Shown here: piece by piece, positions 1 to 64,000 of the stretch | Layout of the letters: each line of letters starts with the position of its first letter | Numbering within the stretch: position 1 is the stretch's first letter | Assembly: GCF_037975245.1 (NCBI RefSeq) | Contig: NC_092568.1 | Location: forward strand, 39,820,631-39,884,630 | Direction: 5' to 3' | Length of the DNA stretch: 64,000 bases | Source of the DNA: Apostichopus japonicus | Lineage: Eukaryota > Echinodermata > Holothuroidea > Aspidochirotida > Stichopodidae | Program-made: the position numbers and the translations under genes | Notes under the pieces: generated by a model | Seen by the model: the letters and a program-made list of their open reading frames with translations, nothing else | What the model was told of the DNA's origin: nothing | Database searches by the model: none

Positions 1-3000
1 ACATTCACTGTGGTTGTGTTCCACAGTGACTCTTGTTCCTATTTTATGATGATTTGTTCTTTTCTTTATCTATTCGTTTCTTTGCAGGGGGTAAGTATTC
101 TCTTGATTACAATTTGTAGATATATGTCATTATCTACTCCACTGTCAACGAAACCATTACTTCCTGTTAATTCTTTATAATTTACACAGCATTGAGTACG
201 TACAATAAAATCATTAACATGTTTATCAATTATATGACTGACAATGTCTTAATGAAGATAGAACGATTCTTCTCAAATGAAATTTTAACTACAACGTTAA
301 ACCATCTGTGGTATAATCTAGTGAAGTGATGATTGAAAACGGAATAGCTAAGGAAAGTTTGTTGGATCAGCTGTAATAAACTCACATTCACTGTGCTTTT
401 TTTTCCCCTTTTTTTTTAACTGTTATGTGACGATTTGTTCTTTCTTCTTCTTCTATATATTCGTTTCTTTGCAGAACGTAAGTCGTTTTCTTGATTAACA
501 TTTGTAGATACGTTTTATTATCAATTCCCCTTTCAATAAACCCACCTCTTTCTGTTAATTCTTTATAAGTTACAAATTTTGAATGAAATATTGTAATTTT
601 TACAACATTGATTATGCACAATCTAAGACAATAACATGTTTAATGTTTCCATGGATCGCAATATATATCAATGAAGATAGATCAATTGTTTTTAAATAAA
701 TCTGTAATTCTACCATTAGTTATTGCAAATATCAGCTAATGAGGTTGAAGGCCGAAAACAGCGGAAAAGCTAAGGAAAGCTATTTGTTTCAATTGTAATA
801 AAGTAACATTTTAAAGTCACCGTGTTTGTGTTATGACTAATTTTCTCTATTAAATATTGATTCGTTCTTTCCTTCTTTCTATCTGTTCGTTTCTTTGCAG
901 GCGGTTAGTAGTTATCATGATTAACGTTTGTAGAACAGTGTGATTATCCATTAACATGATATAAAATATTCCTGTTAATTCTTTATTTGCATACACAATT
1001 TGAATAAAATTTGATAATTGCACAACATTGGTTATGCAAAGTTAAATGCAAGTTAAATAACATGTTAATGGATTATATGAATAGCAATATCAATGAAGAT
1101 ATATCGTTTGTTCTGATATAAACGTGTAATTTTAACTTTAAACCACTCATGATATGAGCTAATGAGATGATGAGCCAAATCAGTGGAAAAGCTTAACATC
1201 CCTGTGTGATTTAATTATTTAAAGAAAATTCGTAATTTGATGTCACTTTGGTTACGTTTTTACTAACTCTTGTCTATTATGTGATGATGTGTTACTTTCT
1301 CTTTCTATCTATTTGTGTGTTATGTTGCAGGTGGTAAGTTTTTGTTTTTGTGATAAACATTTGTAGATTCGTTTCAGTTTCTATTCCCCTTTCAAAGAAA
1401 CTACCAGGAAAATTAGTTCCTTTCAATACTTTACATCCTTATATATTTTGAGTGAAATATTACACTTTGCACAACGTTGATGACGCACAATTAATCAATA
1501 ACATGTTTATCGATAATGTGACTGGTAATGTCAATGAAGATGAAATGATTCTTCTGAAATAACTTAAACTACAACATTTTACCATTAATTGTATGATATA
1601 GTGAGGTGAAGAGTGAAAAGCTAAGTAAAGCTAGTTGGTTCAGTTATAATAAACTCACATCCGTTGTGTTTATGTTTCCAGTCTTATCCCTAATATATGA
1701 TGAATTTCTCTTTAATTTTATCTCTTCGTTTCTTTGCAGGCGGTAAGTCGTTTTCTTAATAAACGTTTGTAGATACGTGTCAATGTATTCTCCGATTTCA
1801 AAAATAACAAGCCAATTCCTGTTAATTCTTAATAATTTACACAGCATTGATGACGTACAATTAAATCATTAACATGTTTATCGATTATATGGCTGGCAAT
1901 GTCAATGTTGATTGAACGATTCTTCGAAATGAACTTGTTACTTCACCGTTTAACCATTAATGGTATGATCTAGTGAGGTAATGGACAAGAAAACGGAATA
2001 ACTGAGGAAAGTTAGTTGGATCAGAACTCACATTCACTGTGTTTGTGTTTCCAGTCTTTTTACTGTTATATGATGATTGTTCTTTCTTCTTTCTATCGAT
2101 TCTTTTCTATGCAGACCGTAAGTATTTTTCTTTCAAACATTTGTAGATACGTATCATTATCTATTCCCCTTTCAAATTAAACACTTCTTCCTGTTAATTC
2201 TTATAATTTACACTATTTGAAAAACATATTGTAACTTTCACTGCTTATAACGCTAATCTAAGACAACATGTTTATTGTTTGCATGGATAACCATGTCGAG
2301 AAAGATAGATCAATTGTTTTTATATAAATCTGTTACTCTAACATTTACCATTGAAGTTATCAGCTGGTGAGGTTAAGAGCCAAAAGCAGCAAAAAAGCTA
2401 AGGAAAACTGGTTGTTTCAAATATAATAAACTGACATTTTAAAGTCACCGTGTTTGTGTTTTTACTGTTTTTCTCTATTATATAATAATTCGTTCTTTTA
2501 TTCTTTTTATCCGATCCTTCCTTTGCAGGTGGTAAGTACTCATCATAAATAACGCTTGTAGAACAGTGTTTTCATCCTTTTTACATGACGGAAATTATAT
2601 TCCTGTTAATTCTTTAGTATCATACGCAATTTGAATGAAATTTTATGTTTTGCAAAATTTAATACAAGTTTAAAAACATGGGTATCGATTATATGAACTG
2701 TAGTTTCAATAAAGAGAGAGCGACTGTTGTAAAATGAATTTATCACTATAATATTTAACCATTGAATTATATGAGCTAGTGAGGTGATTAGCTAAAAACA
2801 TGAAATAGGTTAATGAAAACTAGTGGTTTCAATTATAATAGCTTTCGTTTTATAGTCACAATTTAATATTTTTAAATTGTTATCTATTATATTACGATTT
2901 CTTCTCTTCTTCTTTCTATAAATTCGTTTCGTTGCAGATCGTAAGTCTTTTTCATGATTAACGTTTGTAGATATTTATAATGATCTATTCCACTTTCAAA

Positions 3001-6000
3001 GAAGGCACCAGGGGGGTCAAATCCGTTTTATTCTTTATTCTTGAAAAGAAATGTGACAAATTTTACAACATTTGGAATGCACACTTAAATACAATCACAT
3101 GTTTATGGATAACTTTAATTGGAATGTCAATGAAGAAAACCGATTGTTTGGAATTGAATTTGTAACTCTAATATTTACACATGAATGGTGTTGTGTCGGT
3201 CCCGGGACAACCTAACAAACGTATAGGAAAACTTCATTGACAAACACTATAACGCAATAGGTCCGTCTAAACGGTTAACGTAATGTATTGTGATTTATTA
3301 ACAAGAAAGTGTTCTTCAAGAAACCTTGGTAGATGTTACATAACACATACCATACCATTCAAATTAAGGTATGCATAAATTAACATATATCAAACAATAT
3401 CGTAAACAGATTATTTGGTGGCGCTAAGTATCTATTCAACATTCCTCCCCTTCTTCTCATAAGAATATATATCAATATTCGCAATACTTGTTATACGAAA
3501 TTATTAATTATATGGCACTCGGCAACTTTTCAAAAAAATACGTTTCCTATAAACTTTCTTATTCTAGACTTCTAAAATTACTCACGATGAAATATTAAAT
3601 AGAACAAATTGTTTACGAGTACGTGACGATCGTCTCAAATTAGGTGTTACTGAATTTTAAGCTTTTGCCACGTCTGGGACCGAAACAACAACGATTTCAA
3701 ATTCTGTTCCTGCGATTCTACTTCAGAAACGGGAGAACTATTTCTCTTTAAACCATGAGTGACGTCATCAACACCAGTTGATTTCGGTTTATTGATCTCG
3801 TCAGAGTCAACAGTAATATCTAAATCCACAATACTTGGCAAGGGATTTAAACCGTTAGATGTGTGCATTTTACTACTATAAGGCTTACATGATCTTGATC
3901 TGATTTGATTAATATGTCTTTTCCATATATGATCATCAACTTTAACCAAATATTTTACAGGACCCAATACTTTAAAAATGGTGCCTTCAACCTATTTATC
4001 AGACGATGATCTAAAATTCGAAACCATGACCTTTTCTCCTACGGAAACAGATCTAATAGCCTTTTCAGTATTTGAATTCTGTTTCTGTGACAGTGAAAAA
4101 TTCAAATTTGGTTAAAAGAATTTAATTAAAGAATAATTTGGCAGGCGTTTCTTTGGTTAAAGATGATCTATATGACAACAGAAATCGATCGATTTTAATT
4201 TGAACGTTGCCACTTTCGAATTTCCATTTTTTCATTGCCTGTTTCAACGTACGAACAAAGCGCTCTGCTTCGCCATTAGATGCTGGGTGTTTGACAGCAC
4301 TTCTAATATGGCGAATGCCATTTTGCTTGCAAAAGACGTTAAACTCTTCAGCAATAAATTGGGGGCCATTATCTGATACTAGCTCTTTTGGCAAGCCGTA
4401 GCGTGCAAATATGGTCCTCAATTCATTGATAGTTTTATTAGCAGTTGTGGATTTCATTAGGATGACCTCTGGCCACTTTGAATGAGCGTCAACAACTATC
4501 AAATACATATGACCGAGGAATGGACCCGCAAAGTCAACGTGAATACGTTGCCATGGTGCGGTGGGCCATTTCCAAGGATTTACATCAACCTTTGGGAGAA
4601 CAGATTGAACTGATTGACACGCATTACACGATTCAACAAGCTGCTCAATCTGCAAATCTAGACCTGGCCAATACACATGCATCCTAGCAAGTGACTTCAT
4701 CCTTACCATACCAGGATGACTGGCGTGCAATTCGCTTAGAATGCGATCTCGGTAACTCGAATGAATGATCACACGAATTCCCCATAAAAGACAATTGCCT
4801 TCGACGGAGAGTTCATTTCTTTTGCTAAAATATGGCGTCATTTCTTTGTTTAAGTTTTCTTCCGGCCAACCATACAGAACAAAATGTCTAACTCTTGATA
4901 AAATAGGATCACTACTCGTAGCTGTTGCAATTCTTCTGCGCTGACAGGTAAAGATTGAATTTGCGCCTGATTCAAATCATTAGCTTCATTCGTCCACAAT
5001 ACAGCAAACTGATCAACTGTTTTAAGTTTATTACTAGTATGCGCGCTCGAAGTTGGCAATCTAGAAGAGAAATCTACATTTGCATTTTGTTTGGATGTAC
5101 GGTACTGAATATCATATTCATAACCACTCAGAAGGATAGCCCAACGTTGCAATCTAGATGCGGCTAACACAGGGATGCCTTTGTTAGGACCAAACAGAAA
5201 CTTCAATGGCATATGATCGGTGAACAAAGTGAACCGCTTCCCACAAAAGATATTGGTGGAAAATGCGCACTCCATAAACAATTGCTAGGGTCTCTCTTTC
5301 GATTTGAGAATAATTTTGCTCAGTTTTCGTTAGTTTCCTGGAAGCATATGCAATTGGTTTCTCTCCTTCCGGAGTTGAATGTGAGATAACTGCACCAATA
5401 CCATACGGTGATGCATCAACTGAAAGCGTAATCTCCTTAGAGGGGTCAAAGTACACGAGCCCTTTTGAGGAGGTGAGAATTTCTTTAATATCCTCAAATG
5501 CTTGTTGACAATCGCTAGACCATATAAATGTTTTGTCACATCGCAAAGCTGAAGTCATTGGGGCCATAACAGATGATAAATTTGCATGAAATTTACGATA
5601 ATAATTTATAAGCCCTATGAGTGGTTGCAGTTCCTGCTTATTTTGTGGAGCAGGGGCGTTAACAACAGCCTCAACTTTTGCAGGAGATGGGAGAATGCCC
5701 TTAGCATCTACAATAAAACCAAGATACTCGATCGAGTCCCGAAAATATGAACACTTTGATTCCTTAAGTCTCAAACCAACCTCGTCGAGTTTCTTGACTA
5801 CCTGATCCAAGTTCCTTAAATGTTCTTCGTCAGTTTTACCAGTGACGATAATATCGTCAAGATAGCAACCCACCCCATTCAATCCACCCAAAATTTGGTC
5901 CATGCATTGTTGAAAAATTGCAGGGGCGGAGCTTTACTCCAAACGGTAGTCTTGTATACTGAAAAAGACCTAAATGGGTGTTGATCGTAACATATTTTCT

Positions 6001-9000
6001 GGAATCGGGATCTAAAATATTTGCAAGTATGCATTTGACAAGTCTAGTTTTGAGAACTTTTGACCACCCTGCAGCTGTGCAAATAACTCGTCGGGACCTG
6101 GCAAAGGATATTCTTGTTGGTGCATTACTGTGTTAATTGTGACCTTGTAGTCCCCGCAAACCCGGATATTACCGTCCCCTTTTCTCACTGGGACAATTGG
6201 GGCGGCCCAATCAGAAAAATCTACTTTTTCTAGCACACCCTCCTTCACTAGTCTATTTAGCTCTTCTGATACCTTAACCTTGATAGCTAGAGGCATGGGC
6301 CTTGGTTTGTAAAATTAGGGCGTTGCATCAGGTTTTATCCTAAGTTTCGCTTGGATGCCTTTGACTGTACCCAATTTCTTATTAAGTACGTTACTACCAG
6401 ACAATATCTCATTGACTTTGTCTTTTGGTGACAAATACACACGATTGATTTTTTGCCAATTTAAATGCAAGTGTTCCAACCAATTTCGACCCAAAAGGGC
6501 GGGACCATTCCCTTCAATGACAAACAAAGGCAATGCTTTTTCGATTCCATTATCCTTAACTTTAACGCTACATTTTCCTTTTACAGGTATCTTCTCTCCT
6601 GTAAATGTTTTCAAAACTGCTTTTGTGGGTTTAATGTCAACCTTAGTCGACAGTGCCTTAACAAATAGATCGTTTGGAATTAGGGAAACACCAGCCCCCG
6701 TATCAAATTCCATAGTTATCTTTTGGTTTTCAATTTCAACTTGAACTTCAATTGGTTTGCTTGACGCAAGTAACTTTACATAGTAAACTGTGACGTATTC
6801 GTCACCACTCTCTTCACCACTAGTACTAGAATCATATTCAGTGGTTTGATTTACTTCCCCAATTCTCGAACTATGTTTACTCTTTTTACTTGTCCTATGC
6901 AAAGAATTACGTTCCTTATCACTTGGTTTACTTACATCTGGATTTCGCCTGCAAACAACCTTTAAATGTCCAACACAATCACAAATATGACACTTATAGT
7001 CCTTATAATAACAGTCCTTTTTAAAATGTCCTGGTTTACCGCGGCACGAACAGAACAGAACACTCGATGACTCGTTGGCTTAGATGTCACGTGATGAACG
7101 CTGGCCCTGGCAGACCCTTCCTTGATAATTGCTGCGTTTTTGGCGGCGGACTCCATACTCATGGAAATTTTCACGGCATTATCCAGCGTTAATGAATCGT
7201 CTTCCGACAAGAGCCTTTTCTGGATATTATTGTCGTAAATCCCGCAAACGAAGCGGTCACGCAGTTTATCCTTCAGGAAACTTCCGAAATTACACGTGCT
7301 AGTCATTCTCTTAGTTCGGCTAAAAACTCTGCAATTGTAGTTGACGAGCTCTGGTTGTAGTTGTAAAATCGGAATCTCTCCAGTAAAACTGGGGGATTGG
7401 GATTGTAGTATTCTCTCAAAGTCCCACAAATTTCGTGAAACTTCTTCGATGATGGCTTGTCCGGCGATACAAGATTTTTCAAAAGTCCATAGCCTTTTGC
7501 TCCCATTGAAGACAAAAGTATCGCCACTTTTTTTTTATTATCCTCTACCTCATATGCTTGGAAAAACAGATTCAAACGTTCCTCGTATGATTCCCAAATT
7601 TCCACAACAGGATCATAAATCTCCACTTTTAACATGTTGGAAGCCATAGTTTCTCCTTCTCCCGGTAAGAATTCCTTTTGGAACTTACGTTTTATTTCCG
7701 ACTATCCTCCTCGCTAGTTGTTGTGTCGGTCCCGGGACAACCTAACAAACTTATAGGAAAACTTCATTGACAAACACTATAACGTAATAGGTCCGTCTAA
7801 ACGGTTAACGTAATGTATTGTGATTTATTAACAAGAAAGTGTTCTACAAGAAACCTTGGTGGATGTTACATAACACATACCATACCATTCAAATTAAGGT
7901 ATGCATAAATTAACATATATCAAACAATATCGTAAACAGATTATTTGGTGTCGCTATGTAACTATCAAACAAATGGCATGAGTAAACCAGGTTTTGCGCA
8001 AAAAAAGGACAGCTTATGAAAAGTAGTTGTTTAACCTATCATAAATTTACATTATAAAGTCACTGTATTTTTTTTCTGTTTTTCTCTACTAAATCATAAT
8101 TCGTTCTTTTCTTTCATCTATTCGTTTCTCTGCAGACCGTAAGTCTTTATCATGATCGGCATTTGTAGATACGCGTTATTATCTATTCCCTTTTCAAAGA
8201 AACCACCAGGGATATCAATTCCTGTTAATTCCTAAGTTTCATTCACAATTTGAGTGAAATAGAATCTTTTCAACATTGACAACGCACAATCTAAGACAAT
8301 AACATGTTGATTTTTAACATGGATCGCCATGTCAATGAAGATAGATCAATTGTTTTTAAATTATTTTGTTACTCTAACATTAACCATCGATATTATCAGC
8401 TAGTGAGGTTAAGAGCCAAAAGCATCAAGCTAAGGAAACTAGTTGTTTCAATTTAAATAAACTGACATTTTTACTGTTTTTCTCTATTACATATTGATTC
8501 GTTCTTTTCTTCTTTCTATCTGTTCGTTTCTTTGCAGGCGGTAAGTTGTTATCGTGATTAACGTTTGAAGAACATTGTAATTATCTATTAACATGAGGGG
8601 AAAATATTTTATGTTAATTCTTTAATTTTATACACAATTTGAATAAAATTTGATAATTTGCACAACACAGGTAACGCACGATTTAATACAAGTTTAATAA
8701 CATGATTGTTGATTATATGATTGGCAATATCAATGAAGAAAGATCGTTTGTTCTGAAATAAATGTGTAACTTTAACTTCAAAACATTAATGATATGAACT
8801 AATGAGGTGATGAGCTACAACAATGGAAAAGCTTAACAAAACTCTTTGATCTAATCATAAAAAACAATCGCAATTCAAAGTCACTTTGTTTACGATTTTA
8901 CTAACTCTTGTCTATTATGTGATGATGTGTTACTTTCTTTTTCTATTTATTTGTGTGTTTTGTTGCAGTCGGTAAGTTTTTTTACGTGATTATATTTGTA

Positions 9001-12000
9001 GATTCGTGTCAGTTTCTATTCCCCTTTCAAAGAAACCACCATGCACATCAGTGAATATTTTGAATGAAATTGAAACTACAGCATTGAAACATTAATGGTA
9101 TGATCTACCGAGGAGATGAGCGAAAAACAGAAAAAAAAAGCTAAGGAAAGCTAGTTGGATCAGTTTTAATAAACTCACATTCACTGTGTTTGTGTTTCCA
9201 GTCTTTTTCCTATGATATGATGATTTTTTCTTTTCTTTATCTATTCGTCTTTTGCAGGGAGTAAGTATTAGTCTTGATTAACGTTTGTAGATACGTGTCA
9301 TTATCTACTCCAATTTCTAAGAAACCATCACTTCATGTTAATTCTTCATAATTTACACAGCATTGATGAAGTACAATTAAATCATTAACATGTTTTTCGA
9401 TTATGTGACTGACAATGTCTTAATGAAGTTTGAACGATTCTTCTAAAATAAACTTGTAACTACAACGGTAAACCGATAATGGTATAATCTAGTAAAGCGA
9501 TGAGCGAAAAGCGAAATAGCTAAGGAAAGTTAGTTGGACCAGCCTTAATAAACTCACATTCCCTGTGTTTGTGTTTCCAGTCTCTTCACTGTTAAATGAT
9601 GATTTGTTCTTTCTTCCCTCTATATTTTGTTTCTTTGCAGGACGTAAGTCTTTATCATGACTAACCTTTGTAGATAAGTTTTATCATTAATTCCCCTATC
9701 AAAGAAATACACCTATTCCTGTTAATGCTTTATAATTTACAAACATTTGAATGAAATATTGTAATTTTCACAACACTGATAATGCAAAATCTTAGACAAT
9801 AACACGTTGATTTTTTCCATGGATCGCAATATAAGTCACTGAAGATAGATCAATTGTTTTTAAATAAATCTGTAACTCTACCATTAGCCATTGAAGTTAT
9901 AAGGGAAGCTGGTCACTTCGCCCAACAACCATTTCGCCCAACTGCCATTTCGCCCAACCTTACCATTTCGCCCAACCAGCCTGTTCATTTCGCCCAACCA
10001 GCCTGGTCATTTCGCCCAACCAGCCTGGTCATTTCGCCCAACCTTGATTAAATATTATACTTCAATAAGGAAACGTTCGGGAATTGTTAACGTTACAGGA
10101 TACGTGTTTTAGGGGTTAGGTTTGATAGGAAACGTTCGGGAATTGTTAACGTTACGGGATACGAACCGAATATTACGGAAAGTTGAAGTCGTGGTTAAAT
10201 TGATAAAGTGGTAACATTGATTAAATATACTACTTCAATATTACGGACGGGTTTTATATTTTTTTGGTAAGGAAACTCGGGAATTGTTAGTCGGTAGGAT
10301 GGATCAGTGTTTTAGGGGTTAGGTTTGATAGGTTTTTATGGGGACTGATTCCCCTTTGTTTGTACAATAAAATAACTTCCATTGTATGCGTAACCGCCTA
10401 AAGTAGTGTAATCCTGCCATTATACCCGAAATAACTGCTTAGATTCCGATCGATATCGAACGGACATCACTTTATTTACCTATCACGAAGTAATATAACC
10501 CAAAATAAATCAAATTGAACTAGTGAAATAGAAAAGTCATGTTATTATTCTGACTGAATATGAGTAAAAAATGGTTGGGCGAAATGACCAACAAGGTTGG
10601 GCGAAATGACCAACAAGGTTGGGCGAAATTACCATGCTGGTTGGGCGAAATTACCATGTTGGTTGGGCGAAATGGTTGTAGGGTGAAGTGACCAGAAAGC
10701 GTTATAAGCTAGTGAGGTGAAAGGCCGAAAGCAGCAGAAAAGCTAAGGAAAACTATTTGATTCAGTTGTGTTTTGACTTTTTTTCTGTATTAAGTTTTGA
10801 TTCGTTCTTTCTTTCTTTCTATCTATCTGTTCGTTTCTTTTCAGGCGGTTAGTAGTTATCATGATTGACGTTTGTAGAACAGTGTTATTATCTATTAACA
10901 TGATGGAAAATATTCCCGTTAATTCTTTATTTGCATAAACAATTTGAATGAAATTTGATAATTTGCACAACATTGGTACGCAAAGTTCAATACAAGTTTA
11001 ATAACATGTTTATAGATAATATGAATAGCAATATCAATGAAGATAGATCGTTTGTTCTGAAATAAATTTGTAAGTTTTTATGTTAAACTATTAATGATAT
11101 TAGCTCGTAAAAAATGATTAGCCACAACAGTGGAAAAGCTTAACAACACTGATTGATTCAATTATTTAAAGTAAACTCGTAATTTGAAGTCACTGTGGTT
11201 ACGTTATACTGATTCTTGTCTATTTTATGTGATGATTTGTTACTTTCTTTTTCTATCCATTTTTTTGCAGCTGGTAAGTTAATTTTGTGATTACATTTGT
11301 AGAATCGTGTCAGCTTCTAATCCCCTTTTAAAGAAACCACCAGGCAAATTAGTTCCTTCAAATTATTTACATCCTTATACAATTTGAGTGAAATATAACA
11401 TTTGCACAACGTTGATGAAGCACAATTAATCCAGAACATGTTTATCGACCATGTGACTGGTAATGTCAATGAAGATGAAATGATTCTTCTGAAATGAACT
11501 TGGAACTACAACATTTTACCATTAATGGTATGATATAGTAAAGCAATGAGTTAAAAGCTAAGTAAAGCAAGTTTGTTCAGTTGTAATAAACTCACATTTG
11601 TTGTGTTTATGTTCCCAGTCTAATCACTATTATAAGATGATTTTCTCTTTACTTTTATCTATTCGTTTCTTTGCAGGCGGTAATTCGTGTTCTTGATTAA
11701 CGTTTGCAGATACGTGTCATTGTCTACTCCGATTTCAAAGAAACCACCAATTCATGTTAATTTTTTATAATTTACACAGCATTGATGACGAACAATTAAA
11801 TCATTAAGATGTTTATCGACTATATGGCTGGCAATGTCAATTAAATTGTAACGATTTTATGAAGTGAACTACACCGTTTAACCATTATTGGTATGATCTA
11901 GTGAGGTAATGAACAAACAATGGAATAGCTAAGGAAAGTTATTTGGATCACCTGTATTAATCTCACATTCACTGTGTTTGTGTTTCCAGTCTTTTCACTG

Positions 12001-15000
12001 TTATATCATGATTTGTTCTTTCTTCTTTCTATTGATTCTTTCTATGCAGAAGGTAAGTCTTTTCTTTATAAACATTTGAAGATACTTGTCATTATCTACT
12101 GCTTTTCATATAAACAACTTATTACTGTTAACTCTTATAATTTATACTATTTGAATGGAATATTGTAACTTTTACTACTTATAACGCATAATCTAAGACA
12201 TTAACATGTTTATTGTTTACATGGATTCCCATGTCAAGGGAGATAGATCAATTGTTTTAAAATAAATTCGTTACTCTAACATTAACCATTGAAGTTATCA
12301 GCTAGTGAGGTTAAGAGCCAAACACAGCAAAAAAGGCTAAGGAAAACTAGTTGTTTCAAATATAATAAACTGACATTTAAAATTCACCGTGTTTGTATTT
12401 TAACTGGTTTTCTCTTTGATATAATAATTTGTTCTTTTCTTCTTTTTATCCGATGCTTTCTTCGCAGGTGGTAAGTACTCATCATAATTAACGTTTGTAG
12501 AACAATGTTTTATCTTTTCACATGAGGGAAATTATATTCCGGTTAATTTATACAAAGTTTGAATACTATTTTATAATTTGCGCAGCAAAAGTAACGCAAA
12601 ACTTAATACAAGTTTAAAAACATGTGTATCGATTATATGAATGGTAGTTTCAATAAAGAGAGAGCGACTGTTGTGAAACGAATTATCACTATCATATTTA
12701 ACCATTGAAGATATGAGCTAGTGAGGTGATTAGCTACAAACATGCAAAAAGGTTACAAAAAACTAGTTGTTTCAATTATAATAGCTTTCGTTTTAGAGTC
12801 ACTATTTATATATTTTTACAATTTTATCTATTATATTACTATTTGTTCTCTTATTCTTTCTATCTATTCGTTTCGATGCAGATCGTAAGTCTTTTTCATG
12901 ATTAACGTTTGTAGATATATATAATTGTCTATTTCACTTTCAAAGATGGCACCAGGGAAGTCAAATCTTTGTTCTTCTTTATTTTAAAAAGAAATGTGAC
13001 AATTTTCATAACATTAGGAATGCACAATTGAATACAATAACATGTTTATGGATGACTTTAATTGGAATGTCAATGAAGATATACCGATAATTTGGAATTG
13101 AATTTGTAACTCTAATATTAACACATGAATGGTATGAGTGAACCAGGTTTTGGGCAAGAAAAGGACAGCTAATGAAAACTGGTTGTTTAACTAATCATAG
13201 ACTAACATTTTAAAGTTACTGTGTTTTTATTTTTATCTGTTTTTCTCTATTATATAATAGTTCGTTCTTTTCTTTTATCTCTTCGTTTCTTTTCAGACCG
13301 TAAGTCTTTATCATGTTTAACATTCGTAGATACGTGTTATTATCTATTCTCTTGTCAAAGAAACCACCAGGGATATCAATAATTCCTAAGTTTCATTAAC
13401 AATTTGAATGAAATATATTGATTGCAACATTGGTTACGCACAATCTATGACAATAACATGTTGATTGTTTACATGGATCGACATGTCAATGAAGATAAAT
13501 CAAGTGTTTTGAGATAAATTTGTAACTCTAACATTAACCATCGATGTTATCGGCTACTGAAGTTAAGAGCCAAAAGCAGCAGAAAAGCTAAGGAAACTAG
13601 TTGTTTCAATTATAATAAACTGACATTTTAACGTCACCGTGTTAGGGTTTTTACTGCTTTACTGTTTTTTCTCTATTAAATGATGATTCGTTCTTTTCTT
13701 CTTTCTATCTGTTCGTTTATTTGCAGGCGGTAAGTTGTTATTATGATTAACGTTTGAAGAACAGTGTTATTATCTATATATTAACATTAGGGAAAATATT
13801 TCCTGTTAATTCTTTAGTTTTATGCACAATTTGAATAAAAATTTGATAATTTGCACAACATTGGTAACGCACGATTTAATACAAGTTTAATAACATGATT
13901 GTTGATTATATGATTGACAATATCAATAAAGATAGATCGTTTGTTCTTACATAAATTTTTACCTTTAACTTTAAAACATTAATGATATGAGCTAGTGAGG
14001 TGATAAGCCAAAACAGTGGAAAAGCTTAACAAAAACTGATTGATCTTATCATAAAAAACTCACAAGTCACTGTGTCTACGTTTTTACTAACTATTGTCTA
14101 TTATGTGATGATTTGTAACTTTTTTTCTATCTATTTGGGATTTTTGCAGGTGGTAAGTTGTTTTCCTTCTGATTAACATTAAAAGATACTTGTCAGTTTC
14201 TATTCCCCTTTCAAAGAAACCACCATGCAAATCAGTTCCTTTAAACTCTTCATTTCCTCACACAATTTGAGTGAAATATTACAAGTTGCACAACACTGAT
14301 GACGTACAATTAAATCAATGACATGTTTATCCTTTATATAACTGGTTATGTCAATGGAGATCAAATAAATCTTCTGAAATGAAATTGAAACTACAGCATT
14401 GAAACATTGATGGTGCGATATAGTGAGGTGATGAGCGAAAAACAGGGAAATGCTAAGGAAAGCTATAGTTGGATTAGTTGTAATAAACTCACATTCACTG
14501 TGCTTCCAGTCTTTTCCCCATTATATGATAATTTGTTCTTTTCGTTTATCTATTCGTTTCTTTGTAGGGGGTAAGTCTTCTACTTGATTAACATTTGTAG
14601 CTGCGTGTCATTATCTACTCCACTTTCAGAGAAACCATCGCTTCGTGTTACTTCTTTATAATTTACACAGCATTGAGTACGTACAATTAAATCATTAACA
14701 TGTGTATCGATTATATGACTGACAATTTCTTAATGAAAATAAAACGATTCTTTAATATGAACTTGTAACTACAACGTTAAACCATGATTGGTATAATCTA
14801 GTGAAGTGATGAGCGAAAAACGTAATAGCTAAGGAAAGTTAGTTGGATCAGCTGTCTTCAACTCACATTCACTGTGTTTGTGTTTCCTGTCTCTTCACTG
14901 TTATATGGTTGTTCTTTCTTCTTTCTATATATTCGTTTCTTTGCAGGACGTAAGTCTTTATCTTGATTAACATTTGTAGCAAAGAAACCCACATTGTCCT

Positions 15001-18000
15001 GTTAATTCTTTATAATTTACAAAAATTCGAATGAAACATTGTAATTTTCACAACACTGATAATGCACAATCTAAGACAATAACATGTTTATTGTTTCCAT
15101 GGATCGTAATATATATCAATGCAGATAGATCAATTGTTTTTAGATAAATATGTAACTCTACCATGAACCATTGAAGTTATCAGCTAGTGAGGTTAAAGGC
15201 CGAAAGCAGCGGAAAAGCTAAGGAAAACTATTTATTTAAATTTTAATAAAATGACATTTTAATGTCACCGTGTTTGTGTTTTGACTATTTTTCTCTATTA
15301 AATAATGATTCGTTCTTTCCTTCTTTCTATCTGTTTGTTTCTTTTCAGGCGGTTAGTAGTTATCATGATTAACGTTTGTAGAAAAGTGTTGTTATTTATT
15401 ACGGGATGGAAAATATTCCTGTTAATTCTTTATTTGCATACACAATTTGAATCAAATTTGGTAGTTTGCACAACATTGGTAACGCAAAGTTCAATACAAG
15501 TTTAATAACATGTTTATGGATGATATGAATAGCAATATCAATGAAGATAGATCGTTTGTTCTGAAATAAATTTGTAATTTTACGTTAAATCATTAATGAT
15601 ATTATCTCATGAAATGATGAGCCATAGTAGTGGAAAAGCTTAACAACACTGTTTGACTTATGTATTTAAACAAAAACTTGTAATTTGAAGTCACTGTGGT
15701 ACGTTAAACTGATTCTTGTCTATGTTATGTGATGATTTGTTACTTTCTTTTGCTATCCATTTTGTTTTGATTATTTTGCAGCTGGTAAGTTTTTTTTTTG
15801 TTATTACATTTGTAGATTCGTGTCAGTTTCTATTCCCCTTTCAATGAAACCAACATGCAAATTAGTTCCTTCCATTTCTTTACATCCTTATACAATTTGA
15901 GTGAAATATTACAATTTGCACAACGTTGATGACGCACAATTAATCCATAACATGTTTATCGTTTATTTACTGGTGATTTAAATGAAGATGAAATGATTCT
16001 TCTCAAATGCAATTGTAACTACAGCATTTTACCATTAATGGTATGATATAGTGAAGCAATGAGTGAAAAGCTAAGAAAAGCTAGTTGGTTCAGTTGTTAT
16101 AAACTCACATTTGTTGCATTTATGTTTCCTGTCTTATACCTATTATATGATGATTTTCTCTTTACTTTTATCTATTCGTTTCTTTGCAGGCGGTACTTCG
16201 TTTTCTTGATTAACGTTTGCAGATACGTGTCATTGTCTACTCCGATTTCAAAGAAACCACCAATTCATGTTAATTTTTTATAATTTACACAGCATTGATG
16301 ACGAACAATTAAATCATTAAGATGTTTATCGACTATATGGCTGGCAATGTCAATTAAATTGTAACGATTTTATGAAGTGAACTACACCGTTTAACCATTA
16401 ATGGTATGATCTAGTGAGGTAATGAACAAACAATGGAATAGCTAAGGAAAGTTAGTTGGATCACCTGTATTAATCTCACATTCACTGTGTTTGTGTTTCC
16501 AGTCTTTTCACTGTTATATCATGATTTGTTCTTTCTTCTTTCTATCGATTCTTTCTATGCAGAAGGTAAGTCTTTTCTTTATAAACATTTGAAGATACTT
16601 GTCATTATCTACTGCTTTTCATATAAACAACTTATTACTGTTAACTCTTATAATTTATACTATTTGAATGAAATATTGTAACTTTTACTACTTATAACGC
16701 ATAATCTAAGACATTAAAATGTTTATTGTTTACATGGATTCCCATGTCAAGGGAGATGGATCAATTGTTTTAAAATAAATTCGTTACTCTAACATTAACC
16801 ATTGAAGTTATCAGCTAGTGAGGTTTAGAGCCAAAAGCAGCAAATTAGCTAAGGAAAACTAGTTGTTTCAATAACAATAAACTAACATTTTAAAGTCACC
16901 GTGTTTGTGTTTTTACTGTTTTTCTCTATTATATAATAATTCGTTCTTTTATTCTTTTCATCCGATTCTTTCTTTGCAGGTGGTAAGTACTCATCATAAT
17001 TAACGTTTGTAGAACAGTTTTTTATCTTTTCACATGAGGGAAATTATATTCTTGTTAATTTATTAGTTTCATACACAATTTGAATGAAATGTTATAATTT
17101 GCGCAGCAAAGGTAACCCACAATTTAATAAAAGTTTAAAAACATGTGTATCGATTATATGAATGGTAGTTTCAATAAAGAGAGAGCGACTTTTGTGAAAT
17201 GAATTATCACTATTATATTTAACCATTGAAGATATGAGCTAGTGAGGTGATTAGCTACAAACATGAAAAAGAGTTAAGGAGAACTAGTTGTTTCAATTAT
17301 AATAGCTTTCGTTTTAGAGTCAATATTTTGATATTTTTACAATTTCATCTATTATATTACGATTTGTTCTCTTATTCTTTCTATATATTCGTTTCGATGC
17401 AGATCGTAAGTCTTTTTCATGATTAACGTTTGTAGATATATATAACAATCTATTCCATTTCAAAGAAGGCACCAGGGATTTGGAAGTCAGATCCTTTTTA
17501 TTCTTTATTTTTAAATAGAAATATGATAATTTTTACAACATTAGGAATGCACAATTGAATATAATAACATGTTTATGGATTACTATAATTGGAATGTCAT
17601 TGAAGATAAAGCGATTGTTTTCTATTGAATTTGTAACTCTAATATTTACACATGAATGGTATAAGTGAACCAGGTTTTGTTCCAAAAAAGGACAACTTAT
17701 GAAAACTAGTTGTTTAAGTTATTATAGAGTTACATTTTGAAGTCACTGTGTTTTTATATTTATATGTTTTTCTCTTTTATATAATAATTCGTTCTTTTCT
17801 TTCATCTATTCGTTTCTCTGCAGAAGGTAAGTCTTTCTCATGATCAAAATTTGTAGATACGAGTTATTATCTATTTCCTTTTCAAAGAAACCACCAGGGA
17901 TATTAATACCTGTTAATTCCTAAGTTTCATTCACAATTTGAATGAAATATAATGTTTTCAATATTGGTAACGCACAATGTATGAAAATAACATGTTGATT

Positions 18001-21000
18001 GGTCACATGGATCGCCATGTCAATAGAGATAGATCAATTGTTTTTAAATATATGTGTATCTCTAACATTACCCATCGATGTTATCAGCTATTGAGGTTAA
18101 GAGCCAAAAGCGGCAGAACAGCTAATGAATTTAGTTGTTTCAATTATAACAAACTGACATTTTCATGTCATCGTGTTAGTATGTTTACAGTTTAACTGTT
18201 TTTTCTCTATTAAATGATGATTCGTTCTTTAATTCTATCTATCTGTTCGTTTATTTGCAGGCGGTAAGTTGTTATTATGATTAACGTTTGGAGAACAGTG
18301 TTATTATCTATTAACATGACGGAAATATTTCCTGTTAATTCTTTATTTTGATACACAATTTGAATAAAATTGTATAATTTGCATAAGATTGGTAACGTAC
18401 GATTTAATACAAGTTTAATAACGTGATTGTAGATTATATGATTGGCAATTTCAATGAAGATAGATCGTTTGTTCTGATATAAATTTGTAACTTTAACTTT
18501 AAAACATTAATGATATCAGCTAATGAAGTGCCACAACAGTGGCATAGCTTAAAAAACTGATTGATTCAATCATGAAAAAAACTCGCAATATGATGTCACA
18601 CTTTTTACATTTTACTTAATCTTGTCTATTTTGTGATGATACGTTACTTTCTTTTTCTATCTATATGTGATTCTTGCAGTTGGTAAGTTTTTTTTCCGAT
18701 TAACATTTGTAGATACTTGTCAGTTTCTATTCCCTTTCAAAGAGATCACCATGCAAACCAGTTCCTTTAACTTCTTCATTTCCTTACACAATTTGAGTGA
18801 AACATTCCAATTTTCACAACACTGATGACACACAATTATATCAATAAAATGTTTATCCATTATGTGACTGGTAATGTCAATGCAGATAAAAATGAATCTT
18901 CTGAAAAGAGATTGAAACTACAGCATTGAAACATTAATGGTATGATCTAGTGAGGTTATGAGCGAAAAACAGGGAAAGCTTAAAAAAGCTAGTTGGATCA
19001 GTTGTGATAAACTCACATTCACTATGTTTGTGTTTCCATTCTTTCTCTATGATATGATGATTTGTTCTATTCTTTTAAATATTCGTTTCTTTGCAGGGGG
19101 TAAGACTTCTTCTTGATTGACGTTTGTAGATACGTGTCATTATCTACCCCCCCCCCCCCCCTCGCAAATAAACCAGTAATTCTTGTTAATTCTTCACAAT
19201 TTACACAACATTGATGACGTACAATTGAATCATTAACATGTTTATCGATAGATGAGTGGCAACGTCGATGAAGATCAAAAGGATTCTTCTGAAATGAACT
19301 TATAACTACAACATTTTAACCATGTGTGGTATAATCTAGTTAAGTGATGAGCGAAAAACGTAATAGCTAAGGAAAGTTAGTTGGATCAGCTGTTTTAAAC
19401 TAATATTCGCTGTGTTTGTGTTTCTAGTCTTTTCACTATTATATGATGATTTGCTCTTTCTTCCTTCTATATATTTGTTTCTTTGCAGGAAGTAAGTCTT
19501 TTTCTTGACATTTGCAGATAAGTGTTAATATCTATTTCTCGTTCAAAGAAACCCAGTTATTCCTGTTAATTCTTCAAAATTTACAGAATTTGAATGAAGT
19601 CATTGTAATTTTCACAACATTGATAATGCACAATCTATGACAATAACATGTTGATTGTTAACATGGATCACAATGTCAATAAAGATAGATCAATTGTTTT
19701 TAGATAAATTTGTAACTCTAACATTAACCATGGCAGTTATCAGCTAGTGAGATTAAGAGCCGAAAGCAGAGAAAAGCTAAGGAAACTATTTGTTTAAATT
19801 ATAATAAACTGACATTTTAAAGTCACCATGTTTGTGGTTTTACTGTTTAACTCTTTTTTTTATTTTAAATATGGATTTGTTCTTTTTTTTATCTGTTCTT
19901 TTCTTTGCAGGCGGTAAGAAGTTGTCTTGATCAACGTTTGAAGAACAGTGTTGTTATCTATTAACATGAGGGAAAATATTCCTGTTAATTCTTTATTTAC
20001 ATACACAATTTGAATAACATTTAATAATTTGCACAACATTGGTAACGCAAAGTTCAATATAAGTTTAATAACATGTTTATGTATAATATGAAAAGCAACA
20101 TCAATGATGATAGATCGTTTGTTCTGAAATAAATTTGTAATTTTAACGTTAAACCATTAATGTTATTAGCTTATTATTGATGAGCCACAACAGTGGAAAA
20201 CTTAACAACACTGTTTGATTCAATTATTTAAAGTAAACTCGTAATTTGAAGTCACTGTGGTTACGTTATACTGATTCTTGTCTATTTTATGTGATGATTT
20301 GTTACTTTCTTTTCTATCCATATTTTTGTGCAGCTGGTAAGTTTTTTGTGAACTTACATTTGTAGATTCGTGTCAGTTTCTATTCCCCTTTCAAAGAAAC
20401 CAACAAGCCAATTAGTTCCTTCCAATTCTTTACATCCTTATACAATATGAGTGAAATATTACAATTTGCACAATGTTGATGACGCACAATTACTCAATAG
20501 CATGTTTATCGATTATGTGACTGGTAATGTCGATGTTATTCTTCTCAAATGAACTTGTAACTCAACAGTTTACAATTGATGATATGATAAAGTGACGTGA
20601 TGAGTGAAAACTTTAGTAAGGCTAGTTGGTTCAGTTGTAATAAACTCACATTCGTTGCATTTATGTTTCCAGTCTTATCCCTATTATATGATGATTTGTT
20701 CTTTACTTTTATCTATTCGTTTCTTTGCAGGGGGTAAGTCGTTTTCTTGATTAACGTGTGTAGATAGGTGTCATTGTCTACTCCGATTTCAAAGAAACCA
20801 CCGATTCCTGTTAATTCATTATAATTTACACAGCATTGATGACGTACAATTAAAGTATTAACATGTTTATCGACTATATGGCTGGCAATGTCAATTGAAT
20901 TTGAACCATTCTATGAAATGAACTTGTAACTACACCGTTTAGCCATAAATGGTATGATCTAGTGAGGTAATGAACAAAAAACTGAATAGCTAAAGGAAGT

Positions 21001-24000
21001 TGGTTGGATCAGCTGTTTTAAACTTACATTCACTGTGTTTGTGTTTCCATTCTTTTCTTGTTATATCATGATTTGTTCTTTCTTCTTTCTATCGACTCTT
21101 TTCTATGCAGACCGTAAGTCTTTTTCGTAATAAACATTTGAAGATATAAATCCTTATCTACTCCCCTTTCAAATAAACCACTGATACCTGTTAATTCTTA
21201 TAATTTACACTATTTAAATGAAATATTGTAACTTTCACAACATTGATAATGGACAATCTATGACAATAACATATAAATTGTTAACGTGGATCGCCATGTC
21301 AATGAAGATAGATCAATTGATTTTAAATAAATTTGTTACTCTAACATTAACCATTGCAGTTTTCAGCTAGTGAGGTTAAGAGCCAAAAGCAGCCAAAAAG
21401 CTAAGGAAAACTAGTTTTTGTTTTTGTGTTTTTATTGGTTTTCTCTTTTATATCATAATTCGTTCTTTTCTTCTTTTCATCCAATCCTTTCTTTGCAGGT
21501 GGTAAGTACTCATCATAATTAACGTTTTAGATCAGTGTTATTATCTTTTAGTATGAGGGAAATTATATTCCTGTTAATTCTTTAGTTTCATACACAATTT
21601 GAATGAAATTTAATAATATTCATAGCATTGGTAACGCACAATTTAATACAAGTTTAAAAACATGTGTATCGATTATATGAATGGTAGTTTCAATAAAGAG
21701 AGAGCGACTGTTGTGAACTGAATTATCACTTTTATATTTAACCATTAAAGATATGAGCTAGTGAGGTGATTAGCTACAAACATGAAAAAGGGTTAAGGAA
21801 AACTAGTGGTTTCAATTATATTAGCTTTCCTTTCAAAGTCACTATTTTGATATTTTCACATTTTCATCTATTATGTTACGATTTGTTCTCTTATTTTTTC
21901 TATCTATTCGTTTGGATGCAGATGGTAAGTCTTTTTCATGTTCAACGTTTGTAGATATATATAACGATCTATTCCACTTTCAAAGAAGGCACCAGGGAGT
22001 CAAATCCTTTTTATGCTTTATTCCTAAAAAAGAAATGTGACAATTTTCACAACATTAGGAATGCACAATTGAATACAATAACATGTTTATGGATTACTTT
22101 AATTGGAATGTCAATGAAGATAAACCGATTGTTTGGAATTTAATTTGTAACTCTAATATTAGCACATGAATGGTATAAGTGAACCAGGTTTTGTTCCTAA
22201 AAAGGACAGCTTATGAAAACTAGTTGTTTACTTATCATAGACTTACGTTTGGAAGTCACTGTATATTTATTTTTATCTGTTTTTCTCAATAATATAATAA
22301 TTCGTTCTTTTCTTTTATCAATTCGTTTCTCTGCAGAAGGTAAGTCTTTATCAGGATAAACATTTGTAGATACGTGGTATTATCTATTCCCCTTTTAAAG
22401 AAACCACCAGGGATATCAATAATTCCTAAGTTTCATTAACAATTTGAATGAAATATAAAGGTTTCAACACTTGTAACGCACAATCTATGACAATAACATG
22501 TTGATTGTTTACATGGATCGACATATCAATAGAGATTGTTTTTAAATAAATGGGTAACTCTAACATTACCCATCTATGTTATCAGCTAGTGAGATTAAGA
22601 GCCAAAATCAGCAGAACAGCTAAGGAAACTAGTTGTTTCAATTATAATAAACTGACATTTTAATGTCACCGTGTTAGTGTTTTACTGTTTAACTGTTTTT
22701 TCTCTATTAAATGATGATTCGCTCTTTTCTTCTTTCTATCTGTTCGATTCTTGGCAGGCGGTAAGTTGTTATCATGATTAACGTTTGCATATCAGTATTA
22801 TTATATATTAACATAAGGGGTAATATTTCCTGTTAATTCTTTATTTTGATACACAATTTGAATAAAGTTTAAAATTTGCCCAACATTGGTAACGCACGAT
22901 TTAAGTTTAATAACTTGATTATTGATGATATGAATGGCAATATCGAAAAGATAGATCGATTGTTCTGAAATAAATTTATCACTTTAACGTTGAGACATAA
23001 TTATATGAGCTAATTAGGTGATAAGCCACAACAGTAGAAGAGCTTAACAAAACTGTTTGATTCAAGTATAAAAAATATTCGCAATTTGAAGTCACTGTGT
23101 TTAAGTTTTTACTGACTCTTGTCTATAACGAAATTATTTGTTACTGTTTTTCCTATCTACTTGGGATTTTTGCAGCTGGTAAGTTTTCTTAAATTTAAAT
23201 TTGTAGATACATGTCAGTTTCTATTCAAATTTCAAAGAGAACAATAGGCAAATCAGTTCGTTTATATTCTTCATTGCCTTACACAATTTCAGTGAAATAT
23301 TACAATTTTCACAACATTAATGACGCACAATTTAATCAAGAACGTGTTTATCGATTATATGATTGGTAATGTCAATGGAGATAAAATGCTTCTTCTGAAA
23401 TGAAGTTGTATGTACAACATTTTACCATTGATAGTATGATCTAGTGAGGTGTTGAAAGCTTGAAAAGCTTAAGAAAGCTAGTTAGATCAGTTGTAAGAAA
23501 CTAACATTCACTGTGTTTATGTTTCCGTTCTTTTCCCTATTATATGATGATTTGTTCTTTTCTTTTATGTATTCGTTTGTTTGCAGGCGGTAAGTCCTCT
23601 TCTTGATTAACGTTTTTGTAGATACATGTCATTATATACTCCACTTTCAAAGACACCACCAATTTCTGTTAATTCTTTATAATTTACACAACATTGATGA
23701 CGTACAATTTAGTCATGTTATAACATGATGTCATAACAATAACATGTTATAATACGACTGGCAATGTCAATGAAGATAGAACGATTCTTCCGAAATGAAC
23801 TTGTAACTACAACATTTAACCATTAGTGGTATGATCTAGTGAAGTGATGAGCGATAAACGTAATAGCTAAGGAAAGTTAGTTGTTTTGGCTGTTATAAAC
23901 TCACCTTCGCTGTGTTGTGTTTCCAGTCTTTTCACTGTTATATGATGATTTGTTCTTTCTTCTTTCTATCGATTCCTTTTTCTTTGCAGCCCGTAAGTCT

Positions 24001-27000
24001 TTATCATTATTAATATTGCAGATACGTGTTATATATTAATTCTCCTTTCAAAGAAACCATCAGACATATCATTTCCTGTTAATTTTTAAGTTTCATTTAC
24101 AATTTGAGTGAAATATAATTTTCACAACATTGGTAACGCACAATCTATGACAATAACATGTTGATTGTTTACATGGATAACCATGTCAATGAAGATAGAT
24201 TATTTTTTTTAAATTGAATTTTTAACTCTTACACATTCATCATCGATGTTATTAGCTAGTGAGGTTGAGAGCCAAAAGCAGATTTTCGTTTGTAGAACAG
24301 TGTTGCTACCTATTAACATGAGGGAAAATATTTTCTGTTAATTCTTTATTTTGATACACAATTTGAATAAAGTTTATAATTTGGACAACATTGGTAACGC
24401 ACGATTTAATACAAGTTTAATAAAATGAATATTGATGATATGAATGGCAATATCAATGAAGGTAGATCGATTGTTCTGGAATAAATTTGTAACTTCAACG
24501 TTAAGACATGATAATATGAGCTAATTAGGTGATAAGCCACAACAGTAGAAGGGCCTAACAAAACTGTTTGATTCAAGTATCAAAAAAACTCGCAATTTGA
24601 AGTCACTGTGTTTAAGTTTTTACTGACTCTTGTCTATAACGAAATGATTTGTTACTGCTTTTCCTATCCATTTGGGATCTTTGCAGCTGGTAAGTTTGTT
24701 TTTAATTAAAATTTGTAGATACATGTCAGTTTCTATTCAATTTTCAAAGAAAACAATAGGCAAATCAGTTCGTTTAAGCAGTGTTATTATCTATTCACTT
24801 CTAGGAAAATATTTCCTATTAAGTCTTTATTTACAAACACATTTGGAATAAAATTTTGTAATTTGCACAACATAGGTAACGCACGATTTAATACAAATTT
24901 GTTCACATGTTTATTGAATATATGAATAGAAATATCGATGAAAATATATCGAATGTCATGAAATACATTTGTAACTTTTAAGTTAAACCATTAATTTTGA
25001 AGTCACTGTGTTTGTGTTTTTATTGTTTTTCGCTCTTAAATATTGATTCGTTCTTTCCTTCTTTCTATCTGTTTGTTTCTTTGCAGGCGGTAAGTAGTTA
25101 GCATGATTATCGTTTGAAGATCAGTGTTATTATCTATTATGATACAAAATTTGAATAAACTTATATAATTTGCACAACATTGGTAACGCACGAATTATAC
25201 AAGTTTAATAACATGATTGTTGATTAAATGATTGGCAACATTAATGAAGGTAGATTGATTGTTCTGAAATATATTTGTAACTGTAACATTAGGAAATAAA
25301 TAATATGAGCAAATTAGGGTATGAGCCACAACAGTGGAAAAACTTAACAAAACTGATTGATTAAAGTATAAAAAATACTCGCAATTTGATGTCACTGTAT
25401 TTAAGGTTTTTACTGATTCTTGTCTATTATTAAATGATTTGTTACTTTTTTTCCTACCCATTTGGGATTAATGCAGATGGTAAGTTTTTTTTAATTAAAA
25501 TTTGTAGAAACATGTCAGTTTCTATTCAACTTTTAAAAAACCATCATGCAAATCAGCTCCTTTAAATTCTTTATTTCCTTACACAATTTGAGTGAATTAT
25601 GACACTTTTCACAACATTGATGACGCACAATTTAATCAATAACGTGCTTATCGATTGTATGACTGGTAATGCACAACTTGGTAACGCACGAATTATACAA
25701 GTTTAATAACATGATTGTTGATTAAATGATTGGCAACATTAATGAAGGTAGATTGATTGTTCTGAAATATATTTGTAGCTGTAACATTAGGAAATTAATA
25801 ATATGAGCAAATTAGGGTATGAGCCACAACAGTGAAAAAACTTAACAAAACTGATTGATTAAAGTATAAAAAATACTCGCAATTTGATGTCACTGTATTT
25901 AAGGTTTTTACTGATTCTTGTCTATTATTAAATGATTTGTTACTTTTTTTCCTACCCATTTGGGATTAATGCAGGTGGTAAGTTTTTTTTAATTAAAATT
26001 TGTAGAAACATGTCAGTTTCTATTCAACTTTTAAAAACCATCATGCAAATCAGCTCCTTTAAATTATTTATTTCCTTACACAATTTGAGTGAATTATGAC
26101 ACTTTTCACAACATTGATGACGCACAATTTGTAACTTTAACGTTAAGACATAATAATATGAGCTAATTAGGTGATAAGACACAACAGTAGAAGGGCCTAA
26201 CAAAACTGTTTGATTCAAGTATAAAAAGACTCGCAATTTGAAGTCACTGTGTTTAAGTTTTTACTGACTCTTGTCTATAACGAAATGATTTGTTACTGTT
26301 TTTCCTATCCATTAGGGATCTTTGCAGGTGGTAAGTTTTTTTTTTTTTAATTTAAATTTGTAGATACATGTCAGTTTCTATTCAATTTTCAAAGAAAACA
26401 ATAGGCAAATCAGTTCGTTTAAACAGTGTTATTATCTATTCACTTCTAGGAAAATATTTCCTATTAAGTCTTTATTTACAAACACATTTGGAATAAAATT
26501 TTGTAATTTGCACAACATAGGTAACGCACGATTTAATACAAATTTGTTCACATGTTTATCGAATATATGAATAGCAATATCGATGAAAATATATCGAATG
26601 TCATGAAATACATTTGTAACTTTTAAGTTAAACCATTAATTTTGAAGTCACTGTGTTTGTGTTTTTATTGTTTTTCGCTCTTAAATATTGATTCGTTCTT
26701 TCCTTCTTTCTATCTGTTTGTTTCTTTGCAGGCGGTAAGTAGTTAGCATGATTATCGTTTGAAGATCAGTGTTATTATTTATTATGATACACAATTTGAA
26801 TAAACTTATATAATTTGCACAACATTGGTAACGCACGAATTTATACAAGTTTAATAACATGATTGTTGATTAAATGATTGGCAACATTAATGAAGGTAGA
26901 TTGATTGTTCTGAAATATATTTGTAACTGTAACATTAGGAAATTAATAATATGAGCAAATTAGGGTATGAGCCACAACAGTGGAAAAACTTAACAAAACT

Positions 27001-29930
27001 GATTGATTAAAGTATAAAAAATACTCGCAATTTGATGTCACTGTATTTAAGGTTTTTACTGATTCTTGTCTATTATTAAATGATTTGTTACTTTTTTCCT
27101 ACCCATTTGGGATTAATGCAGGTCGTAAGTTTTTTTTTAATTAAAATTGTAGAAACATGTCAGTTTCTATTCAACTTTTAAAAAACCATCATGCAAATCA
27201 GCTCCTTTAAATTCTTTATTTCCTTACACAATTTGAGTGAAATATGACACTTTTCACAACATTGATGACGCACAATTTAATCAATAACGTGCTTATCGAT
27301 TGTATGACTGGTAATGTCAATGGAGATAAAATGCTTCTTCTGAAATGAAGTTGTATGTACAACATTTTACCATTGATGGTATGATCTAGTGAGGTGTTGA
27401 GCGAAAAACAAGGAAAAGCTTAAAAAAAGCTAGTTGTATCAGTTAAACCATTAATGATATGGGCCAATGAAGTGATGAGATTTGAAATCACTGTGTTTAC
27501 ATTTTTACTGACTCTTGTCTATTGTGTGATGATTTTTTAAATTCTTCTTTCTATCTATTTGGTGTTGTTTTTTGGCACCTGGTAATTTTTTTTGTGATTA
27601 TATTTGTAGATACGCGTCAGTTTCTATTCCCCTTTCAAAAACACTATCAGGCAAATCAATTCCTTCAAATTCTGTATTTCAATGAGTTAGTTAGTTGGTT
27701 CAGCTGTAATAAACTCACATTAATTGTGTTTTTGTTTCCAGACTTTCACTGCGATATGATGATTTGTTCTTTCTTTTTTCTATCTATGCCTTCTTTACAG
27801 AAGGGAAGTCTTTATCATGATTAACATTTGTAGATATAGATAATGATCCATTCCACTTTCAAAAAAGGCACCAGCGAAGTCAATTTCTTTTTATTCTTTA
27901 TATTTAAATGAAATGTGACAATTTTCACAACATTAGAAATTCAAAATTGACTAAATAACATGTTTATGGATAACTTTAATTGAAATTTCAATGAAGATGA
28001 ACCGATTGTTTGGAAATAAGATTGTAACTTTAATATTTAAATATGAATGTTATGAGTGAACCAGGGTTTGGGGGGAAAAAGAAACTAAAGGAAAAAACTA
28101 GTTGTTTAACTTTTTAGAAACTTAAATTTTAGAGTCACCGTGTTTGTGTTTTGACTAATTTTCTCTATTAAATATTGATTCGTTCTTTCCTTCTTTCTAT
28201 CTGTTTGTTTCTTTGCAGGCGGTAAGTAGTTATCATGATTATCGTTTGAAGAACAGTGTTATTAACCATTATGAAGGATAATATTTCCTGTTAATTCTTT
28301 ACTTTCATACACAATTTGAATAAAATTTTATAATTTGCCCAACATTGGTAACGCACAATTTTATACAAGTTTAATAACATGATTGTTGTTTAAATGATTG
28401 GCAACATCATTGAAGATAGATCGATTGTTCTGAAATATATTTATAACTGTAACATTAAGACATTAATAATATGAGCAAATTAGGGGATGAGCCACAACAG
28501 TGGAAAAGCTTAACAAAACTGATTGATTAAAATATAAACAACACTCGCAATTTGAAGTCGCTGTCTTTAAGTTTTTACTGATTTTTGTCTATTATTAAAT
28601 GATTTGTTACTTTTTTTCATACCTATTTGGGATTATTGCAGTTGTTAAGTTTTGTTTTAATTAAAATTTGTAGAAACATGTCAGTTTATATTCAACTCTT
28701 AAAAAACCATCATGCAAATCAGCTCCTTTAAATTCTTTATTTCCTTACACAATTTGAGTGAAATATTACAATTTTCACAACATTGATGACGCACAATTTA
28801 ATCAATAACATATTATCGTTTACATGGATCGCCATGATTGACGTTAGAAGATCAGTGTTATTATTTATTAACATGAATTAAATTAGTTCCTGTTAATTCT
28901 TCATTTTCATACACAATTTGATATGAAATTCTAAAATAATTTGCACAGCAATGGTAACCCACAATTTAATGCAAGTTTAAAAACATGTTTATCGATTAAA
29001 TAAATGGCAATGTCAATAAAGAGAAGAGCGACTGTTGCGAAATAAATTTATCAGTATAATATTCAACTATTGAAAGAATATGAGCTAGTGAAGTTACGAA
29101 CAGAAAACATGAAAAACATTCAGGAAAACTAGTTGTTTCAATTATAATATCTTACATTTTGTAGTCACTATGTTGTTGTTTTTACTGTTTTGTATATTAC
29201 ATGAAAATAGAACAATTGTTTTGAAATGATTTTTTTACTTTTACATTTAACCATTGATGATATGAGCTAGTGAGGTGATGAGACGAAAACTGTGGAAAAG
29301 TTCAGGAAATTAGTCTTTTGTCCTATAATAAATTGAAATTTAAAGTCACTGTATTTGTGTTTTTCCTTTTTCTTATCTATGATACGATGATTTGATCTTT
29401 CCTTTTTTATTTAATAGGGTCTTTAGAGCTGGTAAGCTTTCTTTCTTTTTTCATGATATACGTTGGTAGATACCTGTGATTATCTTTTCACCTTTAAAAA
29501 ATCTACCAGGGATGTCAATTTATGGTAATTCCTTTATTTTAATTTTGAATTAAATATTTTAATTTTTACAACATTGGTCACGCTAAAGTGATAACAAATG
29601 TCTATAAAGCTAGAACGATTGTTTTGAAATGACTTAGTTTTTCACAACATTGGCAATGCTCAATTTGAATACAATAACATTTCAATAGAATATATGAATG
29701 GCAAAGTCATTGAAGATAGAACGATTTTTTTAAATGAATTTGTTACTTTAACTTTTCAATGTTGATGATATGAGCCACAGAGATGATCATTCAAAAACAG
29801 GTTTTAGAAGACTGGTTTTGTCACTTAAAATGAACTTACATTTTAAATGTATTTGGGTTCTCTTTTGTTCTTCTCTATGATATAATGATTTAATTTTTCT
29901 TCTTTTTATCTAATCGTTTCTTTGCAGCTG
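1..29930 (+). CDS. Tandem array of single-codon (3-nt) microexons, partial gene
   Basis: Seen: about 59 units of roughly 0.4 kb. Each has a pyrimidine tract, an acceptor (usually TTTGCAG), three bases and a donor (usually GTAAGT). 55 cores are intact, 4 decayed. By hand count the 55 triplets use 16 codons (GCG 15, GTG 8, CTG 6, ACC, AAG and GGG 4 each), end in G or C in 53 cases, contain no stop and are about 72% GC while the flanks are AT-rich. Triplets recur with period 11 units, giving repeats such as TAVGDALAKVI. Inference: each core is a one-codon phase-0 exon, so about 165 coding bases are spread over 30 kb. The predicted repeat is an amphipathic helix; function unknown. The array continues left of the window. 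An alternative is a satellite that only looks spliced; ordered triplets, preserved splice sites and tolerated intronic insertions argue against that. No family recognised. Confidence 0.6.
88..90 (+). CDS. Microexon 1, GGG (Gly), column 4
   Basis: Acceptor tttgcag ends at 87, donor gtaagt starts at 91. Confidence 0.6.
475..477 (+). CDS. Microexon 2, AAC (Asn), column 5
   Basis: Acceptor ctttgcag, donor gtaagt. The only Asn; other blocks have Asp, Glu or Pro here. Confidence 0.6.
901..903 (+). CDS. Microexon 3, GCG (Ala), column 6
   Basis: Acceptor tttgcag, donor gttagt. The GTTAGT donor is shared with column 6 of blocks 1 and 2. Confidence 0.58.
1331..1333 (+). CDS. Microexon 4, GTG (Val), column 7
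   Basis: Acceptor gttgcag, donor gtaagt. A TACTAAC branch-site-like word lies about 65 bases upstream. Confidence 0.6.
1740..1742 (+). CDS. Microexon 5, GCG (Ala), column 8
   Basis: Acceptor tttgcag, donor gtaagt. Confidence 0.6.
2115..2117 (+). CDS. Microexon 6, ACC (Thr), column 9
   Basis: Acceptor tatgcag, donor gtaagt. Confidence 0.6.
2529..2531 (+). CDS. Microexon 7, GTG (Val), column 10
   Basis: Acceptor tttgcag, donor gtaagt. The column 10 post-donor sequence starts gtaagtactcatcat. Confidence 0.6.
2938..2940 (+). CDS. Microexon 8, ATC (Ile), column 11
   Basis: Acceptor gttgcag, donor gtaagt. The following intron hosts the Ty3/Gypsy element. Confidence 0.6.
3184..3188. repeat. Target-site duplication of the Gypsy element, left
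   Basis: aatgg, repeated at 7972-7976. Uninterrupted array units read aatggtatgagtg at this place. Confidence 0.85.
3189..3441 (-). repeat. 3' LTR of the Gypsy element
   Basis: 253 bp, TG...CA ends, matching 7719-7971. Downstream of integrase in the element's orientation. Confidence 0.92.
3442..3458 (-). other. Polypurine tract of the Gypsy element
   Basis: Pyrimidine run on the plus strand, purine on the minus strand, directly adjacent to the 3' LTR, as expected for the plus-strand primer. Confidence 0.75.
3647..3967 (-). CDS. Gypsy integrase C-terminal fragment
   Basis: Begins MGPVKYLVKVDDHIWKRHIN, the GPY/F-type module found after the integrase core, then a polar tail. Separated from the core by stops between 4122 and 3967. 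Confidence 0.75.
   Translation of the reverse strand: MGPVKYLVKVDDHIWKRHINQIRSRSCKPYSSKMHTSNGLNPLPSIVDLDITVDSDEINKPKSTGVDDVTHGLKRNSSPVSEVESQEQNLKSLLFRSQTWQKLKIQ
4122..4841 (-). CDS. Gypsy integrase core
   Basis: 239 codons. An N-terminal HHCC zinc-binding region (ASHPGMVRMKSLA then ESCNACQ) is followed by the rve catalytic core with the DDE residues in VDFAGPF, VSDNGPQF and NGEAERF. It would insert the cDNA. The stop at 4122 separates it from its C-terminal part. Confidence 0.93.
   Translation of the reverse strand: MTPYFSKRNELSVEGNCLLWGIRVIIHSSYRDRILSELHASHPGMVRMKSLARMHVYWPGLDLQIEQLVESCNACQSVQSVLPKVDVNPWKWPTAPWQRIHVDFAGPFLGHMYLIVVDAHSKWPEVILMKSTTANKTINELRTIFARYGLPKELVSDNGPQFIAEEFNVFCKQNGIRHIRSAVKHPASNGEAERFVRTLKQAMKKWKFESGNVQIKIDRFLLSYRSSLTKETPAKLFFN
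4900..5490 (-). pseudogene. Gypsy RNase H domain, frameshifted
   Basis: Starts LSVDASPYGIGAVISH (catalytic Asp), followed by AYASRKLTKTEQNYSQIERE with the conserved Glu and, after a shift near 5275, LFTDHMPLKFLFG. This is the retrotransposon RNase H order directly after RT. Confidence 0.88.
5480..6296 (-). pseudogene. Gypsy reverse transcriptase, frameshifted
   Basis: The first part (6296-6012) carries VRKGDGNIRVCGDYK and LDLSNAYLQI (motif A Asp). The frame shifts in 6012-5903 and continues with the catalytic YLDDIIVTG motif and the thumb region (LGFIVDAKGI). The frame break falls between motifs A and C, so this copy cannot make an active enzyme without frame correction. Confidence 0.92.
6315..6902 (-). 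CDS. Gypsy retropepsin-like protease
   Basis: Open frame of 195 codons with the aspartic protease active-site motif DTGAGVSLIP near residue 68 and the partner motif ALLGRNWL near residue 135, in the usual order between gag and reverse transcriptase. It ends in a stop before the RT frame. Confidence 0.88.
   Translation of the reverse strand: MHRTSKKSKHSSRIGEVNQTTEYDSSTSGEESGDEYVTVYYVKLLASSKPIEVQVEIENQKITMEFDTGAGVSLIPNDLFVKALSTKVDIKPTKAVLKTFTGEKIPVKGKCSVKVKDNGIEKALPLFVIEGNGPALLGRNWLEHLHLNWQKINRVYLSPKDKVNEILSGSNVLNKKLGTVKGIQAKLRIKPDATP
6905..7647 (-). pseudogene. Gypsy gag-like region, frameshifted
   Basis: Starts MASNMLKVEIYDP and has the retrotransposon capsid-type region (LRDRFVCGIYDNNIQKRLL). 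A shift near 7330-7420 moves the frame. A C-terminal nucleocapsid part around 7050-6950 is readable in another frame: one perfect CX2CX4HX4C knuckle (CHICDCVGHLKVVC) preceded by a second knuckle in which one cysteine position is Arg. It would package RNA in an intact element. Confidence 0.85.
7719..7971 (-). repeat. 5' LTR of the Gypsy element
   Basis: 253 bp, upstream of gag in the element's orientation, so it would hold the promoter. I could not assign a tRNA primer site next to it. Confidence 0.92.
7972..7976. repeat. Target-site duplication of the Gypsy element, right
   Basis: Second copy of aatgg directly after the LTR. Confidence 0.85.
8136..8138 (+). CDS. Microexon 9, ACC (Thr), column 1
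   Basis: Acceptor tctgcag, donor gtaagt. First unit after the retrotransposon. Confidence 0.6.
8538..8540 (+). CDS. Microexon 10, GCG (Ala), column 2
   Basis: Acceptor tttgcag, donor gtaagt. Confidence 0.6.
8969..8971 (+). CDS. Microexon 11, TCG (Ser), column 3
   Basis: Acceptor gttgcag, donor gtaagt, upstream TACTAAC. The only Ser; other blocks have Val or Leu here. Confidence 0.6.
9258..9260 (+). CDS. Microexon 12, GGA (Gly), column 4
   Basis: Acceptor tttgcag, donor gtaagt. One of only two triplets ending in A. The preceding intron is short, about 286 bases, from an internal deletion. Confidence 0.6.
9641..9643 (+). CDS. Microexon 13, GAC (Asp), column 5
   Basis: Acceptor tttgcag, donor gtaagt. 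The following intron contains the foldback MITE. Confidence 0.6.
9904..10700. mobile_element. hAT-like foldback MITE with tandem repeats in its arms
   Basis: 797 bp with an 8-bp duplication gttataag (9896-9903 and 10701-10708). The ends form an imperfect inverted repeat (ggaagctggtcacttcgccc versus its complement). Each arm holds tandem copies of a unit around ttcgcccaacc, so arms can pair extensively. The core has a duplicated gttcgggaattgttaacgtta segment. No coding frame. The 8-bp duplication is the hAT signature. Confidence 0.85.
10845..10847 (+). CDS. Microexon 14, GCG (Ala), column 6
   Basis: Acceptor ttttcag, donor gttagt. Confidence 0.56.
11271..11273 (+). CDS. Microexon 15, CTG (Leu), column 7
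   Basis: Acceptor tttgcag, donor gtaagt. Confidence 0.6.
11677..11679 (+). CDS. Microexon 16, GCG (Ala), column 8
   Basis: Acceptor tttgcag. The donor is gtaatt, weaker than the array consensus. Confidence 0.52.
12050..12052 (+). CDS. Microexon 17, AAG (Lys), column 9
   Basis: Acceptor tatgcag, donor gtaagt. Lies in the segment nearly identical to block 2. Confidence 0.6.
12468..12470 (+). CDS. Microexon 18, GTG (Val), column 10
   Basis: Acceptor ttcgcag, donor gtaagt. Confidence 0.6.
12882..12884 (+). CDS. Microexon 19, ATC (Ile), column 11
   Basis: Acceptor gatgcag, donor gtaagt. Confidence 0.6.
13297..13299 (+). CDS. Microexon 20, ACC (Thr), column 1
   Basis: Acceptor ttttcag, donor gtaagt. 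Confidence 0.6.
13727..13729 (+). CDS. Microexon 21, GCG (Ala), column 2
   Basis: Acceptor tttgcag, donor gtaagt. Confidence 0.6.
14150..14152 (+). CDS. Microexon 22, GTG (Val), column 3
   Basis: Acceptor tttgcag, donor gtaagt, upstream TACTAAC. Confidence 0.6.
14568..14570 (+). CDS. Microexon 23, GGG (Gly), column 4
   Basis: Acceptor tttgtag (TAG instead of CAG, still functional by rule), donor gtaagt. Confidence 0.58.
14947..14949 (+). CDS. Microexon 24, GAC (Asp), column 5
   Basis: Acceptor tttgcag, donor gtaagt. Confidence 0.6.
15349..15351 (+). CDS. Microexon 25, GCG (Ala), column 6
   Basis: Acceptor ttttcag, donor gttagt. Confidence 0.56.
15782..15784 (+). CDS. Microexon 26, CTG (Leu), column 7
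   Basis: Acceptor tttgcag, donor gtaagt. Confidence 0.6.
16190..16192 (+). CDS. Microexon 27, GCG (Ala), column 8
   Basis: Acceptor tttgcag. The donor is gtactt, the weakest GT donor in the regular array. Confidence 0.48.
16563..16565 (+). CDS. Microexon 28, AAG (Lys), column 9
   Basis: Acceptor tatgcag, donor gtaagt. Near-identical surroundings to microexon 17. Confidence 0.6.
16980..16982 (+). CDS. Microexon 29, GTG (Val), column 10
   Basis: Acceptor tttgcag, donor gtaagt. Confidence 0.6.
17403..17405 (+). CDS. Microexon 30, ATC (Ile), column 11
   Basis: Acceptor gatgcag, donor gtaagt. Confidence 0.6.
17824..17826 (+). CDS. Microexon 31, AAG (Lys), column 1
   Basis: Acceptor tctgcag, donor gtaagt. 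Lys where blocks 1 and 2 have Thr. Confidence 0.6.
18261..18263 (+). CDS. Microexon 32, GCG (Ala), column 2
   Basis: Acceptor tttgcag, donor gtaagt. Confidence 0.6.
18680..18682 (+). CDS. Microexon 33, TTG (Leu), column 3
   Basis: Acceptor cttgcag, donor gtaagt. Confidence 0.6.
19097..19099 (+). CDS. Microexon 34, GGG (Gly), column 4
   Basis: Acceptor tttgcag, donor gtaaga. Confidence 0.58.
19489..19491 (+). CDS. Microexon 35, GAA (Glu), column 5
   Basis: Acceptor tttgcag, donor gtaagt. GAC to GAA keeps an acidic residue although it weakens the exon end. Confidence 0.6.
19911..19913 (+). CDS. Microexon 36, GCG (Ala), column 6
   Basis: Acceptor tttgcag, donor gtaaga. Confidence 0.58.
20334..20336 (+). 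CDS. Microexon 37, CTG (Leu), column 7
   Basis: Acceptor tgtgcag, donor gtaagt. Confidence 0.6.
20731..20733 (+). CDS. Microexon 38, GGG (Gly), column 8
   Basis: Acceptor tttgcag, donor gtaagt. Gly where other blocks have Ala. Confidence 0.6.
21111..21113 (+). CDS. Microexon 39, ACC (Thr), column 9
   Basis: Acceptor tatgcag, donor gtaagt. Confidence 0.6.
21499..21501 (+). CDS. Microexon 40, GTG (Val), column 10
   Basis: Acceptor tttgcag, donor gtaagt. Confidence 0.6.
21922..21924 (+). CDS. Microexon 41, ATG (Met), column 11
   Basis: Acceptor gatgcag, donor gtaagt. Met where other blocks have Ile. Confidence 0.6.
22337..22339 (+). CDS. Microexon 42, AAG (Lys), column 1
   Basis: Acceptor tctgcag, donor gtaagt. 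Confidence 0.6.
22758..22760 (+). CDS. Microexon 43, GCG (Ala), column 2
   Basis: Acceptor ttggcag, donor gtaagt. Confidence 0.58.
23176..23178 (+). CDS. Microexon 44, CTG (Leu), column 3
   Basis: Acceptor tttgcag, donor gtaagt, TACTGAC upstream. Confidence 0.6.
23587..23589 (+). CDS. Microexon 45, GCG (Ala), column 4
   Basis: Acceptor tttgcag, donor gtaagt. Ala where other blocks have Gly. Confidence 0.6.
23990..23992 (+). CDS. Microexon 46, CCC (Pro), column 5
   Basis: Acceptor tttgcag, donor gtaagt. The only Pro in the series, at the point where the regular array ends; it could terminate the helix. Confidence 0.58.
24687..24689 (+). CDS. Microexon 47, CTG (Leu), column 3/7 type
   Basis: Acceptor tttgcag, donor gtaagt. 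Follows the deletion that removed column 6. Confidence 0.52.
25087..25089 (+). CDS. Microexon 48, GCG (Ala), column 6 type
   Basis: Acceptor tttgcag, donor gtaagt. Confidence 0.52.
25477..25479 (+). CDS. Microexon 49, ATG (Met), column 3/7 type
   Basis: Acceptor aatgcag, donor gtaagt. Confidence 0.5.
25975..25977 (+). CDS. Microexon 50, GTG (Val), column 3/7 type
   Basis: Acceptor aatgcag, donor gtaagt. Recent duplicate of microexon 49 in which the triplet is one of few differences (ATG versus GTG). Confidence 0.5.
26328..26330 (+). CDS. Microexon 51, GTG (Val), column 3/7 type
   Basis: Acceptor tttgcag, donor gtaagt. Duplicate of microexon 47 with CTG changed to GTG. Confidence 0.5.
26732..26734 (+). 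CDS. Microexon 52, GCG (Ala), column 6 type
   Basis: Acceptor tttgcag, donor gtaagt. Duplicate of microexon 48. Confidence 0.5.
27122..27124 (+). CDS. Microexon 53, GTC (Val), column 3/7 type
   Basis: Acceptor aatgcag, donor gtaagt. Duplicate of microexon 49 with a different triplet. Confidence 0.5.
27579..27581 (+). pseudogene. Decayed microexon 54 (CTG)
   Basis: The acceptor AG is lost (ggcac) and the donor is gtaatt, so it is not predicted to splice. Confidence 0.45.
27801..27803 (+). pseudogene. Decayed microexon 55 (AAG)
   Basis: Acceptor tttacag is intact, but the donor GT has become GG (ggaagt). Confidence 0.45.
28219..28221 (+). CDS. Microexon 56, GCG (Ala), column 6 type
   Basis: Acceptor tttgcag, donor gtaagt; intact core among decayed neighbours. 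Confidence 0.45.
28642..28644 (+). pseudogene. Decayed microexon 57 (TTG)
   Basis: Acceptor attgcag is intact; the donor has become ttaagt. Confidence 0.45.
29427..29431 (+). pseudogene. Decayed microexon 58
   Basis: The spacing is no longer three: ctttag then five bases then gtaagc. If used, it would shift the frame. Confidence 0.35.
29928..29930 (+). CDS. Microexon 59, CTG (Leu), last intact core
   Basis: Acceptor tttgcag, donor gtaagt, the last perfect core in the window. Confidence 0.45.
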
Positions 29931-30709
29931 GTAAGTTTCCTTCATGATAAACGCTTGCAGATACGTGTTATTATCTATTCCCCTTTTAAAGAATCCATCA
30001 GAGAAAGCAATTCATGTTATTGTTTTGATTTTCATATAAATTGTGAATGAAATATTTTAAGTTTTACAACCATGATAGCTATATTAATACGTTTATTGAT
30101 TATATTAATGGTAATGTCAATGAAGATAATATTAGTATGTAATCGCTCTTAAAAGAAACTACAAGGGAAATAAATTCCCTATAATCCTTTATTTTCATAG
30201 ACAATTTGAAGGAAATGTTAAATGTTCACAACTTTAGAAATAGATAATATACAAGTTTTATTGATTTTTTTATGATATGAGCTAGTGAGCGCTAACAGGG
30301 AAAAAGCTTAAGAAACCTTGTTGTTTTTGTTAAAAATAAACCTCCTTTTTAAATTTACTGTGTTTGTGATTGTTTATGCTTTTTATCTATTGTACGATTT
30401 GTTCTTTACGTTTGTAGTTACACGTCATTATCTATTCCACCTTCAAAGACATCACCAGGGAAATCAATTCCTGTTAATCCTTTATTTTCATACATAGTTT
30501 AAATGTAATATTATATATTTCACAAAATTGGAAACTCAAAATTTAATTCAATAACATGTTTATCGCTTATATGAATGGCAGTGTCAAAGAAGAACTGTAA
30601 TGTTTATCTATTGATGATAATTATGAGTTAGTGAGGTGATGTGCCAAAACCAGCGTAAAAAATACGGAAAACTAGTTGTTTCAGTTTTATTTAAAGAGAA
30701 ATAAACCCT

Positions 30710-31750
30710 GGGGTTTTGGAGTGACCTCATAGAAGAGACTAACATTCTTCCCCCAGCCCACCCCTGTGGAATAACTAGTCAAAACTACCTTGCCCTGAAT
30801 TTCCAGGAATTTTCTAATTATGGTTTCCACACTTACTGTGTTGGCGGCTTTTATGTTAATTTCAATAACGATAACGCTTCAAAACTTAAGTAAGAGAGCC
30901 ACATCGTAAGTTAAACAATTCCCTTCTCTGCATATGAATTGTACACAATTGTACCATCGGAGATTGTTGGGAAGTTGATGTAAAATACCGGAGTGCAAAC
31001 ATTTGGTTGTGTAAACATGAGAGAGAAGGAAGGAGCAGGGAAGGGAAACTATATTAAGTTATTTCTGACAGGAAAAGTTATCCAGAGAAACTAGAACGTA
31101 CTAAAGCAGCACGTAGCAGAACTGTTACTTGTGTTGGCAGTACTAGCACCAGAGTAACTGTCACGGCCACAGATGCGGTCTGTTTAGCAAGCCTTAGTTC
31201 TCGTTGTATCAGTTCCTCCACTGTGTATTCATGCTCGAATTTAGCAGTCAAGTCTAAATGCATCAATGTTCTCTTTAACAAAAAGTGCTGAGTCCGGAAA
31301 GTGTTTCAGAGGAAAAGTTTGACTGCATATTGCCTTAGTTATCGGCGCGTAGGATATGTTAGATAGGTTTCAATGTCGTGTAATTACAGCCGTCGTAAAA
31401 CCCAATATATTTTTTTAAAAAAACGTTCACACTCAAAAACTATTTTCTACTGTAAAACATTTTAGAATGTATTATATTAGAGAAACAGACTATATATCTA
31501 ACACAATATATTTCTTTCTTTTTTCTTGTGCAATTTTAATTATTGTTGTAATTGGTAACACTTTTTCTGTTGAAATGCGATATGTTGCTCGCTTACGTCG
31601 TGAAAAGTCGGAATTCAAACAAATATGACGAATGCCATGGGTGACAATTAAATCGACTCTTAAGATGAAAGAAATATTTCCAAGCATTCTTGTTGCTTCT
31701 GTTGAAAAGAGCCTACTACAAAACGGTGTTCTCTAAGCAGAATAAGGCTA
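30710..31750. other. Intervening region without a recognised gene
   Basis: No array core and no family I recognise. A 67-codon minus frame at 31281-31078 has no support beyond being open. Confidence 0.4.
30757..30774 (+). CDS. Candidate terminal exon, option 1
   Basis: A convincing acceptor (gactaac branch-like word, then cttcccccag) precedes ccc acc cct gtg gaa taa, which in phase 0 adds P-T-P-V-E and stops. It lies just past the last decayed array units. No clear poly(A) signal follows closely. Weak. Confidence 0.2.
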   Translation, partial: PTPVE

Positions 31751-31754
31751 GGGT

Positions 31755-31865
31755 TAAAAATTCCTTTAAGCTAACATTTGAAAGTCACTGCGTTTGTGCT
31801 TGTTTTTTTTTTTTATATCTGTTTTTTAATGGTTTGTGCTTTTATTCTTTCTATCTATATACCCG
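31755..31865 (+). repeat. Last recognisable half unit of the microexon array
   Basis: taacatttgaaagtcactg..., a T-rich tract and ttctttctatctat match the acceptor side of array units. The acceptor itself and the triplet are gone. Confidence 0.5.
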
Positions 31866-31971
31866 ATCCCCAAAAAGGGGAAATATGTGTGTGTTTCTAA
31901 TAGGAGACTGAACTGCCTTATTTGGATTTTAATCTGCTTATTTTATCTCAGTGTTTTCTTCGCATTTACAG

Positions 31972-31986
31972 GGCCGCAAAATTTGA
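31972..31986 (+). CDS. Candidate terminal exon, option 2
   Basis: The acceptor ttttcttcgcatttacag ends at 31971. In phase 0 the exon reads G-R-K-I then TGA. It follows the last recognisable half unit of the array (about 31755-31865). A possible AATAAA is at 32169-32174. The phase fits single-codon exons, but this could be chance. Confidence 0.25.
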   Translation, partial: GRKI

Positions 31987-32168
31987 GAGAGAGACTTGCA
32001 GGTATTGAAATGTTTGCCTACTGGTATCGATGAGGTGATATCCTTTAGCTACATATAATTATATGCTTTTGAATGAATCTTGAATGAAATTCAATTATGT
32101 TGGTTTGCTTGAAGATGTAAAGGCTTTTGAAAGAAACGCGAATAATGGGAATTAAAATGACACACACA

Positions 32169-32174
32169 AATAAA
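32169..32174 (+). promoter_or_regulatory. Possible poly(A) signal AATAAA
   Basis: Located 183 bases after the TGA of candidate terminal exon 2; in AT-rich DNA this word is common. Confidence 0.2.
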
Positions 32175-32381
32175 ATACATCGAAGCATCATACTTCATAG
32201 TGACACAGAATTGAGTATGATCACCATGGCCTTTACAATATAGCAGAGTAACAAACCTATAGAGTGAAAAACCGTGTAGCGATACAAACTTCAAAATATA
32301 GCACTAACTGAATGTATTTGTCATGTGCATTTGATTTCGTATGAAAATAAGCAAAACAATTAACTGTATAAATCTTCACTT

Positions 32382-32482
32382 CTAAAGAAAAGGAAAAAAC
32401 AAAGCAAGCATTGTTAAAGTAGAAAATGAAAGGAATATCAAAAAGATTGATATGAATGATGAATTGAGGAGCCAAAAGATCA
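32382..32482. repeat. Dispersed repeat, copy 1
   Basis: About 100 bp similar to 63765-63866 in the same orientation, sharing gcaagcattg, gaaaatgaaaggaata-like and aattgaggagc words. Confidence 0.6.
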
Positions 32483-32501
32483 AAAAAAAAAATAATTAAA
32501 A

Positions 32502-32503
<2 letters not shown>

Positions 32504-32554
<51 letters not shown>

Positions 32555-32590
32555 TATATACATATATATATACATATATATATATATATA
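32504..32590. repeat. (TA)n microsatellite
   Basis: Long AT dinucleotide run with a few tacata interruptions. Frames across it are artefacts. Confidence 0.97.
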
Positions 32591-32731
32591 ACTCTGTTGT
32601 CTGAAGATCGCTATAACGCGTGAAACTCCGAGTTACAACTATTAGTGTTCCACTAGTCTCATCTAGTATCAACATATATTCCGCTCTGTCCAATGGACAT
32701 AGAGCACTCTGCGCCAAGATAGACGCCAACC

Positions 32732-32911
<180 letters not shown>

Positions 32912-33214
32912 ACGAAAATCCACGTTTACTTCAAAAGAAAATATTATGAGAGAAAACCAGAGAAATAAGATATGACTCATAATTGACAAATAAGGAGTAA
33001 GTTTTAGAAAATATATTGGAATTTTCGCTCCCCCTGGGACCTTCGTCAGCAATACTTGGCAGTCGAATGAAAAGTACAAAGTGTAACACAATGAAAGTAT
33101 GACGCTAGATAAGTGTAAGTTGCATTGATGGAATTAAAACCAAATAAACCATGATTATACAGGAAGCGGATTAAGGAGCAAAGAACGGATTACATATGCT
33201 TGTAAAACTGATAG

Positions 33215-33500
33215 TTGTTAAGGGGTCCCAAGTCTTTGTTGAGGCCGGTGATGTGAGACTTAATACGAAAGATCCAATCGATTTATTTACGTTTACGTAC
33301 ATTAGCTGATTTGAAGTTCGAGGCAATTAAAATACATTTTATGTTTTGAGAGAATGACTATGAAGGTTGAAATGTTCGGAAACTGGGAATCCTGCAAAGT
33401 TATCACGAGTAGATTTTTTCGTGATTATTAAAACGTAAGCGGAACCGGGAACCTGTTTCAACTACATAATTGCCCTCTTTGCAAAGTACAAAGAGGGCAA
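33215..33500 (-). pseudogene. Penelope-like element endonuclease (GIY-YIG) fragment
   Basis: On the minus strand the frames read GNYVVETGSRFRLRFNNH and then, after a frame shift, GFPVSEHFNLHSHS and a segment ending near STKTWDP. This resembles the C-terminal GIY-YIG endonuclease of Penelope-like retroelements (YxGETGxRLRxRxxxH and PVxxHFNxxGHS). Broken by stops and shifts. Similarity is judged from memory of family motifs. Confidence 0.65.
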
Positions 33501-33508
33501 TTATGTAG
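33462..33508. repeat. Perfect hairpin: 20-bp arms, 7-nt loop
   Basis: Arms 33462-33481 and 33489-33508 are perfect complements around the loop caaagta. The arm encodes, on the minus strand, the start of the GIY-YIG-like segment. Confidence 0.9.
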
Positions 33509-33583
33509 GTGAAACAACTATCAGTTCTACAAGCATATGTAACCCGTTGTTTGCTCCTTAATCCGCTTCCTGTATAGTCATGG

Positions 33584-33587
<4 letters not shown>

Positions 33588-33642
<55 letters not shown>

Positions 33643-33662
33643 ATATATATATATATATATAT
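33588..33662. repeat. (TA)n microsatellite
   Basis: AT dinucleotide run directly beside the inverted repeat. Confidence 0.96.
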
Positions 33663-34300
33663 GGTTTACATTTAGGTCATGTGACAATTCATACCTCTAA
33701 GGGCCTTCATGCGGCCATTTTTGGTTAACCTATACCCAAAGGTCATGAAATATCCCTTTAATGTGGTATATGTCAACACAGGCACACTAAAGTATATTAT
33801 TACGTATGGGAGATATAGGTAGTATGCCAGTTTGCATATACACATATATGGAATAGCAAAATCACTAAGTCACACTTATAGGTGGCTGTTATGAAATTCT
33901 ACCAGTGGTGTCCTGTAAATGGTGTAGGTTGATTTGATGATCGGGGGGGGGGGGAGGGTGTTGAGGAGGGCATGGATGGGAGGTATTGGCGTAGTGTTAA
34001 TCATGCAGGCACGTAGCCAGAAGTTTGACAAGAACATGGAGCAGGGGGTGGAGGGATAGTGAATCATGGTTTCTGGACACCGAAACTAAATGCGCAAGTC
34101 ACAATACCTGGGAGAGGTTGGAAAGGGGTGTATACCCCCATACTTATTTAATCTTGGAGTTTCAAATATATTAACATTGACAGTGATATTTCAGCTCAGT
34201 TTGTAACTTAAAAATTAGCTCGAGGCGAGTCCTTATTATAAATGCACGAAGCGATAGAGGGGAAGGAGTTTTTTAATGACGCAATATATAACCGAATACT
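33663..34300. other. No recognised gene
   Basis: Non-coding by inspection; a G run at about 33943-33953. Confidence 0.5.
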
Positions 34301-34411
34301 GTGCTCGAAGGTATTGCTTTTTCTCAATTTGCAATGATTTTAATGAGGAAACTTTCTCATATCTGGCATGTAAGCTTGAAAGCATTGTATGGATATTGTC
34401 TATAAAAATTT

Positions 34412-34745
34412 CTCAAATTGGGCATGTAAACTCGAAAACGTGTTTCATCTGATTCCTGAAAGTAGAAACGAATTTGGAACAATATTATTGAAATCAATAG
34501 TGGTGCTTCTCAGATGTGAATATTGAATAAGCACTTGTATACGTGACGGTGACGTTGTTTGATAGGATAAACGTAGGCGAAGTACTTCAAAATGGGAGGC
34601 AATTTCTTAATTCAATTCAATTCAAACTTTCTCAAGTTTTGCAAGTTAGTTAAAATATGTGTTTTATTAAATTCCTGAAAGTACAAAGGAGTTTTGGAAT
34701 ATTTTTGGGGAAATATATATATTGGTGTTTCACAGATTTAAATTA
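34412..34745. repeat. Diverged direct duplication of about 110 bp
   Basis: 34412-34520 and 34632-34745 share tttctcaa, attcctgaaagta and gtttcacagatt-like words. A third weaker start is near 34350. Confidence 0.6.
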
Positions 34746-34944
34746 CGATACATGACTTTCTTCGATATAGCTGTGCTATAGCATGTAGCAGGCGTGGGCT
34801 CGATTCGTCCAGAAGTTCGTTAATGTTTACTAACATTGTGAATTTGGTCAAGGAGCCAGAATTAGGTACATAGAAATAGTTTTAACATACAATTAAAGTT
34901 TTGAAAAGCAATCTCTGAACTAAGAACGCAAGGACGAAACTAGA

Positions 34945-35270
34945 TTTGACTCCGGGTTATCTGACTTACATGGTCGTCCTCAGTACCACAATGTGACTCT
35001 CGTGGTTTCTGACTTCCATTGTCTTCCACACTACTACAGTGTGACTATGGATATCTGACTAACATTGTCTTCCTCACTACCACAATGTGACTCTGGTGGT
35101 ATATCTGACCTCCAGCGTCTTCCTCGATACTGCAATGAGACTCTGGAGTATATGACTTTAATTATCTCCTCCATTGCCTTCCACAATACCGCATTGTGAC
35201 TCTTTGGTTATCTGAGGTCCATTGTCTTCTTCACTATTGCAATGTGTCTCTGGGGGTATCTGTAAAATAG
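34945..35270. repeat. Tandem repeat of about 50-60 bp
   Basis: Five to six diverged copies of a unit containing ctgacttacattgtcttcct, then ctaccacaatgtgactctgg. Confidence 0.8.
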
Positions 35271-35531
35271 CCAAATACATGAGACAAGTACTCAAAACAA
35301 ATTTGGTCACACGTGCACTCACTCGAAGAATTCAATGAGGTAGATAAACATACACACATGTCTAATTAGTAAACTTCTACATGTGACAGATACACTAGCA
35401 AAACATGTTGGCTTTTATGTTTTGAGAGAGCAAAGATATTTTATGACCCAGTGAATTAAAGACTGCAAATTCTTTGATAAGCTACCAACTGAGATGTCCA
35501 GGTCCAAGTTTTAGTTTTCTCATTTCATGTA

Positions 35532-36837
35532 CCCAGCAAAAAATGTACCCTAATTTTACCGCGGTAAACTATGGTAAATGTGTGGTAAATAGGGTAAATG
35601 TGTGGTAAAATTGTGGTAAAATCAACCGCGGTACATTTACCGCATTTTTACCATGTTATTACCGCGGTAAAAGTAGGGTAAAAGTGCGGTACATTTACCG
35701 CGGTAAATTAAAAACGTAATTTGGGATGAGACAGCAATTAATTTTTTTTTCATTATTAGGGACAACCTAAAAGCCTTTAAAATGAAAAAAGAACTATATA
35801 AACTAGCACACATGAGGCATCTATAGCTTCTGTGCCTCAACACTCTGGCACACAAAAATTGACCAATCAGTGTCCTCAGATTTGGGTATTCTCTGTCAGG
35901 TCCATTAAATGACTTGACAAGTCTATGTATCTATATCTTTTCATTTAAAACAAGTCTTTGAGGACAATAAGAGATCAAAAGTCCAATCTGGACTACCAAT
36001 TAAGTCAAAAGAAGAGAGTCAGGAATCACACCAGCTAGGGTAATTGAAATACAACAAAGCTTTCTCATGTGTGAAACCTCCATGGATTTGATGATTTAAA
36101 AACTGTTGCATGCTACAACTGTGGACTTACATGTCAGGCATATACAACCATTACAATAAGGGTAAAGGCATATAGTCAAACTATGATACAGTACACTGAT
36201 GGGTGAAATTCAAAGAAATATATGGTGTACATGCTGATTGAAATTAGGACAAAATCATGCTCAATCTGAGGTAAAACTGTCCTACAATTAGTGTAAAATC
36301 ATGGTAAACTGAATTAAAACTAAGGTAAAAGCGTGGTAAATCTACGGTAAAATTGGGGTAAAAGCGTGGTAAATTGAGGTAAAACCAAGGAAAAAGTGTG
36401 GTTATAATATACGGTAAAATTTAGGTAAAAAAACGGTAAAACTGTGGTAGATTTAGGGTAAAAGTGTAGTAAATGCGTGGTCAATCTAGGGTAAAATTGG
36501 GGTAAAAGAACGGTAAAGCGTGGTAAAATACGGTAAACTGAGGTAAAACTAAGGAAAAAGCGTGGTAAATATACGGTAAAATTGGGGTAAAGAACGGTTA
36601 AACTGTGGTAAATTTGGGGTAAAAGCGTAGTTAAAGTGTAGTAAAAGCGCGGTAAAAGTATGGTAACACCGTGGTAAATTTGTGGTAATTTACTGCGGTA
36701 AACCGCGGTTTACCGCGTCCATAGGACCAAAACACCGCGGTAATGTACAACAAATTTACCGCGTTTTTACCCCGGTTTTACCGTGGTAAAAGTGTGGTAT
36801 GTTACCGCGGTAAATTTGTGGTAAATTTTTTCCTGGG
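35532..36837. mobile_element. TA-flanked foldback element rich in GGTAAA motifs
   Basis: 1,306 bp between TA dinucleotides (35530-35531 and 36838-36839). Terminal inverted repeats of about 35 bp start cccag(c/g)aaaaaat and contain accgcggta. The right half is a degenerate tandem of ggtaaa-type words spaced about 10-14 bp. Palindromic tttaccgcggtaaa cores recur. No protein frame. TA duplication suggests a Tc1/mariner-type mobiliser; that is inference. Confidence 0.75.
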
Positions 36838-36984
36838 TAATATCAAGTCAGCTGTAGTGATAACCCACGTGCATGTGTATGATTCATGCTGGCAATTATC
36901 TCCATTTGTTCTCTCCAGGCAGAATTTACACAATGCCTCCCATTATCTGATGGGCCAGAGTCAAAAGTGGTCAACCTAAGCTCC

Positions 36985-38815
36985 ATGTTATGAAGCCTTT
37001 CGAATTGGTGAACTGATTATGTGATACTATAGAGTAATAACTGAAGTTAATGTAATAAAAAAATTTCTACCAAAGCATGAGAAATGTGCTACTTAAGGGG
37101 TGATTCTAACGAGAAATTAGAGAGTGCGAATTTGACGGAATTATTGAACCCTTTATCACTAATTAATAAGGAGATGGATCCCGACTTTTCTATTGATTGC
37201 TAAGTTACTTATCCTGAAGTAATGATATGAGAACCAAATAATTAAAACAGCCATTTAACACATGCAAAAATGCAAATTAGGTCAATTAAATCCCCTTCCT
37301 GTCGGATATTTTTATTAATTAATTAATATTTGAGTAACTTAATTTATTTTATTTAAATTATGAAGAAACTGTCAAGTAATAATGACTACAACAAAAATGA
37401 TGATGAATGACTTCATAACATGGACTAGCTTAATAAAGCCACAAAACTCACTGCTGTCATTTGTTTTTCTTCCCTCCTGCAAATTTCATTCGGAAATGTT
37501 TGCGAACATTTTCTGCACTCTGTGCAGAATTGGAACGTTTATGCGCAATCAATTTAATGGAAGCGTTCAAGCCGAACATAGAATATGCTCTTCTTGCGCG
37601 CAAGACGAACGGTTGAAAACTAGCAAAATATGTGCATATTGTACGTTATAGTAGGGCATGGAAATACGCACTTGGGAAATACAAGCTTTTCGCACACAAT
37701 AGACACTAGAGTGTCAATATTTTGACGTATGTCGTATATAATTACATGTCATATTCAAAATCACTTTAATTGCTCGTATTATTTTAGTGCTCCACTCAGA
37801 TAGCGTCATAATTGTCCCTAGGAAATGCATTGAAATCCCCCCCCCCTCCCCCCTTTCCCACACACACCTACTTTTGTGTAATCTGTTCATACAAATCTCA
37901 ATTATGTATAAATTTTGCAAAGTGGGTTGTAGTTTATGCAGAAAAACATATCTCCACTTTATGAAGTGAGAGTTCACAAAGTTTGATGGATTTCTATATT
38001 CAGTCACAATCATCAAAGGAAGAAATGTTAGCAGGATTAGTGGCTTTAGTGTGTCGTTTTGCCTACAAAGCATTGTCCGAACATGGTTAGTGAATTGGGC
38101 CTGGCTAGGTTGATTAGGCTTTGCCTACCTCAAAACTCAGATTACTGGCTAGGCCTGTACTGCTTAGGCCCTTTTTCAACATTTACAGTGTTGGGAATAT
38201 TTTTCAAAAGGAGGTTGAGTTTGAATATTATTATATTAATTCTACATATGTTAATAGACTGAAATATTCTAGACTTAAGTTATGACCTAGAATAGCCTAA
38301 GTTAGACCAAGAGCAAGGCTAAGACCATAGCCATAATTTAGACTAAGCCTATTTGTGTAGTTTTTAATTGTTAGTGATATAAGCCCAAGACATCATAACC
38401 GTCATCCAATGTTATTCTGTCAAGTTCATTTACCGTTAGGGATACAGTTTCAAGTATAAAATGAGGAAGTGATCATTGTTGTCATTAGGCTTTAGTCATA
38501 TCGCATCCGAAAGGACGCCGTAACCGGTATATGGGCCTAGGCTAACTACATCCAGGGTGCACATATATCCAGAAGGCCTAGATGGGCAATGGACTGTGGG
38601 GCACCTAATGCATGTATCGGAGATCCATCAGGACAATAAATGATGTAGAAGATAATTAAATGATAGGATTTCATACTTAATATCCTTTAAAAAATGTGAT
38701 AAACAAGTTTTTTACAAGAGTTAATAGTCGTAATAAAAATAACATTACATTAATAAATAAAGGTGATTGCAGACATTTGCTCCATAATATTGGAAGCTTT
38801 TAACTTGTTACTTTA
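36985..38815. other. No recognised gene
   Basis: AT-rich, with a C run at 37839-37846. Open frames up to 119 codons show no family features. Confidence 0.5.
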
Positions 38816-38818
38816 CAG

Positions 38819-38950
38819 GGTGGCATCATCGTGTCCGAGGGAAAATTGAAGGCACTGGAGGGTCAAGGATATCAGAACATACAAATAGAATGCAGCGGGC
38901 ATGTGCTAGGATACTGGGCAATTTGTATCAAGAACACCAATAGAGCTTCA
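38819..38950 (+). other. Possible orphan exon or transposon fragment
   Basis: The acceptor acttgttactttacag precedes a GC-richer 132-bp stretch ending in a weak donor-like cag|gtagca. Two frames are open across it. Frame choice and family are undetermined. Confidence 0.25.
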
Positions 38951-39587
38951 GGTAGCAGGAACTAACTCCTCGCCTGTCCCTACGGGGAGAAAAGAGGGCA
39001 TGGGCAGGGCCTTGGGGGTAGTTCCCAAGTGCGCTCAACCATGGTTAACTATTTCCCCACTCATTTGGTGTGTGGGCAGTTTCGTGAAGTACCCACCAAG
39101 TATGTTATTGATCAATCATTCCATTGTTCAGTTATTATGCATACAAACTAAAGTGTCACACACAGATATGCCGACCTGACTTCATAGGGTTTTATTGCTT
39201 TCAACGAGGAAACAAAAACCAGGGGCGGATCCAGGATTTTGAGAAAGGGGGGGCCGACATCCCGATGGTAGCACTTTAGTGATCTGCGTCCTGGGGGAGG
39301 GGTCTAGGGGGAGGGGTTGTCCCCCTCCCCCTTGGAAATTTTTGGTTAATTGTGAGTGCTTAGATGCAAAATGGTGAAACATTTCGCCAAAAACTAGAAA
39401 AACCAGAAACGTTGCAGACACGCTTTTTTTGTGCACATATTTTTTCTCGATAGACACATATTTAACAACGCTCAACAGTGCATGTACAATGGATACACTA
39501 TTATTGCGTCGATTCGTTTTTTCTTTTGCGCGAAAATTATGACACCAGATTCACCCCAAGAAAAAACATAAAACAAGATATATTCAA

Positions 39588-39690
39588 TGAGATAATTATG
39601 ATATACTTATTAATGAAAGGGGGGTGTAGGCGGTTTTACACTATCTAACGCAACGTAGTCGCCAAGAACCTGAAGTATTTTTAAGGGAGG
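39588..39690. repeat. Left arm of a 3.7-kb-spaced inverted repeat
   Basis: Complementary to about 43346-43450 (gataattatgatatactt, cgcaacgtagtcgccaagaa and others), nearly identical by eye. Confidence 0.85.
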
Positions 39691-40476
39691 GCCCGATAAT
39701 AAGCGGAAACGGATCACCGACCGAAAAAATATCGGAATTTGTGGACTATTTCTTGCTTCCTATTGTATTAAAACAAAGCACCTATGTGAAAGACACAAAT
39801 CACATTCTGAAAATTGTGGAAGCCACCCCGTTACCAAAAGCAGTAGTACTTGCTACACTCGATGTCGTCGCCATGTATACCAATACTCCCCAAGAGGAGG
39901 CATTAGATATATGTCAAGAAGTCTATGAAAAGGCGGAAAAAAACGAATATGGAATAAATAAAATATCTTCCATATCCATGCGCAAACTAATTGAACTTAT
40001 TTTTAACAAGAAACTGTTTCGAGTTCAATAACCAATTCTATCTACAAAAGATCGGTTGCGCCATGGGTAGCCAAGACTCTCCGGAAATCTGTGATATCGT
40101 CATGCATAGACTGGAAAACCAGATTTTACCGACAGATAATAAAATCTTAAAATGGCTCCGCTATAGAGATGAAATTCTATTGCTTTACGACGGTTCACCT
40201 CAGGAACTTGAACAACTAGTAAACAGGTTGAATGAAATTCACCGCTTCTTAAAGTTTACGGTAGAAATATTACACACCGAGGTAACATACCTAGATTTGA
40301 AAATCTTCAAAGGTCCAAGGTTTGAAACCAATGGGTTATTAGACACCAAAGTCTACACCAAACCCACGGAAACCTTCCAATACCTCGACAGAAACTCTGC
40401 ACACCCACTTGCCACTTTTAAAGGCTTCATTAAAGGGGAAGTCTTACGATTGGCACTTAATCTCGCAACACGCGGA
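39691..40476 (+). pseudogene. Penelope-like reverse transcriptase fragment
   Basis: Starts at gpiISGNGSPTEKISEFVD and includes motif A (TLDVVAMYTNTPQEE), motif B (GCAMGSQDSPEICD) and VTYLDLKIFKGPRF, a Penelope-like RT order. A frame shift near 40022 splits it. The catalytic motif C reads YRDEILL instead of an aromatic-x-DD type, so it is dead. It is interrupted at 40476 by a hAT element and resumes at 42185. Confidence 0.85.
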
Positions 40477-42176
40477 CAGGGGCGTAGCGAAGTTTTTTTT
40501 GTTGGGGGGGGGGGGTGTGGAGGATTTGATTTGCCGACGGATCTGGAAGTGGTGACTGAAATGGGGGAGGGGTCTAAGGGGAGGGGGTGTCCCCCTCCCC
40601 TTTGGAAAATTTTTAGTTTTGAAACGTCCTTAGATGCAATCTGGTGCATATTTTAAGTCAAATTTGGCACCGTAGAATTTCCATTTCGATATTATTTTTA
40701 TGGCAGTCGGCAGAAGAAGAATTAATTGGGACCAATTATCGAACTGTGTTTCCTCTTTCACCGATCGTTGAAATAGTGAAACTTCGTGATGAAAATGTTC
40801 AGAAAACTTTCCGGTAATGAGAAATAACAACATTCATTGATATACAAGCGAGAAACGTTAAAAATTGTGTACAATTCCAGGGGCGGATGCAGGATTTGTG
40901 ACAGGGGGGGGGGTCCGACTGGTCCAGCCGCACCTGAACGTAAGACTATCTAAGCGGAGCGCCACCATCGGTTGGCGCGGAGCGTACCAGAAAATTTTTG
41001 GCTTTACAAACCCTCCAGATGGCCGGAAACGGCACTTCCCGAGTATTCTAAGCTGCATGTACCTAGCCTGAAAATATGGATCTCATGTCTGCAATTTCTC
41101 AATTGATGAGAAAAAACAATCTATGAAATATGGTAATACATATCAGATGAGTTGAGATGATACAAAAATCATAATGCCTTTAGCCCCCAATTCCCCTCCC
41201 CTTCCGTCACCACTGTTTGATGCAGGGCCGGATCCAGGATTCTGGAAGGGTGAGGGGTTTGGCCTCCAGTGATCCTAGGGTCTAAGGGGAGTGGGTTTCC
41301 CTCTATCCATTGTGAAATTCTTGGATATTTAAGTACAACAGGGAACCCCCTTCAATTAAGCCATGCAAAGCACCTACAAAAACTCACTCGAAATGTATCT
41401 GCATCAGTACGAGTTCCTATGCAGCCTACCGCTCTGCCACCTCACCGCCCAAATTTGAGATTTTTAGGCATTTTTGGCACGTGTAGCACGCGTGCACACT
41501 ATAGTTCATTTGACGGAAAAGACACACCTGGCTGACTTGTAAGGATAACCGCCCTTCTGACGTCCTACATGTTTAAAATTGGCGTTTAATTTAATTATTT
41601 TTTTCTCTCTTTTTTTTTTTTTTTGGCCAAGAGCAGGGGGGTCCGGACCCCCTGGACCCCCCCTCTGGATCCGCGCCTGAATTCGTGAGCCATGTCCTTA
41701 AGTTTTCCACGGAGAACGAATGACATCTGCGATGACGTCATTCTGAACAGAGGATAATAACAACACGTTGTCACACGATAGCACGACTCATGGGCTGCGG
41801 CCTATACGGAAGCCTTTAATTCCATTTCTTTCACTGAGTTGCCGGCGATTCTGGCACTCGTCTAGCTGAGCCTGGCTACAGTAGCTATACTGACGGCCGT
41901 GACATTATCAGTATTTGCCGAGAGGTTTTTAACTTGCAGGCGTCGGGTGATTTGAATTTGGTGAATGAGTTTATCAGATGAAGAACTGGAAAATCGAAAT
42001 AACCGATAAAGAAGCTCCCGTTCTCCTTTTCTCTATTCAGCTTTCCTTCTTTCTTCCCCTTCCGCTCTCTTCATCTTTCTCCTTTTGCCGACAGACCCAA
42101 AATTTGCCGACAGCGACCAAATTATTGGGGGTGTGACCCCCCCCCCCCACACCACCCCCCGCTCGCTACGCCCCTG
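40477..42176. mobile_element. Complete non-autonomous hAT element
   Basis: 1,700 bp with inverted ends caggggcgtagcga / tcgctacgcccctg and a perfect 8-bp duplication cacgcgga (40469-40476 and 42177-42184). It cuts the Penelope-like RT. No transposase frame. Internal pieces resemble other element ends (caggggcggatgcagga at 40878, gggccggatccaggatt at 41225), so it is composite. Confidence 0.92.
40878..41693. mobile_element. Possible inner hAT-like element
   Basis: Starts caggggcggatgcagg and ends near ggatccgcgcctg, with aattc on both sides. The internal 40955-41085 segment recurs at 42568-42705. Boundaries are tentative because an 8-bp duplication is not evident. Confidence 0.45.
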
Positions 42177-42184
42177 CACGCGGA

Positions 42185-42480
42185 ATTATCCAAACTGTTT
42201 CCAAAAGAACCGATTCTAGCCTACAAGAGGGCCCAAAATCTCAAAGATTTACTTGTTAACTCAAGGTTTCATACTAACGAAGAATCAGCTGACTCTCAAG
42301 GTTCACACGAAGCTCTTTTAGATGCTCTTATAGCTGCACTATGAGTCCATAAAAACTCGTGCACAGAAAATAGATGCATTTTGAGAACGAGACGCCCAGG
42401 CCGAATATAAAATATTCAAAGGCTACTACTGATGAAGCTCCTCCTATAAAGTTTGAGAGCAGAAACCGGTCTAGTTGGTC
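42185..42480 (+). pseudogene. Penelope-like RT continuation after the hAT insertion
   Basis: Reads SKLFPKEPILAYKRAQNLKD then LLVNSRF, the conserved Penelope-like stretch after the RT core. It then decays into stops. Confidence 0.7.
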
Positions 42481-42537
42481 ATAAGAACCTACACTAGTCT
42501 CTCCTACTATTAACAGTACACTCAATTCACCTAATAG

Positions 42538-43295
42538 CATGGGCGGCGATCCGTACTTCCGAGTTCTAAGCGTAGCGCCACCATGAGTTGGCGCGAAGCG
42601 TACAAGAAAATTTTGGGATTTACAAACCCTCTAGATGGCCGGAAACGGCACTTCCCAAGGTTTCCAAGTGGCATATACCCAACTTTAAAATAGGGATATC
42701 ATGTCCGAAATATCTCATAATCAGGATCCAAAATCCTTTTTTTTTAATTTCGGGTGTTATTTTGGGAAAATTGCCCCTGTCAATCTTGTTTCAGGCGCTA
42801 CGTTAGAATGTTCGAGAGCTCTTTTATATTATTCGATGAAGAAAATGGCCTCATGCAGGCTATAATAGGCCTATACACATGCAATACACAATAACACATA
42901 GTTACATTCCTAGGTACCGATTGCTAGGGCATCCAGGTGAAACGTGTATTAAGCATTACCCTGGTAACATGAGATTCTCAGCTGTTCGAGGGAACATGTA
43001 CTTGTGTAGGCCTACTATAGGGCCTATATGAATACTATGAGGGTGCATATATGTACTATATCAATATCGTGATAAAGATAAAGACTTTTTATTTGAAAAG
43101 ATCGCACTGCGTTTATGGTAGGCGAGAAATGAAGCTAAAAAACAGCCGTACATTCACGATGATGCATAAATGTAGGCATATAAATATACTTATCCCTGGC
43201 ATTTGGTGGGGGGGGGGATATGGTGTATTACATCCCCTCCACCCATTTTCATGGGGGGATATATCCCCCCTTCCCCCCCAGGATCGCCGCCCATG
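42538..43295. mobile_element. hAT-like MITE
   Basis: 758 bp with inverted ends catgggcggcgatcc / ggatcgccgcccatg and an 8-bp duplication with one mismatch, cctaatag / cttaatag (42530-42537, 43296-43303). It shares a segment with the 1.7 kb hAT element. G and C runs at 43206-43215 and 43264-43279. Confidence 0.85.
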
Positions 43296-43345
43296 CTTAA
43301 TAGGTGCAATTATGTTTCACCACGAGGAGCATGCTATAAGTTCAT

Positions 43346-43450
43346 GTTCCTCGGGCCCTCCCTTAAAAATACTTCAGGTTCTTGGCGACTACGTTGCGTT
43401 AGATAGTGTAAAACCGCCTACACCCCCTTTCATTCAGATAATTATGATAT
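43346..43450. repeat. Right arm of the 3.7-kb-spaced inverted repeat
   Basis: Inverted copy of 39588-39690. It could form a giant hairpin or mark two oppositely oriented element copies. Confidence 0.85.
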
Positions 43451-43719
43451 ACTTGCTAACTGTGCATTGATTTTCCCTGACAGTAAGCCGTACCTAATTA
43501 ATACGTGATGTCGCATAGGCCTGATAATTGCCTTAGTTTCAAATTTGGAATAAAAACGATCGCGTTTCAGGGAAGAGCAGCTGGATATATATTAGGCTTT
43601 TCTTTCACCAAGTTATGCCTATTAGGAATTTGAAGTACTCCCACATAAAAAAACGCAACTGATTTCCAAAAAGGGGGGGCCGGGGCCGGGTCGGCCCCCC
43701 CCCTGGATCCGCCCCTGAA

Positions 43720-44810
43720 AACTATTTCCAATAATTGATATCATCGCTGTTCAGCTATACAGCATGTCCTTCATAGTGTGCACACCAAGGTTGTAACTGA
43801 TTTCTTCATAAGGGACCACTTCACAGACAAAGGGGAGGAATGGCGAGTCTGGGGGCTATGATACTGTTATGACAATCTAGGGGTAGCTATTTAAGTTTTG
43901 TTGTTCCATTTGAATGTTATTAGGGAACAGGTTCTTTTGATTTTAAATAGAAATACACAAGGACAAAGAAGTGTCTTTTATTTCAGCTACCAGTTATTTA
44001 GTTAGGTGTATTATACTTCTTTTATTGGTGAATATACTTTTAGACTGCTAAAAGACTTCTCTCCCCCTTATTTTGGTGATATATACAATTGTGCGGATGA
44101 AATTCACCTGAAAGCCATTTTAACCTATTAATTACAGTACCCAAGGATAAGAACCCTAACTATAGTACCCCCGCCCCAATACAATGCACCTGCCTAACAA
44201 CAAATACAATTTCACTCTATCCAAGCCCAATGTAATGATGTGGTGACCAAAATAAAGTGTGTTTCAGGAGCATTTGTGTCCAATCTGTTTGTTAATTTGA
44301 AACCTAGAGTTTCAGGTGCACTTTACTGCGGAATGTACCAATTGTTTTCGAAAACTGCCCACCCTCCCACTTTTCGCTTCACACTTCGCGGGTTTACGTC
44401 AATTGTTACTAACGTTGAAGATACAGTTCACAAACATATACTGAATGATGATATGAATTTTATGATTATAACACCATACACGATACCCACCAACGTATAG
44501 GCCGTAGGCGCCGACATTATCTATATATGTATAATATTTGATTCCAGTTAAGACTTAGGGATAATTACTATATACACATAGGCATATATATATTCCAGCA
44601 CTGGACATGATTTTATCAAATGAATACAACATGTTAATGAGAATACAGTACATCACTTGGTAAAACCATCTGGGTCTTTCCAAAAGAGATTCTCCATAAG
44701 GTATGAAACTTAGCAAGACCAAATCATTTCATACGGCAGCTCGATTTTACCTCTTTCACGAAGATTGATAACAACAACCAAATAAGATAGCGATGGTTAA
44801 CTAAATTAAG
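43720..44810. other. No recognised gene
   Basis: AT-rich, one 86-codon frame without family features. Confidence 0.5.
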
Positions 44811-44821
44811 AAGATATCAAC

Positions 44822-46000
44822 AATGATGGCTCAACAGAGAATTATCAAGAAGAGTGGTTTGATTGTCTCCATGAAGAGCTAGATCCTGTAGACGTTAGTG
44901 AGTTTTTGGAAGAAATTGACAGTGATGCTTCTGGTTGCAGTAATGGAGAGAATGGATCGAAGATGCAAGGTAGCGAAGATGAAACAATTTACAAAGGAGC
45001 CAGAACTACTGTGGCTGAAAGCATGTTGCTGATGATGGTGTTTATCACCCCCCCCCCCATAGCATCACTGGTGCGGCTCTTGCAGATTTACTAGTCTTGG
45101 TTTCAATACACTGTCCCACTCCAATCTTAAACAAAACAAGTTTTCACTTCTTTCAAAAGTTTTTCAGCAACATTAGGACCCCTGTCAAGTTTCAAACATT
45201 TTTATCAAGCATTGTATGAATCTTATTGCTGAGAAAATAACCTCAGGTAGTAAATACAAGATATGCCTAAACCACTTGCATGCAAGGAAATGTGTCCTAT
45301 TTCATTAAAATACCTATTTTTCAGCAGTTGACAAACTTCAAGAAAATGGATGGCCTTTACGAAAATATTCTTCAGCGATTCCATTGGAAAAGAAACATGC
45401 AAATCATATTGAAGAAATATACGATGGAGATTAAATACAACACTGTCAACCAGGGAAGTTATTATATGAAAGAAATAGCATATCTTTTATGTGGTATGCT
45501 GATGGGGTGCCACTTTGAAATCTTTAAAGTTAAGTTTATGGCCCATTTACTTTGTTGTGAACAAACTTCCATACAGCTGAGGTTCAAGAAAGACGATTTC
45601 ATTTATGTAGGTTAATGGCATCATTCATTGCAGCAGCTGACAGAAGGTGTAATTATTAATGTTCACGGTCACCATTCACCAATTAAAGTTAGGGCAAAGA
45701 TATTATGTGGTACATGTTATCTGCCAGCAAGATGTATGATGCTTAGCATGGTACAGTTTAAAAGGGCATTTGGTTATTGCCACTGTACCCAGAAATGAAA
45801 ATCTTTAAAAACTGCAAGATGCCACACATGATTTTATCAATTTTAAATTCAATATCATAAGGGGCCAAAAAGTTGCATGAAGACATGTTGAAGGATGCAA
45901 AACATGCATATATTCAAAATAAGAAAGTCAATGGTAACAAAGGACAAATTATTTGTCACATACTGGTTGTGACCTGGTACACGGGACTACAATAGACTAC
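44822..46000 (+). pseudogene. Transposase-derived fragment
   Basis: Disjoint plus-strand frames read in order: YKGARTTVAESMLLMM, then ALADLLVLVSIHCPTP (shifted), FIKIPIFQQLTNF with ENILQRFHWKRN, and later LPARCMMLSMVQFKRAFG followed by CHC. I recognise these as blocks of a multicopy animal transposon protein family usually annotated as uncharacterised; name not certain. Several frameshifts and stops. A run of C at about 45050 breaks one frame. Confidence 0.6.
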
Positions 46001-46089
46001 GCGTATTCTGTACTTCTAGGTTCCGTTAGAAGTTGCAAAATCTTATATTATAGAGAAGATTTTCTTTGCATTAGATGTTACACACTGTA

Positions 46090-46200
46090 GATATACGTTT
46101 GCTTTTTATGAAACCACCACGATTCATTTCAAGAGTACCCCGCAGCATTGATGAACATGTTAAATACTGTAAAGACAGAATGCACACTGTTAAAAAAAAT
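46090..46200 (+). pseudogene. Possible downstream piece of the same transposase fragment
   Basis: KPPRFISRVPRSIDEHVKYC fits the next block expected in the same family. It then runs into tandem repeats. Confidence 0.35.
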
Positions 46201-46272
46201 TCTGTTAAAAAACAGAATTTCTCTGGCAGCAGAGTTTCCAGGAAATGTCTGTTATTTCCAACTGCAGATAAT

Positions 46273-46935
46273 CTATGTAAAATAAACAGTCTAAAACTGT
46301 TATTAATACAGTTTATTTCTTTCATCATAACAGTTTTTGTCCGTAAACTTACTGTACGACGACCGTTATTTTACACCATATTCTATGTAAAATAAACAGT
46401 CTGAAACTGTTATTTATACAGTTTTTTCCCCCAATTATAACAGTTTCTGTCCGTAAAATTACTGTACGTCAACCGTTATTTTACACCATATTCTATGTAA
46501 AATAAACAGTCTGAAACTGTTATTTACACAGTTTTCCCCCAATTATAACAGTTTCTGTCCGTAAAATCACTGTACGTCAACCGTTATTTTACACCATATT
46601 CTATGTAAAATAAACAGTCTAAAACTGTTATTATACAGTTTTTATTTTGCATTATAAAAGTCTTTGTCTGTAAAATTACTGTACGACGACCGTAATTTTA
46701 CACTGAATTCTATGTTAAATACACAGTATGAGAGCGTAATTCATACAGTTTTTCTTTGCATTATAAAAGTTTTCATCCGTAAATTACTATATGATAGCCG
46801 TTATTTTACACTACATTCTATGTAAAATAAACAGTCTGAAATGGTTATTTACACAGTTTTTCTTGAAATACAGTATGTCTTTTTCTCTGTAAAATAACTG
46901 TATTGTGACTTTTAATTTACTGTATCTTTTAGGTA
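46273..46935. repeat. Tandem repeat, about 110-bp unit, six copies
   Basis: ctatgtaaaataaacagtct starts recur at 46273, 46383, 46493, 46601, 46710 and 46818. Each unit also has actgtacgacgaccgttatt. The unit is rich in short inverted words (aacagt / actgtt). Confidence 0.92.
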
Positions 46936-46939
46936 AAGT

Positions 46940-48400
46940 CTAGTCTTTAATGTTATCTATAGTCTTTTTCCTTGCAATAAATAGGTCTTTGTCTGTAAAA
47001 TTGGCTGTCAGATGGAATTACTATTATCAGTGAGATTGTAAAATAAAAAACAACTTATTGTTCTCTGAAACTTTTATTTACAACTTTAAAACTTGTTGAA
47101 ACATATTTTTGAACGTCAAAACCTTTAAAGTAATATATAAGACTGAACATCATAAGGCAATCTCTTATTGATGGCTGGGTATTTGCTGGGTGCCCCAGCC
47201 TTTCTTTTGGAGAAGGTTTTGTTATACAGACGATACTTTCATTGTTTGGAAATATACTGATAAGTCTGTATGTGGCCATATTTGTCTCTTCGGCCACTTC
47301 AGGAAATCCTGGATCAGCCACTGAAAGTTTTCACAATTGACTGATCATAAAACACTAAGCTTTGACACCTGCTAGTTCCTGGCCCTTTCATTGCTCTACA
47401 ACAAAGTTCCTTTCCCTCTTATTTACAGATGCACTTGAAGTATGCAAAGTTCACTCAAGGTCACTGTATTATGTGACCACAGAAACTTAGGTGTCTTCAC
47501 TATTCTTCACTTAACTTTATTACAACTATGTTCATTTCATGTATTTTTAAATGTTCTAGCAGTATTAAATATATCGCTCATATACCATATTCACTTTAAT
47601 GGGCATATCAATGTTCACAGAAAATTAATACCTGTAACTGTGGTAACTCCTCTATTGCTGATAAGGATTGTATACTTTTTCTAATTTTCGTGACCTTCTT
47701 TAGCCCTTAAAGTTCAAAGTGGAAGTTAAAGACAAGGATATGTTACAATAGGTAAGAATAAAGATTAACTAATCTGTTAACCAAAGATATTGTAAATCAT
47801 CTGATCAAAAGATATATAAACAATGATTTGACCTTTGTACCCGTAAATGATTAAAAAAGTTGTCCTTATATTCCTGTGCTTCTGCTTGAGTGGAAGGAGC
47901 AGTTTTATGAAAAGATTTCATGTTAAAATTTAGCATAGAGATTTTATATTTTGACAACAAAATATAATTTAGATATCAAGCTTATAGCATTAACAAAATG
48001 AACAGAATGACTTGACATCTGAAATATTATGGATTCAAAACTTTTCTAACATTTGTGAACCTGCTTGGAAGAGTTTCAGAGTTTATGGAGTTATTGGAAA
48101 GGTGTCATAATAGCACCAAATAATAGTCTTTAACAAGTTTGTCAACAAGTAAAACCTTGTAAATATCCACCAACAAAGTTAAACACAATAGTTTGAACTC
48201 TGTATAAATGTTTAACTGTTCATTTGTAAATGAGACTTCTCTGTAGCTGGAGAGTCTATGGTTCCAGTTAAGGAGGCTCAAGAGGCTCGCTAACATTTTC
48301 TCAACTAGGAACACCTTAAATCAACTAAGTGACCTAGATTTATAATTCAACGTTACCAAATTGTCAGACTAATGTGACGAATCATGGGAAGTGCCTGAAA
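46940..48400. other. No recognised gene
   Basis: AT-rich; short frames only. Confidence 0.5.
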
Positions 48401-48405
48401 AGCAT

Positions 48406-48535
48406 TTAGACTGTCCAATCTGACTCAAATTCTTTCAGGTTTCCAACCAAAGCCAAAATTTTTGGGTTGACAGGATAGCTCTTCTTGGATTTGGGGGTCT
48501 TTCTTCCCTTTTCTGGATTCAATCCAACAAAGCAG
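48406..48535 (-). CDS. Locus B, last coding exon
   Basis: The acceptor ctcctctttgcag precedes 130 bases ending in TAA. Reads CFVGLNPEKGRKTPKSKKSY... to LKEFESDWTV. The first base completes the Arg codon begun by the previous exon, so the junction is in phase. Lys-rich tail; function unknown. Confidence 0.65.
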
Positions 48536-49303
48536 CTGCAAAGAGGAGCAAAAATTAGAACTGTGAAATCATAAAGTTCAAATAAGTTAGCAATTATTAA
48601 ACCATTTAACAATTAATTTCCTTTGGTCTCAAATTTACACTACAGTATGACATACATGATAGTAAGATATGGTCAAAATATGTGATGTGACACAACTCAG
48701 TTTCCAATTGTATGTGTGCTCACTGGTGTTGATAGAAGCAATTGAGATGGATACCTGTCTTAATTTACAAGCCTTTGGAATTCAACAGTTTTCTAGGAAA
48801 TCATGATCTGAAAAGAAGAGCTAATTTGTGAATCCTCTTTTAATTTCAATTTTGTTCAGTTTAAGCTGATACCCTATAGTTGTAACAAATTGTGAAGGTG
48901 TTCTCAGTAATTAACCAAACTCATACATTCCCACCCTTCTCCAAAATAATAAAACATGCCATTCAACTATTTACACTAACTTTCCATTGGTGAAAATTAT
49001 GTTAAGGTCATCAATGTTTACAAAAGGTTACCAAAGCTGCTGTTATTCTTGGACCACAACAAACAGTACAAAATAAGTAAATCAGCTGTAACTGAGAACA
49101 GAGTATGATTTATTTCAATGATCTGCCCAGGAGTTGAGTTAACTGCAATTTGTTGATTTTTTTTCTATATTGGTACCTTTATGATCGGCTGATCTTTTGA
49201 AGGTGGCTAATAATATGCATACACTCTTACATTCCATGTCAAGGGAATGTCCACACAAAATAACAATGGTTAACTATTACTAGGGTACTTTCAGCCTACT
49301 CAC

Positions 49304-49472
49304 CGCTGGATAAACTCCATTAAAGTTGCACCTTCAGATGGATACTCAATGTTTAAGATGAAAAACATTGCAAACAGCATGATCATTGCACTTTCAAAAG
49401 TTTGAATGTGGTCATTAACAATAACCATATCTACTGCCAACATAAACTTTCTTCCAGTGTACATGTTTGGAC
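49304..49472 (-). CDS. Locus B internal exon
   Basis: 169 bases with acceptor tttttgcag and donor gtgagt. Reads PNMYTGRKFMLAVDMVIVND, then a hydrophobic MIMLFAMFFILNIEYP segment, ending MEFIQR. Phase matches both neighbours. In the wider family this region is an uncharacterised C-terminal domain. Confidence 0.65.
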
Positions 49473-50417
49473 CTGCAAAAAATAAATATCAATTAGAACT
49501 ATTAAGAGAATGTTCATTTAAAGTTAATGCCACTGCTATGACTACCACTACTTAACAGTTGCAGCGTGAATATACTCCAACTCGCGTGTACTAATGGGTC
49601 ATTATTTTTTATTCAATATTATTTTTACCGGTATTCAAGGTTTGCTTCGGATGTATTTCGATATATTCGTTGATGGCAGATTTCATTTTTGTCGGTGTGG
49701 ATATGAAAGAAAAAACGGTTTATCTGATATATCGATTTACTGAGGCACCCTAGATCAGCAACACAAAAATGACATTGAAAATGTTGCAATGGTCAACCAA
49801 AATGTTTTTACCACATATGAAGTCAAAAATGGGCTATAGTTCTTGAGTTTCATGTTACATGCTGAGCATCAAATGCACACATACATGCTGAATTGATGCT
49901 GTAACAGAGTTTTCCCAGTTAAATCTCAGATTGACCCATGACTTTGTCTTCCACAGGTGATAGTGCACTATGAGGTGTCATTGACACACTTGCCAATATA
50001 TAACTTCCTAGGTTTCTTTAATCAAAGATTCTCAAATTTTGACCACTGTTGATTCAAGTGACCACACCTACATACCACATGAGATCTGTCCAAGATTCCC
50101 TTCTTGAGATATCATGTTTACAAAGTATTCACAGTTTCACCTCTGTTGACCCCAAATGATCTTTGCCAAAAACAGTAGGCTTCTTGTACTCTATCGGGTA
50201 CACCCACATGCCAACTATGAAATCTATCTAAGCTTCCTTTCATGAGAAATTGTGTTTACAAGGTAGGCATCAGTAAAATACATGCACACGCACAAATACT
50301 CACCATCACAAATTTCAAAGGTTACAACTATCATCCAAACCAAAAAGGGGAAAAAGAGCAGTGTATATGTACTGGAGGAAATGCATATTAGAGCAAAATC
50401 CTCCAAATGCTTCTCAC

Positions 50418-50484
50418 CTTGAATAATGATGCATGGGAATGCTGACTTCAGATCCTTAGTAATATTCTGCACAGTACTGGTTTC
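50418..50484 (-). CDS. Locus B internal exon
   Basis: 67 bases, acceptor atgttcag, donor gtgaga. Reads ETSTVQNITKDLKSAFPCII plus IQ, entering in phase 0 and leaving in phase 1, which fits the next exon exactly. Confidence 0.65.
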
Positions 50485-50933
50485 CTGAACATAATGTAAA
50501 TGTAGGAACATTAAAATTGTTTGGAATACTTATCTTATTATGTGGGACAAAACATTCAAGATGCCATCTGGGAAAACAGTAGTATCTTCCAAAGCATAAC
50601 ATAAAATAAATGAAACTGAGGGACAATATGCATCCCTGAAATCAAAATGATGACAATGGGGAAGATCTTAATCAACTGATGGCATATGATGTACTGAACT
50701 TTGGACTTCAGAGTCCCAATACACAACAATTACAGCTGACCTACAAAGAGTGAACATCGCAGAGGAAAATCGTTATAAAGTCAATCAACTTGACCAATAC
50801 ATCTACAAAACTGTAAGTGTAAGAACGACAAACCAGAGAAAAACACAGACAAATAGTGCTATTCTGATAGTGCTAGTTCACAAATAGTGCTAGTTCACAA
50901 GCTTAATGATTTATAAAGGTAGCTTCTTCTTAC

Positions 50934-51901
50934 CTTTGCAAGGTAGAAAAGATCATCCCATTTATCTCCAAGGTGATTGCAGAGGAGGAGAATAAGTCCT
51001 GGAACATCAGGGGAATGATCACCACTTTCCTTCTTAGCACTCTCCACATCAGCTATTATATTTTGCACCTCCTTCTTCTTCTTTGCTGACACTTGCAGAA
51101 ACTTCTGAATTCAACTGATTTCAGTTTGATGCCCACTAAATCTTCAAAATGTCCCATCATCCCAACCTCCTCAAACAAGAAAGGATATTCATCAAGGAGA
51201 GCACATACAGGAACTTGCTGACTGTTTATCTTGGCACGGATGGTTGGAAATACATTTTTCATGAGGAAAACAAACTCATTGTCATCCCATATGTTAAGTT
51301 CATGCATCACCTTTAAGTCATCTGTCTTTTTTCTCTGCGTGTCTCAATCCTCCCCTTCAGGTAGGTCCTCTGGTTGCCAGTTTTTGCAGCCATATGAGGT
51401 GCTGAGTTTACGCTTCTTTGTTAGTGCTTCATTCTGTTCACCCTCTACAAACAGGGGGTAACCAACATTTAGGTGAAATTTGCCTCTATTGAGATTGCTC
51501 ATACGGTTTTCCAACTGTGTAAGAAGGGATGCATATCCACTACCAACAACAAGTCCTTCAATGTCATCTTTAAAGGGTTCTGGAAACTCACGAACCATCT
51601 TCTGTGCAATAATAGAAAGGTGCTTTCGTCCTGGACTTGACTCAACTTTCATTATATATGTCATTGCATAATATTCTGATCATTTCACGCCGATCTTTGG
51701 GAGTGGGTCTCTGTTTCTTCTGGAGTGATTTTGTGAGGCTTTTAGGCATTTTATCCCAATCAATTTTAAATGACTCTGCCCAATCTGCAATTACCACTGG
51801 TGGACTTGATCCTGCTGAACTGGGCACCTAGCTGCATCCTGGTGAACTGGCCACAGAGTCGGGTTCAGATGATTGTGAAGATGCTGATCCAAGCAACTTT
51901 T
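50934..51901 (-). pseudogene. Locus B large middle exon, with stops and frameshifts
   Basis: Begins after acceptor attcttaaag with a Ser/Pro-rich linker, then WAESFKIDWDKMPKSL, SPGRKHLSIIAQKMVREFPE, VVGSGYASLLTQLENRMSNL, YGCKNWQPEDLPEG, LLDEYPFLFEEVGM and HLGDKWDDLFYLAK before donor gtaaga. These blocks match a multicopy animal family of SAM-linked uncharacterised proteins. Lesions: in-frame TAG near 51830, shift near 51650, TGA near 51345 (could derive from CGA), shift near 51085. Either a pseudogene or a low-quality consensus. Confidence 0.65.
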
Positions 51902-52019
51902 CTTTAAGAATGAAAATATGTCACATCAATGAAAGTAGATGATATGAAATGAATAAACAACCTTGATAAATTATTTCCTGATAACAGACATATATTGCAT
52001 TAAGGTACTATTTTTTTGG

Positions 52020-53120
52020 ACACTCACAGAACACAATAAACACAATAAAATAACATAATATACACAATAAACAGGGGCAGCACTCAAGCTCTCAATCTAT
52101 CGAATCAAGCATATCTTCAATTGGCAACAGGGGCATTCTCTGACAGGTCTGTTTCGGTTAAGTCGCTGCTTGTTTGTTGACGTAGGCAATGGCTTTGTAC
52201 ACATGTACACACCGTACCGTATGCCATATGGACCTTGTGCATAAGCATCGGACAAGGCGTGCTTCATAGTTTGTTAAGTTGTTGAGGTGTATTCTTATAC
52301 TGTATGGAAAGCAAGCCATTGCCACAGTTCCCTGCATCTTTCAATCAGTATAGCCAAAGTGTGAAATTATTGGGGCAATTTTTGTTGATTATTGGTATAC
52401 AAGTGTTTTTGGGGCAAAGTAACACTCCTACATATCAAATTGTTGAGTCCATGGCGATATTTGGTCACTGCAGACGTTTGCGTAGTGCCCGCTTATTTGG
52501 ACCCCAAACTGGGGGCCAAGTATGATCTCAGAGTAGAGGTACTGTACCCCATACTAACCCATAGTGGTTGTTTTTCAAGGTGACCTTTAGCCTTGTCATA
52601 CTCTCATATGAACTTCAACATACTCTACAAACAACATAGAACGTACGTTCTATGTTTAATTTGAATTGAAAAGAAGGGTTTCCTCTTTTCTTGTTGATAA
52701 ATATTTTAGTTTGGGTATGTGGTGTATCATTTCATTAGTTTGACCTGGTGTTTTCTATTTGCTCACTACTTGAAAAAAATCTAATGTATAATACTAATAA
52801 TTAACCCAGAAAATTTTCTTTAGAGAATTACAAAAATGCTAATGATGTACTATGAGACCAGTTTCCTTATTCAATTTGTGGTACCAGCAACTGTCTTAGA
52901 CAATAAGAGAAACTTCTGTGTATCACATGTACATGGGTGTTTATTTTAATATGGGTGCCAACTTGTGACATAGGCTTCAAATTTTCAAATATGTGATATC
53001 ACAATGATAATGGCATGCATGTGTACTACAACAAATGCAAAGCCAACTAAAAAAAACATTTTGCTTATAGCTAGCTTGCAATGCAAATAGTATAGGTAAA
53101 GTCATAAGACAATATCCAAA
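52020..53120. other. Intron or intergenic, no recognised gene
   Basis: Lies between locus B exons; no conserved frame. Confidence 0.45.
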
Positions 53121-53128
53121 ATATCACG

Positions 53129-53530
53129 TGTAACAGGGACACCAAACATTATACATTCATCTAGGTCATTCACAGTAAAATCAGCATACACTGTTATATT
53201 ATTTATTTTAACTTAGGTATTAAACATGGTCATAATCCAAGACATCAGTTACTGTCATGCACAACTATAATATTTTAGTAATTCTTGATTTATTTTTCAC
53301 ACGTTACAAATTTTGGATATTTGGCAACTGTGAAAGTGATTTTTTTTTTCTGTGATGTTGTCAATCCTTCATACTCACTTAAAATGTGTTTCCATATTAT
53401 AAAATAATGATCTAATTCCCTCTGATATTGACATACAGCTAATTCAGAATACATCACCAAATATACCAGTGGCCAAATGAACAATGCCGAACGTGTAACG
53501 GGACACCAATATTTTGGTGTCCCTGTTACA
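53129..53530. mobile_element. Short inverted-repeat element (MITE-like)
   Basis: 402 bp bounded by tgtaacagggacaccaaa and its complement. A further copy of the end at about 53494 makes 53494-53530 a near-perfect palindrome. No clear target duplication found. Confidence 0.6.
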
Positions 53531-53539
53531 TCGACATAG

Positions 53540-54540
53540 GCTTACAGGTATCTCAGTTATATATGTAGTTTGTTGATTTTTTATATTGATAATGATGCTG
53601 CATATTATATTATCTTTCCTTTACTTCTAAAGGTACTGTATTGTCTGTGCATTTTCTGCAAGAAAGCAATGCTATCAAGCTGATTTACAATTAATTCTAC
53701 TGTAATCCCATAATTTATGTTTCACAAAATGAATGATAAAAGAGAAGGACAAGGAATGAAACAAAGAGGCTGATCAGAGAACTGTGCTGTCATGTTAAAC
53801 TTTATATATAGTACAGATTAACACAACAAAATAACAATGTATGTTCAACTCCAATCATATGTACAAACAAATGTGAATCGCTAATATTCAACCGCATAAA
53901 TGGATGGTAAACAAAATTAGTGTACAATAAATGCGGTATAAAAAACTCCATATAATAATTTCCTCAATTGTTCCCATTCAATACCAGTACTGGATAGAGT
54001 CATTTAAATTTTCAAGATCCAAATTGAGTCATTTCATTACATTTAATGTCATTCATGTTCATCTGTTTCATTTAATAACATATATGAATTTTGCAAATAA
54101 TTATTCACTAATCACTTTATTAATTAATTTCTTGTTGTTTTTTTCATTTGCATTGTTCAGCCAATTTCAAATTTGTTTGCATGCAATTGAGACAACAATG
54201 CTATGGTTAGCCTAGCTGATGAATGTAAATAATACATTTCTGCTTGGCATCATCAAGCAGGAGATCCTAAATTATAGCTGTCTCCATAACATACTAACCT
54301 TTATGGATCGAAACAGTTATGGCATCGTTAAGGTTGTTAGATCATTATAAACCACAAATAAACCAGTAACAAAATGTTCATAATGCATGAAGAAAAGCAT
54401 TCAAATTGTAACATGGACATAAGGAAGGAAGGAACAATGTGTTAATAGATCCTAGAATGGTGAAACATGAAGAAAAGTATTAATAATGTTGATCACGATG
54501 CTATAGCTGTCCTAGGCATTGGATAAAATCCTGCAAGAAA
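53540..54540. other. Intron or intergenic, no recognised gene
   Basis: AT-rich, nothing recognised. Confidence 0.45.
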
Positions 54541-54550
54541 CTGCATAAAC

Positions 54551-54855
54551 TTATTGTGTTAGAACCATTCTCATTTTGTTAGTGACATCCTTTGCTTGTA
54601 TTGAGTTTAAAGCAAAGTGACGGCGACTTATCGGTACAGGAGGATCATCAAGACCTGTTAATATTGAATCTGAAGACACAAGGTCTGTTTCCTCCTTCTC
54701 CGGCCAAATAAATTTATTGTAGGAGCCAGTGGGTTTCATGAAAGTGATAGAACAGGATCCGTTATCAACATCCGTGATAATACCTGGCCACCACTCTTCA
54801 TCATATATTACAGCCACCCACTGCCCACGAGTCCACGTATTTTCCAGAGGAACAG
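54551..54855 (-). CDS. WPG-motif exon, possible alternative last exon of locus B
   Basis: The acceptor cataacattcag precedes AVPLENTWTRGQWVAVIYDE then EWWPGIITDV and later KFIWPEKEETDLV, VPISRRHFALN, ending in TAA. This EWWPG...F.WP..ED...PV..R pattern is common at the C-terminus of animal transposon proteins. It joins in frame to the SAM exon (phase 1). No lesions within the exon. Confidence 0.6.
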
Positions 54856-54869
54856 CTGAATGTTATGTC

Positions 54870-57800
54870 AAGGATATTTAAGATATGGTAATATGGTTTA
54901 AAAAAAATGTGTAGTGAATGCAGTCATCTGGGGTGGATGTAGTTAATTCACTGGGATTGTGGGAAGGAAAACTGCAACTTCACTGCACTACTGTAGTACG
55001 TATTACTTACTGATAGGTCTGAAACTGAAATGAATACTTTAACAATAAAATATATTAAGGATACACTGCGGATGGCGTGGTTCGGCAGCTTCGGGCAATG
55101 GAGACATGTTTCCCTCAGGATGTGCCGTTGAAGTATCATCATCTACTGTAGTTATTAATTAAAGATTATGGATTGTTCGTGAACTTTAATACTTAATATA
55201 AAATCAAAATACAATTTAATGATCAAGTTATATGAACATCGGCATGAACCCTGGCCGTCTCCATGGACTCTAAATATTGTACACACTAATTTTTTGGAAT
55301 GGTGGGCTATCTTCCCCCCCCCCCCCCCACACACACACACACTTCAAATCGGATATGATGCCAAGAATGAAAACAAATGTATAAAGGATACACTCCGGAT
55401 GGCATGGTTGAGCAACATTAGGCAAGTTTCCCTCTGGACTGGTGGATGAAGTAGCTGGAATACCATGCCCACTGCTGACAATTCCAAATCATGTACTGTA
55501 TGCTGGAAGTAAACAGCAAAGGGAATTAGAACAGATAGGCACACTATCCAACATTTTCTAGGGTGGGGGGTGGGAAACAGTTAGCCCCCCCTATGACTAC
55601 TGCCCGGCCTGGTGCACTAAACACAATTCCTTGAGCAAATCAAGCACAATCAAAATTCCTTTCTTACTTCTAAACTTTATTTTTAAAACACTAAAATATA
55701 ATATAATGGAAATAATCTTTTATACAGGTAGTAGCCTGCTGTAATTTTTTGTATAATCTGTCCAAATAAATTTTTGAGTTGATTACTTATCGAACATGGA
55801 GCGAATAAAACATTGAAATCAACTTCTTTTTGTTTGGTAATTTTTGTAGTCAACCTTTTACCACACCAACCCCGAGGCGATAGGCGCCATACTGAATATG
55901 GAAAAAGAACCCAACGATAATGCGACAATGTAGTGTCGGACTAGGATAACATGTATACGATCGATGCAACAAAAATTTGGACAGAGCCTTCGGCCACAAT
56001 GTACCATTTTTTTTATAACCGGGCACATTTTGTGGAAATGAAGGCCCAGGCCCCAGGGTCAGACTAAGAGTAATATATATAAGAACAGGCTGGTAACCTA
56101 TAAGCCTAGCCTACTGTGATAGTTGATAGTGTTGATGCAAAACAAAATTGGACAATATATAGGCCTAGCCTATGGCAACTATTTTAAATATCTTATCTAA
56201 CTTATCTAACATACATGTAGCTAGGGCTAGGCTGGTTTGTTTATACTGCACAGCAGCGGGACTGACTAATTCCCCCCCCCCAAAAAAAAAAAAAAATTAA
56301 AGAATCTTAGTCTAACTAGCCTAGGCTATACCTACAACGTTGTGGGCATAGGCTAGGCTAGGCTAGGATCAAGTATGAATTCAGAGGATATCTCTTTTTT
56401 TATCGCATGTAATGGGGGACAATTCCCCCTCCAATAAAAGTTAGCATCAACCCTACATACCGTACAATGTGATAAAATGGTATGGCCATAGGCCTACGCT
56501 AATAATAATTAACGTGAAGCTAACGTAACTAACGCGGGCCTAACTAATGTAAATGCATGCCGAGACACCACATACTTTTGGGTCTCATGGTTACGTATTG
56601 AATGAAATTTTAATAAATCCATTTAGATTACTCGCAAATAAGTATCAAGTGCAACGTATTACAAAATAAACAAATAAATACGGTATAATAACGATATATC
56701 AAGCACTAAAGTACTCACGTAGGTAAAATATTTGTCTGTAAATGTAATTCAAGCCAACGTAATTCTGGACACAACATTGCGTGGTTTCCAAATCAGATCT
56801 TGCCAACTTGTGATTCGTTTTGCCAGGTGTATTACGATGCGAACGACGTACTTTTATCCGATGTATGATAATATAGACAACAATTAATTGTTCGCTCTAA
56901 CAATCATAAAATATATATATTATTCATATATATTATGTTATTGTTTCATGTCTAGAAACGTAACATTTATAAAAGCGTAACGAGATGGACACAAATCACA
57001 ATATAGATTACCTTTCTTAAGTTTCCTAAACAGAGGCTCAATTTGTTTTCGCCACGTTCCCGCCTTGTATGGCCTTACTGTCGTATGTTTTTTCAATACT
57101 CTAATATGTTCATAGCGACTACCGTGTGAGTCTTACTAGTGAAAACGTAACTATCTGACTGGACACAACATGTTTCTTACAAAAATTAATCTGGCCATAA
57201 ATTATGAACTGAACACTGCATGATATTGATCGTTATTCTGAATTAGTTTTGTGTACCTGCAAATATATGTAGGGCATAGTAAGTTGATCAACCATATTTA
57301 ATATTTGGATTATTATAACACAAAATCGCGTCTGCATACGTAACTTCGTTGGACACTAAATGTTACGTTTTCAGTTTAAAGTGGCAGTGTGCCAAAAATA
57401 AAGAGAACAAATCACACACCTGGAAGTTTAGTGTAGTATGGTTTATATGAGTTTTATTTATCATTTGAATAAAAATAATGGTTAATATGATGTTAAAGAA
57501 TAGGTGCTACAAGCTTTATAATTTTTGTAGAATATTTGTCACACTTATTTGCTATAAATTGTGGAGACACCACAACATGTTTGTGGCTACCAGCCCGTCT
57601 AAAACATGTGAACTATTAATAATGTTAATATTTATGTTCACTTGAACCATATGAATAACTTATCATGGATCAACTTATCTGGATTAGTACTAGCAGCTAA
57701 TTAATTAGGGAAATGTTAGGTAATCTCCAGATATTAGTACTGGCCCCTATAAAAAAAGAAACACCCACTTACTATTTAGAAATTTTTCCATCTCCTCTTG

Positions 57801-57880
57801 TAACTTACTTCTTAACCTCCCCTTTCACCTCTCCATTCCTCAAAAAAAGGAGGATAATCATATTTAGAAAGTGCAATTAT
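54870..57880. other. Intron or intergenic, no recognised gene
   Basis: Contains a related pair, near 55070-55130 and 55385-55450 (gatacactgcggatggcgtgg / gatacactccggatggcatgg), C and AC runs at 55315-55341, and ggctaggctaggctagg words near 56350. No gene seen. Confidence 0.45.
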
Positions 57881-57892
57881 ATTTCTGCTTAC

Positions 57893-58127
57893 CTGCCTTG
57901 TTTGCCCATGCTATTAACAGCTTTCTCCTCTGTATTGGCTTCAGTACACTGGAAAGGTCCTCATCAGTGATCAGCTTGAGATCGCACACACTTTCCACAC
58001 CAGCAGCCAGGAGCTGTTCAACTACTTTGTCCACCATTTCAAGTGGCAGTGAAGGAAGATGCTGCATTATGGATAAAGCAAAATCTTCAAGACAAATTGT
58101 ATCATCTGATTGTTCTGACACGCTCAT
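57893..58127 (-). CDS. SAM-like first coding exon of locus B
   Basis: ATG at 58127 gives MSVSEQSDDTICLEDFALSI followed by VDKVVEQLLAAGVESVCDLK and LITDEDLSSVLKPIQRRKLL, a sterile alpha motif-like helical domain (LLxxGVxxxxDLxxIxxxDLxxxLxPIQxRKL). Donor gtaagc at 57892 leaves phase 1. Both the exon at 54855 and the one at 51901 would continue in frame. SAM domains mediate protein or RNA contacts; role here unknown. Confidence 0.6.
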
Positions 58128-58170
58128 TTTAACAAGAGAACCTCAGACCTGAGTAATGGAAGTGAAGGTT

Positions 58171-59945
58171 TTAGTTCCTTCTCAATTCAGAATAATTCAT
58201 ATGCCACATTTGCTTACTATAAGTTTCTTTGTAAGGCCCATTATATACTCCTAGTTGTTCCATAATTGAGCTTGCACTCAAACATAGTTCTTTTTGGCTT
58301 TCAACAACTACAAACAAAATGCAACCCAATTTAAGACTTGAAAAGCATGTATTAGAACACTGACATATTACAAAGAAACCCTTCTGGTAAGAAGTGCCAA
58401 ACATCTTAACTCTGTCACTGATAACAGAATCATCAAACTTTGCATTTGCTGCCTGCAAAGCATGCTTTATTTCAGGCATGAAGCATTCTATATTGAGGGA
58501 AGTGGCATTTTCAATAACCAATCTATCAGGATATATTTTCCCTGAGCTGTTATAAGCTTGAAAGTACTGGTGTTGATTTGCTAAAGACTGTAACATTGAT
58601 GAAATTTTGTGCAGATCTGGCACAACGTTTGAAATAGGAGTGCTTACTTTCGAAGCATAGAGTCCACACTCTCATTAATGGTCCAAACTTAATAATTAAA
58701 TCTGGATAGTGGCTCAGGAAATGATGTTTTGGTCTGAAGGGAGTATCAGCAAAGAGTTGTTTTCTCTCAGTCAAGTATTCCTCCATTATCACCCTTAAAT
58801 ATGCAAGTTGCTCATGTGAAATCTTTGGAGAACACACATACTCAACAACTTCTCGTAAAAGAAGAAAGAGTCTCCATACAAGGTCATTATGATCTTTAAC
58901 ATATGCACTCAAAATAATTGGAAGAAGTCTCAAAAGGTTCCAGTTTTCAACGGCTTGACCACCTAAGCGGTTACCTGATAAATTTACAAATGCAGGTTTA
59001 CTGTTTGCATCGCGTCCTTGAAATTTAAACTGTACCATCGCGTCCTTGAAATTTAAACTGTACCAACATTATATTCAAATCTGCATATGTGAACCAATGT
59101 TTTTGTTTAATCCAGTATTGAATAAACATGGCTACATTGTAATCAACAACTCCTTCAAACAAGTCGTGCCCCAGGCATGGTGGCAAACCAGGTGCACACA
59201 CATGAAAATACCTCAAAGAATTAAAACATGAATTAAATTTAATTCCTTGATGATGATTTTCTTCATGATCTTCAAGGTGTGCAATGCAAGAATCATACTC
59301 CTCCTTGGTTCTAGGCTTCCCAACAGCATATGGTGCGTTACATTTAAAGTCATGTGAAGTTATTAAACAGTAGCGGCACATGTTAGTTCCTGAAAAACTC
59401 TCAATGAAACCCCAATACAATGGGAACCTAAATTATCCCCTAATATACAAGACAGCGCACCTTTCCAGACCACCCCGTCACTTGTTTCTATTCCAACTTC
59501 CTCTAATGTTTTCAAATCATTTATCACTCTCTCAAAAACCTTCTGCTGCCCAAAGACCTTAAAATCAACTTCTTTACAAAAAAACACAAGCTGCATTGCA
59601 TCAACAACAGATCTGTGCTCAGGTTGGGTGTTTCCAAGTGTAAAGTACATTGCTAGTATTTTGTGTTTTATTCTTGCCGACCCAAGTGGGTTTACAATTT
59701 CAAATGAGTTTTCATAGAGAATGATGGACAAAGATCTTTCACAACTTTGAAACAAACTATTTTTTTTAAAAACTGTATCATCCACTATGTCAGTTAGAAC
59801 AGATGAGTCTTCACTGTGATGCCTACTTTGACATTGTCCCAACACAAAATCATCCGAAAGGAGCAATTGAATGCTCTCCTTGATTGGAATGTAATGATAG
59901 TATTGCATTTTTTGTGCTGAATCTCTCCCTAGTGATATTGCAATT
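58171..59945 (-). pseudogene. Locus A: transposase-like body, broken
   Basis: Consecutive frames read MQYYHYIPIKESIQLLLSDD, GALSCILGDNLGSHCIG, GFIESFSGTNMCRYCLITSH, HVCAPGLPPCLGHDLFEGVV, LSGNRLGGQAVENWNLLRLL, FRPKHHFLSHYPDLIIKFGP and FESKHSYFKRCAR. This is the body of a multicopy animal family, probably transposon-derived. Breaks: shift near 59405, 28-bp tandem duplication at about 59009-59064, shift near 58580. The frame ends in TAA at 58171, 44 bases before the SAM exon's ATG. Confidence 0.65.
59009..59064. repeat. 28-bp tandem duplication inside locus A
   Basis: Two identical copies of a 28-base unit (cgcgtccttgaaatttaaac core). 28 is not a multiple of three, so the frame shifts. Confidence 0.9.
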
Positions 59946-59969
59946 GGAGCAACAAACTTGAATGCTGAT

Positions 59970-60857
59970 TTATAGTAAATTACTCTTTTCTACAGTGCTG
60001 CGTTCTGAGTTTTCCTTTACAACTATAGCAATCCATGCATCTATCTCATTCATATAATCTGCTACACATTTGATACGTTCTTCTGCTAAACCCTCATCTC
60101 TCAATTTTTGAGTAATTTTCAAAACCTGATCTTGTTGACATAAACTGTGAATAGTTTGAAGCTCCTCAACAATCATTTGAATTGTTTGTGATGGAACAAG
60201 TTGTTTTGCCTGAAGTTTCAGAAGAAACAAGGCAAAATTTTGTTGAAATTGAAGCCTAGACTGACCTGTTTCTTGCACCCTACCTTGGCAATTGTTACTG
60301 TTTTCGAAATCACAGCTTATGTCATTTTCAATGACAAATCTATCAGTCTCTGTAGACACATCAAAGCAGTTAGTGTCTAGAGGTATATCTTGATCCAAAG
60401 AGCAATGATCACGAGTAGAAAGTTTGTATTTATCCAAAATGTTTACAGCTCCCCAGTTTCTGTGACGTGACAAATGTGCTGTAAATGAACTGGTTTTTGA
60501 AAAATCTCTTTTGCACTTCTTATATGGACAAGATACAACTTGTCCTTTTCTAATATGTGCTTTTAAGTGTGCCAAATATGAGGACAGATCTGTGAGTTCT
60601 TTTTGACAGATTTCATACATACAAATCAATGACAGGTTAACTGACTGAAGTTTTGCTGCAACTGCTGTTTGCTTTTGAATATGGCGGTGATACCTAGTCA
60701 CATGAATCTTCATTGCAGCAAAAGTTGATAGGGTATAGCCACAATTAACAAAACAACATGGAAATCTCACTCGAGGTATATTCCTATGGGAACTCACATG
60801 ATCAACATAGCCACGGATAGTAGCTGTTAGTGTATTGCATATTTTACAGGTGTACAT
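59970..60857 (-). CDS. Locus A: C2H2 zinc-finger N-terminal region
   Basis: 295 codons starting MYTCKICNTLTATIRGYVDH. Four C2H2-type fingers: CKIC...H...H (residues 4-24), CCFVNC-type (about 34-56), CMYEIC...H...H (about 79-101) and CPYKKC...HLSRH (about 110-132). A polar, Gln/Asp-rich part and a helical tail follow. An acceptor-like gaagcag lies just before the ATG. Such fingers bind DNA or RNA. The frame closes at 59970 before the transposase-like body, probably by a frameshift, since the only GT/AG option is an intron of about 37 bases. Confidence 0.7.
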   Translation of the reverse strand: MYTCKICNTLTATIRGYVDHVSSHRNIPRVRFPCCFVNCGYTLSTFAAMKIHVTRYHRHIQKQTAVAAKLQSVNLSLICMYEICQKELTDLSSYLAHLKAHIRKGQVVSCPYKKCKRDFSKTSSFTAHLSRHRNWGAVNILDKYKLSTRDHCSLDQDIPLDTNCFDVSTETDRFVIENDISCDFENSNNCQGRVQETGQSRLQFQQNFALFLLKLQAKQLVPSQTIQMIVEELQTIHSLCQQDQVLKITQKLRDEGLAEERIKCVADYMNEIDAWIAIVVKENSERSTVEKSNLL

Positions 60858-60889
60858 TTCTGCCCTGCTTCACTATTGATAATTTGAAA

Positions 60890-61350
60890 GAGACATGAAT
60901 TATGCCTTTTCAAATTCAGCCATGTTCTAAAAGTCTAATTAACCTTGGCTAATCTAAAGACTGCATATTACATGCCAGATGAGAGCCAATATCATCCATG
61001 TATGTAGGCTACCAGCACCAATTAACTTACAAGTTACAATGTACCCACCCTTAAATCATATTAACCTAAACAACATGAAGCAAGGCTAAGCTTCACACGC
61101 ACATATCAAAATGCACGGTAGGGTGACGATAGGTAGTCTAATACAACGCCAGTGTTACTATAGTGATAGTCTAACTCTTAATTATCGTTCATCTGGTCTA
61201 CGTTATATAGGCAAACTAACGGTAGTACTAGGCTAGGCCCTACGGTAAGAACTAAAATATAAACTAACTTTTTGTTATGACAGGCTTTCAAAGTTGTTTT
61301 GTTGATTATGATAATGCAAATGTGGCATATGGTTAAAATAAATTTACCAC
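60890..61350. other. Upstream region or first intron of locus A
   Basis: No coding sequence seen. Could be an intron if a non-coding first exon lies at 61355-61500. Confidence 0.35.
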
Positions 61351-61354
61351 TCAC

Positions 61355-61760
61355 GTCTGACGAAGTACTCAATGAAGTCCTGTTCTGGTGTGGAAATGTG
61401 CGTAGCCTACTGGACAGCAACGGCAGTTGTTTCCCTCTCGTGTCGACGTACTTTGAAGCGCTGTAGTATTGTATTGTACAATCTATACACTTCATACGTA
61501 CGTTAATGCGAGATGCGATCAATCATAATGTACAGAACAGCGCAGCATGTACTGGACGTTCTGACATCGCGCGCCAACTTGGGTCATGTGACTGCATGCT
61601 GGACTGTAGCCAAGTTTTCCGGGAAAGCCAACGGCAGCCGCCCAGAATGTATCAAAAGAATTCCCGCCTGTGCGCGAGACGTCATAGCTGTTACAGACAC
61701 GTTGACGCCAATCATCGAGCTAGACCGGCTGGGTCGAATGGGAGGAGGGGTTGAAGGGGG
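61355..61760 (-). promoter_or_regulatory. GC-richer patch, possible promoter and 5' exon of locus A
   Basis: CpG words are dense compared with surroundings. On the minus strand cagac|gtgagt at 61355/61354 is a good donor that could splice to just before the ATG at 60857. No TATA box assigned. Confidence 0.3.
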
Positions 61761-61899
61761 GGGGGCGGTTCAGATGAATGAAATGACATTTACTGTACTA
61801 GACATATTTAACAACATTTTGATACGTTCGGTGACCCATTTAGCTATAAATAGCTGCATGTGTGTGACCCAGTGATCGTACATTGAGCACACGGAATTG

Positions 61900-62500
61900 T
61901 CATCGGTTCATGTTTTACTGACAATACAAGTTAACATAAAACAACAATAAATTAGACTACATCTTGAAGGCTGGGCATTGTATTCTTGGCAGCTCACAGC
62001 AGTTATTGTTTTGATAGGATTTCGGAAGTTGTATACTCCTTAAACAAACGGTAAACCAATTGGAACAGTACCATCTATTGTAAAATTATGTTTTCATTAG
62101 TTAACACGTTAGGCATTTACAAATAATTCGTTTCTAAAACTCTAAATGGTTAGATTTCACATATTTGACCTACAGACCCTTCAAAGTTACCTTTCACATT
62201 GGTTTCGTTCGCTGGATAATTAAGGGTCACTGATGAGCCTCACGGGGTTTGGGGTTGTTGCTCAAATGTAACACTAAGGCAGAAAACGACTGTAGGGACA
62301 AAGTTAACTGGTAATTGTGGGTTGGATCATGGAGCTATCGGTAATAGCTTCATGGTTGGATTTCATTCTTTTCTTTGCCAAACGGTAATGTTACTGCACA
62401 ATGGATTTTGTTGTATACCATTGTATATTGGTAACGTGTTCCACCTTCAAGTATATTTTCGTATAACACTCTTCAAATTCCAATTTACATGCATTAGATT
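61900..62500. other. No recognised gene
   Basis: AT-rich with a run of 24 A at about 62502-62525, possibly a retroposed tail. Confidence 0.45.
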
Positions 62501-62549
62501 GCAAAAAAAAAAAAAAAAAAAAAAACTTATTCTGTAAAGTACATGACAC

Positions 62550-62935
62550 ATATAACGTCTGTAAAAATCACATAAGTTTACATGTAACTGACATATTCTG
62601 GAAAATTTTACAGAATTATCCTGTAAATTTTCATTGGAGGGAAAAATACTACAATTTTTTGTAAACCACTTGCTGTAACATAAAACGTCTGTAAAAATCA
62701 CAGAATTTTACATGTAAATATTAAAAACTGACATATTCTGGAAAATTTTACAGGATTTTCCTGTAAATTTTCTTTGGAGGGAAAAATACTACAATTTTGT
62801 GTAAACCACTTGCTGTACAGAAAACGTCTGTTAAAATAACAGACGTTTACATGTAAATATAGAAAACCGGCTTTTTCTGTAAAAATCGACAGGAATTAAC
62901 TGTAAATTTACAGAAATTTTTAACAGTGCAGATCT
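62550..62935. repeat. Tandem repeat, about 130-140-bp unit, three copies
   Basis: acgtctgtaaaaatcaca starts at about 62557, 62686 and 62826 (diverged). Each copy holds ttctggaaaattttacag and ggagggaaaaatactacaat. Short inverted words ctgtaaa / tttacag dominate. Confidence 0.88.
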
Positions 62936-62949
62936 TGATTTTTTTTTTA

Positions 62950-64000
62950 TGATTCTATTACAGTATTATATAATATAATGGACAACATAGTGTTTTTTAC
63001 CATAATGCTGTATTGGTAGAGGTAATTTTATGGTAATAGTAACTCTATTTCTGAGGAAATGATAGTTCATTCAAAGAAATTGCTAAATCACATTTGTTGT
63101 CTGTTTGGAACAATTCATAGCGAAAACACCATTAGACTGCTGCTATTCATTAACTCCTCCATCTAACACTTTTGTGTAAACAACCTTATGCCTATTTTTT
63201 CCTCATGTTTTGCATTTAAAAGCACTAATGGAACTCAATTGAAGATGGTTCATGGTTCTAGAACCATAACTTCAAATTAAAAAGGCCAGAGCTAGTAAAG
63301 AAAGTTTTGAAGTAAAACGTTATTACACAAAGCTTGATATCAAATGATGAATATAGTGCAAGTTACACTCATACTTTTTGCAAAGTCACTGTGCCAGATT
63401 GGGACATCAAACAGTTATGTTCCGACCAGGGAAGACATAAAATATGTAGTTGATTGCATAGGATATATACCAAACCTTTGTTTTAAGTTTCTTCTTCTAA
63501 ACGTGAACAATTCGCTGTATTATTCAAAGGAGTATTTGTATGTAACTAAACGCAACTCCTTCACTATGTGCTATATGCAAAATGGACACTCCTTTTTTCA
63601 CAGATTAAATATTTTTTGAGGTGTGAACCTAATTGCAAATTTCAGACAACACAATGCTCATGTAGTCCAGTATACCGAAATGCAGAGAACAATTTCAAAG
63701 TGTTGGGCTTGTCATTTGTAAAAGATGCACATTTAGCTAACATTAACTGTTTATATTCACCTTTAAGGAAAAGGCAGAGCAAACGAAGCAAGCATTGTAG
63801 AAAAGAAGAAAACGAAGGGAATACCAACAAGAATGACAAAAATAATCAATTGAGGAGCAAAAGATAACAAATTAAAGTATACCCCACAGCTTATATTGAC
63901 AACGTGACTAGTAATGTTTTGATAGTTTTAGCCGGCAAAAGTGAGGCAGTACATATTCCATTATGTTGCAACCCTACAAGTTTACCGGTACGTAATTGTC
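62950..64000. other. No recognised gene
   Basis: Includes a copy of a dispersed repeat. The 99-codon frame at 63568-63867 runs through that repeat and is probably spurious. Confidence 0.45.
63765..63866. repeat. Dispersed repeat, copy 2
   Basis: Similar to 32382-32482, same orientation. Confidence 0.6.

Follow-up and report, generated by a model that had tools for sequence, protein, structure and literature searches.

Schistosome micro-exon genes (MEGs) comprise many tiny exons, mostly of lengths that are multiples of three, separated by introns of 0.1-5 kb, and their automatic annotation is difficult (PMC10526429). Their short exons, 10-20 in number, measure 6-81 bp and mostly 15 bp, with 3-81 being the range given in the abstract, and two MEG products are reported to bind membranes or agglutinate them, perhaps by means of amphipathic helices (PMC10526429). 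The bicycle and megacycle genes of aphids are formed by many small internal exons of one phase, and the megacycle gene contains more than 100 microexons (PMC9168663). Splicing of 3-nt microexons is described for homothorax and troponin T in Drosophila and for NCAM in mouse and rat (PMC7392893), and plant microexons go down to 1 nt (PMC8831610).

The locus described here is located on contig C8 of an assembly of 671.6 Mb in 35 contigs, and the window, meaning the whole stretch of 64,000 nucleotides that was analysed, corresponds to C8:39,820,631-39,884,630. Its array, together with a part upstream of the window, is referred to as array H and would very likely make up most of a spliced, protein-coding + strand gene, in whose main part every codon would have an exon to itself. 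As in the schistosome MEGs, the coding sequence of H consists mostly of short symmetric exons, 77 of the 80 modelled exons being of 3 nt and in phase 0; unlike the MEGs, H contains at least 77 consecutive exons of exactly 3 nt that go back to a single tandem unit. General protein (E <= 1) and Pfam searches gave no sequence relationship to MEG proteins. Like the aphid genes, H has numerous small internal exons that keep to a single phase, almost always phase 2 in the bicycle genes (PMC9168663) and phase 0 in the H array, according to the model and the stop counts. The 3-nt microexons of Drosophila, mouse and rat are reported as single ones in ordinary genes (PMC7392893), whereas those of H form a repeat-derived array. 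The first-pass annotation could not match such a series to any described gene. No array of 3-nt or one-codon exons was found among the papers listed in a literature search that covered a minority of the subscription papers. Judged from their DNA, array H and its kin are most likely an extreme form of micro-exon gene, present in several copies.

The features of the window and the sister arrays are collected in Table 1. About 55 exons of exactly 3 nt had been proposed for positions 1..29930, in units of about 0.4 kb; both the number and these limits are correct, and 56 exons with AG and GT intact were counted between 88 and 29,930 (donor variants allowed), 46 of them at 88-23,990 and 10 at 24,687-29,928. 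Their median start-to-start distance is 415 bp, with 48 of 55 spacings at 250-480 bp, and the proposed pyrimidine tract with AG acceptor and GTAAGT-type donor around the triplet was recovered by a position-weight scan, the tract being T-rich with (T)GCAG at its end. The series of 3-nt exons is real, extends further than had been described and is interrupted by two insertions, both intronic. Three further exons in the window are broken: CTG at 27,579 (acceptor AC), AAG at 27,801 (donor GGAAGT) and TTG at 28,642 (donor TTAAGT). Exon-less unit fragments run on to window position 31,857. In the genome upstream of the window there are 21 further intact 3-nt exons, the array beginning 9 kb before the window.

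Table 1. Coordinates of the exon rows, insertions, proposed terminal exon and arrays; positions of up to five digits are window positions, the others are positions on contig C8.
Feature	Position	Strand	Content	Remark
Row A, 11 exons	88..8971	+	88 GGG, 475 AAC, 901 GCG, 1331 GTG, 1740 GCG, 2115 ACC, 2529 GTG, 2938 ATC, 8136 ACC, 8538 GCG, 8969 TCG = GNAVATVITAS	AG/GT intact 11/11; class membership from intron identity
Row B, 11 exons	9258..14152	+	9258 GGA, 9641 GAC, 10845 GCG, 11271 CTG, 11677 GCG, 12050 AAG, 12468 GTG, 12882 ATC, 13297 ACC, 13727 GCG, 14150 GTG = GDALAKVITAV	
Row C, 11 exons	14568..18682	+	14568 GGG, 14947 GAC, 15349 GCG, 15782 CTG, 16190 GCG, 16563 AAG, 16980 GTG, 17403 ATC, 17824 AAG, 18261 GCG, 18680 TTG = GDALAKVIKAL	
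Row D, 11 exons	19097..23178	+	19097 GGG, 19489 GAA, 19911 GCG, 20334 CTG, 20731 GGG, 21111 ACC, 21499 GTG, 21922 ATG, 22337 AAG, 22758 GCG, 23176 CTG = GEALGTVMKAL	
Eroding 3' part, 12 intact and 3 broken exons	23587..29930	+	Intact: 23587 GCG, 23990 CCC, 24687 CTG, 25087 GCG, 25477 ATG, 25975 GTG, 26328 GTG, 26732 GCG, 27122 GTC, 28219 GCG, 29429 CTG, 29928 CTG	
Ty3/Gypsy retrotransposon, outside gene	~3190..7930	-	Intron between exons 2938 and 8136	Bounds by eye
Short insertion	~9910..10700	.	Intron between exons 9641 and 10845	Bounds by eye
Proposed terminal exon start	31972..31986	+	GGC CGC AAA ATT TGA (GRKI stop)	AATAAA at 32,169
Array H	Window array plus upstream part	+	77 intact 3-nt exons	
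Array S, 80 exons	39,717,899-39,756,906		Mostly Ser, Glu, Arg	C8
Array G, 60 exons	39,757,637-39,789,665		Gly, Ala, Leu, an Asp run; two TAG exons	C8
Array V, 18 exons of 3 nt	40,690,601-40,698,600		TGVVGVVAMFGFALVATT; Val/Thr-rich	C8

In window positions 1-30,000 the + strand contains 48 copies of the motif [CT]AG-N3-GTAAGT and the - strand none, and the motif is absent from both strands of 30,001-64,000. For spacings of 0-12 other than 3, the + strand has no copy within the array and two copies, with a spacing of 6, in the remaining window. In 50 Markov (dinucleotide) shuffles the motif turned up at most once per shuffle. Regarding the insertions, the integrase of the Ty3 element has its best named relative in Lytechinus variegatus (60 %) and, over 56 % of its length, is 96 % identical to one further contig; an echinoderm-like host may at most be guessed. 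The short insertion lies between 22-bp repeats, of which CATTTCGCCCAACCAGCCTGGT is the near and GGTTGGGCGAAATGACCAACAA the far copy.

The 11-residue pattern that had been claimed has its counterpart in the period of the DNA, with unit identity being 0.88 at lag 11, 0.85 at lag 22 and 0.81 at lag 33, against 0.67-0.69 at most lags. Intermediate values of 0.71-0.73 were obtained at lags 4, 7, 15, 18, 26 and 29. When the 11 classes of unit are compared by their flanks, with the exon masked, classes 1 and 5 are alike at 0.82, classes 2 and 6 at 0.81, classes 3, 7 and 10 at 0.81-0.83 and classes 4 and 11 at 0.77, the remaining pairs being at 0.62-0.76. Because of these likenesses the 11-unit block seems to be made of related pieces of 4, 4 and 3 units.

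In phase 0, rows A-D encode the four peptides given in Table 1, an 11-residue amphipathic-helix repeat of the GDALAKVITAV kind. The hydrophobic moment at 100 degrees is 0.456, with the peak at 99 degrees, and among 5000 permutations of the order of the 11 classes the observed moment was matched by 8 on the Eisenberg scale and by 6 on that of Fauchere-Pliska. Five stops fall in the second frame of rows A-D, and the third has none and is of ordinary amphipathicity (645 and 1189 of 5000 permutations match). Over arrays S, G, V and H, the last with its upstream part, 2 stops occur among the 225 exons read in frame 0; frames 1 and 2, counted at 172 adjacent junctions, have 7 stops apiece and were ruled out by them. 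Stop triplets were found in 2 of 207 exons, against 15.1 expected at the intron triplet frequency and 8.1 expected from position-wise shuffles (P 0.0045, an optimistic value because the exons are of common ancestry).

The 11-residue helix repeats of the apolipoprotein, synuclein and LEA type have a hendecad period with polar and apolar faces, and they are contained in ordinary exons. The H peptide has the same period and two faces; unlike them, its repeat would be assembled from 11 intron-plus-codon DNA units. No homology to 11-residue amphipathic-helix repeat proteins was detected in protein, PDB and Pfam searches. The protein searches gave no relative at E <= 1 of the H product among 424 candidates, nor of the combined S+G product among the 8000 candidates listed, candidates being those of 0.55-1.75 times the query length with shared 5-residue words. 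In Pfam no family was above the cut-off, with sub-threshold matches only (Senescence 0.013), and the best match in PDB had an E value of 0.32.

The modelled H gene occupies C8:39,809,115-39,852,616 on the + strand, 43,502 bp for 91 codons. It comprises 80 exons, namely one of 34 nt with the start codon, one of 16 nt, 77 of 3 nt and the terminal one, which together give 276 nt in phase, open from ATG to stop. The predicted product of 91 residues, MAGNDLKTVHVMPEGEAGEAAGNGNAVAAGNGNAVATVITASGDALAKVITAVGDALAKVIKALGEALGTVMKALAPLAMVVAVALLGRKI, is mostly amphipathic-helical. The start of the gene has a counterpart before array S, the regions 39,809,039-39,809,890 and 39,715,962-39,716,887 being 72-73 % alike. 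The start exons read ATG-GCT-GGA-AAC-GA in H (C8:39,809,115-39,809,148) and ATG-AGT-GGA-AAC-AG in S, followed by GTAAGT, both with 14 coding bases and a donor in phase 2; the parts before the ATG differ by 4 nt in length, as expected for untranslated sequence. The second exon of H has 16 nt and that of S 22 nt, the surrounding region being 70 % alike over 287 bp; each was chosen among several candidates by the best acceptor score in the interval, position and homology. As these second exons of 3n+1 nt follow start exons ending in phase 2, both modelled genes reach the array in phase 0. The phase predicted from the gene ends is thus in agreement with the stop counts, and is independent of the peptide argument.

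The products of MEGs are secreted, for which a signal peptide is needed. The modelled H product differs in having none recognizable by eye, its N-terminus (MAGNDLKTVH) being, also by eye, unlike a signal peptide. A first exon encoding a signal peptide at C8:39,808,484 (MNINTSYTRKLVLFSAVLLNLIYACL) was considered and rejected, since it lies before 39,809,039, where the homology to the S gene starts, and the start exon that is conserved is the one at 39,809,115.

At the other end of the gene, three paralogues of the region around the proposed terminal exon (GGCCGCAAAATTTGA, window 31,972) lie behind array G, and the acceptor is common to the four copies. In frame 0 the terminal exon of H ends in GRKI-stop and that of one paralogue in YQK-stop, the two others being open for 30 codons. 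The ending AGIEMFAYWYR-stop is common to H (offset 2) and the YQK-stop paralogue (offset 1), outside frame 0; it was not adopted as the C terminus, since it would need different entry phases in the two copies and the other two have stops there. The terminal exon is the weakest part of the model, because the endings of the paralogues disagree in frame 0 and the shared one is off-frame.

The first-pass annotation had also described the triplet as the variable and the splice signals as the conserved part of the unit, the reverse of what a neutral satellite should show, and the alignment bears this out. All 44 units of rows A-D have kept AG and GT, and besides these there are five invariant columns only. 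Codon position 2, in contrast, is hypervariable: its entropy is higher than that of all 215 background intron columns in these 44 units, and than that of 194 of 195 in 222 units from four arrays. The variability of codon position 3 is ordinary: 71 of the 215 background columns reach it in the 44 units, and 76 of the 195 in the 222 units. Agreement between classes at exon positions 1-3 is 0.38, 0.24 and 0.56, against 0.665 over 242 background intron columns, and GC content at the same positions is 0.66, 0.48 and 0.95, against 0.28 in background intron columns. A neutral satellite, in which no position of the unit should be constrained or change systematically, does not fit the invariant AG/GT, the hypervariable triplet and the spacing fixed at 3.

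Within classes, the three positions of the triplet are conserved at 0.83, 0.79 and 0.74, against 0.87 in the introns, and this slight deficit disfavours strong purifying selection on the exact residues. Triplets no better conserved than introns would fit a former one-codon-per-exon gene that died recently, a pseudogene whose splice sites persist only through recent duplication of the rows, as would the 3 broken exons among the 59 of the window, the several upstream units of array H with dead splice sites, the transposable element insertions, the exon-less fragments on the 3' side and the lack of a protein match for the H product. Such a death of the gene is nevertheless unlikely, the AG/GT pairs having stayed complete in rows A-D while the introns diverged by 10-15 %, almost all other columns having changed, and the modelled frame being open over all its 91 codons.

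Beyond the window, the exact pattern TTCTTTGCAGNNNGTAAGT was found in the genome 79 times in forward and 0 times in reverse orientation, all on C8 among the matches listed, and its reversed control was found once and 0 times; the pattern is biased toward kin of the array because it was derived from the window. For the generic pattern YYYYYYYYYYNCAGNNNGTAAGT there were 41 matches in forward and 7 in reverse orientation, its control having 10 and 6. These 48 matches comprise 18 in the C8 arrays, 14 on contig C16 and 16 elsewhere, the last being the number of the control. The matches on C16 are 14 TCG exons at a spacing of 1.04-1.10 kb, and the one C16 unit examined matches the unit model at 2.8e-34. 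By the homology of its units, the window array is thus placed in a family of arrays on contigs C8 and C16; the array pattern is absent from the viral contigs searched. Exon-spanning units have an intact exon in 79 of 83 cases in array S, 60 of 64 in G and 67 of 84 in H, the shortfall in H being partly due to true exons that score under the threshold. At spacings of 0-12 other than 3, array V has one chance-like match (spacing 7) and otherwise 0. The TAG exons of array G have GTAGGT donors and are located 137 bp behind the preceding exon, and they are a point against a simple reading of that array.

These arrays also bear on a non-coding satellite or splicing decoy, in which the signals would serve splicing or regulation, or be inherited by chance, and the triplet would be meaningless. 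A tandem unit with higher-order structure is indeed found in many satellites. However, the length of 3 nt is common to arrays whose triplets are very different and whose introns are 60-64 % alike (in aligned units preselected for a 3-nt exon), the clear intact exceptions being two exons of 6 nt found by eye. With stops depleted, the order of the 11 classes amphipathic and the phase in agreement with the paralogous start exons, a satellite is even less probable than a dead gene.

The fixed spacing was also examined over 264 kb of C8, comprising the window and 200 kb upstream of it. A generic scan (11 of 15 pyrimidines, [CTA]AG and a strong donor within 59 nt) identified 175 exons of 3 nt on the + strand, one of them far from the arrays at 39,700,171, and at most 6 at any other length of 0-59; on the - strand it gave 0 exons of 3 nt. 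A splice-site model trained on 3-nt exons, with acceptor and donor scored separately, identified 207, 206, 198 and 188 pairs at a distance of 3 nt on the + strand at four thresholds, and 0 on the - strand at each of them. With this model, 3-nt exons were absent from 39,620,631-39,717,000 (96 kb) and from 39,853,000-39,884,630 (31 kb). Among the other spacings on the + strand, 0-2 and 4-9 gave 0 pairs, 10-12 one each, and 25 gave 22, which are probably a second donor-like site within the intron 3' of true exons. Ratchet points consist of AG directly followed by GT, with zero bases between them. Ratchet (recursive) splicing, in which a long intron would be removed stepwise at these sites and no base between them would reach the mRNA, is thus scarcely credible: serial AG-GT pairs within a long stretch look like ratchet points, but on the + strand juxtaposed pairs occur 0 times, against 207 at spacing 3.

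The reading of the array as one-codon exons, as first proposed from the letters of the window, is instead supported by the 3-nt spacing, the homologous arrays, the paralogous gene ends and the amphipathic order. The evidence in the DNA for spliced coding is strong, and transcription, splicing in the modelled form, translation, helix formation, the order of intron removal and any function are predicted from it. Likely, though with somewhat less assurance than the coding nature of the array, it represents a dispersed animal gene family in which each amino acid of the main domain has its own exon, so that the proteins would change one codon at a time as intron-plus-codon units are duplicated, lost and reshuffled, and the skipping of any exon would be safe for the frame.

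Splicing of such a gene would proceed by intron definition, with the introns removed in sequence, because an exon of 3 nt is too small for both splice-site complexes at once. The introns of the model are mostly of 0.3-0.45 kb, longer at insertions and dead units, their donors being near-consensus and their acceptors of the T-rich TTTGCAG form. The array would have grown by duplication of a unit formed by an intron and one codon, at first in blocks of 4, 4 and 3 and then in blocks of 11, and its 11-residue helical repeat would arise from duplicated DNA units rather than from a duplicated coding stretch. Loss of a splice site would drop one residue and keep the frame, and therefore insertions and dead units would be tolerated. 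From the same unit the sister arrays would have given tracts rich in Ser/Glu/Arg, in Gly/Ala/Leu and in Val/Thr.

If true, such a gene would be a direct test of the lower limit of exon definition, since a spliceosome would have to join some 80 exons in the right order and without losing any, including 77 that have no room for both site complexes, and proteins would gain or lose single residues through the gain or loss of whole exons. Genes with one-codon exons are likely missed by present annotation, and therefore whole families may be absent from animal proteomes.

In neural microexons of the SRRM4 type, inclusion is regulated in neurons and a UGC element sits close upstream of the 3' splice site. 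In the consensus TTTGCAG of the array, TGC lies right at the acceptor, position -4 being G in 41 of 44 units, for which a plain splice-site preference could account.

Homologous units, each an intron followed by a three-base exon, form three sister arrays on the same contig (C8) as the array of the window, two of them upstream (S and G) and the fourth array of the set, V, downstream (Table). The units of array S are of the same family as those of the window's array, its codons are predominantly TCG, GAG and AGG (Ser, Glu and Arg), and the start exon that precedes it is a paralogue of the one modelled for the window's gene. Array G is abundant in Gly, Ala, Leu and Asp codons and includes two TAG exons as well as two exons of six bases, spotted by eye (GGATTG at 39,765,858 and GGGATG at about 39,774,850). 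In array V, codons ending in T (GTT, TTT and GCT) are frequent. The terminal exons identified 3' of arrays are paralogous; their readings in frame 0, the modelled phase, differ, and the ending AGIEMFAYWYR-stop, in another phase, is common to two of the four.

Location of the arrays, terminal exons and other elements
Feature	Location	Strand	Remarks
Array S	C8:39,717,899-39,756,906		80 three-base exons; segments L040-L044
Array G	C8:39,757,637-39,789,665		60 three-base exons; L044-L047
Array V	C8:40,690,601-40,698,600		18 three-base exons; L051; 0.85 Mb downstream
C16 series	C16:14,747,928-14,761,996		14 TCG three-base exons; spacing ~1.04-1.10 kb
Terminal exons	C8:39,852,602; 39,792,993; 39,782,225; 39,785,316		
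Ty3/Gypsy element	window 3,190-7,930	-	within array intron
Reverse transcriptase fragment	window 39,991-40,656	+	RVT_1 match
Open frame with C2H2 zinc finger match	window 59,970-60,869	-	
Further long open frames	window 57,864-59,989	-	strand common to C2H2 open frame

Beyond these arrays, homology to the window's unit was identified in the single unit of the C16 series that was compared (L052, 401 bases). Among the matches listed for the three-base exon pattern there were four more, CCG, AAT, CCG and GTG, at C8:39,582,702-39,597,006, possibly representing another gene of the family. The start-exon pattern ATGNNTGGAAACNNGTAAGT was also found by genome pattern search at C1:1,048,033, C16:6,290,987 and C22:15,494,626, matches which may be due to chance or correspond to more family members. 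The motif TYCTTTTCCTCCAGCTGGTAAGT, with six dispersed copies in the genome pattern search (C9, two in C13, C14, C17 and C18), is a splice-like triplet belonging to a different repeat.

Regarding the elements within the window, the frames of the Ty3/Gypsy element are split into several pieces and the best named relative of its integrase is from Lytechinus variegatus (60 %). At 26.9 bits (E 4.6e-6), the RVT_1 match of the reverse transcriptase fragment does not reach the curated cut-off, which is 29.6.
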